A stretch of 64,000 nt of DNA. It comes from Hirudinaria manillensis. Taxonomy: Eukaryota; Annelida; Clitellata; Hirudinida; Hirudinidae. The position numbers and the translations under genes were made by a program. The stretch lies in contig CM067527.1 of the NCBI GenBank assembly GCA_034509925.1, forward strand, positions 8,498,001 through 8,562,000, given 5' to 3'. The notes below the pieces were generated by a model. The model saw only the letters and a list, made by a program, of their open reading frames with translations. It was not told the DNA's origin and searched no databases. Within the stretch, counting starts at the first letter, position 1. Every line of letters begins with the position of its first letter. This document shows, in pieces, positions 1 to 64,000 of this stretch.

Positions 1-688
1 TCTCGGAGCTTGCTTTAGTCCATACAAACTTCTCTTGAGTTTGCATACCTTTTTAGAACCATCATCAAATCCCTCTGGTTGTTGCATGTAAATGTCTTCA
101 TCAAGTTCTCCATTTAAAAATGCTGTGGATACATCAAACTGCATCATTGACATTCCTTCTGCAGCTACAACACTTAGTAAAGTTCTAATTATACCACCTT
201 TAGCAACTGGACAATGTTTCAAAATAATCCTTTCCTTTTTTCCTTTAACAACCAATCTTGCTTTGTGACGTTCTATTTGACCTTCAGAGTCATACTTAGT
301 CTTGTAGACCCACTTACATGGCAAGATTTTTGTTCTTTCAGGTAAATCAACCAGTTCCCAGGTTTTGTTTTCTCTTAGAGAGTTCATCTCATTTTTCATT
401 GCACCAATCCATTCTTTTCTTCTATCAGAACTTATTGCATCATAAGATTCTGGTTCTTTTATGTCTAGTACATATACTTCTGCTACTTGTATTAGTAATA
501 CATAATCATCAAACTTCTTGGGTTTCTGTAAAGCTGATCTATCTCTGAGCTGATGACCTACTGATTGTTTTCTAATTTCATCAGTACTAACTTGGTTTTC
601 ATCCTCACTACCTTGACTCTGCTGATCTTCACCTTCTGAGTTGGATTCACTGTGAAGTTCTGTTGTGGACTTTGTTGGCATCTGTAAC
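1..688 (-). pseudogene. copia reverse transcriptase, partial
   Basis: Minus-strand translation gives recognisable copia reverse transcriptase. A stretch with MQFDVSTAFLNG, which carries the first catalytic aspartate, is followed by EDIYMQQPEGFDDGS and then YGLKQAPR at the window edge. The catalytic YxDD block and RNase H would lie beyond base 1. No long open frame spans the region, so it is treated as decayed. The same block appears more degraded in the plus-strand copy near 28.3 kb ([19 protein letters not shown]), which shows the copies are related. Confidence 0.8.
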
Positions 689-1426
689 TCAACAGTTTCT
701 CCACATTCTTTTGGCTTTTCTTGGAATACAACATCTCTTGAGAAAATAATTTTTCTGTTCCTTGAGCCATACTCGATAGCGTTCATCACCATCGTAGCCT
801 ACTAGATAGCCTTTAATCGCTTTCTTATCCATCTTTTGTCGTCGTTGATCAGGTATGTGAACATAAAAAGCAGAACCAACAATACGTAGACGACTGATCC
901 TAGGTTTCTTACCTGTCCAAACTTCCCATGGAGTCACACCATCTATTGATGATTTGCCTGTTCGGTTTAGAATGTAGACAGCTGTATAACACAATTCTGC
1001 CCACATGGCCACTGGAAATTCAGCTTCTGAATTTGAGTGCTTCAATGTGCGAGCCATTTCTACTATTGTGCGGATTTCACGTTCACTACCACCGTTTTGC
1101 TGAGGTGTGTACGGTGCTGTCAGTCTTTGCGTGATTCCATGACTGCGAAGGATATTTCGAACTTCGTCATTGTCGAATTCACCCCCATTGTCACTCAGAA
1201 ATTCTTTCACATTGTGGCCTTGACACTTTGCTGTAGCCAGAACATCCTGAAGTGCCTGCCTGACTTCAGCTTTTTGTCTGATAAATGTGATGAATCTCAT
1301 TTTACTGAAATGATCTTTGAAGACAACAAAATAATAGTTTTCTGTTAAACGATTCTCCACTGAAAGGACCACAGACATCTGCTGATAGGAGTTCACCTGG
1401 TTTACTGGTGGCATTCCTTCTTCCAA
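689..1426 (-). pseudogene. copia integrase core and C-terminal part
   Basis: A 245-codon open frame covers the rve integrase core. The second catalytic Asp is in [12 protein letters not shown] and the catalytic Glu is in [33 protein letters not shown]-like stretch follows, as in copia elements after the core. The first Asp (SADVCGPF) lies in the neighbouring frame at 1,302-1,571, so a frameshift separates it from this block. The frame ends where copy 2 has a deletion into RNase H. Confidence 0.85.
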
Positions 1427-2041
1427 ACTTTAATCTATGAGCCTTTCCACAGATGCAAAGTTCACATATCTCTGTATCAAGCTGAACATTGATGTTCAAT
1501 TCTCTCTTTAGAAGATATTTTATATGATGTTTGTCTTGGTGTCCAAATGACACAATTGAAGTAGTGAACATTCACTGACTAGGTTTACCTCGGCTGGAGT
1601 TTCAGGACTTATTGCTATCAGTCCCGCTTCGTATAAGGTACCATTTAACTGTCTTGTCCCTTGAATAACTATTTTGCCCTGAATTCTTAAGCAACACTTT
1701 GTGGCAGTTGACTGAAACTTGCTCTGTAAATTTTTGTCTTGAGCAGCTAGAACTGAGAAGAGATTTCTACTCAAACTCGGAACATACCAGACATCTGACA
1801 AGGTTAGTTCCTGTTGCTTATTGCCTGTTGTGGCCAAAATTTTCACTGCGCCTTTACCTACAGCAGCAAGAACCTCTTTTCCTGCAGTTTGTACCGTTTG
1901 TGGTACTGCAAACCTTTCAAAAGTTTCAAAATTGTCTGGACTATTTGTGATGTGTTTCATTGCTCCATTATCTATGAACCACTTATCATGAGTCTTTGCA
2001 GTAGATGGCTCGAAGGTTGATGAGCACAATACTGCATTCAA
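1302..2041 (-). pseudogene. copia protease and GAG-pre-integrase region, frameshifted
   Basis: Two overlapping minus-strand frames make up this part: 2,041-1,520 and 1,571-1,302. The first has the copia protease signature [12 protein letters not shown] (catalytic Asp in DNGA). The second has the integrase zinc ligands [10 protein letters not shown] and then SADVCGPF with the first catalytic Asp. Compared with copy 2, which reads this section as one 248-residue frame, a short deletion near 1,550 removes the stretch containing the HERFGH ligands and shifts the frame. Confidence 0.85.
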
Positions 2042-2072
2042 CGTCTCACCATGACTTGTTCTGGATGATGCT

Positions 2073-2248
2073 TGTTGTATCTTGAATTACTTGCTATATA
2101 ATTAAGGACTACTTTGGGGATTGGAGATACTAAGCTATTTTATTACCAAGAATGTGTCAGTGCACTAACCTCAAAAAGATTCTGAATATTATCGTAATAA
2201 ACTTAAGTAATAATAAATTCTTACAATATTATTACATTATCCACAACA
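2073..2248 (-). repeat. 3' LTR of nested element
   Basis: This 176-bp repeat starts TGTTGTATCTTG and ends CCACAACA. It is nearly identical to 3,602-3,777; only a few substitutions are visible. Confidence 0.92.
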
Positions 2249-2256
2249 CCTCCCCC

Positions 2257-3601
2257 TCATATATAATTATAGATCTTGCTTGCGTCGATCACGAGACGCT
2301 TAGGTGGACCGCGATGGCGTGTGGATCTTTTTACTGGTTTTGGCATTGCGTCTTCTTGGGAGTGTTCCTCTACCATCGACTTGCCTCTGTCGAATGGACA
2401 ACACCATTCCCCCTGTCTTGCTGTCTTTTCAATTGGTCCTTCCTTATTATCAGCATGCCTCTTCCTTCTTGACACGGACTTCCCTCTGTTTCTCCTCCCA
2501 TCATCGTATTTGTCGGATCCGCATCTGTCATGGTTTCTTGATCTCGATCCACTCCTGTATCGTCTGTGACAACCTCTTGACCCTGATCCTCTACCATCAC
2601 TCGGAGAAGGTGAGAGAGATAGAGTACATGAATGGCACTTCCTTCGTTTGTCCCCATTTTTACTGATTGAATCGCCCTGTTCATGGACTGAGTAAGATCT
2701 CCTTGGAACTCCACTCATCCACTCACTGCCTACTAATACAACACTGCCATCTACGTTGCCCCGTTCTTGGCCAGTGTGATTACTGCAGCAACCCTCTGCT
2801 TCATCCTCCTCCTGAGGCAATGGGTTCCGGACTTCTTTGCTAGGGAAGTCTCGAGAATCCCCAAATGCTGTCCTATCTTCAACCACAACTGGATCAGCAT
2901 CGACTGTCTTCCCTGGCTCATCCTGGAGCTCATTCACTCTCTCAACAGGATCAACATTAATCCTTTCCTCTTCCTCCTTCCACGCATCGCAGTGGACAAG
3001 AGTAGTTACCACCAAGGTCTCTGTGCTGACCTTGCACATCATGGCTTCTTCTTGGGTCTCCCCCACTACATCAGCTAGAGCATCCATATTCCCTTCTTCC
3101 TCCTTCCACACATCGCAGTGGACAGGGGAAGTTGCCAGCAAGGTCTCTGCGATGACCTTGCACATTATGGCTACTTCTTGGGCCTCGCCCACTATAACAA
3201 TTGGAAAATCCTTACTCCCTTCTTCCTCCTTCCACGTATCGCAGTGGACAGGAGTAGGTGCAGCAGTGTCTGTGCTGACCTTTTCCATCTTGGGTTCAAC
3301 TTGGGCCTCGCCCAACAAGCGGAGTATTCCCACTCCCTACCTCCTCCCTCCACGCATCGCAGTGGACAGGGATAGGTGCAATCACGGTATCTGCGCTGAG
3401 CATCTTGATTATTGTCAGCCACCGTTCTTGATCTCTTTGCTCCATTCTCTGTTCTCTTTCTTCGCGCTTTTGTTTCTCTCTCTGTTCTCTTTCTTCGCGC
3501 TCTTGTTTCAATCTCTGCTCTCTTTCTTCCTGGTAGGACAGGAACATCATGAACATCTCTGCTACCGATAGTTCTTGAGCGTTAGTCATCCTCGTCGCCA
3601 A
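2257..3601 (-). pseudogene. ORF of nested LTR element: charged coil, four ~40-aa repeats, RS-rich tract
   Basis: Two overlapping frames, 3,601-3,296 and 3,333-2,257, are one ancestral ORF broken by a frameshift near 3,310. The start MATRMTNAQ resembles the start of the gypsy derivative at 18,825 (MATRMATED). An EREQR-rich coiled coil follows. Next come four repeats of about 40 residues, each opening with VHCDxWxEE and followed by a VGEAQ/MxKVSTET block. Then come an Arg/Ser-rich section ([14 protein letters not shown]) and a tail, [20 protein letters not shown], resembling the gypsy Pol C-terminus. No catalytic domain is visible. It looks like a Gag start and a Pol end flanking an unfamiliar repeat protein; its function is unknown. 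Confidence 0.75.
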
Positions 3602-3777
3602 TGTTGTATCTTGAATTACTTGCTATATAATTAAGGACTACTTTGGGAATTGGAGATACTAAGCTATTTTATTATAAAGAATGTGTCAGTGCACTAACCT
3701 CAAAAAGATTCTGAATATTATCATAATAAACTTAAGTAATAATAAATTCTTACAATATTATTACATTATCCACAACA
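3602..3777 (-). repeat. 5' LTR of nested element
   Basis: This 176-bp partner of 2,073-2,248 has the same TGTTG...CAACA ends. It is flanked outside by the target duplication ATGCT. Confidence 0.92.
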
Positions 3778-4602
3778 ATGCTGTTGCAGAATTCTTTGCA
3801 GGTCTTCCATCGGCGATCCACTTGCTGCACTGCTTTACCCAATGACCAGCTCCATGACAGTAATTACAGTTGCCGACTTGCTTCTTCTTAAATGCCCTTG
3901 GCTTCTCAGACATGTGTTTCTGCTTTGAGGTGTTGGCAACTAGAATGTCTTGCTGAGCTGAGCTGTGTGTCATATCTGTCTTCAACTCTCTTTCAAACAT
4001 GCACAGCTGAGTAACTAGTTCATCTAATGATTTCTTTTCATCACTTAGCATTAGCCAACTTGACTTGAAGATTTGGAAACTGCTTGGCAGTATATGCATC
4101 ACTTTGCATATGAGCAACATATCTGGTAGTTTCCTTTCTCCTGCTTCTTGAAGACCACTATTTAGCTCGTTCCACAGTGTTTTTAGTTTAGCTACTTGGC
4201 CTGAAACATCTACATTTTGATATCCATCCAAAACTAAAAAACTCACTGCAAATTTGAAAAAGCTGGTCTCTGGCTGATGCCTCAAAAATTTCTTTTTAGC
4301 TCCTCCCAGACTTCTCTTGCAGTCTCCCTATCCATGATTTTCTGGTAGGTTTCTTCTGAGACAGCATTGGCTGTAACTGATTTGACATAACTGTTAGCCT
4401 TTCTGAACTTATCTGAGATTTCTTTGTGAGCCTTTCTTTGTTCTTCTGTGGGATTTTCTGCTAGTTCGGGTCTCAGCAGCTTGCCATCGATAACGTCAAC
4501 TGCACCTTCGTGATAGTCGATGCAGTCTCGAATTCGCCTCTTCCACATCGGCCAATCAGTCGTGAACCTCAACGGCTTTATCTTTATTCCCATCGAGTCC
4601 AT
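3778..4602 (-). pseudogene. copia gag with zinc knuckle, frameshifted
   Basis: The frame at 4,602-4,282 has the copia Gag start, including a WKRRIRDCIDYH block and TAREVWEELKRNF. The frame then shifts, and 4,285-3,761 continues with [25 protein letters not shown] and a CCHC knuckle, CNYCHGAGHWVKQC. This matches UBN2-type copia Gag order. The 3' end is cut by the nested LTR element. Confidence 0.85.
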
Positions 4603-4700
4603 TTGACGTTATTTAAAAAACAGCACTGCTAATGTTAGAACTGACTTCAGAAAACTTTAACTTAGCGCTCGGGGAGCTCTGGTCCCATAACCTACTGCGG

Positions 4701-6415
4701 TAACTTTATTCACACACCAAGAACGCGCAACAACAACAAGGGAGGGCGGGCCCGCTCGAATTATGCATCCATCCCTTACAAATATTAATAATCACACAAC
4801 ACTATATAAGTCTGATATGCAAAATCGTGTTTAATAGATCTATAAATTATTATTATTACTATAATGTAAAAATAACGCCTCATCCATTAATAACCGGATG
4901 TAGAAAATGAAAATTATGATCGTCAAGGTGGGAGCTCTGAGAAAATGTTTCGCGCATGGAATGGATGCCAGGAGTTTCAACTCATTCCAATCATAAATAC
5001 CACATTGGGGACAATATGGATAGCATGTAAGTCGGACAGTCACTAATATTAATGTTATTGTAATGAATGCAATAGGTAACTAAATATAGAATAGCAAATG
5101 GATAAATATTAAAGCGCAATGTAAGCTCACACGAAGCCTCATATTCATTTGCATGCGTTATGTTAATAATAAAAAAGAAAACCGGATAGTTTACTAAGTC
5201 AATCGCTTCGTCATTTTCTAGCTCAAACTGGAATAAACGCGTACTTGAATTTCAGCCACTCTGTCATAGTATCGAAATACTAATAATAGGTTATTAATGA
5301 TTGTCGTCTTGAGTAGTTTTGGCGTGTTGTTGTTGTTGTTGTTCCTATTATCACGAATATTAGTATTATTAAATAATTAATGCATCAGAACACTGCTTAC
5401 AGAGATAGCGCCAAGTTAATCAGTATAGTGGGCGTCATAAATATAGATTTGACACATGCTATTATGCTGGGGCGTAACAAATAACTTCATTTAAAAATAC
5501 GCAAAACTTTCTTTCATTAATCAAGGCCTTCATCTTCTAAAGCCCTCATTTCCTTAACAAAATCACTTAAATAATCATTAATAGAATTTGGCTACACGTT
5601 TTCTTAAAATGCTTTCATGGAGACGAGCAAATCACTTCTGTTGCTCCAATTAGCATGCTAATCATTAAACAGTTAAAAACTTTAATTATGGCTATAATTA
5701 TAGTTTGAAAGTTTTCAACGAATTATCAAAGTGAATAAGAACTCAATATCTTGAAGTTCGACTGGCAAAGTTTTAGTAATGACACGGGTCTCAGGTACCT
5801 CCAAATAATCTCCGTCAAATGCATGAGACAAAGACTAGGGTCTTATATAGACCGGCGCCTAATCATGTCCCTCCTATTTTAGTCGTTTATTCGTAAAAAT
5901 TCACGATAAATAGTTCCAGATAGAAACGATAGAGAGTGGAACCAAAAACCAATAATATAATAATTCAACCTATTTTACCAATAACACCAAACATCAAAAT
6001 TGTTTAGCTGATGCGGGCAAGACAGTCAACCCGCCTTCAGCCCTAGCGGGCCTACCCGGGCTACGTTTTCTGGGATCGCTTTAAGATGCTAAACATGATA
6101 TTTATCTTATGACTTTGAAATTATTTAGTTTTATTTTTGCCTGTTTAAATACAGATTTCATATTTTACTTTAAATTTTTTTTTAACAATTAAAAAAAAAG
6201 AGTATTCATTTGTACATCTCTGTAGCATTCAGGGAGCTCGCTTAACATTGGATGTGTAAAGACTGCATAATTCTGATCGGCTGTATTTCATTCGAGCTTC
6301 AACCGGTTGTTATATATATATATATAAAAAAGTTATTTACTATTACATGTCCATATTTCCTTATATGAAGTAGTTACTAACAAAATTCGCTTTGCTTTAA
6401 TTATTTATAAATGTT
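4701..6415. other. Intergenic stretch upstream of the NIT receptor gene
   Basis: No coding region is recognisable. The first part, to about 4,900, includes GC-rich sequence next to the copia leader and probably copia LTR; a minus-strand AATAAAGTT is near 4,700. A short TTG repeat lies near 5,325-5,345, a GC-rich scrap at 6,010-6,065 and a TA run at about 6,311-6,327. A promoter for the plus-strand gene should lie here, but none can be pinned down. Confidence 0.5.
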
Positions 6416-6421
6416 TGAAGA

Positions 6422-6592
6422 ATGAGCGGTAGTGGATCTAATCAGACTAACCGATGCCAATGCAACGGCTCCAAGAAACTGGTTTTTGACAGAAATACCT
6501 GTCGTACACAAATGACTTATTTCTTTACTGTCTTCACTCCTTCCATTACTATATTAATTTTGACAGGAATTTGGGTTATTACCAATAACGAA
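6422..6592 (+). CDS. NIT receptor exon 1
   Basis: Encodes residues 1-57: a Cys-rich cytoplasmic start and the first membrane segment. It ends at a GTAAGT donor, phase 0. Confidence 0.72.
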
Positions 6593-9500
6593 GTAAGTCT
6601 ATTCTTAAAAACGTATTTTAAAAACTGATTTGAAATATTTAGGCTTGATAACAAAATTTGGTTGCTTATATTTAAAATAAATTAGTTTTCTCTATTAAAA
6701 GAATTTCTTGATAATAACTGAGGTGGATTGAAATAACATGGTAAAGTTTTTTTTTGGTATTCGTGCAAAAAAATTTCACTATCTACTACACAAGTAAAAT
6801 TTGCCCCCGAACTCGATCAATCTTATAGATATCCGACTCGCAAGATGTGAATGTTCGCTCCGGCCCGGTACGCCGCTTGCAATTTGAAAACCAGTCCGCG
6901 TGGGCCACTCGATTCGGGAATCTCTTAGAAAATGTTAATATTCACATTAAACGTTCCGACCCTGCCCGTGCAGCTCTTTACTGCATACCATCCTTAATCC
7001 AACAGGATGGTAGAACGATTCCATTGTCAAAACTCGCTGGAGATTGTTAATAAACGTTTTAAGATACATATCAAGGGAACATTAAAATATATGGGGCGTT
7101 AAAGGAAATATTTGATAATTTTACCTAGAATCTAATCAAACCTTATTTATGAAAAATGATAATCAAATTATGTGTTAATGACTAGAAAGTGTTTTATATA
7201 TATATATTTTTAAATATAATTATATTTATTTCTCTCTAAATTCCATAGTAAAGTTCAATTTATTCGCCAGTTATTCCTTCTGCTAAATCAATCAAAAATT
7301 GTTCATGTTCATCTCCGGTACTCTTTTCGACAATCATCAAATCTAATCCAACTTTCTTGATCCTCTGAGAAGAGACCACAACAATAAATGCATGGTGCAT
7401 CATCATTCTCGGCTGTTGATTTCTGATTTCGCGGCTATTTCGATCCTGGTTCACGCTAATCAATAATCAAATTTTTCCTCTCAATGTCTGATGCTTTGAT
7501 GTTAAATTCTTTTACCACTTTGAGGAATTTACCATTTTGGTCGATATGCGTTCTCTCAATTTAGTATTTTTGTTTTAAGCTTTCTAGAATTATGAGTTAA
7601 TTTTATATTTTAATTTTAGACGCATCATCCTGTATCAGATTTTTTCATCCATTTTCTTGACTTATCGTCAAAACTGAGCATTGCATAGATTTTGACAATT
7701 AAAATGATTTTTATAACGATGCTTATTAAATTATTTAGGGCACTCCATATTACCCCACTTTGTTTTCGGATTACTCGGTCATTTTGTATTAACAAATGAT
7801 AACTAAAATCATGTTTACCGAAAGACTGAGAAAAGTGTTACCATGGGCAGGTTCTCTAATATCAAGAGTCCAAGTTAAACTGAAGAAATTAGCTAACTTA
7901 AAAATCAATTTACAGAAAAATAGCAAATACAATTTACAAAAAATGTATTGAGAAAACAAGCAGAACATACTTTAGAAGAAAAAGTTAAAATGTAAGTTTG
8001 TTTAGCATTCTCAATCTTGCCTACCAGATGGATTAGGCTAGATGAGGAAACTTATTTTTAGTAACGTATTTTCAGATTCAGATTCATGTTGAAAACAGCA
8101 CTTTCAAAAGTTGGCTACTGATTTGAAAAGGGGTGGTTTATTGGTGGATTTTTTACTCGGAGTCATCCGACGGCAATATTACAGGCACTAGCTAGTCAAC
8201 TAGGTCAATCACCAGGCCTAATAATTTTAGTTCCCCAGGGCCCATATAGGTTCACAAGTTTGTTAATAAATGCAGCAGAATGAACGTGCCTGACCTTCAC
8301 TCGAGTGGTACCCTCGCGGAACCCGCCTATTATGGGTAATCATTTATTAGTGAGCTGGGTCCTGATTCTAAATCGACCTTTTTTCCATCCCTTGACTCTG
8401 GCAAATTGGGCATCCCGTCTTCAGACGCAGACGCACGGGACCCTTGTATGTTTTCTGGATGTATTCATTTGAAACTATAGTGCATAATATAATTGTGAAA
8501 ATTTAATTAGCGATTATTATGAGGTTATTTTGGTGTTTTGGAAGAAGTTACTATATGATGAATAACGAACCTGATTTGAACGAAGAAAATCATGAATGAA
8601 TGATAACTACAGAACAACTAACTTCTAAGAACGTGGAAAAGAAAGCACGACTGGATGAACATGAAATAGGTCAGATTATGGAGTTAAAAGAGTAAATGAT
8701 TAAATTTTAAATATTTCCAAAAGCCTATAAAATTTTGAAATTGAAGTGGGAAACTTTTTGATAACTCCAGATGACTATGGTAAGAGACATCTTGGTGGGA
8801 TACCCTCAAAACCATAGAAGAAGGATCGATGAATTCCCATTCCAGGTGACTCAAAGGGGAAAGTTTCACCAGAGGAAGTTCATTCATCATTAAATTTGTA
8901 AGTCAGCAACTCTACAATGTTAAGGTGTATGCAGGAGAGCAAAATATTAAAATACAAGCGACGTCAAAAAATCCCACCTCTCATGAAAAGTCACAGACGG
9001 CATCGCATGGAATGGACAAAAGACGTGGTCGGTTATGGGGACGAATGAAGGTCAGAAAATTTTTCAGATTATAAAAAAGTTTAACTTTGATGGTCCTGAT
9101 GGGTGGCAGTATTACTGGCATGATTTAGGAAAAGAGTAAGAGGTTTATTGTGCAGAAATATTGTAGGTGCTCCGGGAAGGATTTTCAGCTTGCGGTCAGA
9201 TAGTATTATCCTTTATTCAAGGAAAAACGGCTGCTAAGGATTATATCAAGACCAGTTCCAATTTTCTCATTCCTTTTGCTAAAGGTTCCCATAAAAATGA
9301 CTTTGTTTTCCAGCAGGACAATGCTCCCATTTACACCTCAAAGGAAGCAATGTCATTTTTCCAGGAGGAAAAGATGAATGTTATGAAATGACCAGCGTGT
9401 CCTCCTGATTTAAATACTATAGAAAATGTATGGTAGACTCTGACATGGAAGATTTACCACAATGGTAAACAATATTCAACAATTATGGAGTTAAAAGAGG

Positions 9501-12500
9501 CGATAATTGAATCCTGGAAAATCCTGCTAAAGGAATTCCTGAAATAAATAGTGGCGTCAATGAAACCAGGATGCATTGAAATAATAGAACAAAATAGACA
9601 ATGCACATCATATCGACATTATTTTTGAATTAATAAAATGGTTAGAACACTGATTACCGTCTTTTCATTTCGGGCAACTTAAAGATATGACGAACAAATA
9701 CATAACATAAAATGGATTTTAGAACATATCTCCAGAAGTATCGTCAGAATGTAGAATAAATTTTCACATTAACTGCAATATTTATATCAAATAACATATC
9801 CAAATTTGGAATTTTTAAAATAATTTTGTCAAATTTTATCGCGAAAAATCATCTCCATCTCATCTCACTAAAGATATGACGACCACTGCAGCTTAAGTGC
9901 TTAATAAAATAGGTTCTAGCATCGTATCTAAAACAAAAATAATATATGTAAGAAAAATAACATCTATAATATCTATAATTTATTGATTAAAATATATCTA
10001 TATTTTATTTACAGGAATATAACAGAATAATAAAAAAAGATATTCCTTTCAGAAAGAAAATAATTGACATAGGAAAGTTTATAGTTGCATTGGATACAGA
10101 AAGAAGTAAGTAAACGTATTGTAATAACCCGGGGCTCTCAAACTAATTATAGAAGGTCAGGTTTATTGAAGTGTTCAGATGCTCAAATTGTCTAAGTCTT
10201 GAAATCTGCTGTTTCTCTAACTCTCGCTCTGTTTTCCGAGATAAATCTATTTGTCGAGGTCCATAACCAAAGAGTCTGAATAGTAATTAATTATTTAATT
10301 AATTATAAAATTATATTGCCGCTAAATTTAATTAATTACTAAATTAATTAATCAGCAATATAATTTTAATTATTCTTCAATTATCTGGATCCAGGGATCC
10401 AACACTGCCCCCTCCTTAAATCTGTTCGTCCCGAACAGACATCTATTCCCATTTTCATTTTTACTCTAGGAATAGGATCCGATTGTCTTCCAACAATCTC
10501 ATGGCTGCGAATCCCAGATCCATTTGCTTTGCCATCTTCTGGGATTTCTGTTGCCTCCCTTTTGCTTCTGTGTCCCGCAAGTTTCAGTCGCGGAACATCG
10601 CCATTTCTATGCTCAACCTCCTGCTCCACCATGTCGCCAGATCTCCAATTCTCTACAGGATCAGCTGCTCCACTTTCCATGCTAGGCGCTCTCCCGAAAT
10701 CCCGAGCACTCCCTTCTGTTATCTCCAATGGAGCCGAAACATCCGCTGGTAAATCCATGGCCTCTCCCGAAGACTTCATTTGTTCCAGTACGAACTCCGT
10801 GTGTTCCACTGGTAACTCTATGTACTTCATCGGTAACTCCTCGGGCTGCACTAAGAACTCCACAGGCTCTGCCGGTAAATCCATGGGCTCTTCCGAAGGC
10901 TCCATTTTCTCTACTAACACCTCCGTGAGCTCTCTGGGCCCTGCTGACGACTCGTCCTGATCTGGTAACTCTATGGGCTCCAACGGCGAGACCTCTGAGT
11001 CCGCCATCACGCATAGCTTTTCTGGAGGCACGCACGCACTGTGTTCGGATGTGTCTTCTGATGACTCCATCCCAATGCTGCCAGAAACTGTATCTGGAAC
11101 AACGGACATGATTTGTTCTTCGTTGGTAACCTTTTTGCAGAGTTCCTCTTCTTGTTCCTCGCAAGATGGAAGCACCACTTTGCTCTCCTCAAAAGAACCA
11201 ACAGGACTCTTCTCGGTAGAGTTTTCACCCGAAACCAACGAGACATCCTGACATGGAACTGCTGTGTTTTCCAAATGGAAACTTCTAATACACTCCCTCA
11301 AATCCTCTGTGCACTTTCTCAGCAACTTACAATATTCAGACTCGAATTCGTATTCCTCCGGGTCATGGCCATTCTCTGTCAGCCATGCCCCAAGTCGCTC
11401 TCGTATCTCAGCTTTCGTGCCTTTCCAATCCAGGCCACGCTCTCTCAATTCTTGTCTCAATCGAGGCACGTTCAATTCATCCAAGTACCGCGGCATCCTT
11501 CACTTTTCAACTAAACAAGCTTCTACCTTAGTTACTCTTGGACACCCTTTAACTCTAAATCCCACTCCTGACACCAATGTAATAACCCGGAGTCCTCAAA
11601 CTAATTATAGAAGGTCAGGTTTATTGAAAGTGTTCAGAAGTACAATTGTACAATACTTGGAAGATGTACAATGCTCAAATTGTCTAAGTCTTGAAATCTG
11701 CTGTTTCTCTAACTCGCTCTGTTTTCCGAGATAAATCTATTTGTCGAGGTTCATAACCAAAGAGTCTGAATAGTAATTAATTATTTAATTAATTATAAAA
11801 TTATATTGCCGCTAAATTTAATAACTAAAGTAATTAATCAGCAATATAATTTTAATTATTCTTCAATTATCTGGATCCAGGGATCCAACAGTATCAAATG
11901 ACCTTAAGGCCTATGACATTAACTTTGAGGTATCTTATATTTAACATGTTTTTCTCGTTCGATATTTTTGCTGATTGTTATGAAAATCTTTTTATATATA
12001 ATTTTCCACGTAAAAAAATTAATATACAGTCCTTGATTATGCTGTTTTCTTTCAAAATACAACTTTCAAATTCGTTATATTTTGCTCTAGAGTTTATCAG
12101 ATTTAGTTTCAAACAAAACTCATAGTACGATTATTAAGAAAGTCAGCCATGGCAGGCGGAAAAGTGAAGCTACACAACGAACATAAACAACAAAAGATAT
12201 TAAGATATTATTAAATTAATCCACACAGCAATGGAATTTCATGGAAAGAGCTGAAGAATTAAAAACTTGTAGATTATTTGGCAGTATCCAAAATGGGTTT
12301 TGAATAGGGTCGTCTCCTTTATTCTTCTAATAAACCAGATTATTGCAAATTAACAAGATTTAAATACATTTATTATGAGTCAATCAAATCTGATGAAAAT
12401 TTCATCCTTGTGTGAGCTGCTTCATCCGAAATTTTGGTCCGAAAATGTTTACTCAATTGTTCCAGATTATGACCGTTTCAACCATTAAGTGTCGCATTGA

Positions 12501-15500
12501 TTATTTTTATGTTTATGCATGGTTTTTTTTAAATTTTACTTTATACGGCCTACAGATACCTTAAGAATGAACTGAATGCGGCCTAAGATACTCGAAATGT
12601 TGGGGATCCTTGTTACAAATTTTATTATTTATATTCTTCAGGCAAAGCCATTTAAACCTTGAGAGTCTTTGATCGACTTATCGATTACCTTGATATTAAT
12701 TCACTACTTCTATCCAGACCGGAAATTCCATTTAGGGTTCTTAGCTCACTGGTTGAAGCCTAGCAAGCCCTGTCAGCTGGAGGACTTCAGGCTATTTTAG
12801 AGGAATTTCAGGATGGTATTTCCAGTTTCCAAACTGGAAGTCGCTTTAAAAATTATCTCTTCCATTAAATCGAAGATAGGGCATCTTTAAACCCGGATCA
12901 ATTCTTACAAAATAGATGCCATTGTCATTTGGTTCTGCCTCTGAGAGATATATCACAATCACAATATCCCGGCAGCTCTGGAGAGCTAATGCCATTCCAT
13001 GACACGAAAAATCTCGGAGCTTTGGACTTGATGAGTTTGATGAGCATGGTAACCATACACCGTTACAAAGCCCTTCAAACCCCACATTCACGGCATTAAT
13101 GCTACAATTCGTATTATCAGCGCTAAATTACTTCATCTTCCCGCTTACAAATATCAATCAAAATGCTATTCACCATAATGCCTTACATTATAGAAAGAAT
13201 ATCTCATAAATTCTTTTCATTGGGGAAGTGGTGTAATATGAGGTACCCTAAATCATTTAATAAGGGCAGCGTTATAAAAACATTTCATTAGTGACCTATC
13301 TTTTTTATGGATCGATCTGTCTTTGCCTGTGAGTTAGACAGATGTGAATTTACATTTTTGGCCTTTAAATCAGGAGGAATGTATTTCAGCAGGCAAAATA
13401 TAAAAAGAAAATATCCTTTAAAATATTGTTGTAACCCGGGGTTAATTCTTGGAGTGATTCGCCCTGTTTGCGTACGGTTTTTTAATTCGTTTTTATGTAC
13501 TTCCAGCATGTGGCCATTCCCAAATATTCGATTCATTGTATTTAAACTTCTCTATTTCCCTCCTCTGCTCTTCTTTTAGTGCATCTAATTCTGCTTTAAC
13601 CTTTCTCAGGTCGGCCATCTCCTTGGATGATCTGAGGTTGGCTACGTCCGTTTTTACCTCTTCACGCAGAACATCCACGGATGTCTGGCATTTGGCTACG
13701 TCTGTCTTTACCTGCTCCCGTAAAACATCCATGGCTACCTGGAAGTTGGTTATATCTGATTTCATATCCGACCGCAGAGTATCAATGTCACATTTCATAT
13801 CTGACCGCAAAGCATTCAAGCCGCAAATCAGGGCATTATTGTCGGCTTTCATAGCAGTCTGAAGGGTTTCCAATTGTTTTTTCCCATTGTTTTTCTTTGT
13901 GAACCCCAAATTCATACTCCGACGGATCGTGATTATTTTCCAAAAGCCATTCCTCGAGCCGTCCTTGTAGTTCGGCTTTTAGGCCAGTTGCATCCAGGCC
14001 TCGATTCCTTAGTTCTCGTCTCAAATCGGGAACGCGCAAATCTTCCAGTATCTTAGGTCCCATTTCTGTCGTTAAAACTCGCTGTTTTTACCTCTAGTGA
14101 ATCGATATCCCTTTACGACGCTAAATCCCACTCCTGACACCAATGTTGTAACCCGGGGTCTGATGAATTAATTAACGTAAGGATATCTTTATTGGATTTA
14201 ACTAATGGCAAATACGGCTGGACGATTTGGTCGATTGCTTGTCCCGACGGAACTGCCTAATGACTCGAATCGCTAGATACGACTTCGAAATAAAAGATTC
14301 TGAATATTAACTAAACTTAATTAATTAATTATTTAATTAATTAATTAATGTCAGGGATCCAACAATATCTTTTAGAAATTTTGTCCGTTTACTGGAATAC
14401 ACCTTAACTATAAATTTCAGCCGGTTCCAGGTAAGGTCAGGGTTAGGGCTTGATCATTCTTGGTTTTGTATGAATCGGGTATTATGGAGGGAAATGGGGA
14501 ATATGGAAAGGGGGAATATGGGGTAACCCATAGTGAACGCCGCACTTCAGTAATGCTCTGTTTCGACATTTATGCCACGAAAATTGATGAAAAAGATGTA
14601 TTTACAGCATGCATTATTTTCTCAGCCAAGAATTGCATAAATAAGGTTTTATTGTGTTAAATTCTAGATATTCAGTAGTATCGTACAAGAGGGGGTACTT
14701 GAACACCATACATTAATGCATCTTATTCTATAAAAATATAAAATATTTCATTTAATACCAGATATATTTTGAATGTCGTGTTTCCCTAAGATGTAGTACT
14801 AGTTTTTTTTTATTTTAAACCTCCAGGAAATGAGATTTTCATTAGGTACCCTATATTACCCCACTTTCCTCTATATAAAGTATTATCTTATGCCTCAATG
14901 GAGCAATCGCAATCATTTGCGGGTGTTAAGTGCGATCTTATGCAAAACTAATATATAATAAATATATTGAGGAAATCGCTTGTAATACGGAATGTTAAAC
15001 TGAACATCTCACTTGACCATAATAAGAGAAATAAAATCATAACAATGTTATAAAGAATAATCGATTCTAAATAACTTTTCAGTAAATTTTTAGGTTCGAC
15101 TATTGGTTTTGTAACGTCAAGAACCAACGAGTCTCAAACGTCTCTCAAACGAAATCTCGACCTTGCCAGACTAACTGTTAATCACAATCTATTAAACATT
15201 CAGTCTGAATGGCCCAATAATGACCTCTTGACTCCATATGGCCAAGTATTTCGATCTCCGCGACTTTTTAATGCAGTGTTGCACAATCATAGACTAAGAG
15301 TGAACACTGAAAGCAGATTTTGGGAAGAATTAGACTTCTTTACGAAAGCGGTGGAAGCAATGCTCAGCTGGATGATTCGACTTTCGTTGGGAAGCGGGCT
15401 TCAGGAGGAAAATGAAAATACTTATAATACTTATGATCAAATAGATGAAGTAAATTTACAATCCGGAGTTCCACGATGGCTTATTTCCCATAGTTATTTG

Positions 15501-16550
15501 ATGGCCAGTTTGAATTATCTTGGCGCTGAACAAGCACTTTGTAATGCCTTCAATTCCGTGGTTTGTTTTAGTCGAGCCGAAAGTTATGCTTATGCTAATA
15601 TATCATTTTCGGGTGAGGCGATGTTTCACATGTTTAGAGTATCCTATCCCAACCCTCGGCCAAACTCCGCAAAAATAACTGAGAAAGATGACCTTTTCGG
15701 ATTTGCTAACTGGAAAATCAAGCTCCATTCAAGGCATGTATCAAATTTATTTTGAAATATGTTGTACATAATATTTAATGATAATCTTTTAACTACTAAA
15801 ACATTTATTTAACTAAATTAATTTGTAATTTAAAGCATATTTCCGCAATTACACGAATGTCGTCAGGAGGTTATGTCTAATTCCGATTATGCAGCTGTGG
15901 GAATTGATCCATATCTTTGTGACTACGGTCGAAAGAACGAAAGCAACTTGAAAGAAGTAGACATTATTTTATTTGGGGAATTAAAATATCTATACAAATT
16001 GGCAGAAGCCGAAATGGAAACAATAGAAAGAAAGGCTCAGGAGCGAGTATACTCCAGCATTATTATAATGAGCTGCCTTAGTTGTTACGTTGGCATAATA
16101 AACTGCTTAAAATTAACATGCTTAATAAAAAAACTTGTGAAAAATAGAAACACCTTAAACAAAGCTAAAAAGAAGAAATGTTTTTCCTCCCACAAAACAT
16201 TAAAAAATATGTACCAAGACAATAATTCTAGTTGGTGCAGTTCCTACCTTAACCAAAAGAATATTTTTGAGAAAGAGAACTACATTAGAACAAAATCTGT
16301 TATAGAGGATAGACAAGAAGAAGAAAAAATATTTTTCAAACTGACAGATACATTTAATTCCGAGGTTGGCCTCCAGATTTGTATGTTTTCAATATTTAAT
16401 AATGCCAAATATTCTTTGATGTCATCCCACCAGCCCTCACAGGAAGTCTTGAAACCAACAGGTCCAACTCGAGCAACATGGCATGAATTATCAAGTTCAG
16501 GTTCAAAATCCCAGATCACTCTATATCCTTCTCTTAAACTAAAAGTATAA
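6422..16550 (+). CDS. Predicted NIT-domain membrane receptor, 4 exons, 538 aa
   Basis: The joined coding sequence is 6422-6592, 10015-10105, 15094-15733 and 15836-16550 (1,617 nt). All phases agree (0, 1, 2). An in-frame TGA lies just upstream of the ATG at 6,416. Residues 32-54 form a membrane segment (ITILILTGIWVI). Residues about 74-370 resemble the nitrate/nitrite-sensing NIT domain: FIVALDTERSSTIGFVTSR fits the family's conserved hydrophobic-ExR-S-x-F pattern, and LHECRQEVMSNSD fits the later helix. A second membrane segment is at about 374-394 (SSIIIMSCLSCYVGIINCL), followed by a basic, Ser-rich tail of about 140 residues. The topology is that of a two-pass sensor. In animals NIT domains can precede a guanylate cyclase, but none is visible here. 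The family call rests on motif recognition; the gene model is firmer than the function. Confidence 0.72.
6593..7039 (+). other. Start of NIT receptor intron 1, with a GC-richer scrap
   Basis: The sequence is AT-rich to about 6,780. A more GC-rich block at 6,790-7,050 has a 67-codon open frame (6,847-7,050) that I do not recognise. It looks like an insertion fossil rather than an exon. Confidence 0.4.
7040..7640. repeat. Dispersed repeat, copy 1 (partner at 17,590-18,325)
   Basis: Several blocks recur in the same order at 17.6-18.3 kb: ACATATCAAGG, GGAAATATTTGAT, TCCTCTGAGA, CCACAACAATAA, CATTTTGGTCGATA and AAGCTTTCTAGAAT (AAGCTTCCTAGAAT in the partner). The copies are well diverged. A minus-strand 67-codon frame (7,463-7,260) is the longest open stretch. 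The element class was not identified. Confidence 0.65.
7641..8479 (+). other. Intron 1 sequence with no recognised feature
   Basis: AT-rich, without a convincing open frame. A GC-richer block at about 8,160-8,450 (GGGTCCTG, GGCATCCCGTCTTCAG) has the look of an old insertion but matches nothing I can name. Confidence 0.35.
8480..9640 (+). pseudogene. Tc1-like transposase relic
   Basis: With several frame changes, plus-strand translation follows Tc1 family order: RRHRMEWTKDVVGYG, a FDGPDGWQYYWHD-like block near 9,085-9,125, CGQIVLSFIQGKTAA, FVFQQDNAPIYTSKEA with the second catalytic Asp, then PDLNTIENVW with the catalytic Glu (9,410-9,432). Stops at 9,390 and 9,434 and earlier breaks mean it is dead. 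Terminal inverted repeats could not be defined. It lies in intron 1 of the NIT receptor gene. Confidence 0.8.
10015..10105 (+). CDS. NIT receptor exon 2
   Basis: This 91-nt exon lies between a TTTATTTACAG acceptor and a GTAAGT donor and enters in phase 0 and leaves in phase 1. It encodes EYNRIIKKDIPFRKK and IGKFIVALDTER, the start of the NIT region. An LTR element begins only 14 bp past its end. Confidence 0.72.
10120..10404 (-). repeat. 3' LTR of SAP-ORF element
   Basis: 285 bp, ending CCAGGGATCCAACA before the polypurine tract. It contains AATTAATTA-type palindromic AT blocks as in the LTRs of the autonomous element. Confidence 0.9.
10381..11496 (-). CDS. SAP-domain, acidic repeat protein of non-autonomous LTR element
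   Basis: A 371-codon uninterrupted frame. Residues about 5-45 (VPRLRQELRERGLDWKGTKA) match the SAP DNA-binding motif and the first 50 residues of the Gag at 25,200. After residue 55 the match stops. The rest is rich in Glu, Pro and Ser, with loose repeats of the form EPxxLP / EHTEF / GEAMDLPAD at about residues 190-260. No zinc knuckle, protease or polymerase is present. The stop codon falls inside the 3' LTR. Retention of a long open frame in an element without pol suggests it was kept by selection or is young. Its role is unknown; nucleic-acid binding through SAP is an inference. Confidence 0.75.
   Translation of the reverse strand: MPRYLDELNVPRLRQELRERGLDWKGTKAEIRERLGAWLTENGHDPEEYEFESEYCKLLRKCTEDLRECIRSFHLENTAVPCQDVSLVSGENSTEKSPVGSFEESKVVLPSCEEQEEELCKKVTNEEQIMSVVPDTVSGSIGMESSEDTSEHSACVPPEKLCVMADSEVSPLEPIELPDQDESSAGPRELTEVLVEKMEPSEEPMDLPAEPVEFLVQPEELPMKYIELPVEHTEFVLEQMKSSGEAMDLPADVSAPLEITEGSARDFGRAPSMESGAADPVENWRSGDMVEQEVEHRNGDVPRLKLAGHRSKREATEIPEDGKANGSGIRSHEIVGRQSDPIPRVKMKMGIDVCSGRTDLRRGQCWIPGSR
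11578..11890 (-). repeat. 5' LTR of SAP-ORF element
   Basis: 313-bp partner of 10,120-10,404. It carries an extra segment around 11,636-11,670 (GTACAATTGTACAATAC). Confidence 0.88.
11895..13426 (+). other. Intron 2 sequence without recognised coding
   Basis: AT-rich to about 12,640. At 12,680-13,130 the composition rises slightly and a minus-strand 81-codon frame (13,091-12,846) occurs; I do not recognise it. No splice-bounded exon fits between exons 2 and 3. Confidence 0.4.
13427..14364 (-). mobile_element. Internally deleted copy of the intact gypsy family
   Basis: Flanked by the 4-bp duplication ATAT (13,423-13,426 and 14,365-14,368). The right LTR and primer site are complete. At the left only about 15 bp of LTR (TGTTGTAACCCGGGG) remains, joined directly to gag sequence (TTCTTGGAGTGATTCGCC) that lies near 24,350 in the intact element. 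A second internal deletion joins GGCCATTCCCAAAT to ATTCGATTCATTGTA. The deletions probably arose during reverse transcription, because the target duplication is intact around the shortened unit. Confidence 0.88.
13493..14063 (-). pseudogene. Gag N-terminus of deleted gypsy copy (SAP plus coiled coil)
   Basis: The frame 14,063-13,836 starts MGPKILEDLRVPDLRRELRN and carries the SAP motif. The frame 13,915-13,493 continues with the [10 protein letters not shown] / [10 protein letters not shown] heptad repeats. A frameshift lies between them near 13,880. It is close kin of residues 1-180 of the protein at 25,200. Confidence 0.85.
14369..15093 (+). other. End of NIT receptor intron 2
   Basis: Low-complexity AT-rich sequence. 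A short open frame at 14,460-14,660 is not recognised. The acceptor at 15,091-15,093 is preceded by a pyrimidine-rich tract. Confidence 0.4.
15094..15733 (+). CDS. NIT receptor exon 3
   Basis: This 640-nt exon follows a TTTTTAG acceptor (phase 1 in). It holds most of the extracellular region, including GFVTSRTNES, AMLSWMIRLS and GVPRWLISHSYLMASLNYLG. It ends CAAG before GCATGT, a GC donor, which is the only choice that keeps the frame into the next exon. The nearby GT at 15,738 would shift the frame. Confidence 0.72.
15836..16550 (+). CDS. NIT receptor exon 4 (terminal)
   Basis: Starts after a TAATTTAAAG acceptor (phase 2 in) with IFPQLHECRQEVMSNSD. It contains an amphipathic helix (KYLYKLAEAEMETIERK), the second membrane segment and the tail, and stops at 16,550. 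AATAAA-type polyadenylation signals follow near 16,588 and 16,664. Confidence 0.72.
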
Positions 16551-16916
16551 TCTAGGTTTAAGTTTATGTAACTTAAAAGTATTCCGTAAATAAACAGAAG
16601 TTTAAATGACTCTTTGGTAATGTTCTTGTATTTAGAACGATTTATTGTAAATAGCTATCAATTAAATAAAATATCAGATTTTGAAATTACAAAAATACTT
16701 TAAAACGTCTAAGAAAAATATTCTAAGGTAAACACATGAAACGTATGAATGAAACAACGGCGAGAAAGAATAAAATATTGCAGATGGGCTTGTTATTATA
16801 ACATTTGTGTTCGTTATCTTATGGATATTAATGAGAATGGTTTGTCACTGTCGACGGCTAGGGCACTTGAAACGTTGTTCTGCAATGGTAACGTTTTTGA
16901 AAAATAGTAAAATAAA
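16551..16916. other. Convergent intergenic gap between the two host genes
   Basis: 366 bp separates the stop codons of the plus-strand NIT receptor gene and the minus-strand glutamate receptor gene. AATAAA signals for the plus gene occur near 16,588 and 16,664. Both 3' UTRs must share or overlap this gap. Confidence 0.6.
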
Positions 16917-17168
16917 TTAATTTGTAAAAAATAGCAAAATCACTTTTTTGTGCTCCATTTTCGAATCGCAACATCTTTCCAGCGACACCTCATGACCTTG
17001 AAAAGTACTGAAACTTCTCCTCTTTAGATCATTTGTCGGCGATAAAGGCTGATCAGAACCGTTAAACGTTGGTTGGAAACAATGATATTTTGGAGAATTG
17101 TATAAATTTAGAGTAGAATCTTGGTGTAATCTGTCGCCTCCAAAAATGGATGATATAGGAACTCCCAC
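16917..17168 (-). CDS. Glutamate receptor exon 16 (C-tail)
   Basis: 252 nt including stop. It starts [13 protein letters not shown] directly after a TAATTAAG acceptor. It is a Ser/Pro-rich cytoplasmic tail that is not conserved. Confidence 0.82.
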   Translation of the reverse strand: MGVPISSIFGGDRLHQDSTLNLYNSPKYHCFQPTFNGSDQPLSPTNDLKRRSFSTFQGHEVSLERCCDSKMEHKKVILLFFTN

Positions 17169-20100
17169 CTTAATTAAAGCGGATATGAATTCTTTAAGAT
17201 TGAAAGTAATTAAATAATAGAAATTTCAAACCTTTCTGGCAGCCTTCTTTTTTTGCTTATAAATAAATTCGAAGAAACATACGACCAAAGAAAAAAGCAG
17301 ACCGCTGACTAAAATATAAAATATTCCCGCAACGTGACTTAAGGTTAAAGCTCGTTGGGCTGATCCACTTGCCTGCATTAAAAATGAATTAAACTTTGAT
17401 GGCAAATTTTCTCATAAAAGCAACTATTTATAGTTAGTTACCAAAAAATAAACAAAGTAATTAGCCACTGTTACAATTACTGTATCAAAGTAACTCGTTA
17501 CATTTACGTTCAAGTAAAATTCAGTAGGCGTCTTTTTATTGAAGATTCTCTAAAAATCGATAAAGGGGAAAGTAAAGTAATACCTTAAAATCCATTAACC
17601 CCACATCCTGGAGGTTGAAAAAAAACCTTATGCTACATATCAAGGAGACATGACACTTAAAATATGTTTGACATTAAGGGAAATATTTGATATTTTCATA
17701 GAATTAGATGCGATAATGTGTTATATGCTCAAGTTATGGAATTACATAAAAAATAAAATTAAAATATGATTAAAATCAAACCTTATTTAAAAAAATTATA
17801 ACAAAGTTATGTTACAGAGTTACTGTTATTTATGTTATAGTGATTAGGTCGTGTTTTATTTTGAGCAAGAATAAATATAGCCTACATTTACATTGTAGTT
17901 ACATTTATTTATCCTCAAAATCCAAAGTTATCTATAGCAAAGTCCAGCGTTTGTCAGCTACTGTCTCCGTCGTCTCTGCAAAAATCGCACAAAAAATTGT
18001 CCTAAATAGTTCTGACGTTCTTTTCGATTATCACCACATCTAATCAAAGTTTCCTGATCCTCTGAGAAACCACAACAATAAGTGCATGATAATCGTCATC
18101 GTCTTTTGATTTCTGATTATTACGTGGCTATTTCGACCGTGGTTGACGTTGATCAAAAATTGGTTTTTTCATTTTCAATTTCGGATGTTTTGCATGGCTT
18201 TAATCTATCTCCATTTTGGTCGATAGGTGTTTTCTCAATCCCCGAAAGTTTCGTTAGCATTTTTGATTTAAGCTTCCTAGAATGATGAATTAGTTTTAGA
18301 CTTTAATTTTAGAAGCGTCCTGTAGATTCTTTTTTATCCATTTCTTTGCAAATCATTAAAACAGAATATTACTAAAGTGCTTCAAGGTCAAAAAACCTAG
18401 CATAGATAAGATATCATTTAAAACTATGTTTAATGGACGAGATAGCAGGCGATTTCTGTAATTCTTTGGAACTTTTTCTTGAATACTGCCGCAATTTTGA
18501 ACGTGTCAAATTTGTCAGAAAAGTTAGGATCAGATGCGAAAATAGTCTAATGAATAAGTTAAGTTGCGAGGTTGTGGTATAAGAGAAGAAAGATCTGAAG
18601 GATAACCGGATGACCGGACTCAACCTAGCCCTTGATAAGCCCTTCCAGGTAGCGGAAGTAACCTTTCAGATCGCTTCGAAAAACCATAGTGGATGTTCTA
18701 AATCCCGTAATGGAACGATGGTGAGCATGGGTGATGGGTTTTTTCTTTTTGTTGTGGAATTATATGTATCTGTGGTTTGTTTAGATCTTGATATTCTGGA
18801 GTCATAACATATTTGGCGACGAGGATGGCTACTGAGGATAAATTTTTGACCATGATGACGATGTTCATGGAAGAAGATGAACGTCGCGAAGAAGAGACTC
18901 CCCATCACGAGGAAGAAACACGCCGCCGTGAGGAAGATCTCCGCCGAGACGAGGAGTACCGTCGAAGGGAAGAGGCATTGTTGCAAATGCTCCAGTCCCT
19001 GAAACCTCAGTGTAAAGAAGCCATAGAGACAGAAAGAAAATCAGATCTACTCCCGGAGCTCATGAGACAGATAACGCAGTTTAGTTATGATCCTGAGTCT
19101 GGGACGCCCTTTTCCAAGATTTGAAGCAGTCCTAGGAAATCACGCAATGCAGCTGTCGGATGCAGACAAGACAGGCGCACTCGTGTCGAAGCAGAGAAAC
19201 TCCTAGGGAGACCCTTGAGAACTCCCCTGAGTGACCTCCAACTCAAAAGACCAATAAAACATCTCCCAAGAGCTGATCGGGAGATGGAAGACAGGAAACT
19301 TGTCCATCGGCGAATGAGAGAGTTCGTCGAGGGGAACGCAGTCTTCGTAAGAGACTACAGCGACCCAAGTCACCCGAAGTGGATACAGGGATGGATCAAG
19401 CGGAGACTGGGACGTCAAGTGTATCTAGTGGAGGCTAGCGGCAAAATGCTCCATCGCCATGCGAACCGGCTCAGGAAGCGTGCGCAGGATGATTCACTGA
19501 AGGTGATGTGTGAAGCATTTGACTTGCCATTCCTGCCACTAAGTGGGACATCCCAGGCAACCGCAGGAAACACACACACACACCGGAACCACAGGAAATC
19601 CCAGAGTGCGAAGTGGAGCATGTCATTCCGCCAGTACAACCTCGAACACCAAAGAAAAGATCTACAAGGAACCGCCGACTTCCGAGAAGGCTGGAGATGG
19701 ATCCCCAGAGGAAGAAATACTTAATCGTTTAGGGGGGGAGGTGTTGTGGGATTATATGTATCTTTGGTTTGGGTACCGCGGGCGATGAGGCACGCTCGTT
19801 TTCCGTTGTAATTTCGCTCGTGTCCGTATCGTACTATGTCGTGTTGTGGTGTTTCTAATAAAGCGTTTAGATCTTGATATTCTGGAGTCATAACACTTTT
19901 AAATAATACATCCATGGTCACAATTATTATCTGAATATCGCAAAAGACAAATAATTCCATCGATTCTTACACAATCTATAAATTTTTATTATTGTTGCTC
20001 CTACAGTTCTCTACAGTCCATATCAACACTTATAAAATACTGTTGTAACCCGGGGTCTTGAGGAATTAATTAACGTAAGGATATCTTTATTGGATTTAAC

Positions 20101-23100
20101 TAATGGCAAATACGGCTGGACGATTTGGTCGATTGCTTGTCCTGATCGGAACCGCTTAATGACTTGAATCGCTAGTTACGACTTCGAAATAAAAGATACT
20201 GAATATTAACTAAACTTAATTAATTAATTATTTAATTAATTAATTAATGTCAGGGATCCAACATTGCCCCCTCCTTAAATCTGTTCGTCCCGAACAGGCT
20301 GTTCTGTTTCTCCGTGATATTTTGCTAATCGATTGCTGTGGACCACTTTCATTCTAGTCCTTGCTGACTTCTGTATGCGGTATACCACGTCGTTTATTTT
20401 CTTTATGATTCGGTATGGTCCTTCCCAATCTTTTTGTAACTTTGGCGACTTCCCTTTTTTTCGTTGGGGGTTGTATAGCCAGACTAGTTCACTTTCTTTA
20501 AAGCTTATATCATTGGCTTGCCTATCGTATCTCGCTTTGGCTTGATCGCTATTAACACTAATATTTTTCCGGGCAACCTGATGTGTGTCGGCCAGTGTAT
20601 TTCTTAGGCTTGAAACGTAGTCACATGCCGACTTAGGTTCCTCTGCTCTTCCGAACATCATATCGGCAGGAAGACGAATCTCCCTCCCGAATGTCATTTT
20701 CGATGGACTGATTCCTGTCGTTTTATGCACGGCTGTCCGGTAGGCCATAAGGAAAAGTGGCAGGTATCTGTCCCAGTCATCTTGCTGTTCACTTACCATT
20801 TTTGACAAATACTGTTCCATGGTCCTGTTAAATCTCTCGACCATACCGTCCGATTGCGGATGTAATGCAGTGGTTCTTGTCTTATGGATTCCAAGGTTTC
20901 CGCATAGCTCTTGAAATATTTTCGACTCGAAATTCCTTCCTTGGTCCGAATGTAACTCTAATGGCACCCCGAATCGACTAATCCAATTATTTACGAGAGC
21001 ATCAGCTACATTTTCCGCCTCCTGATTTGGCAGTGCAAACGCTTCAGTCCATTTGGTGAAGTAATCGCTGATCACTAATATGTACCGATTTCCCTTCTTT
21101 GATGCAGGGAATGGTCCGGCAATGTCCAAAGCTATTCTTTCAAAAGGTACTCCCACATTATAAGGTTGCATTAGTCCTTTAGTCTTCTTTTGAGGACCTT
21201 TACTGGTTGCGCAATTATTGCAATTTCTACACCACTCTTCAACGTCTTGTTTGTAGTGCAACCAGTAAAACCTCTCCCTCACCTTCCTGATGGTTTTATT
21301 CACTCCTAGGTGTCCACCTGAGGTTCCGTTATGGAATTCTTGTAACACCTCAGAGACGCAAGATCTCGGAAGTACTATTTGAAGGTGATAGTCGGTGCCA
21401 TCCTCTGTTTCCCACTTCCTATGTAGGAGTCCATTACTAATTCTCAAGGAATCCCACTGTGCCCAATAGGACTTAGTAACTTCTCCGTGCTCCGCTATCT
21501 GTTGCCAATCTGGTTTCACCCCGGCCTCCATCCACTGTAGTATGGGTGCAAGTGCTTCGTCTCTTAATTGTAGATCTCGTAACCCGCTTTCTGTCCAGGG
21601 TTCGGGAGCCGTGATACGAATTTGTCGACATTCTTCGGTCTCCTGCTTTTTCTCTGCGTTGTTGCAGTGTCTGCAGTTAATTTGACAAGGACGTCGTGAT
21701 AGCGCATCGGCGTTGTTGTGTATTTGACCTCTCCTGTGTTCAATATTAAACTGAAAACCCTGTAGTCTTTCAATCCACCTCGCCATTTGACCTTCTGGGT
21801 TTTTAAAGTTTAACAGCCACCTCAAAGAGGCGTGATCCGTTCTTAGCAAAAACGGCTGGCCCAAAAGATATTTCTGGAAGTGTTTCATGGATTCTACTGC
21901 TGCTAGTAATTCTCTCCTGGTCACGCAATAGTTTCTTTCCGCTTTAGACAGTGAACGGCTATAAAATGCTAGAACTTTTTCTTCATTTTCAACCTGCTGG
22001 GAAAGAACTGCCCCGATTCCACAGTTACTGGCATCTGTATCGAGGATAAAAGGTAATCCGGGGATAGGATATGCCAGGATCGGTGCCGTTGTCATAGCTT
22101 CTTTCAGATTATCAAATGCTTTCTCACAGCTGTCGTTCCAGATAAATGGCTTGCCTTTTACAGTAAGCTCATGAAGGCTTTTTGCGATGTTTGAAAAGTT
22201 GGCAATAAATCGTCTGTAATAGGTACAAAGTCCTAAGAAGCTTTGAAGTTCTTGGATATTTTTGGGTACAGGCCAATTTTTTACTACCTCGACTTTATCT
22301 GGATCTGTACTAACACCTTCAGAAGACACGATATGGCCAAGGTATTTGACTTCTTTTTTAAAGAGTGAGCATTTCTTTGGACTCAGTTTCATGCCTGCCT
22401 CTCTAATCCTACTAAATACTTCTCGGAGGTTGACTAGATGTTCTCCAAATGTTTTTCCGACAACAATTATGTCATCCAAATATACTAGGCATATTTTCCA
22501 ATTGAGTCCCCTTAGTATGTGTTCCATTAATCTTTCAAACGTCGCGGGGGCATTGCATAGCCCGAACGGCATGACAGTGAATTGCCATAATCCTTCACCT
22601 GTCGAGAAGGCCGTTTTTTCTTTATCGTCAGGATGTAACTCCACTTGCCAGTAACCACTTTTGAGATCTAATGTGGAAAAAATTTTTGATCCCGAGAGAG
22701 TGTCTAAGGTATCATCGATTCTAGGTAAGGGGTAGCTGTCCTTAAGTGTCATTTCGTTCAGCTTTCTATAGTCGACACAAAAACGAAGTGATCCGTCTTT
22801 CTTCTTAACGAGTACCACTGGTGAGCTCCAGGGGCTATTTGACGGTTCAATAACCCCTTGGTCTTGCATTTCTTTTATCATTTCCTTGGCGTTTGCTCTT
22901 GTAGCTAACGGAAGTGGACGGGGGTTTTGTCGAATGGGTTTAGCACCGGCCGTATTTATTTGATGTTGCACGAGGTTAGTTCTACCCAAAGGGCTGTCTT
23001 GTTCAGCCATTATATCCTGAAATTCGCTAAGCAGCTTTTCCGCTTGTTGATAATCTTCTTTTTGTAGGGTTTTGTTTAAATCTTTCAGGAGATTGTCCAT

Positions 23101-26100
23101 CAATGGTTTAGACATGGTATCCCTTTTTATATGCTTATTTCCACTTCCATCTAATGTTAATATGCGTTCTAGGTTCCTGCAAAGTGCGATAGGTGTTCCT
23201 GCTTTGATCTGTTGTTCTTGGTCAGATAGATTCATTACCCTCAGTGGAACTCTGCCGGTGTTTAGCTTTACTAGTGCTCGTCCTATTAGTAGTCCTTGGC
23301 CAATGCCCGATTGATCTTCGACTGCTCCTATACCAAATTTTGTGTGGTCGCCCTCTAGCCCGCCCCAGATTAAACTTTCCGACTGTGCTGGGATGGTCTC
23401 GTCCTGCAATATTTTTACAAATGTGTCTTTAATTTCTGTACCCCCGTAATTTAAAGGAATCTCCATCGTTCCTTGTTGAAGGGTGCCGCCCTTCATGTCA
23501 ATGGAAATTCCATAGCGTCGCATGAAATCCAATCCCAGTATACATTCATCTGTTATATTGGCTATCATAAATTCCTGTTCGAATGACTTACCTCCTAAAT
23601 CTACTGTAATAGTTGTGGTTCCTTGAACTGGCACTAATTCTCCGGTGGCTGTTTTTAGCTTGTAGTTGTTGGTCGTTACTTTACTGTTTCCTGCCAACTT
23701 TGGTTGGACAATAGATGTAGATGCCCCTGTGTCTATTACAAGATTATATTCTTTCCCTCCAATTTTCCCTTTAACCTCTAGTGATGATCCTTTTCCTAAT
23801 GCTGTAACGTGAAAGATGAGTGGGGCATTTCGAGTTTGCTGAAACGATTTTTGCCCCTTGAAATTAGTAGCTTCAGGTTTTTCTGATTTAGAGGTCTCTC
23901 TCCAGTACTGCTGGTTTTTGGAGATGGTCGTTCTACATTCTCGGGCTAAATGGCCAGGCTTGCTACACCTGAAGCACCTTGGTCTTCTATCTACCACCTG
24001 AAATCTTAAGTTTCTTTGGGGCTTGCTGAGGTCATTGACTTGTCGGACTATTTTTTTAATAATTTCTCTGTCTTTGTCATTATCTTTATCTTTATCCTTG
24101 TCTTTGTCTTCCTGAGCTTCAATTTTCTTTACATTCAAGCTTTTTTGGATTGAGGCTCTTGCCGCTTCAATGGAGATTGCAAACGCCAATGCTTCATGGC
24201 TGGCCTTTTTTCCATGAATTTTTAGTGCCATTTTGGTTTCCGCATCCCTTATCCCATCAACGAAGGCGTCAGTTACAATGTTTTCAATGAAATCTGTTGA
24301 CTGTCCTGGGTGGGCTAAGTATGCGAGTCTTCTGACGTCAGCTTCTAATTCTTGGAGTGATTCGCCCTGTTTTTGCGTACGGTTTTTTAATTCGTTTTTA
24401 TGTACTTCCAGCATGTGGCCATTCCCAAATCTTCTTTCCATTGCTTCTACTATTTCTGAATAGGCTTTACAGTGCAGCATTGTTTGCAAAAGCTCGGCTG
24501 CCCTTCCTCGCAGTACCATTATCAGCTCTGTTGCTTTTTCCTCTTCGGTCCACTTGTTACGTTCAGCGGCAATTTCAAACTGATGTCTGAACACTGCCCA
24601 TGGCCCTTGTCCGTCGAATAGTGGTGGTCTCGTCGTTTTCTCTCTTCTATATGTCTCTATTTTTGATTCATTGTACTTCTTAAACTTCTCTATTTCCCTC
24701 TTCTGCTCCTCTTTTAGTGCATCTAATTCTGCTTTAACCTTTCTAAGGTCGGCCATTTCCTTGGATGATCTGAGGTTGGTTAAGTCAGTTTTTACCTCTT
24801 CCCGCAGAACATCTACGGATGTCTGGCATTTGACTACGTCTGTCTTTACCTGCTCCCGTAGAACATCCATGGCTACCTGGAAGTTGGCTATATCGGATTT
24901 CATATCCGACCGCAAAGTATCAATGTCACATTTCATATCCGACCGCAAAGTATTCATGCCGCAAATCATATCTGACCGCAGAGCATTATTGTCGGCTTTC
25001 ATAGATGCCTGAAGTTCTTCCCATTTTTTTCCTTTTTGATCCCCAAATTCATACTCCGACGGGTCATGATTATTTTCCAAAAGCCATTCCTCGAGTCGTC
25101 TTTGTAGTTCGGCTTTTAGGCCAGTTGCATCCTGGCCTCGATTCCTTAGTTCTTGTCTCAAATCGGGAACGCGCAACTCGTCCAGTATCTTAGGTCCCAT
25201 TTCTGTCGTTAAACTCGCTGTCTTTACCTTTAGTGAATCGATATCCTTTTACGACGTTAAATCCCACTCCTGACACCAATGTTGTAACCCGGGGTCTTGA
25301 GGAATTAATTAACGTAAGGATATCTTTATTGGATTTAACTAATGGCAAATACGGCTGGACGATTTGGTCGATTGCTTGTCCTGATCGGAACCGCTTAATG
25401 ACTTGAATCGCTAGTTACGACTTCGAAATAAAAGATACTGAATATTAACTAAACTTAATTAATTAATTATTTAATTAATTAATTAATGTCAGGGATCCAA
25501 CAATACAGTTCCGATTCCAAAGGAAGTCTTAATCAATAAATGTTTAATGGATAATAGGGAATATTAGTCAGCATAAAAAGGTAATGGCTTAAAGGAATTG
25601 CGGTTACCTTATCGCCATCGGCAGAACACTCTCCTTTATCAAACCACCATTTCTTGTGTAATTTCGTCAACTCTCCTGATTCTCTAAGTTGCAAAACAGC
25701 GAGTCCAACGGGTTCCCTAAATTGTTTTAGACTTATTATATCTAATAAAGTATTTTCGAATGTTGAAAACCCAACTTGAGGTAATGACCAACTCGAGTAG
25801 CCACTCCATAACCCTTTGAATCGAGATCTGGCCCAACCTTCATTGTATCACATGGCTTCTTTTGATTGTAGTAGTCATTCATGGTTGATTCTAATAAAAA
25901 TGCATATTTGCCTTTAGAAGATCTCACTCGTTCAACTCCTTCCTCTGTGGATTTCACATAAACATGTTTATTGGCTTCCATAAATTTCCACATAGCCTCG
26001 AATGCCTCAACTTTTGACATCTGTGCAAATTAGTTTTCCACTGAATATGACATTTATAATACAGAATGAAATCAGTTGAATAATTATGTAATAAAAGATC

Positions 26101-29100
26101 TCATATCACTATCAAAATATAAAAGTAATACATGATGTTTTCATTTATGGTGCAACTTCTATAATATACCACTGGAATTTATTCCAGTTCTTGGTACTTT
26201 TTGCCTTAATATTGATCTTAATCATTTCTGTTTTGTTTCTTATTTCATATACAACGTTACCAAGCTTACATTAAACTTGTGATTAGTTGTGAAGTTGGCA
26301 TTGCAATGGCATCTTGCAGTAACTTACTTCATTGATACCCTGTACCCTGGCCCATTAATAGTCACATAAGCACTTATGGGGCCTGATGTGATCTGTCGAG
26401 ACAGGATATCATTGACAATATTACAACTCTAAAAACAAATTTTATATTTTTACATTTTCTTTTAAATTCATCCCCTCTGGAGACCGACCCGGCTCCCTTC
26501 CTATGGCAGGTGTAAACATTCGTGTTTGTTTTATTACGTATTGCAACAGGAAATAAAACTTACCCTGAAGAAATCTTTAGTGGATCCTCCATCCAAAGTC
26601 CCATACGAAATTTGATATTGTTTTGGTAAATCACTTGCAGATTGTATGGGAGTTAGCATTCTTTCTATTGTGAGAAATGCAGCAAGGTTTGCAGTGTAAG
26701 TTGAAATAAGAATTAGTGTGAAAAACCACCATGAACTTCCAGCAACTCTTCCGCTTACAGATCTGAAAAAATAATTTTCAGTGTAAACTTCAGAGCTAAG
26801 TACTTGTATATAAGTTGTTAAATATTATTTTTATTCAATATTTACATTACAATTACAATGTATATTACAATTCCTATTTTTAAACTTACGGAAAACGGCA
26901 TAAATTTCACTAACGATTTCTCTACTAGACTTACCTTGGTGAAAGTGTGCAGCCTTGCTGCATAAAGGCACTCAGAGAAAACCATAGGCTATTCGCCAAA
27001 TTGAAATCATTGCTTTCGTAATCTATTTGAGATTCTTCCTTCTCCGATTCGCAGATGAATCCATGAAGGTTTTTTGGAGAGAAACTGTTGACAGCGAAGA
27101 GTACGAAGCTTACACCAAGATAAGCAAGAACCACACATAACCAAATTCGATAATGGAGAGGGTCAGTAAATGACAGAACACCAGGTTTCTGCTTTTCCGG
27201 TTTTCGTATCATTACACTTATTCCCAAAGTCATAAAGGGTTTACTGAAATCAATTGCTCTCTCCCGAATTGAAGAAATAGTTAGAGGTGCTATTGCTAGA
27301 TCAGCTACCTACAAATGTATAACACAGTTAAAATAAAAGTAAAATAGCAAGTAAAATGAATTAAATTTATACTTCGCGTTCGAGTTCTCCAACCATTCCA
27401 TTCCAACTTCCATTTTCCGTGACTGTCCCATACTTGTTGTCGCTCACAAGTTTCAAGATATATTTAAAACCGACAATTTCAGAAATTTTATCTGCCAATT
27501 CTTTGCAAAATCCTTCATAAATTTCATTTCCTGAGTTTGGTGATCCGTCTCCTCTTTGCATTTTAATCATTAGATAAGGAGCAGACTAAAAAATGGTCGA
27601 TTAATTTCAATTTTATTCTATTTGAATAAAATAGAAGTTAACCCTTGAATGCCTACGATAAGAAAAACCAGTTTCAGCTATGAGGAGTTACAAGTCGATA
27701 CCCCCGACATATTTATTGCTACTGGTCACCAAAAGTTTGTTATTAAAACTATTGAGTAGTTATGCCTAAAAACTTGTTTTGTTAAAATAGTTTGAATTAT
27801 TATATTATTGATTTTTGATTCCACTCTCTGTTTTCGCTTCTTCCTGTAAAACAAGGATGGTCTGTTGTAGAAAATCTTTGTATTAGAGGTTTATTTCAAA
27901 AGGTTATGGGCCCAGAAGTCTTCGAATAGATTCGTTTACTGCTAGATCATTTTTGTTATTGCTTGTGCGACTTAGAAAACTTCTTTGAAAATGAAAAAAA
28001 ATTCTGAGAATTCAAATTAGAAAGAAAATCGAACTGGTCGAATTGGAAAAGCAGGATGATTGTCATGTTTAGAGGTTTGGGAGATTCTCTTGAAATTATT
28101 GAGGGAAATTTTAAGAAACCTACACCAGTAGATGATGCTTCAGAAGAAGAAGGATCAGAGTTTTAACGAATGAGAATAAAGTTTAAGGAAGCTCATTACA
28201 GCAAAGGATTATTTTGAAATATTTAATCTAATTGCTAAAAGTGTTACAATTAGAACTTTTGTTAAATGTTTGTTAAATGTCAATGATGCAGTTGATGTAA
28301 CTACAGCATTTTTATGTAGAGAACTTGAAGATATTTTCATGCAACAACCAGAAGCATTTGATGATGGTTCTAAAAAGGTATGCAAACTCAAGGGAAGTTT
28401 TTAAGCACTAAAGCAATCTCCGAGTTGTTGAAACAATCATTTTGAAATTTGTTGTTGAATCTTGGTTTTGCGAAAAGTGATGCAGATCTTTGTCTTTTCA
28501 TTCAAAAGAAAAGGCACAGTAAAATTTAAGTTGCTTTATGTGTTGGTGAATAATCTGATTTCAGAGATTTTAAGTAGAAGTTAGAGAAAGAATTAAAATT
28601 GTTGCTAAACCAGCTACATTCTTTTTTGAAATTGAAAGCAGCAAACGATCTGATGGTTCGATAAAAATCACTCAGAGACATTTTACTCAAAAGATTCTAG
28701 AGAAGTTTGGAATGGACAAATGTCGACCGTATTCGACACCTATTACCAAATCTGAGAGGGCAGATGATGTCCATGATGATCAAACGAAGTAAAATTAAGC
28801 TTTAATGTACCTTACAAGTACAAGACCTTATGCAGTTAGTATTGTTTTTAGAAACCTAAAAAATCCAACTAGAGATGATGTGTTATAGGTGAAGAGGATG
28901 TTTCACCTTCACGGTAAGAGATCTCGTTACTAAGCCACTTTTGCCTGGTGGCATAGTAACGAGGGTTTCTTAAAACGGCCTTATTTTAACAAATAAAAAC
29001 GTCATTATTGTAAAAAAAACGGCTTTATTTTTCTCGTTACCCATCAGCTCAGTCTAAAGTTCTCAAAAATCTGGCGCATCTTTCGGCGGATCTCGTGCAG

Positions 29101-32100
29101 CTCGTCTAGCCGATCGCATGCTTGCATCATACTAGACTTGCGAATCCACCGCTCCAGCTTCGCCCTGCACTGTCTTGAACGTGATGCCGTGGCGTTTCTT
29201 GAAGTTGTCCAGCCAACCGTCGCTCGCCTTGGGGTCAGAGATTTGCATCAGCTCGGACAGTTTAATCGCCTTCTCCTTGATGAGATCGCCGCTGACAGGC
29301 AGATTCTGTCCTCTTGCTTGCTTCAACTACATGAACGTTCCCCCATCGATCTTCGGGTAGTGAGCTTAAGCCAGCTTCATGCGCTTCGATGGAACTCCAG
29401 TTTAGATTGCAGCCTCGATTACATTCTTTTTGCTGAGAATACCCTTTACGGTGGTTCTCTTTATTTCGACGCACACCACTTCAACTCGAACAAATCTTCA
29501 CCTTCCTTAATCATCCCTCACCAACAAGTCCTGGGAAAGTATTGACCTGACCAAGCCTTAAGAATACAAAGTAATGTCTCTTGACTACTTCCCCGCCTGG
29601 AATTATGTCCTTAACTTCATGGGTTAGATAAACATCTCCAGGACCCTGGTGGCATAGAAGCGAGAGTAGTGGGTGGCGTGATAAATTTATTTGGTATAGA
29701 ATTTTGTAGGTACCGAGCAAAAGTGGCATAATAGGGAGAGTGGCATAGTAATGAGATTTGTCTATATTGGTATTATTTACAGCAGTTCTAGAACGAACGA
29801 AAATACTTTGATACGCCATAGCGATGATGATCATGGAGGATACACTACCACGGGAAGATCTACTTCGGGTGTTGTTCGTATTTATTCCGGAGGTGCTGTG
29901 AGTTGGTTTAGTCAAAGATACGTCAGTAGCCGTATCAACGACTGAAGCAGAAGTAGCTTCTGCAAATGAAGCGAATAGAGGAGCTGTTTCGTTGAAAAGG
30001 TTGTTAAAGGACATTACTGGATATTCTAGCAAACCAGAAATTTACGTTGGTATTTGCAATTAAACTAGCTGAGAACCAATAGTATCACAAAAGAACCATA
30101 TATATCAAGACAAGACGTTTTTCGAAAAAGGTGATGTTTGTGTCAAAAGCCTCATCAGAATTTCTTTTTGACAAAACCTGTGAATGAAGTGAGGCTGAAC
30201 ATGCTAATGGGAGAAATGGGACTGAAATAATAATTCAGTAATTTTTAACAAAATGAGGTGTTGAGCTTATGTGCAAAAACTTTTTTTGTTAAAAGTTTGA
30301 ATTATTAAATTATTGATTTTTGGTTCCATTCTCCGTCATTTTTGCTTCTTCCTATAAATAATGAAGGTCTGTTGTGGCAGTCCTTTAAACTTGATCTATT
30401 AGAGGCTTATTTAAAAAAAAGTAATTTACCTGCCTCTCTGCACAGGTTCAAGGAATATGAGAAACAAACTTTTCGTGAAATAGTGCCTATGATCATATCT
30501 GATAACTGGATATGTGACTGACAAAAACAAACTCTCTGAGTTTCAGTGCATCTCACTTATCCACTTTTGAGTTGTCTATGAATTAACTATGCTGCCACGT
30601 CGCTGATGGCAGGTTTCGTTGTTGTTGAGCGCCACTCACTTATTGTAAAAAGTAATCGACAATGTCTATCCCCGTTCACTAATCATTAATCAATAATATA
30701 AATTAGTTAACGCAGAATGCTTTATCTTAATATGATTAATGCTGATTATTAATGATTAATGTTTAATGTATAAATTAATAAAATACTAATAATATTAGTA
30801 TATAGCTTAATTGAGTCTCCTGTATTACTATAAATGTCCCTAAAGCTTTGCAACCCCAACTCACTACTGACGGTGTCAAGCTTTTTATTTTTGAGATATT
30901 GACCTAATTCCAACAGGTTTGCGAGAGTAATTGAAGAACATAAATGTGCAAAGATCAAAAGTTTTATCACATTGTCAAGAACTTGTCTCCCGATGCTCCT
31001 GACAGTAGTGTTTTAATTTTAAGGTTTGGGACAGTTTCTCACTCTTTGGGCTAATTAGAAGAGAGCATGTTTTTTAAGAAGCGTTACTCTTTCTTTTAAT
31101 TTAATGTTTTCTTTTAATTAACTTTTCCCATAACCGAGCGCGATGCGATAGTGAAAGCGTTACCAACACATTTTCTAGAAATGTCGATGTGGCCTGAATG
31201 GTTAGTGGAGTGGGACTGATTTTTATAGACTGTATATAAAGATGGACATTTGATTTTAGAAAAATGGAGTTGAATGAAAAGACCGGATTGTGAGAGAGTC
31301 GTGTAGTGTTGTGGTATGCGCTGAAAGTTTGAATTGGAAAGTGTTTTGCGATGGAGAGTAGTGTCGGAGTGATTTTTCTGCTTGTTCGAAGTTGTGTCGT
31401 ATGAACTGTTTTCGTTTATGAACTATCAATTAAGCCTTGTAGGGTTAATATTACCAATGGTAAAAGAAAAAATTATTTGTAAAAGTCGTGGAGTTCTAAC
31501 TTCTTCATTTTCGAAACCGTCACGGATCCTTACGGGATGTGACACACATATAGTACAACTTTCTATTTTAAAAAATCTATAATCTACAATGAAGGACCTA
31601 ATTTTAGAATGCTTCCCAATGGTAAACCGCTGTCTCAAGCGAATAATATAGAATATAATTATATAGAAGGTTTGCGTCTTATTTGTTATATATTTCGAAC
31701 ATATTTAACAAATATTGGTATTTTTTAAATTATTCATAAAAGAGTTTTTATTTATTTAAATTCATACGTAATAAAACAAACGTCAATTTTAGCCGGGGCT
31801 GGGGTTGGGTGATCAAGCTCGCAATAGTTACTCCTTGTGCAAAATATTTTGAGTTTTGGGAATCATCATATGGTCATCAAGCTCAATGAGGTCCAAATTT
31901 TGTCAGAGAGCGGTAAAATAACAGAAACCCATTCCGGCAATAACTTTTTAATAAAAGGGACTTTGCTGGAAAGATAAGCGATCAATGACCAGAGTGTAAG
32001 CTAGAAGAAATATTAAGTCATTTGCGTTCAAAGGAGTGGGGTTTAACAAAATATAAATATACGAAAATTCTAATAATAATTATTTAATAAATTAAGTAAT

Positions 32101-35100
32101 CACAAAAGGTTTCGTTTACCTGATGGCAAAATATTGATTTAGGCAGGGATGGGGAATCGGGTAATACTGCATTGCGTGTTTTCAAATTTTTGTAGAGTTC
32201 AAGTGTACTGCATTTATAGAAAAAAATGCTGCCTGTGTGATGGTCATATAATAAATAATTCCTATGTTGAAACCATGCACTTTGTTTGACTCGCAGCCTA
32301 CTCATTGTCAAAACATGATAAACAAATTTGAAAATCAGTTCCTGATAAAAATGAAGTAAATTCGTTTTAAAGTTAACAAGATCTCAATCTAATATTTAAA
32401 CTACATAACAGCATTAACAAGCAAGGGATCATCAGGGGTACCACAAACAAGTTCCTTTCTAAAGATTTCTTTTTATCCTAAGAGTACAAACGGAACTAGA
32501 GCATATTCATTGTTTGAGCGGTTGTTCTGTGTTTGCTTTAGATTTGAGATTTTTAGAAGGGAAAGTTGCGTTGCATTTGATAAAACGTTTGATAGTTGCA
32601 ATAAGATTGTGATTTATGATGACTGTGGAAGAGGAAGTCACATTAAATGTGGGACAAATGTGACATCAATTCAACATGTCAAAGTAAGTGGTTCTGGAAT
32701 CATGTCAAGATTTCTAAAATAGGAAGCTTGAAACTGTCAGTCGTGAGTCGAGGTTGCAAAGCCTTTGGGATAGTTATAAGGAAAGAGGAGATCCAATTAA
32801 GCTCCACATTAACATTATTAATGCATTACTATATTAAACAAATGAAAACAACTGAAAAAAGTATTCTGCACGTTAATCAATGATTGGTGAATGCGGACAG
32901 GATATCGTAAAAAAAAACCCGTGGTGCTTAACTACAAATTTGAATTAGTTTCATTGGTTTACGAGAACTTTGCAAAAATGTAAAATTCCCAGCAACCCGT
33001 GGTGCTTAACTACAAATTTGAATTAGTTTCATTGGTTTACGAGAACTTTGCAAAAATGTAAAATTCCCAGCATTATTGGGCAGAGTGTACACAATTTCTG
33101 AAATGCTTACTTTTAAAGATGTTTTAGAGATAATTATAACTTTTGAGAAATTTACAAAAATTGGGTTTGTAGATGTAGGAAATGTTAAGGGGAAGAATTT
33201 GTAAAACTTACCAAAATAGAGCTGACGATGACCTTTGTATGGTTGCTAGTTATAAAAGTTACAGACTTTGTTTCGCTTTCATTTAACAGTAGTCCATGGG
33301 AATCATTCCAAGAACCAATCTATCAACAACATTAAATGAATCAAATTGAAGGAAAATATGCTGTGTTCGATGTAGGGATATACCAGGTTCTTAATACATT
33401 AGAAAGCTGTGCGACGTACGGTTACACGGTAATTTCGTATCTGGAGTCAAAATTAACGGTAATACCGTGGGGATAAAAAGTAATCCATTTTTACCGAAAA
33501 TAATCATAAATGCAAAAAAATCTTAAATTTACTCAAAGTTATTTTATCATTTTAGTATTTAAAGTTATTCTTAGTTTTTGAATATTTCCTTGTCATATTA
33601 CAGTTTGTTATAATGTTAGAAACAAAAAAAGCGACAGAAAAACGTCAGGGTTTTATTATCTTTCGCAACAATAAGAAATCGGAACTAACTACTGCTAGAG
33701 CGGCCATATCTTTTTGGATAAGAAAGCCTAATTAATCTTTATCCAAGGTTAGCAAAAGTAGCTAGCGCAGTTTTGTCAATCTCTGCTACTAGCACGTCTT
33801 CCGAAAGATCGTTTTCTGATGCTGGTTTAACCGTGAACGAAGAAGGACATAGTTACATCCATATTGTTTAGATGGACTGTTATCTTGACATGGTTTGAAT
33901 AATTAATAAATGTTTTAACGAAATTCTAACGTTCCTATTTCTTCAACTGCTTTTAACAAGTGGATATCTTGAAATGGGGACGGAAACTTAGATTGGGGTT
34001 GGCAATCCATGCAGGTCCAGGGGTAGGGTATGGGAACAATTTCTGTCTTTGGTGTCACTCTCTACTGTACTTTCCAGCCTGGCTTGAATAGGACAAGTAG
34101 CTTCATATAATTGAGAGAGTAGGGCCTCTTAATTGCTGTTTGTGTATACAAATAGAAACCGGGGCAGAGCTTGTGTAAACTACGCTGTGATTGTCTATAT
34201 GTAAATATGACTTGGAAATATTATACGCCATAGTTATCGTTTTGAACATCTGTATCAGTGAAATAACTCTCGACAAGATCCCTATCCGTTTGATGGTGGA
34301 TGTTACTCTGGTCCTAAATCATAAGCAAGTGATTAAATGATTAAAATATTTCTAATAGGCAATAAGCAAAATCAACGGTTCTTGTTTTATTCATTTGACT
34401 GTAGATATGAACGTATGATCTGGTTTGGCTTTCTGTGGTTATTTCCATGTCTAATTCTGCTGAAAATACTTGCCAAGGCTATTACTGCACTCCACAAATT
34501 AATACGAAAGTGAACCTAAGAGGTAATTCATTAATGAAGCAGTTAACTAAGTTTGTTTATATAATAACTGTAATTTTATTATCAAATAACTAGGTAAATA
34601 CTAACTAGGTCGTCATCTTTTACATTGATATTATTGACCTTGGCTATGACTAGGACGGGTTAGGGTTAGGGTTAGGGTTAGGGTTAGGGTTGTTTTATTC
34701 ATTTGACTGTAGATATGAACGTATGATCTGGTTTGGCTTTCTGTGGTTATTTCCATGTCTAATTCTGCTGAAAATACTTGCCAAGGCTATTACTGCACTC
34801 CACAAATTAATACGAAAGTGAACCTAAGAGGTAATTCATTAATGAAGTAGTTAACTAAGTTTGTTTATATAATAACTGTAATTTTATTATCAAATAACTA
34901 GGTAAATACTAACTAGGTCGTCATCTTTTACATTGATATTATTGACCTTGGCTATGACTAGGACGCTTTTGACCAATTGTTTTGCACAGCAACAGTCAAA
35001 GATCTAAGTCTCTTCTGTGTCAAAGCTATGCGCTTACAATTTGCAGGTAGTGCTTCTCCAACTCTATGACATGGAGAACCAGATAACGATACTTTTTTGC

Positions 35101-38100
35101 GCCTTGCTATGGACATGAATTTTCCTCTAGCAGCGAACGGACGAGCTGACGCAAAATTGCAAAGTTACTGTAGAATTTTCACTTTTGCCAGATACTTTAG
35201 AAAATGAGCACCAGCTTCTAGGGAACTCTTTCTGTTTTGCTGCTGGAGTCCAATTTTTATAAAACTGCTGTCAATAAATGTCAGTGAAGTATCCAAATGA
35301 TCATCATCAGATCTTGCTGAATCAAAAGGTAATGAATCAAAAATTACACAGCTCTCACACTGGATGCTTTGCATTTCTGAGGTACTAGTAGCAGAAGTCA
35401 GAGGTACAAACAAATTGGCAGGCATTTCATTAGTTCTTGAATTGGCTGCATACATGAGTTTTTTTTATCTGTGAACATTTGGGAAAAAGTGTGGCATACT
35501 TAATATAGACTGCTGCCTGATGTTTACAAAAGGCTCCTTGTTGTCCAGAGAAACAAGTATACACACCCACCTCATACCTTGCTTTATCTGTTCCGCATAC
35601 ATAGATATGTTCCGCAAATAGAAAATATCGTTTCCAGTCTGTTGAACAGATTCAGCACTGTCAGAAAGTATCTCGGTTCCCTTGTCTCTAATTTTTTTCA
35701 TGCACGACATAAGTCTTTGTATGTCTTCCGAATGCGGCACTTACAAACCTGCCAACATAGAACTTATCCAATACCGCAAATGTGCGATCCAGAAAGACCA
35801 GAGCTTTCAAACTTAAGAGCACATCGTCCTTGATGACGGAATGTTGCCTCGGCATAACTCAAGATAGGGCCTCAATAATATTCATGCTTTCATCGCTGTT
35901 TCCACCTTCTTCTAATTCATATTCAAAGGTTGTTGACAAAAGTCATCAAATGCCCTTTATTGTAATCTCAATATCGTCAACAATAAGTGAATAATTCCCA
36001 TAGCCACTCATAGCGCAGTTTGCCCCTCCCCTCTCTGTTTCTATAAATGGTTTATCAAAATTGCAGACGAGGGCGTTTTTACACAAACTGTGGCGTGAGT
36101 GGCTGCTGCCTTTAGTTAAATAGCGTCAGTCTAAGGAGAGTAATTTATAAAAAAAAAACGCTAACCCAGACACATTTTGGAAAAACGAAAAATCAAATTT
36201 AAAGTTATTTTGAGACCAATTTATTGCTAACTACCACGCAAACTGAACATAAACTGAAGAAGAGTCTAACTAAGTATTTAAAACACAAGGCAGGATAAAC
36301 AAGTCAATTGTATACATAATTAAATTACAATAAATGTAACAAAGTATCAAATTATTAAAGCGTGCTGCCTGAAAAAAGGGGAAAAGTTTATCACCGCCAT
36401 GTATTCATGAATGTACATTAAAGAGCCAATAAAAAATTTTTTAAATTGTGTGTTCTAAACCCAGAAATATAGCTTATATTTATTTTAAAATTTAACGAAA
36501 TTTATGAAAGATTCATGTAATGTCACCCAAAAGACATAAGTTTGCCAAATTCATTTGACATCGATATCGAGAGAAAATTTCATTGAAAGTTTTAAACGCG
36601 ATGTTTTTTTAAATTTAAGTATTAAAACCTAATGAAATTTAAAATTAATGAGTGATTCAAGTACTGTCATGCGAAAGACATAAGTTTGCAAAATTTAAGC
36701 TTATTTGGGAAGTAATCGAAAAATCGATTGCAAGATTTGATCATCCACAAAGCAAGTTAAATAAAAACATGTGATAATGACGTGTGGCTGTTAAGAAGCT
36801 GGGATTTTTGTTATGTTTACTTTGAAACTGTTGACATCACCTCCGAACAATGTAAAATTAGGAACATAAGAATGCTTTAAATAACAGAATCTGCTTTAAA
36901 GTGAAAAGATTATTGCGATTTATAACAATTTATTTGTTTAAAGAACAAATTTTTTAATACGAAAACTGTTACAACCCTTGACCCAACATGTAAAATCAGT
37001 CAAGGTCAGCAGTCAATCAGCAGTAAATGATAAAATTTTTCATGAAATTCTTCCTCTAGTATTTTTTAGTCAAATAGAACAATTTTCCAGGGTTACAGCA
37101 TAACAAAGTCTTACTTAAATTTTCATTGCAAGGGCATTTCATTGGCACCTGCACACCTTTCAAATGAAATAACTATTAAAACTATATTTAATGCTACTAA
37201 ATAGCTGTTTTCAGACTTTATATATAGCAAGACAAGTTGGAGGAACACTTACTCAAAACGTACAGTTTTGCCCTCCGCTATAAGTCTCTACAGGAAATGG
37301 CTGACATCACGGCGGTGCCGCTTCCGATCAATCCCTTTGTTTGGCGTCCCCTTCGCTCGAGGAGGTGAGAAGAGTTATGAAAGTGAGGAACCGATCAGCG
37401 CCAGGACCCAGCGGAGTTCCCTATCTCCTATACAAAATAGGTCCCAAGGCAGTACTTCCGCGGCATTCCCTTATTCAGAGAGCATGATCGACGGCAGAGG
37501 TCGATGGTGATTCAGAACAATATCGCTGCTGAATGTAGAAGAGAAATTATTTTTCTCTATCATGGCATCGAGGCTCACAGGGTTCGTGATGTCTAATCAA
37601 CAAGTGGATATTTCAGTCAAAAAGAGAGGCATTCCAGGTTGTACCCGGTTGCAGCGAGCATACCTCGATGATCTGGGAAGCTATCCAGAGAGCCAGGAAG
37701 AACCGGCTCAGTTTGTACGTCGTGTGGCTGGACCAAGCGAACGCATAAGGGTCAGTGCCGCACCGGCTCCTATGGAAAACATTGGAGGCCCATCATGCGC
37801 CTCTTCCCGTTATTCACATCCTTCAGGAATACTTTAACGTGTTCGTGATGCGGTTTTCCACCAAGACGTACACAACAAGGTGGGTGCCTCTAAAGGTTGG
37901 AATAGCTATGGGGTGCAGGATTTCCCCTTCCCTATTTGTATTAGCGATGCAAATTCTACTGAAGGCAGCCGGGTCTCGTATCCCAGAGGCGGACATTGGT
38001 AAAGGTGTGTACATGCCCTCCAATAAAGGTATTCATGGATGACACTACCCTGACTATGAACAGGAAGAAGGTTGTCCAAAATACCCTGGACAAATTGGAC

Positions 38101-41100
38101 GACCTTCTCGAGTGGTGTCATATGACTTTCAAGCTTGCGAAATCCAGAAGTAATCATAACCGGCGGTAAATGTTGGGTCCAGATGGAAACCGAGAGGGAC
38201 ATCCGGCTGATCACCGGATACGGCCCGCCCCCGAAAACGTAAGGATATTCAAAGGGCCAAAACGTTTGAAGATGGGGGACTCCTCTGAGGATCACTGTCG
38301 GAGCTCCAAGGTGGAGTAATAAGAAACAAAGAGCAGAACAAAAATTGGCAGTGATGGCAAAGTTACTCAAAAAAACTAACTAGTTACAGTTGCCAAAAAA
38401 CTAAAGTTAGTTACGTTGTTACATAGAGCAACTACATCTAAGTAGGTCGAGACATTTCCTATTACTTTAAAGTAACCGCGACATGATTCGGTGGGCATTT
38501 TTTAATTGGAATTTTCTAAGACTCGATATAAGGATTTGACATCAAATCAAGAATAATCAAGTTTTAAAATTGTTTTGTGTGTGATAGTTGGAAATAAAGA
38601 GATATTAAGACCTTAATAGATTTAAATTGCACATTTTTCAAACAGTATTTGTTGGAAGGTTAGTAAAAACAAAAAAGAGAGGTCAAATTTCATAAGGAAA
38701 TATTGCAATTAAATTATTAAGAGGCGTTTGTTATCAATGAACGTTAATAAATAGAAACATTTACCAATCATTATTATTATTAGGCATGCAGAAATTTGGA
38801 GGACTGGATAGTAGATATTAGACCTGGCATATCCTTGCATCAGTCGCTAATTCGTATTTAGAAATTACCTGTTTAACATGAGAATTGAAAGTCATTTCAA
38901 GGACTTCGTACCTGAAGTTAATTCTTTGGCCAAACTCATTAAAACTGATCGGACCAGTGTAACCGCTTAGCTGAACCTTTGGAAATGAAATTATCAAAAT
39001 AATTTTTTACTAGTTTTAGAAATCTTAACATAGTTAACGTTATTAACATAGAAACCTGCAACATCATAAAATAAAGTGGCCACAGCAATTAGTGCAGTGA
39101 TGTTAATACTAAATATCAGTCCGTCTCTTTAAACTCTAGGAACAGACTGATATTTAGTATATTTAGTGTGATGTTCCTAGAGTTTAAAGAAACGGACTGA
39201 TATTTAGTATTAACTAACTTATAATTTTAAAATGAATTAAAAGTTGTTTTTTTTATGGGCCAAGGCTTATATAAGCATTACAATAAAAGTAGAAGCTATT
39301 CGCTTATTACCCGACTTTAGATAAAGTACCCATCATCGATAACTACTTTATCAAGCGGATAAAATTACTAAATAAACCAGCTATTTTGGTCAGCTTTGTA
39401 TGGTCAACACTAGACAACAAAAAATGGATGCCTATGAAGCCTCAGCTGGAGAGTATGAGCTATTTCACTAAATGCTTACCCCCATAGGTATGGTAATGTG
39501 CGGCGTATTACTTGCTTAACTAGAAGTGGCATGGACATGCTATTCATAGATTCTAAATACTTAATTATAAATTAATAAAGTGAAATGATTAAGTAAACTT
39601 AATAATAAAGCTTTTTAATTGCATGGAGCCAGGATCACATCTATTCCAGAAGCGTATGTCCTCAACAGATACTGCTTGCTCTTGTAACATCTCCATCTTG
39701 TACTTGGGCACGTAATTCATTAAGAACCTCATACTAACACTGGTCAACAAATTTTGACAAAAGTCATGTCGTTGATTTAGAATAGTTATTTCACTTCAAT
39801 GTTTACCCGTCAAACACGAATGCGACAGTCAAATTATAGAAAAAAATTTTTTCACAAAATGCACGTTGATAGTTACAGGTCTTTGGATTTGAAAAAAAAA
39901 TCAAGTCATAGAATATGTAAAATATTTCTTCGTCTGATTCTTGTGTATATGTCCGCCAATCATATCAGTGTGAAATTTTCCATTTGCCACGAAGGATTTT
40001 CACTCGCTCTTTAATTTTCTTAGTTCGATTTGCCGCCTGAATTCTTTAGCTTTTATGAAACGACTTGACGGTCTTGAACTTTTTGATGCAAGAAGCGTAG
40101 ATGAAATCGAAGTTCTTCATGGCGCCTTCTCTTTTCATAATTTTCATAAGACCGGCAACGAGGTTGCCACAATGACCTGTCTTTGTTCGAGGGAAATTTG
40201 GTCCTTTGCTTGAATATGCCTGTTGCCGGAAGAGAAATTCGATCCAACTCGGTATTGTGGTTTGCGTCCTGCCACTTGTTTGGTGGACGCTGCCTCCCTC
40301 AACCAGACCGGCCTCCCTACCCACTCTTTCCACATAACATTTCCTGCTCCGTCTCCTCCTCCTGGAGGATCCTAACACCAAGCGATGGATCCCAAACTTC
40401 AATGATAGGAAAGTCCAGAGAATCCCCTATATAATCCCATATATTAATATGTATGCAATTGTTTACCTAGTGACATCTTATATTTTAGCAATGCCTACTT
40501 CTAGTAATATTTTCATATATTCATGCTTCTCTGTGTCTTTAGTTTGAGTATGGGATTTTCAACCTTAATTTGACGAACCTTCGCTGATGGTATTCCTTAA
40601 TTAGCAAACATTCAACTTTAAATTTCAGGTATGTTATATTTATTCATTATTCGTGGCTCAACTTAGTGATTCATGCAGTTAGATTTATCGGCCATTCTAA
40701 ATTTTGCTATGCTCAAATGCAAAAAAGGTGGATGGGAACAAAACAAAACAATCAATTGAAAAATAACTGCAAATGTCTAAGTCGCGCGCAGTATCAGTAG
40801 CCGCCCAGGGTTATAATAACTAATTCGGTGGATTAACGATGGATAACTTTTGATGTGTGTCTTCGCATTTCATGGCTTCGGTAGGCTTGCGGTTTTATCT
40901 GCAGACCTCTTGCGTTCGTCACTATATCTTAATTCTATTACTTTGATTAGGGCATCATTCGTTGGGAAGGTGATGATCTGGAGCAATTCAGCTGCCTTTC
41001 AACCTAAGGCCAAGACAAGCGCCATAGCTTTTTCTTCATGTTTGTTCCAATTGTTGACTCTGGCTGTTGCTTCAAATCAATTGTGTCTTGTAAATCGACC

Positions 41101-44100
41101 AGGAGATTTTTCCATCAAATGTGGTGAGTTTCACTTTTCCAAAAGCATCCAAAGTTTCTCTTTAGATCTTCATGCATTTCCTTGATTTGGCGTCCAACTT
41201 CTGTAATCTTTCGTTCATGGACTGCAACCCGTCTTTTCTTTCGTCAGTCATGAGTTTAATTTGTATAAGCAACTAATTTATCTCTTCGTCTGTTTCGAAT
41301 TCGTGACTGTGAATCATGGCTCTCATGGCAATCAATTGATCGAATGGTCCTTACCAGTGATCGGCAAGTCTTCCATCATGAATTTTCTTGGATGCCATTT
41401 AGGTCTAAATCCACTTCCGACATCAGTCGTCGTAAACATTTATTAACACAATTTAACTAAATAAACGAAATCCATACTTGAAGCAGACCAAAACAGCTCA
41501 ACGAAAACCCAAAGAAAAAAAAACAAAAGTACACTATGACATCAGAGTTATAACACTATATTTAAAATTAATTGGTTCCAGACTAATGGTAGGCGAGCTA
41601 AGTTAAAAACTTAAATCGTGATTTGGTTGTGTTTCAATGCGGCTGTAACATAATTTCATTGATTCATTCTAATCACAACAGTTTGACTTTGTTAAAAATA
41701 GACAGAGCAGAATTTTTCATGAAATGAAACATTAATGTAATATGTAATCATGTCATACTTGTTTTATGCTTTTGGTAACTTCTGATCCAAGAGACCATGG
41801 TTGAACTTGCTCGAACCTACATTTGGTATCTCCTAAAGCTGAATTTTTCTTGAATGTTTGTCTGAATAAATTTGGACTTTTTTTCATTAGTCTCCCCAAT
41901 GCAGATATGATGACGGATACTGCATCCAAAGTTATCCAGGCCTCCAGCTAAGATGGTTGAAATAAAGGGCATATTATATTGAAATGCATTTTGTGGTATT
42001 CAAATTTAGATGAACTTCAGCCCAACTCTCTATTTTATTAATTTGAATTTTTGAAATTTAAGATATAAGATGTACTTTTGAAGTTTGATTTTGAAATTTA
42101 AATGTTTTTTAAGCAAATGTTATCATAACAAATGTAAAATGAAAAGTTTTACAAAACGGAAATAATAATAATAATATACTTATTTAAAATCTTTTTAAAG
42201 ATCGTGACTTTCGTGAAAGTAGAAGTCACACATGCTTATATCAAGTTTCTACAACATAAACTAGCCGCCACCTTTATGACCTTTAGCCAGCCGACGCCAA
42301 TTGTTTTAATACATCCACCATTAGCGTCTAATTTGAAATTAATCCAGCCGCCGTTTAAATTCTTTATCCGTGCCGATTTCTATATCTATTTAATCTAAAA
42401 AACTAAAAATATTAAACCTTTAATATTCAAAACAATGCCTAAGCTATGCAATAACAACAGAGAAAATGTGTGTGGCTCAGTTAATAACATTTTTACACAG
42501 TAAAAGTAATGATAGTTATCGTTTTTATGCAGGGGTTCCAGTAAGCGATATTCTGAGATTTCTAGAAGGGTAAATCCCTCTAGAAAGGTTGTGGAAGAAA
42601 TATTTTCCTGTAAGACCACCAAAACTGAATGAACATCAAAGTCGTTCGCTAAGCTTTCAAGGCTCAACCAAAGACATGCAAAATAACTTAAGGCGATAAT
42701 CTGATGTATTCACGAGAATGGTTTTCTGAAATTAGTTATTAGTCAGTATAAACCACTCCTTACGGAGGCTCACAAGATCTGACTAAACTTGGAAGGAAAC
42801 TTGATCTCCAAAGGAGATGTCGAGTTTTCTTATTTAGTCCAGTTAATTTCAATTGTTATTGGCGTTATGTCCCAAAAACGGACCCCAAATGCATATAAAT
42901 GCTTTTTAAAATAATGATGGCTCAATGATGGTTTCGGCTTCCATTTCCTCTCGTGGTTCTTTTTAGAGGGGAAGCAGAACTCGCCAAAATGTATTCAAAC
43001 GACGAAAAATCAATACTGAAACTTCTGCCTATAAATGTAAATTAAGTTATGTTTTATAAATACGAAGTATAATATTTGCTCCAAAGATTTTATTTTTAAT
43101 CCTGCCGAATTTCTATATTCTCAGGTATTGTGGTAACTCAACGAAAAAGCCAGTCCCATGCAGTCACACAGATATCTCAGTATAACTTGATCTAGTGATT
43201 TTGTCATGATATCAGCCACCTGGTTCGTTGATATCTGCACATCTATATGTCAACAGTTCCGTCCAGGGTCCAGACAAACAAATTCATTATGGCATTATGT
43301 TTCTTTCGTCGATGAAACTGGGTTCTGAGCCAGTTTGACTGCTGCACTGTTATCAACTTGCAGGACAGGCATACACTTCAATTGAACCTGTAGGGATCTA
43401 AACAGCCGTTACAACCAAATCACTTCCTTGACTGCTTCAGTTGCAGCAATGATTTCAGCTTCAGTGGTTGATGTTGCAATAGTAGCTTGTCGTTGACTGA
43501 ACCAAGAAATTATGCCTCCTGCATACATCACTACAACACCTGAAGATGAACGTCCAGTTACTTTACAACCTCCGTAGTCGGGGTCACTGTAGCATTCTAG
43601 AATACCCTTCTTGAGGTCTGCCTGGTATGAAATGCTCTGGTTTACTGTCCCTGCAATGTATCTAAGAACTCTTTTTCTTGAAATACAACATCTCTTAAGA
43701 AAAGTAATAATCATCTCATAATAATTTTCCACTGTTCCTTCAGCCATACCCGATAGCGTTAATCACCATTATAGCCTTTACTCGCTTTCTTATCCATCTT
43801 TTGTCGTCGTTGGTCAGGTATGTGAACATAACAAGCAGAATCAACAATACGTAGGTGACTGATCCTAGGTTTCTTACCTGTCCAAACTTCTCATGGACTC
43901 ACACCATCTGTTGATGACTTGCCTGTTCGGTTCAGAATGTAGACAGCTGTATAACACAATTCTGTCCATATGGCCACTGGAAATTCAGCTTCTGAATTTG
44001 AGTATTTTAATGTGCGAGCCATTTCTACTATTGTGCGGATTTCACGTTCACTACCACCGTTTTGCTGAGGTATGTACGGTGATGTCAGTCTTTGCGTGAT

Positions 44101-47100
44101 TCTATGGCTGCGAAGAATATTTCGAACTTCGTCGTTATCGAATTCACCCTCCATTGTCACTCAGAAATTCTTTCACATTGTGGCCTTGACAGTTTTGATG
44201 TAGCCAGAACCTCCTGAAGTGCCTGCCTGACTTCAGCTTTTTGTCTGATAAACGTGATGAATCTCATTTTACTGAAATGATCTTTGAAGACAACAAAATA
44301 ATAGTTTTCTGTTAAATGATTCTCCACTGAAAGGACCACAGACATCTGCTGATAGGAGTTCACCTGGTTTACTGGTGGCATTCCTTCTTCCAAACTTTAA
44401 TCTATGAGCCTTTCCACAGATGCAAAGTTCACATATCTCTGTATCAAGCTGAACATTGATGTTCAATTCTCTCTTTAGAAGATATTTTATATGATGTTTG
44501 TCTTGGTGTCCAAATCGTTCATGATACAATTGAAGTAGTGAACATTCACTGACTAGGTTTACCTCGGCTGGAGTTTCAGGACTTATTGCTATCAGTCCCG
44601 CTTCGTATAAGGTACCATTTAACTGTCTTGTCCCTTGAATAACTATTTTGCCCTGAATTCTTAAGCAACACTTTGTGGCAGTTGATTGAAACTTGCTCTG
44701 TAAATTTTTGTCTTGAGCAGCTAGAACTGAGAAGAGATTTCTACTCAAACTCGGAACATACCAGACATCTGACAAGGTTAGTTCCTGTTGCTTATTGGCT
44801 GTTGTGGCCAAAATTTTCACTGCGCCTTTACCTACAGCAGCAAGAACCTCTTTTCCTGCAGTTTGTACCGTTTGTGGTACTGCAAACCTTTCAAAAGTTT
44901 CAAAATTGTCTGGACTATTTGTGATGTGTTTCATTGCTCCATTATCTATGAACCACTTATCATGAGTCTTTGCAGTAGATGGCTCGAAGGTTGATGAGCA
45001 CAATACTGCATTCAACGTCTCACCATGACTTGTTCTGGATGATGCTTGTTGTATCTTGAATTACTTGCTAAATAATTAAGGACTACTTTGGGGATCGGAG
45101 ATACTAAGCTATTTTATTACCAAGAATGTGTCAGTGCACTAACCTCAAAAAGATTCTGAATATTATCGTAATAAACTTAAGTAATAATAAATTCTTACAA
45201 TATTATTACATTATCCACAACACCTCCCCCTCATATATAATTATAGATCTTGCTTGCGTCGATCACGAGACGCTTAGGTGGACCGCGATGGCGTGTGGAT
45301 CTTTTTACTGGTTTTGGCATTGCGTCTTCTTGGGAGTGTTCCTCTACCATCGACTTGCCTCTGTCGAATGGACAACACCATTCCCTTTGTCTTGCTGACT
45401 TTTCAATTGGTCCTTCCTTATTATCAGCATGCCTCTTCCTTCTTGACACGGACTTCCCTCTGTTTCTCCTCCCATCATCGTATTTGTCGGATCCGCATCT
45501 GTCATGGTTTCTTGATCTCGATCCACTCCTGTATCGTCTGTGACAACCTCTTGACCCTGATCCTCTACCATCACTCGGAGAAGGTGAGAGAGATAGAGTA
45601 CATGAATGGCAATTCCTTCGTTTGTCCCCATTTTTACTGATTGAATCGCCCTGTTCATGGACTGAGTGTCATATCTGTCTTTAACTCTCTCTCTTTCAAA
45701 CATGCACAACTGAGTAACTAGTTCATCTAATGATTTCTTTTCATCACTTAGCATTAGCCAACTTGACTTGAAGGTTTAGAAACTGCTTGGCAGGATATGC
45801 ATCACTTTGCATACGAGCAACATCTCTGGTAGTTTCCTTTCTACTGCTTCTTGAAGACCACTATTTAGCTCGTTCTACAGTGAAACATCCACATTTGTTA
45901 TCCAGCCAAAACTGAAAAACTCACTGCAAATTTGAAAAAGCTGGTCTCTGGCTGATGCCTCAAAATTTCATCTTAGCTCCTCCCAGGCTTCTCTTGCAGT
46001 ATCCATTATTTTCTGATAAGTGCCTTCTGAGACAGCATTGGCTATAACTGATTTGACATAACTGCTAGCTTTTCTGAAATTATCCGATGAAGTTATTTCT
46101 TTGTGAGCCTTTCTTTGTTATTCTGTTGGATTTTCTGCTAGTTCTGGTCTTAGTAGCTTGCCATCAATAACGTCAACTGCACCTTCGTGATAGGCGATGT
46201 AGTCTCGAATTCGACGCTTCCACATCGGCCAATCAGTTGTGCAACTCAATGGCTTAATATTTATTCCCATCGATTCCATTGAACGTTAACTAAAATAGCA
46301 CTACCATTATTAGAAACTAACCTCAGAAACGTTTAACTAAGCGCTCGGGGAGCTCTGATCCAATAACCTATTGTGGTATGTGGTAACAACGAAAAAGCCT
46401 GCGCTTCTTTATTACCGTTAAAAAGACGCCAAACACAAAGACAACTTAAAGACTACCAACAGCGAATGTCAAACAAAAAATATTCAAACACATTCAACAT
46501 CAGGCAGCAACTAAACAAAATTAAGCACTTATTTCAGTTTTTGTTTGGCATAAAAGCATGTTTTAATACATTTTTATTTTACTCTTTACTAAAAAGTCTC
46601 AATAAATGTTGTAAAAAAAATATGTCACAATATGCAATTAACGCTATTGGTAAGCAATTCGAAATGAATCAACTATGGACAAGTATAATCACTAGTGATC
46701 GACCGGGGACCCCGGCCCTAGCAAAAATTAGCAGAAATTTAGCCGGGGAGTTAAAAAAAATTCAAATTCGATTTGTTGAGAAAGTTTATTCATCATCTGA
46801 TAAACATTCATAAAATCTGTCATCGGAGTTATGAAATCAGCTGGGTGGCTGGCAAAGAATTAGAGCATTTTAAGTTAAACTTAAGAAACTTGCAGTGTCT
46901 CAACATTTTTTGCAAAAGCCTAATTCCTTCTTTTGAATGGACTGCGCTTTTCACTGTCACTTGAACTGGGAGGTGGGCTTATTTATTCTTACCAGGGCTG
47001 TCAAGGCTGGCAGATCGCTTCGACAAACCTTCCAAAAGGTGAGAGGATCATCGGAGATATTTAACCGTTTCTTTGAAAGACAGACCTCCAACTCCCTCTT

Positions 47101-50100
47101 TTTACGTGTATTTTACAAACCGTCTTCCCTCAAACCTTCATCCCATAAATCATGATCCCGCTTCCATGTCCTTCCTTAATGTTAAAGAAACTCTGTACAT
47201 ATCTGGATAAATAAACTCAATATTTCTGATAATATAGTTACCTCGACAGCACCATTTTTCCTCTCCCTGAAGAGCATTGACCTTGTCGCAAGGCATCATG
47301 AAAATCAGTTTACTCTTACCCTTTTCTGCATGAAACTTATTTTGAAATCCTGCGGCGTTACACCTTGGATCTGACAAAGTTGCCAGAGCTGTCAAAAGAT
47401 TTTGTATGTATCGGGAAAATGATCTACGACATCCGCCCTTTTTACATGTCTAAACTCACCAGTGGTGAGTCACTACTTTTATAAACGAATTTCTTAAACA
47501 TAAAAAGCTCTTACATCGTAAAGAAATAATAACGCCCACGTCTCCAGCAACGTCACTAAAATTTCTCCAATACAACATCTTTAGCCCTTACTATTATTAT
47601 CCACAGCGTAATTGTTGTGTACATAAAGAGGCGGAGCTTAAGCAAACTGCGCTGTGATTGGCTAAGTATATTGTTTATATTTACCTCTTGAACTTGGAAA
47701 TATTACATAGTATAGATATCGTGTTGGACATCTGCATCAGTGAAACAACTTGTAGATAGTAGTTGCCTTCCTGCTCTACGACATGCAGAGAGATATTTCC
47801 TCACACACAGAAGATATCGCTTCCAGTCCATTGAACAGATTCAGCATTGACAGAAAATATCTCGACATCCTTGTTTCTAATTTTTTCATATACCATATAA
47901 GGCTTTGTAAATCTTCCGAATGCGCCACTTACAAACCTGCCAATGTAGTACTTCACTTTTAACTTATCCTGTATCACAACAATGTAATCCAGCAAGGCCA
48001 GAGTATTGTATGCTTTCAGCCTGGAGAGCACAATGCTCTCACTTGTCCTTAATGACACGGAATGTTGCCTCGGAATAATTATTTGTGTCATGACCTCGAT
48101 ACTATCCATGCTTTCATTGCTGTTTCCACCTTTTCCAAATTCATATTCAAACATTGTTGGCAAACATTTTTGAATATCCTTTATTGTCAACAGTATTACG
48201 TTTATTTAAAGCAAATGTTTTTAAGTTTTCGACAGTGTTGATCATGATTGTTATATAAAAACAAATTGACTGAGTGTATGGTTCACAGGTTTTTTACAGC
48301 TTTATGTCCTTGGGGTACTTTGGCTGCCTTAAGCGGCTGCCTCTTCTTCTCCAAGTAAACAATGCACATAGCCAATCATAGCACAATTTACGTAAGCTGC
48401 GCCTCCTGTCTATTTTATTATACAAAAAGGGCAATTACGCACCCCGGCACGTCATCCCAGGTAGATCACTTTTCATCAGTTATGAGCTTCTGTGGCTATA
48501 ACATTATGGTTGTATGTATAGTTGACAAAAAAGTGTACATATCGTAACCAATAATAGCTTGAGAGGAAAATTAATTAAATGAACTAAAATAGGTCGCAAG
48601 TTTGCAAAAAAAAATTGCACATTGCTATATGCACCACTTTTCACATTTTGCCCCCTTTTTTATTTGAGTAATCTAAAACCATGTGGGTCTTTAAGGTTTA
48701 CTGGTTCCAAATTCGCTTTTAATAAAAATTCTTTCAAAAACTAAAAACCACACTAGCTGGTTGAAGTGTTGCAACCCGCCCCAATTCCGTTTAGAATGCA
48801 CCGGCTCTTCAGATGGGTTGCAAAAATATTAAAACTATTTCTGTGTTTAACTTTTAACTATGCGTGGGGGTTGCTTGCGAATCAAGTATATTCCAATGGC
48901 AAACAATATTCTATGACCTTGGAATTGCAAAAAACTGACTGAGGCGCAGATAACTGTTAGACAGTTAAGCTGAAACCCTTCTTGGAAACAATGAAAGATC
49001 GAAATCAGGAAGTAGTTTATAAAAAAAAAGGTGACAAAATATATTATTGAATTTATTTATTTTAAACCTTTGTTCTAACCAGCAAATAAAGATTTTTTAG
49101 CTCCCAAACAAGAGTCACTGACTTTCACCTTTACCTTATTTTCAGGTTTTCCCTAAATTGCAAAATATAGTTGCCTGAAATTAATGTCTCCTACTAGCTA
49201 ATGAATGTCTACATATCATATTAATAACAGGTATATATATGACTTGTATCAACAAAGTTATGGTTAAAAAACTTCGGTGTCCCAACCTTAAGACAGGCTT
49301 ACCGGATTAATAGGTGTAATTGTGTAGGTAATACGACTGACATTAGCCTATCACATTCTGAAAATTGCATATTAAAGTTTTCTAACTAAATTTCTTAATT
49401 TATAATTTTGTCCATCTTCCTATTAATGTTTATATTTTTTTCCATTACGCCTAATAAAATGAAGCTTCAACTTGAATTTTATCATACCTAACACTGGTCA
49501 GTTTGTCTTCGGAGCTTCTACGATTATTTATGGAACATAAAATAAAAGCAGCGCAATAAAAAAAAAAATTAGATTTAGTATACAAACCTTAATAGGATAG
49601 TCACTTCCAGGCCAATTTACTTGACCCAATTTAGACCAATTTCTTTGAAAATTCTTAGTGCCGACATCATTCGGATTAACAAGTCTGAATCCCGTAAAAT
49701 TTACGCCACCATATTTAAATTCTTTCAAGTCTATTTCACTAATTCTCTGTTTAAATATTTCATTATTTTTTTATGATATATTTTAATATATATACATATG
49801 TTAAATGTTCCAAATATTTTATATATGTCACAATATTTATTCATAAAATTTTTAATATATAGTAAACCCTCTGATATCGCCGTTCTACTCTTCGCGGTCA
49901 ATTTTGAGATTTTTTACGGTCACAACATGAGTCTTTTTTGTTATATTTAAAGAGATAACGAGCTTTCGTAGAGGAGCATTGTGATCGCAAAAGCTTCATA
50001 TGCACACCTAGCATTTTAGGGGTACAGATCTCTTAGCATCAACTTCCTCCATCCTTTTAAGCCACCCAAACTTTCTGCACCTTAGAAAATGTCTTGCATT

Positions 50101-53100
50101 AAATTCAAATGTTAAAAGTACAGTGTTCACAGAAACCAGGAGGATATCCCATAATTTCCTCAAAACTCGCTAGCTATAAGTCTAATATTATTCAATTCTA
50201 TATTATGTCATGTTATTGGTCTCAAAACATTCTGTTAAATTGCAATTAAGTTGGGTGGTTGGAACTTGGGAAATATGTAATGTAATAATCTGCCAAGAGT
50301 CACGAAAATATCTGTTTGTTAGGATCAATAAAACACGAAATTTGTGTTAGTTACGCAAAAAAATAAATTTATGCAATTAACAATAGTTTACTCAATGAAT
50401 GTAAAAAAAAAACATTTTATAAAATCATTATTTTATAAATGGCTGGAGGGAAAATATTTTTGACGAGGAGAGAAGACAGTCCTCAAAACGAATAAATTAT
50501 TCGCTCAGAAAGAGCTCATTCCATTCAAGAATGTCAATTCCTGAAGAATATTGAACAACAATAACAAGGGTCCCAAAAAAATTTTTGTCAGCAGAGATTC
50601 CTTATAAGAAAGGCTTCAACAGGCAAATTTTCCGCAAATCAAATTAGAAATGAAATGAATTTAAGTGTTTGTAAAAGTACAGTGTTAGATTGTTTTGAAA
50701 TTCAGTGGGTTTTTTTTTATCATCACAAGTTGTCACGAGTGGAATGGGCTAAAACCTTGCTTTCCAACAGGTATTTCCAGAGTTATTCAGGTAATGTTAT
50801 TCAGATAAGATTAACATAGGAATTAATTTAACTTTGATGGCCTCTAATATTACTAGCACGACCTCAGGTTACAAAAGCAAGCTTTTTTCCAGGAATAACC
50901 GAATTGGCCTTTTTATATGGAAGACAAATTAAATCAAAGTGTTAGAAGAGCATTTCCTCCTCTAAAGGAATCTTACCATGAAAAAAATTTGTTTTCCAAG
51001 ATAATGCGACAATACGCACTTCCAAGTTAACGAAAGAAGTTTTTCAGAACATAAATTTTAAAGTTATGAATTGGACATCCTTTTCGCCAGACTTGAACAC
51101 TGTTAAAAACGTCTAGGGAATGTTGCAAAGTGTGATTTACAACAATGGATGTCAGTTCCATTCCAAATCTGAGCTGGAAAATGCAGTTAGAGAAGCCTGG
51201 AAAGAACCGTATGGTAATTTAATAAGGTGAATCAATCATGAATGATTGACAGATGTTTTAAAGTTATTAAGAATAAAGGAAATATTATTTCTTATTAAAC
51301 AACATTTTTCATATTTTACATTAATTTTAACAATTTCTTTTAAAGATGTTTCAAAGTCTCTTTCATGGTTTTTGGGTGCATCGAAATCCCGTTTGTGAAA
51401 TTCTAAAATAATGCTCCAAAATATTCCATCAAAAATTTCCAGAATAATCATAGATATAATAATAGACAATATGTGATAAATGTGATAAATTTTCTTCAAA
51501 ATCAAATTTTTAATTCGTAAGTTAATGCAGAATTATGGGGTGTCCCGTGGGTTTTGTGTTCACTGTAAATCATTAACAATTGTTAATGCCGAGAAGGTTA
51601 AACTCGTAGACATAGTAAAGAGAAACTATGCAGCTTTAAGCAGCCATTATGAGTTCAATGAAATCTATTTTATATAAATTAGATCGGTACGGAACAACGA
51701 ACAAGGCTAACGTTATCAGATTATTCGATTCAGATAATTAGATTAGTAGATGTAAACAGATGTGAGCAATAAGCAGTGTAAATAAAAGACTTTTGCCTCA
51801 CGGATTTTCGGACACTCCAAAAATTATCTTATTTATATATACATTAACGTGCCGGACCACGTGATCAGAATCCTCCAAGAGTACTTCGACGGGTTCGAGA
51901 TGAGGTTTACGACAGGACAGTTCACTACAGACTGGGTTCGGTTGCAAGTGGGTATCGCCATGGGTTGTGCCATTTCACCCGCCTTTTCGTGCTGGCTATG
52001 CAGGTCATCCTCAGCACAGCTGGCCCGAACATTCCGGAGGTTAGAATCGGCAAGGGACTGACCATGCTACCAATCAAGGCCTTTATGGATGATACCACTC
52101 TCGTCACGAATAGGAAACAGGTCATGCAAGGGGCCCTGGACAGGCTAAATGACATGCTTGGGCGGTGCAGAATGGCATTCAAGCCCGCGAAATCTAGAAG
52201 CCTCGTCCTCACCAGAGGCAAAATTCGCGAGGATGTGGTCTTCTCAGTGGCAGGGCAGAGAGTACCAACGGTGGCGGAAGAACCCGTGAAAAGCCTAGGA
52301 AAGGTATTTGACGAAAGCCTGACCGACAAATGCCAGGAAAAAGCCATCTAAAGGCTCGCCCAGGAAGGAATGGAAGCAATCGACAAAGTCCCTCTGCCAG
52401 AAAAATTCAAGGTGTGGCTGTCTCAGTTTGTTCTGCTTCCAAGACTCCTATGGTCTCTAACCATCTATGAGATCGACCTGTCTTCCGTCGAAAGGAAAGG
52501 AGCTACAGCCGGAGAGTAAGATTATGGCTGGGTTTTCCGCCGGGACTGTCGTCGGTTGCTCTCTACAGCAAGAGCGCAAAACTGCGCCTTCCGTTGCGAT
52601 CCATCGTCGAAGAATACAAGATTGGAAAGATCCGAACGCAGCTGATGATGAACAACTCCGCGGATACATCAATCCGGGAAGTTGCGCCGCTGCTGAGATC
52701 AGGAAGAAAGTTCAAGGCCCAGGAGGAGATCACCAAGTCGGAAGAAGCCCTGAAGTTCGAAGAGATAAGAGGTCCGGTGCAAAGCGACCGTCACGGCGTG
52801 GGGTGGAACCATTTCACAAGATGGTCGAAGGCGAGCTCTCCACTTAGAGCTACGATGGTGATCCAGGAAAGGAGGAGGGAAATTGAGAGCGAGCGAATAG
52901 CCAAGGCAGTTCAGCAGTCCCAACAAGGGCAATGGACCACGTGAGAAGAAGTCCTCCAGAGATCGATAACGTGGCAGGAAATATGGAATATGTCCCTATT
53001 CAGGCTGGCCTTCGTTGTTCGCGCGGTCTATGAAGTGCTGCCCTCACGCGACAACCTACAACGATGGAGGATGGCACAGAACATTGAGTGCTCGCTCTGT

Positions 53101-54871
53101 GGAGAAAGACAGACACTCCGTCACGTACTGTCTGGGTGCAGTTACGCCCTGGCGCATGGCCGCTTTACATGGCGTCACAATCAAGTTCTGCTGGCCGTAA
53201 CCGAAGCCATCAAGAGAGCCTGCTCCAGCGCCAACGCAAGAGAATCGGTTCCACAGAGAGCGACATACTTCCTACGAGAGGGCGCCTCCCAGTTCGCAAA
53301 GAACAGATGTGCGTCAAAAAGGAGCCACCTCCTCGAGATTGCCAACGACTGGGAGATAGCGGCAGATATCGCAGGGTTGAGGCACTATCCCCAGGTGCTA
53401 GCAGAAAGTGGGAAAAGGCCGGTCATCAACGAAGGCAGATGCACTCGTCCTGGCAGAGTTGACAGTGCTCTGGGAAGATAGAATGGATCTTAGCAACAGT
53501 CTGAAGGAGGAAAAATACCTGGACCTAACGATGGACCTCAGACAGAAGGGGTACAGGGTTTGGTTCTTCGCCATAGAGCTGGGAGCAAGGGGACTCATCG
53601 GAAAGTCTACCTACACGTTCCTGCGAGAGGTCGGCCTAACCAGTAGCGCCAGGTCAAAATCCATGGCGAAGATGTCCAGGGCTGCCGAGGCGGCGCCGCA
53701 GTGGATATGGTCAAAGAGGGACGCCAGGTAGTCTCCCACGGAGAACCGGGGACAATCCATCGACCAGTTCTCAAAACTACCTCTCTGCTCGATCCGCAAC
53801 TCGAGGCGAGTGCAAAGGCAGCTGAAGGCTTTTATAGGCAACGACCGAGTCGAAAGGTCACGCGGCTGTACCAGTGGCCAAATCCATCCAATCAAAAGCA
53901 CACAAAGCTCCGCCAATTGGAAGACTCCGGGCATAGCCCCCTGAAAGGTCGGCACTAATCACAGCTATTTAAGTTGCGTACCTGAGCTCCGCTGGCAGTT
54001 CGATGTCGGTTTCGGGCGCGAGAGTTGTAGTGAGCGAGGGTTGCATGGTATGGCGATGGTCTTGATTGAGCGTCGTATTGTGGGAAGAAGAGAGAGAGAG
54101 GGGGGAAGGCAGGTGTGCAAAAGATTCGACCGACAAGAACACCCGCCTGATCAGCGGGTGTGGCCCGGCCCCGGAGAACGTCAGAGGTATAATGGGCCGA
54201 AACGTTTGCAGATGGGGCAACCTCTCTGAGGATTCTTGTCGGCGCTCGCACAGAGTATCAATTTCTTTCTACATTAACTCCACGATATTCGAGGGATTAC
54301 TATATGAAAATTTGTTTATAAGCGAATTTTATGAGTTGCATTTGCATACATTTAATGTATCAGTGATTTATGAGTTACATAATGATTTTAATCTTTAACA
54401 TACTGTTCCAGTAATGAGATAATGATATCCTGTACGGTGCATGCCCACGTTTTTTATCTAAAATCAATAAATTTTAATGGAAACTGCTTTAAATTTAAAC
54501 ATATTGCAGTATTTGTCTTTCACAATTCATAGCTTTATATGGATTTTATAAGCTTTATAAGCAGTATAATGTTTTATTAAATATTTTAATAAAATGTTTT
54601 TTTGAAAAATAGTTTATCAAATAATAAAACTCTAACTTGCTGCAAAATATGGGTTAGAACAGCATTTGAACTAAAATCAAGAACGAAGTTTTTACGAAAA
54701 TCATGGTAATTGCTATCAATGTGACGGAGTAAAGAATAACTATCACATGAATCTTTTAGCCTGACTCCTTCAATTTTAAAATTGTCGTGCTTTCTACGTT
54801 TATGCAGCTCAGAGTATATTTGTTGAAATCTCTGAAGACCTGCGACAAAATACTTAACAATCACATTCTTC

Positions 54872-54913
<42 letters not shown>

Positions 54914-57656
54914 ACAATTCAAAATGATGCAAATAACGTATAATAATAAAAACATTTTGACAAATATTTGTGACTGGTGCGTATAAAAAGGTTGCAAACA
55001 TTCCCAAATTTCAGCAAAATTCTTTAAGTATTGAACTGATCAGAGCCCAATTTTGAATTAATATGTAAATTATAATTGTATACACTTGTGCCAAATTTCC
55101 TTTCAATTGATCAAAATAAGCTTGCAAATTAATCAAAGCGTCCTATTTTGGTTAGGGCTAGGGTTATACTTATATACATATATACATATACATACATGTA
55201 TGTATATAAGAAGAATCTCTTGGAATAAGAGAATCTATAAACATCATTAACTTACTAAAATTTGGTTGTTTAAAAATATGTGACACGTTATTAATCCTAT
55301 ATTATACAATAGTAATAATAATATACAATAGTAAAAATATTTCTTGAATGAAGTTTAATTTCTCACTAAGTGCAAGTTAAATTTTTCTGAGATGTTTGTA
55401 ACTTAAGTAAAGACCAAAATTTGTCATTTCAGTGAATTCGTGAGCACCGTTTATTCAATCCAGATATCTCTATCAAAAGTATGTAACACTACAGCTTATG
55501 CAATATTTCCGAATCTCAACACTGGAGAAGTTATTCAAAAATCAAGGGGCATTTGTAATCTTTTTACACGCATTTTAAGTGGTATCTAGATATACAGTCT
55601 GGCATAAATTTGGCCCAGATACGTGTATTTTGACGACAGCATTAGAAATAGCGAGATTGTATCAATCAATTTTTCGTAGGATGAAACACACTAGATTTAT
55701 ATAATTAAAAAATTATTGAAATTAGATGAATATTTTATGAGAATTAAACATTGAAAACATTACCAAATATTGCGTGATTCAGCCAGGAATATTATGGAGC
55801 ATAAATTTTCAAATTTATTAGAATAAACCTTTACTCTACATCTTCCATGAAAGTCAATATTAAATTTTACCCCTTTTATTAATTAATTCCTGAATTTATC
55901 TTTTAATGATTCCAGGAGAGATTTTAGGGTTTTCTCACTTATCTCTTTCCAGCCATTACCCAGCTCTTGAACACTGAAATATCAATGCTATTAGAATATA
56001 TTTTTCCATTATGCAACTACTACACTTTGTTGATGTTGTTAAAGCTGGGAGCCATTTGAGAATTGATGAATGTTGAAGAACATTGTCATGCTGGAATAAG
56101 ACTGTTTCGTTTCTAAATTTGTCGCGTAATGAATATTCCTTTATCGTTTAAATACGTTCTGCTTTCCCTCTAAGAAGACAACGTTCGAAAGAACCGCGAG
56201 GGGAAATAGCAGCCGAAACCATCATTGGGGCACTTCCGGCATTTCTTTACATTATTTTGGATTCCTGATATCATGCCAATAATATTTAAAGTCAACTGGA
56301 CCATCTCATCTAACTTTTTGTTTTCATCAGAAAAACATAAAGGAGTCTCAGTACGACATCTATTTTGATTAGTTTAGTCAGAACTTCTTGTGAGAATCTA
56401 TCGGAAGTGGTTTGTGCTGACTCATAACAAACTCCAGAAAGCCACTCCCATGAATACATAAAAGCATATAAGGTTATATCCAAATTTATGTTCGAATGTT
56501 TAAAAAAATATTTAAAATTTTATTGAATGTCAAGATCAGCATCTTATGGATGCTGCAAATGCATTTTTTATTGCAAATGCGTGAAAATTAAACAGTAATT
56601 TTTAAAATTGAAATAGAAATTCTGTGATTCTTGAACCTGGGCCAAATTTATGAAGAGACTCTAGATTGTTCAGTCGAACGAAATAAAACTAATACTTGTG
56701 ACTAAGCGACATCCAGACATACCTTGTTCGGAATCATATATGTATATGGCTTTGGTCCAATCATAGTACGACATCATGTCAATAAGAGCTTTGTGTTGTG
56801 AGGGCGTCATAAATATAGAAAAATTGGAGGGTGGGGAGAAACTCAGAGGGGGCTGATCGTGACTAATAAATGGAAGATGAAAAGTTTTTCCGAATGATTC
56901 CGTAACATCTAAGGTTTGTGGATCAGCAACACCGTATAGTAAAAATATACCTTTAGGCATTGTTGAGCAAACTGTAAAGTATAAAAATTGTGGGGAACTG
57001 CTAAGAATAGCAAAGAATATTAACAAAGTTTTGTAAAAAAAATAAGTTTGAAGTAAAATATGAAAATACAAAAATGTAACGAGTGAGAAACTTAATAAAT
57101 TAAATAAGTAAAAATCACCACCTTAGAAGTAAATTAATAGTAAAAGTTAATGTAAACGAACAATTTTCATTAAAAAATTTAAGTTATATACAGAATTTGA
57201 TCATAATCTATCTTTTTATTAATGCTATTCTTACTTGCTTTAGTGACTTCAAAGCTGTCGCTGGTGTCGACGACTTTTTCATATTGATCAATATTGAAGA
57301 ATACAGAAGAAGCTTCATCGCTTTTGTTGTTAAATTTTTCAATCTCAAATCTTAATGCAGATTGAGCTTGTTGGACAACCAATCTTGAGGACGTCACTAG
57401 ATCTTGTACCACGTCATAAGCCGATATACTCGCCGTTTGCTGAGGAGGTTTTGGATTGTCATAAAGAGTACCTTAGAAAAACAATTCCCACGAAAATCTC
57501 ATAATAAAGATTTATATTTATTAACTACACGCTTTTCTTTTACGAACCTATAGGAATTCGTTTAGCAAAACCATCGGCAATCTTAAAATGTAAAATCAAC
57601 GGTACCATAAAACACGGAATAGACTTCAAAAACAAAAATGTTTGTCTAAAATTCAT
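16917..57656 (-). CDS. AMPA-type-like ionotropic glutamate receptor subunit, 16 exons, 982 aa
   Basis: Exons in transcript order: 57656-57548, 57471-57235, 56971-56723, 54839-54637, 54457-54404, 49746-49588, 41947-41759, 38976-38869, 33319-33212, 27585-27373, 27308-26935, 26762-26564, 26020-25776, 25716-25608, 17372-17232, 17168-16917. The sum is 2,949 nt, all introns GT-AG, phases consistent throughout. Residues 1-28 are a signal peptide; about 33-430 the amino-terminal domain ([37 protein letters not shown]). The ligand site keeps Tyr476, Pro551, Thr553, Arg558, Ser728, Thr729 and Glu778. M1 is about 598-616, pore loop 647-662 (FMQQG, Gln660 at the Q/R site), M3 678-700, M4 866-888. [17 protein letters not shown] and [10 protein letters not shown] favour AMPA over kainate type. 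The gate motif reads TYTANLAAF instead of SYTANLAAF. The cytoplasmic tail is about 90 residues. It should form a Ca-permeable tetrameric excitatory channel at the plasma membrane. Confidence 0.93.
17232..17372 (-). CDS. Glutamate receptor exon 15 (M4)
   Basis: 141 nt, phase 0-0, 8.2 kb from exon 14. [20 protein letters not shown] is the M4 segment, followed by basic [10 protein letters not shown]. Confidence 0.95.
17590..18325. repeat. Dispersed repeat, copy 2 (partner at 7,040-7,640)
   Basis: Collinear with copy 1 over several short blocks, in the same orientation, with larger indels. It lies in the last large intron of the glutamate receptor gene. Confidence 0.65.
18326..18749. other. Intronic gap before a gypsy derivative
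   Basis: No element recognised. Short open frames on both strands have no family features. Confidence 0.4.
18825..19124 (+). pseudogene. Gag N-terminal coil of gypsy derivative
   Basis: About 100 codons: [19 protein letters not shown], then a long charged coil ([20 protein letters not shown]). The start is like the nested element ORF at 3,601. It ends at the internal deletion junction. Confidence 0.75.
19205..19724 (+). pseudogene. Integrase C-terminal region of gypsy derivative
   Basis: Reads [19 protein letters not shown] then [18 protein letters not shown] and [19 protein letters not shown], the chromo-like tail of gypsy integrase. It is nearly identical to 61,682-61,167 (minus), with small differences near the end (a frameshift after the CACACA run). 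Confidence 0.85.
20041..20263 (-). repeat. 3' LTR of intact gypsy element
   Basis: 223 bp, TGTTGTAACC...GGATCCAACA as read on plus. Contains a run of AATTAATTA palindromes. Identical by eye to 25,280-25,502. Confidence 0.96.
20275..25200 (-). CDS. Gypsy Gag-Pol polyprotein, 1,641 aa, intact
   Basis: Residues 10-42 are a SAP-type motif ([20 protein letters not shown]), unusual in Gag. Residues 60-180 form a heptad coiled coil. Residues 193-345 are the retrotransposon Gag core ([20 protein letters not shown]). The zinc knuckle [14 protein letters not shown] is at 409-422. Protease DTGA is at 490-493. RT has catalytic D845 and YLDD at 907-910. RNase H starts at ILDTDAS near 1052. Integrase has the zinc ligands H1290, H1297, C1327 and C1330 and the catalytic D1359, D1419 and E1455. 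The single frame without a frameshift between gag and pol implies one polyprotein. It makes virus-like particles and inserts cDNA. The start at 25,200 follows the primer site by about 60 bp. Confidence 0.96.
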   Translation of the reverse strand: MGPKILDELRVPDLRQELRNRGQDATGLKAELQRRLEEWLLENNHDPSEYEFGDQKGKKWEELQASMKADNNALRSDMICGMNTLRSDMKCDIDTLRSDMKSDIANFQVAMDVLREQVKTDVVKCQTSVDVLREEVKTDLTNLRSSKEMADLRKVKAELDALKEEQKREIEKFKKYNESKIETYRREKTTRPPLFDGQGPWAVFRHQFEIAAERNKWTEEEKATELIMVLRGRAAELLQTMLHCKAYSEIVEAMERRFGNGHMLEVHKNELKNRTQKQGESLQELEADVRRLAYLAHPGQSTDFIENIVTDAFVDGIRDAETKMALKIHGKKASHEALAFAISIEAARASIQKSLNVKKIEAQEDKDKDKDKDNDKDREIIKKIVRQVNDLSKPQRNLRFQVVDRRPRCFRCSKPGHLARECRTTISKNQQYWRETSKSEKPEATNFKGQKSFQQTRNAPLIFHVTALGKGSSLEVKGKIGGKEYNLVIDTGASTSIVQPKLAGNSKVTTNNYKLKTATGELVPVQGTTTITVDLGGKSFEQEFMIANITDECILGLDFMRRYGISIDMKGGTLQQGTMEIPLNYGGTEIKDTFVKILQDETIPAQSESLIWGGLEGDHTKFGIGAVEDQSGIGQGLLIGRALVKLNTGRVPLRVMNLSDQEQQIKAGTPIALCRNLERILTLDGSGNKHIKRDTMSKPLMDNLLKDLNKTLQKEDYQQAEKLLSEFQDIMAEQDSPLGRTNLVQHQINTAGAKPIRQNPRPLPLATRANAKEMIKEMQDQGVIEPSNSPWSSPVVLVKKKDGSLRFCVDYRKLNEMTLKDSYPLPRIDDTLDTLSGSKIFSTLDLKSGYWQVELHPDDKEKTAFSTGEGLWQFTVMPFGLCNAPATFERLMEHILRGLNWKICLVYLDDIIVVGKTFGEHLVNLREVFSRIREAGMKLSPKKCSLFKKEVKYLGHIVSSEGVSTDPDKVEVVKNWPVPKNIQELQSFLGLCTYYRRFIANFSNIAKSLHELTVKGKPFIWNDSCEKAFDNLKEAMTTAPILAYPIPGLPFILDTDASNCGIGAVLSQQVENEEKVLAFYSRSLSKAERNYCVTRRELLAAVESMKHFQKYLLGQPFLLRTDHASLRWLLNFKNPEGQMARWIERLQGFQFNIEHRRGQIHNNADALSRRPCQINCRHCNNAEKKQETEECRQIRITAPEPWTESGLRDLQLRDEALAPILQWMEAGVKPDWQQIAEHGEVTKSYWAQWDSLRISNGLLHRKWETEDGTDYHLQIVLPRSCVSEVLQEFHNGTSGGHLGVNKTIRKVRERFYWLHYKQDVEEWCRNCNNCATSKGPQKKTKGLMQPYNVGVPFERIALDIAGPFPASKKGNRYILVISDYFTKWTEAFALPNQEAENVADALVNNWISRFGVPLELHSDQGRNFESKIFQELCGNLGIHKTRTTALHPQSDGMVERFNRTMEQYLSKMVSEQQDDWDRYLPLFLMAYRTAVHKTTGISPSKMTFGREIRLPADMMFGRAEEPKSACDYVSSLRNTLADTHQVARKNISVNSDQAKARYDRQANDISFKESELVWLYNPQRKKGKSPKLQKDWEGPYRIIKKINDVVYRIQKSARTRMKVVHSNRLAKYHGETEQPVRDEQI
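25280..25502 (-). repeat. 5' LTR of intact gypsy element
   Basis: 223 bp, partner of 20,041-20,263. It should carry the promoter; no clear TATA call was made because the whole LTR is AT-rich. Confidence 0.96.
25608..25716 (-). CDS. Glutamate receptor exon 14
   Basis: 109 nt. [19 protein letters not shown] then [16 protein letters not shown], the end of S2. This is the region of flip/flop exons in vertebrates; only one version is seen here. Confidence 0.95.
25776..26020 (-). CDS. Glutamate receptor exon 13
   Basis: 245 nt, phase 0 in and 2 out. [32 protein letters not shown] with the ligand Glu, [15 protein letters not shown]. The donor GTTGGG inside CTCAA/GTTGGG gives exact length agreement with AMPA receptors; the intron is only 59 bp. 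Confidence 0.93.
26021..26563 (-). other. Glutamate receptor intron 12
   Basis: 543 bp between exons 12 and 13. It is AT-rich except for a block near 26,330-26,520. No element recognised. Confidence 0.5.
26564..26762 (-). CDS. Glutamate receptor exon 12 (M3, S2 start)
   Basis: 199 nt. [20 protein letters not shown] (M3 with gate motif), [29 protein letters not shown] with the Ser-Thr glutamate contacts. Confidence 0.97.
26935..27308 (-). CDS. Glutamate receptor exon 11 (S1 end, M1, pore)
   Basis: 374 nt, phase 0 in and 2 out. [20 protein letters not shown] with the ligand Arg, M1 [17 protein letters not shown], then [19 protein letters not shown], the pore loop with Gln at the Q/R site. Confidence 0.97.
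27373..27585 (-). CDS. Glutamate receptor exon 10
   Basis: 213 nt, phase 0-0. SAPYLMIKM with the glutamate-contacting Tyr, [19 protein letters not shown] and [14 protein letters not shown]. Confidence 0.95.
28906..29759 (-). mobile_element. pogo/Tigger-like DNA transposon fragment inside copia
   Basis: The ends carry GGCATAGTAACGAG-type terminal sequence in inverted orientation (left TGGTGGCATAGTAACGAGGG; right GTGGCATAGTAATGAG). The same terminal sequence occurs at 60,869. Minus-strand translation contains a CENP-B-type helix-turn-helix ([20 protein letters not shown], then [15 protein letters not shown] at 29,326-29,132) preceded by frameshifted [14 protein letters not shown]. The DDE catalytic part is absent, so the copy is a short derivative. 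Confidence 0.8.
29132..29326 (-). pseudogene. CENP-B-like HTH of pogo-type transposase
   Basis: 64 codons; the pattern of LPVSG-x6-KA-x-(K/E)L followed by [12 protein letters not shown] is typical of HTH_Tnp_Tc5 in pogo/Tigger transposases. The neighbouring frame (29,474-29,262) holds the upstream part, so a frameshift is present. Confidence 0.8.
30421..32915 (-). other. Glutamate receptor intron 9, unassigned part
   Basis: About 2.5 kb with only short open frames. None has splice context or a recognisable domain. AT-rich throughout. Confidence 0.4.
32916..33071. repeat. Perfect tandem duplication, 2 x 78 bp
   Basis: Units 32,916-32,993 and 32,994-33,071 are identical (start AACCCGTGGTGC, end AAATTCCCAGC). 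Lack of divergence indicates a recent duplication. Confidence 0.95.
33212..33319 (-). CDS. Glutamate receptor exon 9
   Basis: 108 nt, phase 0-0. [13 protein letters not shown] then [16 protein letters not shown], the linker into ligand-binding lobe S1. Donor GTAAGT. Confidence 0.9.
33655..33900 (+). pseudogene. hAT transposase C-terminal relic
   Basis: Plus-strand translation gives [20 protein letters not shown] followed by [16 protein letters not shown], the hAT dimerisation motif (L-x-I-P-A-T-S-x-x-S-E-R-x-F-S). Only the C-terminus is left. It lies in intron 8 of the glutamate receptor gene. Confidence 0.8.
34383..34965. repeat. 275-bp direct duplication flanking a telomere-type tract
   Basis: Units 34,383-34,657 and 34,691-34,965 are the same length and differ at about one base (GAAGCAGTTA versus GAAGTAGTTA). 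The space between is filled by the GGGTTA repeat. Confidence 0.95.
34657..34690 (+). repeat. Interstitial (TTAGGG)n telomere-type tract
   Basis: Five full GGGTTA units plus a partial one with no mismatch, lying exactly between the two 275-bp repeats. Confidence 0.95.
35165..35455 (-). pseudogene. Open frame in DNA transposon copy 1, unrecognised
   Basis: 96 codons, Ser/Asp-rich, including [20 protein letters not shown]. It lies downstream of the conserved block on the minus strand, so it may be the C-terminal part of the transposon protein. No domain recognised. Confidence 0.4.
36480..36780. repeat. Diverged tandem repeat units, related copy at 58,545-58,705
   Basis: Two units here share the order AACGAAATTTAT / GATTCA / GTCA / AGACATAAGTTTGC / AAATT. 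A third unit with GATTCACGTATTGTCATC and AAATAAAAGCATG is at 58.55-58.7 kb. An old non-coding repeat family. Confidence 0.6.
37265..38320 (+). pseudogene. R2-like non-LTR retrotransposon, copy B (fragment)
   Basis: Frames broken by many indels follow the reverse transcriptase order: [20 protein letters not shown] near 37,380, VVWLDQANA with the first catalytic Asp near 37,715, [12 protein letters not shown], then [20 protein letters not shown] at 37,893-37,953. After a large deletion it ends in the same structured 3' segment as copy A (38,195-38,310). It lies in intron 8 of the glutamate receptor gene. Confidence 0.82.
38330..38868 (-). other. Intron sequence left of exon 8
   Basis: Contains a 38,365-38,475 block rich in AGTTAC/GTTAC motifs that resembles 17,437-17,510, possibly a short interspersed repeat. 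Otherwise AT-rich and unassigned. Confidence 0.4.
38869..38976 (-). CDS. Glutamate receptor exon 8
   Basis: 108 nt, phase 0-0. [20 protein letters not shown] then [14 protein letters not shown], the LxGxIxFxxxGxR block at the end of the amino-terminal domain. Confidence 0.92.
39103..39213. repeat. Near-perfect inverted repeat, 42-bp arms, 27-bp loop
   Basis: Arm 39,103-39,144 and arm 39,172-39,213 are complementary with one mismatch. The loop repeats the GACTGATATTTAGTAT portion of the arm. Could be the end of a palindromic element or a replication-slippage product. Confidence 0.95.
39214..40045 (-). other. Intron 7, unassigned
   Basis: A short plus-strand open frame at 39,799-40,014 is not recognised. 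The rest is AT-rich. Confidence 0.4.
40046..40434 (-). pseudogene. Unrecognised frame, possibly part of a retroelement relic
   Basis: A 118-codon minus-strand frame (40,402-40,046) with a basic stretch ([15 protein letters not shown]). It lies downstream of a gypsy gag relic on the same strand, so it may be more of that element, but no Pol motif is visible. Confidence 0.35.
40840..41450 (-). pseudogene. Gypsy gag relic
   Basis: Minus-strand translation has [16 protein letters not shown] then [38 protein letters not shown] and [12 protein letters not shown]. This aligns with the Gag core of the intact element ([37 protein letters not shown]). Frameshifts and a stop replace a conserved Arg. 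It lies in intron 7. Confidence 0.78.
41759..41947 (-). CDS. Glutamate receptor exon 7
   Basis: 189 nt, phase 0-0. [17 protein letters not shown] (family: TYDAVxVxxxA) to [18 protein letters not shown] (family: PWxxGxEVxxALKQ). Not marked by any long open frame, because the exon is short. Confidence 0.9.
41948..42759 (-). other. Intron 6, right-hand part unassigned
   Basis: A minus-strand 90-codon frame (42,667-42,395) and a plus-strand 64-codon frame (42,204-42,398) occur; neither is recognised. Confidence 0.4.
42760..43050 (+). pseudogene. Tc1-like transposase fragment
   Basis: Reads [19 protein letters not shown] then [12 protein letters not shown], corresponding to the DGP-x-G/N-x-x-YWRD and GGGSVMVWGAxSxxG blocks of Tc1 transposases. 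The same sequence type occurs on the minus strand near 56,200 (AAACCATCATTGGGGC). Confidence 0.68.
43409..43747 (-). pseudogene. copia RNase H fused to integrase tail by deletion
   Basis: The frame begins in the integrase C-terminal area ([10 protein letters not shown]) and jumps to [12 protein letters not shown], just before RNase H, so nearly all of reverse transcriptase is missing. RNase H residues follow: [20 protein letters not shown] and [24 protein letters not shown]-rich short homology (ISRK/RKRV) may have guided the deletion. Confidence 0.85.
43891..45015 (-). pseudogene. copia protease, pre-integrase and integrase region, copy 2
   Basis: The frame 45,015-44,269 (248 codons) has [12 protein letters not shown] (protease), [17 protein letters not shown] and [10 protein letters not shown] (zinc ligands) and SADVCGPF (first Asp). 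The frame 44,160-43,891 has [11 protein letters not shown] and [11 protein letters not shown] (Glu). Single-base indels break it near 44,160 and 44,390. Confidence 0.88.
45047..45666 (-). mobile_element. Truncated nested LTR element, same insertion site as copy 1
   Basis: A 176-bp LTR (45,047-45,222) joins copia sequence at the identical base to 2,073 in copy 1. The polypurine tract and RS-rich ORF end follow (frame 45,449-45,231). At about 45,666 the interior fuses to copia gag, so the other LTR and part of gag were deleted. Confidence 0.9.
46373..47602 (+). other. Intron 6, unassigned block with a 146-codon frame
   Basis: The open frame 46,373-46,813 encodes a Lys/Asn-rich protein I do not recognise; it begins at the copia edge, so its start is doubtful. 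A GC palindrome, GGGGACCCC, lies near 46,705. Minus-strand frame 47,395-47,150 is also unrecognised. Confidence 0.35.
47603..48442 (-). mobile_element. Unclassified inverted-repeat DNA transposon, copy 2
   Basis: Inverted ends: GCGTAATTG near 47,606 and CAATTACGC near 48,432, then GGCGGAGCTTAAGCAAACTG, CGCTGTGATTGGCT (47,630-47,663) against its inverse AGCCAATCATAGC to GCTGCGCCTCC (48,370-48,405). No clear target duplication. About 840 bp with one long minus-strand ORF. Confidence 0.75.
47801..48190 (-). CDS. ORF of DNA transposon copy 2, unknown protein (129 aa)
   Basis: 129 codons, [20 protein letters not shown] to [26 protein letters not shown] segment is shared with the older copy at 35.6-35.9 kb. 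It could be the C-terminal part of a longer transposase; no catalytic residues are recognised. Conservation between the two copies at the protein level suggests it was once translated. Confidence 0.5.
   Translation of the reverse strand: MTIKDIQKCLPTMFEYEFGKGGNSNESMDSIEVMTQIIIPRQHSVSLRTSESIVLSRLKAYNTLALLDYIVVIQDKLKVKYYIGRFVSGAFGRFTKPYMVYEKIRNKDVEIFSVNAESVQWTGSDIFCV
48445..49587 (-). other. Intron 6, part next to exon 6
   Basis: AT-rich, with only short frames. No element identified. Confidence 0.4.
49588..49746 (-). CDS. Glutamate receptor exon 6
   Basis: 159 nt, phase 0-0. [19 protein letters not shown] then [10 protein letters not shown] and [10 protein letters not shown]. Confidence 0.9.
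49747..50439 (-). other. Intron 5, part next to exon 6
   Basis: AT-rich. Nothing recognised. Confidence 0.4.
50440..51240 (+). pseudogene. Tc1-like transposase relic
   Basis: Plus-strand translation with breaks shows [19 protein letters not shown] (second Asp) near 51,000, [10 protein letters not shown] (Glu replaced by Lys) near 51,095 and [13 protein letters not shown] near 51,165. An upstream piece, [11 protein letters not shown], is near 50,740. Confidence 0.75.
51241..51840 (-). other. Intron 5 gap between a Tc1 relic and an R2-like element
   Basis: A minus-strand 89-codon frame (51,505-51,236) is Ile/Lys-rich and not recognised. Confidence 0.4.
51849..52351 (+). pseudogene. R2-like reverse transcriptase, second half
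   Basis: Two frames (51,849-52,061 and 51,965-52,351), joined across a frameshift near 51,975, have [16 protein letters not shown] and then AFMDDTTL, the xxDD catalytic pair, then [12 protein letters not shown] and [19 protein letters not shown]. The break and the stop at 52,351 make it non-functional. Confidence 0.85.
52352..52944 (+). pseudogene. R2-like thumb/linker region
   Basis: Frames give [40 protein letters not shown] and [20 protein letters not shown]. This linker precedes the CCHC finger in R2-like elements. Frameshift near 52,500. Confidence 0.75.
52990..53731 (+). pseudogene. R2-like CCHC finger and restriction-like endonuclease
   Basis: The frame 52,990-53,481 has [17 protein letters not shown], the CCHC finger. 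The frame 53,408-53,731 has [20 protein letters not shown] then [13 protein letters not shown] and [13 protein letters not shown], fitting the PD-(D/E)XK-like endonuclease of R2/R4/NeSL elements. A one-base shift near 53,430 splits the aspartate-containing region between frames. Confidence 0.82.
54130..54242 (+). ncRNA. Structured RNA segment in R2-like 3' region (candidate)
   Basis: Stem 1: 54,130-54,139 pairs with 54,233-54,242 (CCGACAAGAA/TTCTTGTCGG). Hairpin: CACCCGC-CTGATCA-GCGGGTG, 54,140-54,160. Stem 3: GGCCC 54,162-54,166 with GGGCC 54,194-54,198. Copy B keeps the hairpin with different arms (ATCCGG/CCGGAT, 38,201-38,219), the same CTGATCA loop and the same GGCCC/GGGCC pair. Probably a 3' recognition element for the element's own reverse transcriptase; no ribozyme core was recognised. 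Confidence 0.6.
54404..54457 (-). CDS. Glutamate receptor exon 5 (54-nt microexon)
   Basis: 18 codons, [18 protein letters not shown], between a TTGATTTTAG acceptor and a GTATGT donor, phase 0 on both sides. It supplies the YHY segment that AMPA receptors have between these exons; skipping it would keep the frame. Confidence 0.85.
54637..54839 (-). CDS. Glutamate receptor exon 4
   Basis: 203 nt. [16 protein letters not shown] to [18 protein letters not shown]. Acceptor TTTTGTCGCAG, donor GTTAGA, phase 0. Confidence 0.88.
54840..55889 (-). other. Intron 3 part, with TA microsatellite
   Basis: A TA/ATAT run occupies about 54,874-54,912, close to the exon 4 acceptor side. The GGTTAGGGCTAGGG scrap at 55,150 is telomere-like but degenerate. 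TATACATA repeats follow at 55,165-55,205. Otherwise AT-rich and unassigned. Confidence 0.5.
55890..56640 (-). pseudogene. Tc1-like transposase relic
   Basis: On the minus strand: [15 protein letters not shown]-like, [23 protein letters not shown] and [12 protein letters not shown] (second Asp). The order fits Tc1, with many breaks. It lies in intron 3 of the glutamate receptor gene. Confidence 0.7.
56723..56971 (-). CDS. Glutamate receptor exon 3
   Basis: 249 nt. [13 protein letters not shown] through [18 protein letters not shown], corresponding to the AMPA receptor YKWxKFVYIYD block. Donor GTATGT, phase 1. Confidence 0.9.
57235..57471 (-). CDS. Glutamate receptor exon 2
   Basis: 237 nt. 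Begins [11 protein letters not shown] and includes [14 protein letters not shown], the first helix of the amino-terminal domain. Donor GTAAGA after GCA A, phase 1. Confidence 0.85.
57548..57656 (-). CDS. Glutamate receptor exon 1 (start, signal peptide)
   Basis: 109 nt. ATG at 57,656, then [16 protein letters not shown], a hydrophobic signal, then FAKRIPIG entering the amino-terminal domain. Donor GTTCGT, phase 1. Confidence 0.85.
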
Positions 57657-59399
57657 AATCCCTAAAATAGAATAGCACAATAAACAATTTTCATTTTGGT
57701 GTTATTTTCTAACATATTTCATATTTCATTAAGTAATTCGTGAAACTTCCAACATTCCATGAATTCAAAAAAAATTATAAACAAAGCAGTAGAGCGGCAA
57801 GAATGCACTATTCATTCCCGTTTTAAAGTGTTCATATGAGCACAGACCCAGCGGCGCTTGTGCACCTAGCAACAGCATTATTATAAGTAGCAAATTTTAA
57901 ATCAAATTATTGAATTATAACTCAGAGAAATATGTGATACATATTAAAACTTGACGTATTGAATTAAACTATTTTGAAGAAATTATGTTGCTTAACTTCT
58001 AGCAAGCCACTAAATTTGTGCTACACATTAAATTTGTAAATCTGATAAAGTGTTCCATTTAATTCAAATAATCAGCAGAAAATCATTGATTTTTTTTTTA
58101 ATTTAACTATGGCAAAATCGCAATACAATAAACTACCTAACATCGCCATACCATATACTTATATTATACATAAAGGCGTTTTAGATTTTTTATAGCATTT
58201 GCTCTTTTTAGTCTTAATAAAAATTGAGTAGGCATTTTTATCGGAAATTTTTTTATTTATTGTTATTATTATTGTGATGAGCTTGAAATACTGTAAGAAT
58301 GTATGATGATAAAATACTTATTATACTTATTGAACTCCGATATTAGATTCATCGAATTAAATCAAATAAAACAGCCACAAGTGTGACAAAATTATCTGTG
58401 GATCCATCTTGCAAATGTGTAAATCTATGAATATGTAAAAACTGTATTATAAAATGCAAGTAACTTTATTTGCATAAATCCTATAGGTAGCAGAAGTGTC
58501 TAATAAATTGTCGTAGTCTGGTAATCACGTATTTATTCGACTATTTAACGAAGTTTATAATTAATAGTTGATTCACGTATTGTCATCTAAAAAACATGTG
58601 TGCAAAATTTCAACTGATTTGGACATTATGAAATAAGGGAAAATAGATTGCAGTATTTTGTCGCCCAGGTTACGAGTTAAATAAAAGCATGCAAAAATTC
58701 AATGGGGTCTTAAAGTAGTTTCTCTTTAACGCGCCATTAGTTTCACCTTCTCAGTAATTATCAGTATTAACTTGACTTAATTTCAATTTCTAGTGACTTA
58801 AGAAGACTAAAGTCTGCGTATTATAACTACTCCTCACATTTGAAAATTGATGTTTATGCCAAGTTTTAAAGTGTAGTAAATTTTGGCGGCTTGTCAGGAT
58901 GAAGGAACTTAATGTTCGAGTGATCTCCGCTGACGTTAAGTCAAATGTAGCTGAAAGAACTTTTGTAATTACACTTTTCCTCCACAAACAGCTCCTAATC
59001 ATATAACAATGCAGAGCCCTTCCTACATGCGGGCTAAGCTGCCACTTTGGGATTGTTTTGGAAAATAATTTTTTTTTATTTTAATAGGAACCAGTGAAAT
59101 TTTATGAAAATTGGAGATGATTCCGAAAGCTTTTTGAAGTTCTATTTCATTTCTGATTCGTGTTGCCTTGAATTTCAAAATATGTTTAAGTCCTTGTTGA
59201 TACAAGTATTTCGCGACATTAACTCGAACATTTAGCCTAATCAGAAGACTAGTTAATCATAAGGTAGATATTCTGTGAAAGTGAAAATCCTACTAAATAA
59301 AATGAAAGTATCTTTTATAATTAGTGTAAAGATTATTTCCAAAGTAAAATGCTTTACTTCTAGAGGGGCTTAAATGTAAAGGAGAGAGGGCCTTAAATT
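57657..59399 (-). other. Region upstream of the glutamate receptor start codon
   Basis: The promoter and 5' UTR should lie here. No long frame has recognisable features. 58,545-58,705 carries the third unit of the repeat at 36.5-36.8 kb. Minus-strand frames 59,002-58,790 and 59,205-59,023 are unassigned. Confidence 0.4.
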
Positions 59400-59429
59400 T
59401 AAAACAAAATCTTTTCAAAACCTGACGCA

Positions 59430-59625
59430 ATGCGAGCGTTTAGACCTACTCCGGGGAAACCAACTACTATTACTAGGGAGTTCTGAGAACAAAGCAAAAG
59501 CCTGCGCTTTTCCCACCTGGAGTCGAACATATCGCGGCATGCGCTACCGTTCCGGCGACCGGTGAAGTCCGAGGACGCCGATATGCGTTGAGATCTTCTC
59601 AAGGCCGCAAAGCACGAAAGCAATT
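59430..59625 (-). repeat. Candidate tRNA-derived SINE fragment
   Basis: On the minus strand a GC-richer block contains GGTAGCGCATGCCGCG, resembling the polymerase III A box, and about 15 bp later TGTTCGACTCC, close to the B box consensus GGTTCRANYCC. No full cloverleaf or clear anticodon is seen. It could instead be a degenerate tRNA pseudogene. Confidence 0.4.
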
Positions 59626-59639
59626 TCGCCTCAAGAATA

Positions 59640-60868
59640 TTAATTCATCTTCTGATTGAGAGGACTGCTCGGATTACTTGCCGTCATGAGATGCTTATAT
59701 TGATACTTAACATCCGCCGTGATTATTTGTGTTAATGTCTTCATCTTTAATTTTGCTTATAAAAACATCTTAAAACATTGTTAAATTAGATTGATATTTG
59801 AAACTAGTATAAAATTTTGAGTTAGTAAAAGTTTTGCTACGACGGAATAGTTTTTGGATTATTTGATTATGTTTTGAAGAGTTAGCTAATAAGTTTTCTA
59901 TTGCCCAATATTAACTTTCAATAGTGAATTTTTACATTGCAGTACTTTACATACCAGACTTACTAGTATTTCTTTGTGCTTTTCTACTTTTTTTCAGATA
60001 TGGTATGCATTGGAGCAGGAGATGATGTTAATGTTAAAACAAAACAAGATCTCAACGTTGTATTTGGTTGGTAGGTTAAATGAATGAAAATATTTCGCAA
60101 ACCAAAAAGCTACCGACTTGACATCAAACGTCTGTCTCAATTGTAGAGAACAAAAAAAAACTTTCACAGAAAGTGCATCTCAGAAAAGACAACCTGAAGC
60201 CCTGGCAGAAGGGTGGAATTCCAACTTCTGTCAATTATGACATAGAAAAACGTCAGCTAAAAGTATGTGCAGAAGGGTAATTATTGAAAAAAAAGGTATC
60301 ATACTAAGAAACGAATCATTAATGAATTTACATAAAAATTACGGATATATGGCTGGAGAAGTTAAAGATTGAGTAACGAAACAAGAGAAGAAGACAAAGA
60401 GAAAAAAATCTACGGGCAAATATAAGCATAAAGCTAAACTGGAGCATGAGACGCCGGCATCAAATTATAAAAAAATATCCAAACCAGAGTTCAGGATTAG
60501 AACCAGTTTCAGATTCAGATATGGATTTGTAGAAGTCTTAAAAGATAAAAAACGAAGATCCAAACGAGATTTAACCCTTGGATGTACCCCAACGTTTGTT
60601 TGAGATCCTGGAGTCGTTTTTAAAATTTTGTCATGAATTTTTGTGAGAATTATCTTCAACATGTCTGTTACAATGTCATGCAAATATTTTTTGGCAAAAG
60701 TTAAACACATAATTTTTACGAACGTTCAAAAGACTTGGGATACCCCCACCGTTGGTCACTAAAGTTACGGACACAAACGTTCACGAACATTACAGATTTT
60801 TTCAATAATAATTGCAATATAACATATGACAATATATAAAATGCTATTATATTATATAAAATATAATA
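59640..60868. other. Unassigned right-hand intergenic region
   Basis: No recognisable gene. A scrap at 60,000-60,060 after a pyrimidine tract and CAG (MVCIGAGDDVNVKTKQ) looks like an isolated exon or relic, but no partner exon was found. Confidence 0.3.
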
Positions 60869-61011
60869 CAGTCAAGTCTCGCTACTATGCCACTGTCGGG
60901 ACCTAGCAAAAGTGACCTAATAGCGAGAGGGCATAGTAACGAGGGTCTGTAAAAACGGCCTTATTTTATCAAATAAAAAAGGCTTTATTTTACAAAGTTA
61001 TTGTTATGACT
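60869..61011 (+). mobile_element. pogo-like transposon end, truncated by a gypsy insertion
   Basis: Begins CAGTCAAGTCTCGCTACTATG immediately after TA, the pogo target. GGCATAGTAACGAGGG and AAAACGGCCTTATTTTA match the element at 28,920-28,990. It stops where the LTR at 61,012 begins. Confidence 0.78.
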
Positions 61012-61154
61012 CCAGAACATCAAGATCTAAACGGTTTATTAGAATCACCGCAACACGACACAGTACGATACGGACATGAGCGAAATTACAACGGAAACGA
61101 GCGTGCCTCATCGCCAGAGGTATACAAACCAAAGATACATATAATCCTAGAACA
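61012..61154 (-). repeat. 3' LTR of gypsy element at right edge
   Basis: 143 bp. It shares TCTAGATC-type and TTTCCGTTGTAATTTCGCTC-type blocks, in reverse orientation, with the LTR at 19,742-19,895. Confidence 0.88.
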
Positions 61155-61166
61155 CCTCCCCCCCCC

Positions 61167-61682
61167 CTAAACGATTAGGTATTTCTTCCTCTGGGGATCC
61201 ATCTCCAGCCTTCTCGGAAGTCGGCGGTTCCTTGTAGATCTTTTCTTTGGTGTTCGAGGTTGTACTGGCGGAATGACATGCTCCACTTCGCACTCTGGGA
61301 TTTCCTGTGGTTCCGGTGTGTGTGTGTTTCCTGCGGTTGCCTGGGATGTCCCACTTAGTGGCAGGAATGGCAAGTCAAATGCTTTACACATCACCTTCAG
61401 TGAATCACCCTGCGCACGCTTCCTGAGCTGGTTCGCGTGGCGATGGAGCATTTTGCCGCTAGCCTCCACTAGATACACTTGACGTCCCAGTCTACGCTTG
61501 ATCCATCCCTGTATCCACTTCGGGTGACTTGGGTCGCTGTAGTCTCTTATGAAGACTGCGTTCCCATCGACGAACTCTCTCATTCGCCGGTGGACAAGTT
61601 TCCTGTCTTCCATCTCCTGATCAGCTCTTGGGAGATGTTTTATTGGTCTTTTGAGTTGGAGGTCACTCAGGGGAGTTCTCAA
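61167..61682 (-). pseudogene. Gypsy integrase C-terminal tail
   Basis: 171 codons: [56 protein letters not shown], ending [15 protein letters not shown]. Separated from the integrase core by a frameshift near 61,715. Lacks a chromodomain aromatic cage as far as I can see. Confidence 0.85.
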
Positions 61683-61712
61683 GGGTCTCCCTAGGAGTTT
61701 CTCTGCGGGCGT

Positions 61713-63290
61713 CTACAAATCTGTCAAAGACGTACATGGCGTTGTCCGGTAAGTCAGTAAAAATTTCTGGAGCGCATCCTCCATCACCTCCTCCCTCTGC
61801 AGCTTTTGTAGTGTACGATTGAATGTGTCTACAAAACGCTCAGCTTGCCCATTGCAATGAGGTTGGTAGGGCGGTGACTTGATGTGTTGCATTCCATTCC
61901 TCTGACAGTACTCTTGGAACTCCTTGGCCGTGAACTGTGTCCCATTGTCCGAAACTATTATCTTTGGGTATCCGTGCTGTGCAAAAATTCTATCCAGTTC
62001 TTTGATTGTCGCAGTGGATGTTGATGTCCTCATTTCAATAACTTCAGGCCACTTCGAGAAGGCGTCCACCACGATCAGGAACATCACTTCTTCAATCGGG
62101 CCGGCAAAGTCAATATGGATCCTCTCCCAAGCACAATCCGGTTTCGGCCATGGCATAAGTTCGTTCCTGACAGGCATCTTTGCAGCCAACTGACATGAAC
62201 TGCAAAGTCTCATTCTGTCTTCGATGTCCCTATCAATTCCTTGCCAGTAAACATGCATTCGAGCCAGCATTTTCATTCTAGTTGTTCCTGGATGTCCTTC
62301 GTGCAGCATCTTCAAAATTCGGCCTTGCAGGGCTGATGGAATAACGGCTCGTGTTCCCATGAAGAGTGCACCTTCATGGACTGACAAGTCTTTAGAACGG
62401 CTGTGGAAGGCGTGCAGAGTCGATCCAGCCCGGAAACTAGGCCATCTACCCGTTCTTACACTTTCGACAACCAACTTTAGCTCGGAATCTTCCTCAGTCA
62501 TCCTCTGAATATCCTCCTTTGTGACTGGCAAGTTTCGGATGACATCACTCTGAACTGCCTTGACATCCCTTTCGATCTTCGCAATGACGATGTCTTCATC
62601 TTCTGGCAGCTTCTTTGTAGCGATGAGACGGGACGGCGCATCGGCTTGACCAAAGTGAGTGGATCGCCTATACTCGATGACAAAATCATACGCAAGCAAG
62701 ACGAGTTCCCATCGTTGGAGCCGATTTGCTGAATGAGCTGATATACCAACCTTGGATCCGAAGATCGACAACAGTGGCTTATGATCAGTCAGCAACAGAA
62801 AGCTTCTGTCGTATATGTAGCGATGAAATTTCCTTACCGCAAATACTAAGGCCAGAGCTTCTTTCTCGATCTGTCCGTAGTTCTTCTCTGCCTTGGTGAG
62901 AGATCTACTGGCGTGTGCGATCGCCTTCTCCGTGCCGTTCGGGAAGCGATGAGAGATGACAGCTCCCACTCCATAGCCACACGCGTCCGCAGCAACGACA
63001 ATGTCCAGTCCAGGGTCGAAGTGCGTCAACAACAGATCAGACTGCAACACTACCTTGAGCTTGTCCAAAACTCTCTGGTGTTCAGCAGTCCACACGAATT
63101 TGTCTTGTCTTTCCAGATCGTCCAGGGGGCATCTCATTGAACGCATATCTGGCACAAAAGACGAGTAGTAGCTTATCATACCTAAGAACGATTTTAGCTG
63201 CTTTTGATCCTTAGGCGCTGGCATTCCGACAATTGCTTGTATTTTCTCGGGATCTGGTCGACGGCCATCTTTTGAAACCACGGGTCCCAA
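61713..63290 (-). pseudogene. Gypsy RT end, RNase H and integrase
   Basis: 525 codons. RT thumb KDQKQLKSFLGMISYYSSFV; RNase H IVVAADACGYGVGAVISHR and QIEKEALALVFAVRKFHRYI; integrase zinc ligands HEGHPGTTRMKML with CSSC; catalytic Asp in HIDFAGP, Asp in VSDNGTQF and Glu in NGQAERFV. The frame ends in TYRTTPCTSLTDL, where a shift displaces the tail. Confidence 0.92.
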
Positions 63291-63967
63291 GAAGTTGATT
63301 TCAGGTTTTGCGAAAGAGCACTTCTACATTCTGACGCGGAAACCATAATTCTTTCAAACAAAGCCTGGATGTTGTTGTTGTGCTCTAGAATTGTTGATCC
63401 TGTCACAATGACATCATCCAGGTATGCAGCACAGCCATTAGGTCCTGTGATCATTCGATCCAAGGCTTCTTGGAAAATGCCAGGTGCGCATTTGACTCCG
63501 AAGGGTAAACGCTGGTACTGGAAAAGGCCCTTGTGTGTATTTATCGTCACCAGTTTCTTCGAGTTATCTTCGACTTCCATCTGCAAGTATGCATCTGCGA
63601 AGTCGATCTGGGTAAACCATGCGCCTTGGTTTAGACGAGCAAAGATTTCGTCGGATGTTGGCAGAGGGTGACGTTGCATCTCGAGTGCTTCGTTTAATCC
63701 TGTCTTGAAATCAGCACAGATACGGACTGATCCGTTCTTCTTGGCCACTACAACAATTGGGTCAGCCCAATTGCTATAGTCCACTTTCTTCAGGACTCCT
63801 TGTTGCACTAGACGCTCCAGCTCTGCGTTGATTGCTTCCTCCCGAGCGAACGGAATCTTCCTCTGTCGGCAAAAGGTCGGACGTACTCCCTGTCTAACAA
63901 TCAACTGTGCTTGAGTCTTGCATTTGCCCAACTCCTCTTCGAAAACATCCGGGAATCGTTCAGCCAA
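63194..63967 (-). pseudogene. Gypsy reverse transcriptase, N-terminal part
   Basis: 257 codons. NWADPIVVVAKKNGSVRICA, WFTQIDFADAYLQMEVED with the first catalytic Asp, QRLPFGVKCAPGIFQ and CAAYLDDVIVTG with the catalytic Asp pair. The tail after about 63,340 is out of frame (AECRSALSQNLKS), so RT is broken between palm and thumb. Confidence 0.9.
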
Positions 63968-64000
63968 ACCCTTGGCAAGTTGTATCCCTTCTTCTTCTGA

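What the first reader, a model, noticed from the sequence alone, without database searches (positions are those of the whole stretch)
16917..57656. Complete 40.7-kb AMPA-type-like receptor gene recovered from 16 scattered small exons
Most exons are too short or too interrupted to stand out as open frames, yet all 16 join with agreeing phases into 982 codons that cover every receptor domain. The introns hold most of the transposons in this window. Seen: splice sites, phases, motifs. Known: AMPA receptor layout. Inferred: one transcript.
Basis: partly seen in the sequence, partly recalled or inferred. Interest (0 to 1): 0.75.

Follow-up and report, generated by a model that had tools for sequence, protein, structure and literature searches.

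The report
Leech AMPA-class glutamate receptor gene
This is a real, apparently intact 16-exon gene for a glutamate-gated ion channel of the AMPA class in a leech, with two unusual changes at normally conserved channel positions but otherwise an ordinary member of a well-known family.

Summary
I rebuilt the gene: 16 minus-strand exons, 57656 to 16917, 982 codons plus stop, 15 of 15 introns GT-AG with agreeing phases, full receptor domain order. The leech protein Helobdella P0001 aligns without a gap across 11 of 15 junctions. AMPA class is supported: the 60 PDB rows shown (of 391) are AMPA receptors by name or plain 'Glutamate receptor', and a tree separates it from GluK2, GluK5 and GluD2. The animal is a leech, very likely Hirudinaria manillensis, not an arthropod.

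Of 122 retrieved proteins only Helobdella P0001 shares this (pore unread in one). Four of nine paralogs with a readable pore encode arginine at the Q/R site. Two papers call leech receptors kainate-like; the tree puts all ten paralog loci it holds with AMPA. Exons 1 and 16 rest on frame and splice sites only; no RNA data. New member of a known kind; modest interest.

The parts
57548..57656 (-). exon 1 (start codon, hydrophobic leader)
   Evidence: ATG at 57656, donor GT, hydrophobic stretch aa 6-24; no homology support
57235..57471 (-). exon 2 (N-terminal domain start)
   Evidence: AG/GT, phase 1 in; its second half lies in the GluA4 match of the draft; outside the Helobdella alignment
56723..56971 (-). 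exon 3 (N-terminal domain)
   Evidence: AG/GT, phase 1; GluA4 match; 35 of 83 residues aligned with Helobdella, 18 identical
54637..54839 (-). exon 4 (N-terminal domain)
   Evidence: AG/GT; 68 of 68 residues aligned with Helobdella, 28 identical
54404..54457 (-). exon 5, 18 codons (N-terminal domain)
   Evidence: AG/GTATGT; 12 of 18 identical to Helobdella; score 71 against shuffle maximum 35
49588..49746 (-). exon 6 (N-terminal domain)
   Evidence: AG/GT; 33 of 50 aligned residues identical; gapless junctions on both sides
41759..41947 (-). exon 7 (N-terminal domain)
   Evidence: AG/GT; 28 of 63 identical; score 146 against shuffle maximum 39
38869..38976 (-). exon 8 (N-terminal domain end)
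   Evidence: AG/GT; 24 of 36 identical to Helobdella
33212..33319 (-). exon 9 (linker to ligand-binding domain)
   Evidence: AG/GTAAGT; 14 of 35 aligned residues identical; score 70 against shuffle maximum 39
27373..27585 (-). exon 10 (S1 half of ligand-binding domain)
   Evidence: AG/GT; 42 of 71 identical to Helobdella
26935..27308 (-). exon 11 (S1 end, M1, pore loop FMQQGCT, ligand residues P551 T553 R558)
   Evidence: AG/GTAAGT; 94 of 116 aligned residues identical to Helobdella
26564..26762 (-). exon 12 (M3 with [10 protein letters not shown]2 start, ligand residues S728 T729)
   Evidence: AG/GTAAGT; 60 of 67 identical to Helobdella
25776..26020 (-). exon 13 (S2, ligand residue E778, C791)
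   Evidence: AG/GT; 61 of 81 identical to Helobdella
25608..25716 (-). exon 14 (S2 end; same place as the vertebrate flip/flop cassette, which is recalled)
   Evidence: AG/GT; 26 of 37 identical to Helobdella; no second copy found in the window
17232..17372 (-). exon 15 (M4)
   Evidence: AG/GT; 30 of 46 aligned residues identical to Helobdella
16917..17168 (-). exon 16 (83-residue cytoplasmic tail and stop)
   Evidence: AG acceptor, open frame to TAA; no homology support
20041..25502 (-). recent LTR retrotransposon inside intron 14, same orientation as the gene, 105 nt after exon 14
   Evidence: two 223-nt LTRs 100% identical, TG...CA ends, ATAC on both sides; gag-pol frame

Best explanation
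An intact gene for an AMPA-class ionotropic glutamate receptor subunit in a leech (very likely Hirudinaria manillensis). Shown by sequence: complete domain order, glutamate-binding residues, pore and gate. Inferred: the mRNA is spliced from these exons (2-15 firm, 1 and 16 less so), the subunit assembles into a tetramer, binds L-glutamate in the S1/S2 clamshell and opens a cation pore at synapses. The pore carries Q at the Q/R site but lacks the acidic residue four positions later, so it is predicted to be Ca2+-permeable with weak polyamine block. The confidence is for the AMPA-class gene with exons 2-15.
For: 16 exons, 15 of 15 GT-AG, agreeing phases, 982 aa. Pfam ANF_receptor 2.4e-41, Lig_chan-Glu_bd 3e-38, Lig_chan 6.4e-45. 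The 60 PDB rows shown, of 391 matched, are named GluA1-4, chimeras of these, or plain 'Glutamate receptor'; best GluA4 at 610.6 bits (863-aa draft). Helobdella P0001 64% over 74%, gapless over 11 of 15 junctions. Tree on the M3-S2 region: window + Helobdella 99.8/100; the group of GluA4, rotifers and ten loci of this genome against GluK2, GluK5, GluD2 99.8/100. Ligand residues R558, S728, T729, E778, cysteines C117, C380, C791, C846 and hydrophobic spans at M1, M3, M4. In paralogs the tblastn matches break at or within a few residues of the same places (545, 668, 736, 816, 852).
Against: No RNA evidence. Exons 1 and 16 have no homology support. Helobdella's own model gives no alignment before residue 164 or after 899. 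The tree rests on 184 columns and one or two references per class, without lophotrochozoan kainate receptors. The gate motif and the +4 pore site depart from the AMPA norm, so normal gating is not certain; PMC5225553 passages say substitutions in the motif are reported to alter gating and permeability. A recent retrotransposon in sense orientation sits between exons 14 and 15 and could cut some transcripts short.
Confidence: 0.93

Rival explanations
1. It is a kainate-class receptor, as two leech transcriptome papers label leech non-NMDA receptors.
For: Passages of PMC6054404 and PMC11748453 call nine Hirudo and six Sinospelaeobdella receptors kainate-like; the former adds that pharmacology cannot be read from sequence. 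I did not have those sequences.
Against: M3-S2 identity 67% to GluA4 against 50% to GluK2 and 49% to GluK5; the split is supported 99.8/100. The 60 PDB rows shown are AMPA receptors or unspecified, none named kainate. PMC6307864 passages report AMPA expansion in molluscs and annelids.
Confidence: 0.04
2. It is a decaying or silenced copy: the recent LTR element in intron 14 ends transcripts before the M4 exon, so no full subunit is made.
For: Sense element with identical LTRs 105 nt after exon 14.
Against: No stop or frameshift in 982 codons; the coding sequence is well kept against Helobdella; intronic elements are usually spliced out (general knowledge).
Confidence: 0.04
3. The frame-compatible exons 1 and/or 16 are wrong and the true ends lie in other exons (compatible with the main reading).
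For: No homology support for either; an acceptor-like sequence stands 5 nt before the ATG.
Against: A leader-like hydrophobic start and a tail frame to a stop follow in phase.
Confidence: 0.25

Closest known systems
Helobdella robusta protein P0001 (HELRODRAFT_72038), ionotropic glutamate receptor
   Same: Best protein hit of the full-length search, 64% over 74% of the query; shares TYTANLAAF and FMQQGCT; sister in the tree, 99.8/100
   Different: No alignment with its model before residue 164 or after 899 of the window protein
Vertebrate AMPA receptors GluA1-GluA4
   Same: Domain order, ligand residues, Q at the Q/R site, best PDB matches
   Different: Gate S to T and +4 Asp to Thr; one S2-end cassette found, not a flip/flop pair; N-terminal domain weakly similar, 73.6 bits against 525.5 for the rest
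Helobdella P0007 and the C11:2.29 Mb paralog in this genome
   Same: AMPA class by tree for the paralog; P0007 66% identical over the searched region; paralog breaks at the same places
   Different: R at the Q/R site (FMRQGCD) and Asp at +4

Membership tests
ionotropic glutamate receptor | N-terminal domain, S1/S2 ligand-binding domain, M1-pore-M3-M4 | tested here: met
   Pfam order and hydrophobic spans
ionotropic glutamate receptor | SYTANLAAF gate motif | tested here: inconclusive
   8 of 9 residues kept, first S is T; PMC6307864 passage discards sequences with fewer than four
AMPA class | groups with GluA and apart from kainate and delta | tested here: met
   99.8/100 on 184 columns, GluA4 as the only vertebrate AMPA row
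AMPA class | glutamate-binding residues (GluA2 R485, S654, T655, E705; numbering partly recalled) | tested here: met
   R558, S728, T729, E778
AMPA class | Q at the Q/R site with acidic residue at +4 (common, not strictly defining) | tested here: not met
   Q660 present, T664 instead of D/E
AMPA class | AMPA-evoked, fast desensitising current | not testable with these tools
   needs electrophysiology
AMPA class (vertebrate trait, recalled) | alternative flip/flop exons | tested here: not met
   only one cassette; next tblastn match in the window has E 0.25
kainate class | groups with GluK | tested here: not met
delta class | groups with GluD | tested here: not met
   37% identity to GluD2 over 172 columns

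The most novel reading that the evidence does not exclude
Leeches keep a distinct AMPA subtype whose conserved gate (Ser to Thr) and +4 pore (Asp to Thr) changes give a Q-type channel with little polyamine rectification, while sister genes hard-code arginine at the Q/R site in DNA, so that leeches set Ca2+ permeability by gene choice rather than by RNA editing; leech 'kainate-like' receptors are then mostly AMPA class.
Probability: 0.35. Interest if true: 0.5.

Novelty: new member of a known kind. Interest (0 to 1): 0.27.

Why it matters
It shows that a long, transposon-laden animal gene can be read correctly from raw DNA. Biologically, leeches are classic synapse models; the gene and its paralogs suggest that receptors labelled kainate-like there may be AMPA class, and they offer natural variants of two much-studied channel sites (gate Ser, +4 Asp) for expression tests.

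Tried and rejected
Arthropod origin: rejected on the leech best hit and a mitochondrial gene order of annelid type (that the order is annelid-like is recalled, its conservation in Clitellata is from passages). A second flip/flop cassette: searched, not found. A pore-less paralog at C2:2.71 Mb: the gap is a run of N in the sequence given to me, so nothing can be said. The full-length search, with words from the first 500 residues, gave 3 proteins among 4692 candidates; words from residues 540-900 gave 7917 of 7972 scored candidates, 120 listed. Kainate genes in this genome: the GluK2 fragment found the same loci as the window protein (best E-value C8:0.89 Mb, 67%; highest identity 78% at C2:11.87 Mb; both in the AMPA group) plus six weaker loci at 25-49% that I did not classify. 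RNA families: 0 matches. Structure prediction was not run, because a spliced protein is not contiguous in the window. A different Hirudinaria assembly of 157.5 Mb (passages of PMC10087013) does not fit this genome. Paper searches on leech or annelid receptors, the Q/R site and the gate (library of open papers only) listed none that, from listings and the passages I read, reports these leech changes; no paper was read whole.

Full report
1. Observation. Stop-free frames on the minus strand between 57.7 and 16.9 kb already show most receptor pieces. I listed acceptor and donor sites with phase, found the missing exons 5, 7 and 9 by scoring splice-bounded frames in the gaps against GluA template stretches, and read the bases at the borders. 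The result is 16 exons, 2949 nt, 982 residues, 15 of 15 GT-AG introns of 59 to 8235 nt, all phases agreeing.

2. Is it more than chance? Four of the 16 exons were tested with the Helobdella protein as template; scores were 71, 146, 134 and 70, against at most 38 on the opposite strand and at most 39 in 20 shuffles per interval. For exon 8 the highest-scoring frame ran on to 38824; the chosen donor at 38869 is the better site and its join is gapless. Helobdella P0001 covers residues 164-899 and is gapless over 11 of 15 junctions; 14/15 has one gap; three junctions are outside it. Exons 1 and 16 stay unproven, and the donors of exons 1, 4, 6, 13 and 15 are of the weaker GTT kind.

3. What animal. 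The genome has 148,429,096 bases in 23 contigs. Contig C23, 15,581 bases, begins with cox1 and carries cox2, cox3, tRNA-Gln and a nad6-like frame in that order within its first 4 kb (the names of the frames are mine, from their translations). PMC4866719 passages describe a gene order conserved across leeches and Clitellata; that this order is that one is recalled. Passages of PMC10671345 describe a Hirudinaria manillensis assembly of 22 scaffolds, 148.59 Mb, plus a mitochondrial genome of 15,581 bp: 22 + 1 contigs and the same mitochondrial length. The totals differ by about 0.18 Mb and I could not compare letters, so the name is very likely but not proven. The paper mentions a deposited gene prediction, so this gene has probably been predicted before; I did not see it.

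4. What it is. Pfam gives the complete layout. The best PDB matches are GluA4 and other GluA (with an 863-aa draft that lacked exons 5, 7 and 9). A maximum-likelihood tree of the M3-S2 region, 18 rows and 184 columns (two of twelve fetched paralog loci dropped for too few readable columns), puts the window gene with Helobdella (99.8/100) and all ten other leech loci with GluA4 and the rotifer rows, apart from GluK2, GluK5 and GluD2 (99.8/100). Inside that group much of the branching is weak (down to 0/49), and GluA4 is the only vertebrate AMPA row.

5. How it works. The residues for binding glutamate are kept: R558, S728, T729, E778, at GluA positions named in passages of PMC6307864 and, for 654, from recall. 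The Q/R site codon is CAG (Q660). PMC6307864 passages tie Q586 and an acidic residue at 590 to Ca2+ permeability and polyamine block, and PMC12226733 passages report more linear currents when the +4 Asp is replaced by Ala in a placozoan receptor. Here +4 is Thr (T664). The prediction of weak rectification is inference from those passages.

6. Unusual positions. Among 122 proteins retrieved (most listed rows are vertebrate), 121 read SYTANLAAF and one, Helobdella P0001, reads TYTANLAAF; 117 read FMQQGCD, two FMHQGVD, one FMRQGCD, one FMQQGCT (P0001), and one could not be read. So the gate and +4 changes are shared by two leeches and were not seen elsewhere in this set. PMC5225553 passages describe the motif as conserved in the receptors they compare and its substitutions as altering gating and permeability. 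Of twelve paralog loci fetched, the gate was read in ten, all SYTANLA, and the pore in nine: four have R at the Q/R site (FMRRGCE twice, FMRRGCD, FMRQGCD) and five have Q, one of these with Gly at +4 (FMQQGVG). Helobdella P0007 also has FMRQGCD. In this genome arginine is thus written in the DNA; for Helobdella I saw only the deposited protein.

7. Literature. [quoted passage not shown] PMC6307864 passages report AMPA expansion in molluscs and annelids. My tree agrees with the latter for the loci it holds; I did not have the Hirudo sequences. The GluK2 fragment found the same loci (best E-value at 67% identity, highest identity 78%, both at loci in the AMPA group) and six weaker loci at 25-49% that were not classified. 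Some stretches of the genome read N, so absence of kainate genes is not shown.

8. Transposons. Intron 14 (8235 nt) holds a full-length Ty3-like element (type by my reading of its domains), 20041-25502, in the same orientation, with two identical 223-nt LTRs and ATAC on both sides. A 1001-base piece of its interior has 40 scored matches at 99-100% identity in the genome, itself included, out of 168 candidates of the first look. Other elements lie in introns and outside the gene. I did not measure whether introns are enriched.

9. Verdict. A correct and careful reading by the first stage; an ordinary gene of a known class in a group of animals where the class is known, with a small, testable novelty in pore and gate.

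Noticed in passing
window 20041-25502: Very recent Ty3-like LTR element with a 1657-aa gag-pol frame that has a SAP domain near its start; a piece of it has 40 scored matches at 99-100% identity in the genome, itself included.
   Followed up: partly
window 2073-3777: Compact LTR-like element: 176-nt direct repeats (4 of 176 differ, TG...CA ends, ATGCT on both sides) around a single 359-aa frame with no Pfam match; 51 matches at 80-100% identity in the genome. Looks like an element without its own pol, beside copia-like integrase sequence at 689-1429.
   Followed up: partly
window 10223-11838: A 372-aa frame whose SAP-domain start is 66% identical over 50 residues to the start of the gag of the intron 14 element, between direct repeats of at least 126 nt (7 of 126 differ).
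   Followed up: partly
G000 C11:2.29 Mb and C12:3.02 Mb: The M3 exon and the following S2 exon of one AMPA paralog occur with the same protein sequence at two places on different contigs; the rest of the second copy was not seen in the 10 kb fetched: recent duplication or assembly effect.
   Followed up: partly
G000 C11:8.88 Mb and C11:8.93 Mb: Two nearly identical AMPA-class genes in opposite orientation about 40 kb apart.
   Followed up: no
G000 C9:3026446-3027786: A copy of mitochondrial cox1 on another contig that scores the same as the mitochondrial one: a recent nuclear insertion or an assembly error.
   Followed up: no
window 34382-34965 and 32916-33071: Exact local duplications in introns: 276 nt at 308-nt spacing and a 78-nt unit twice head to tail.
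   Followed up: no
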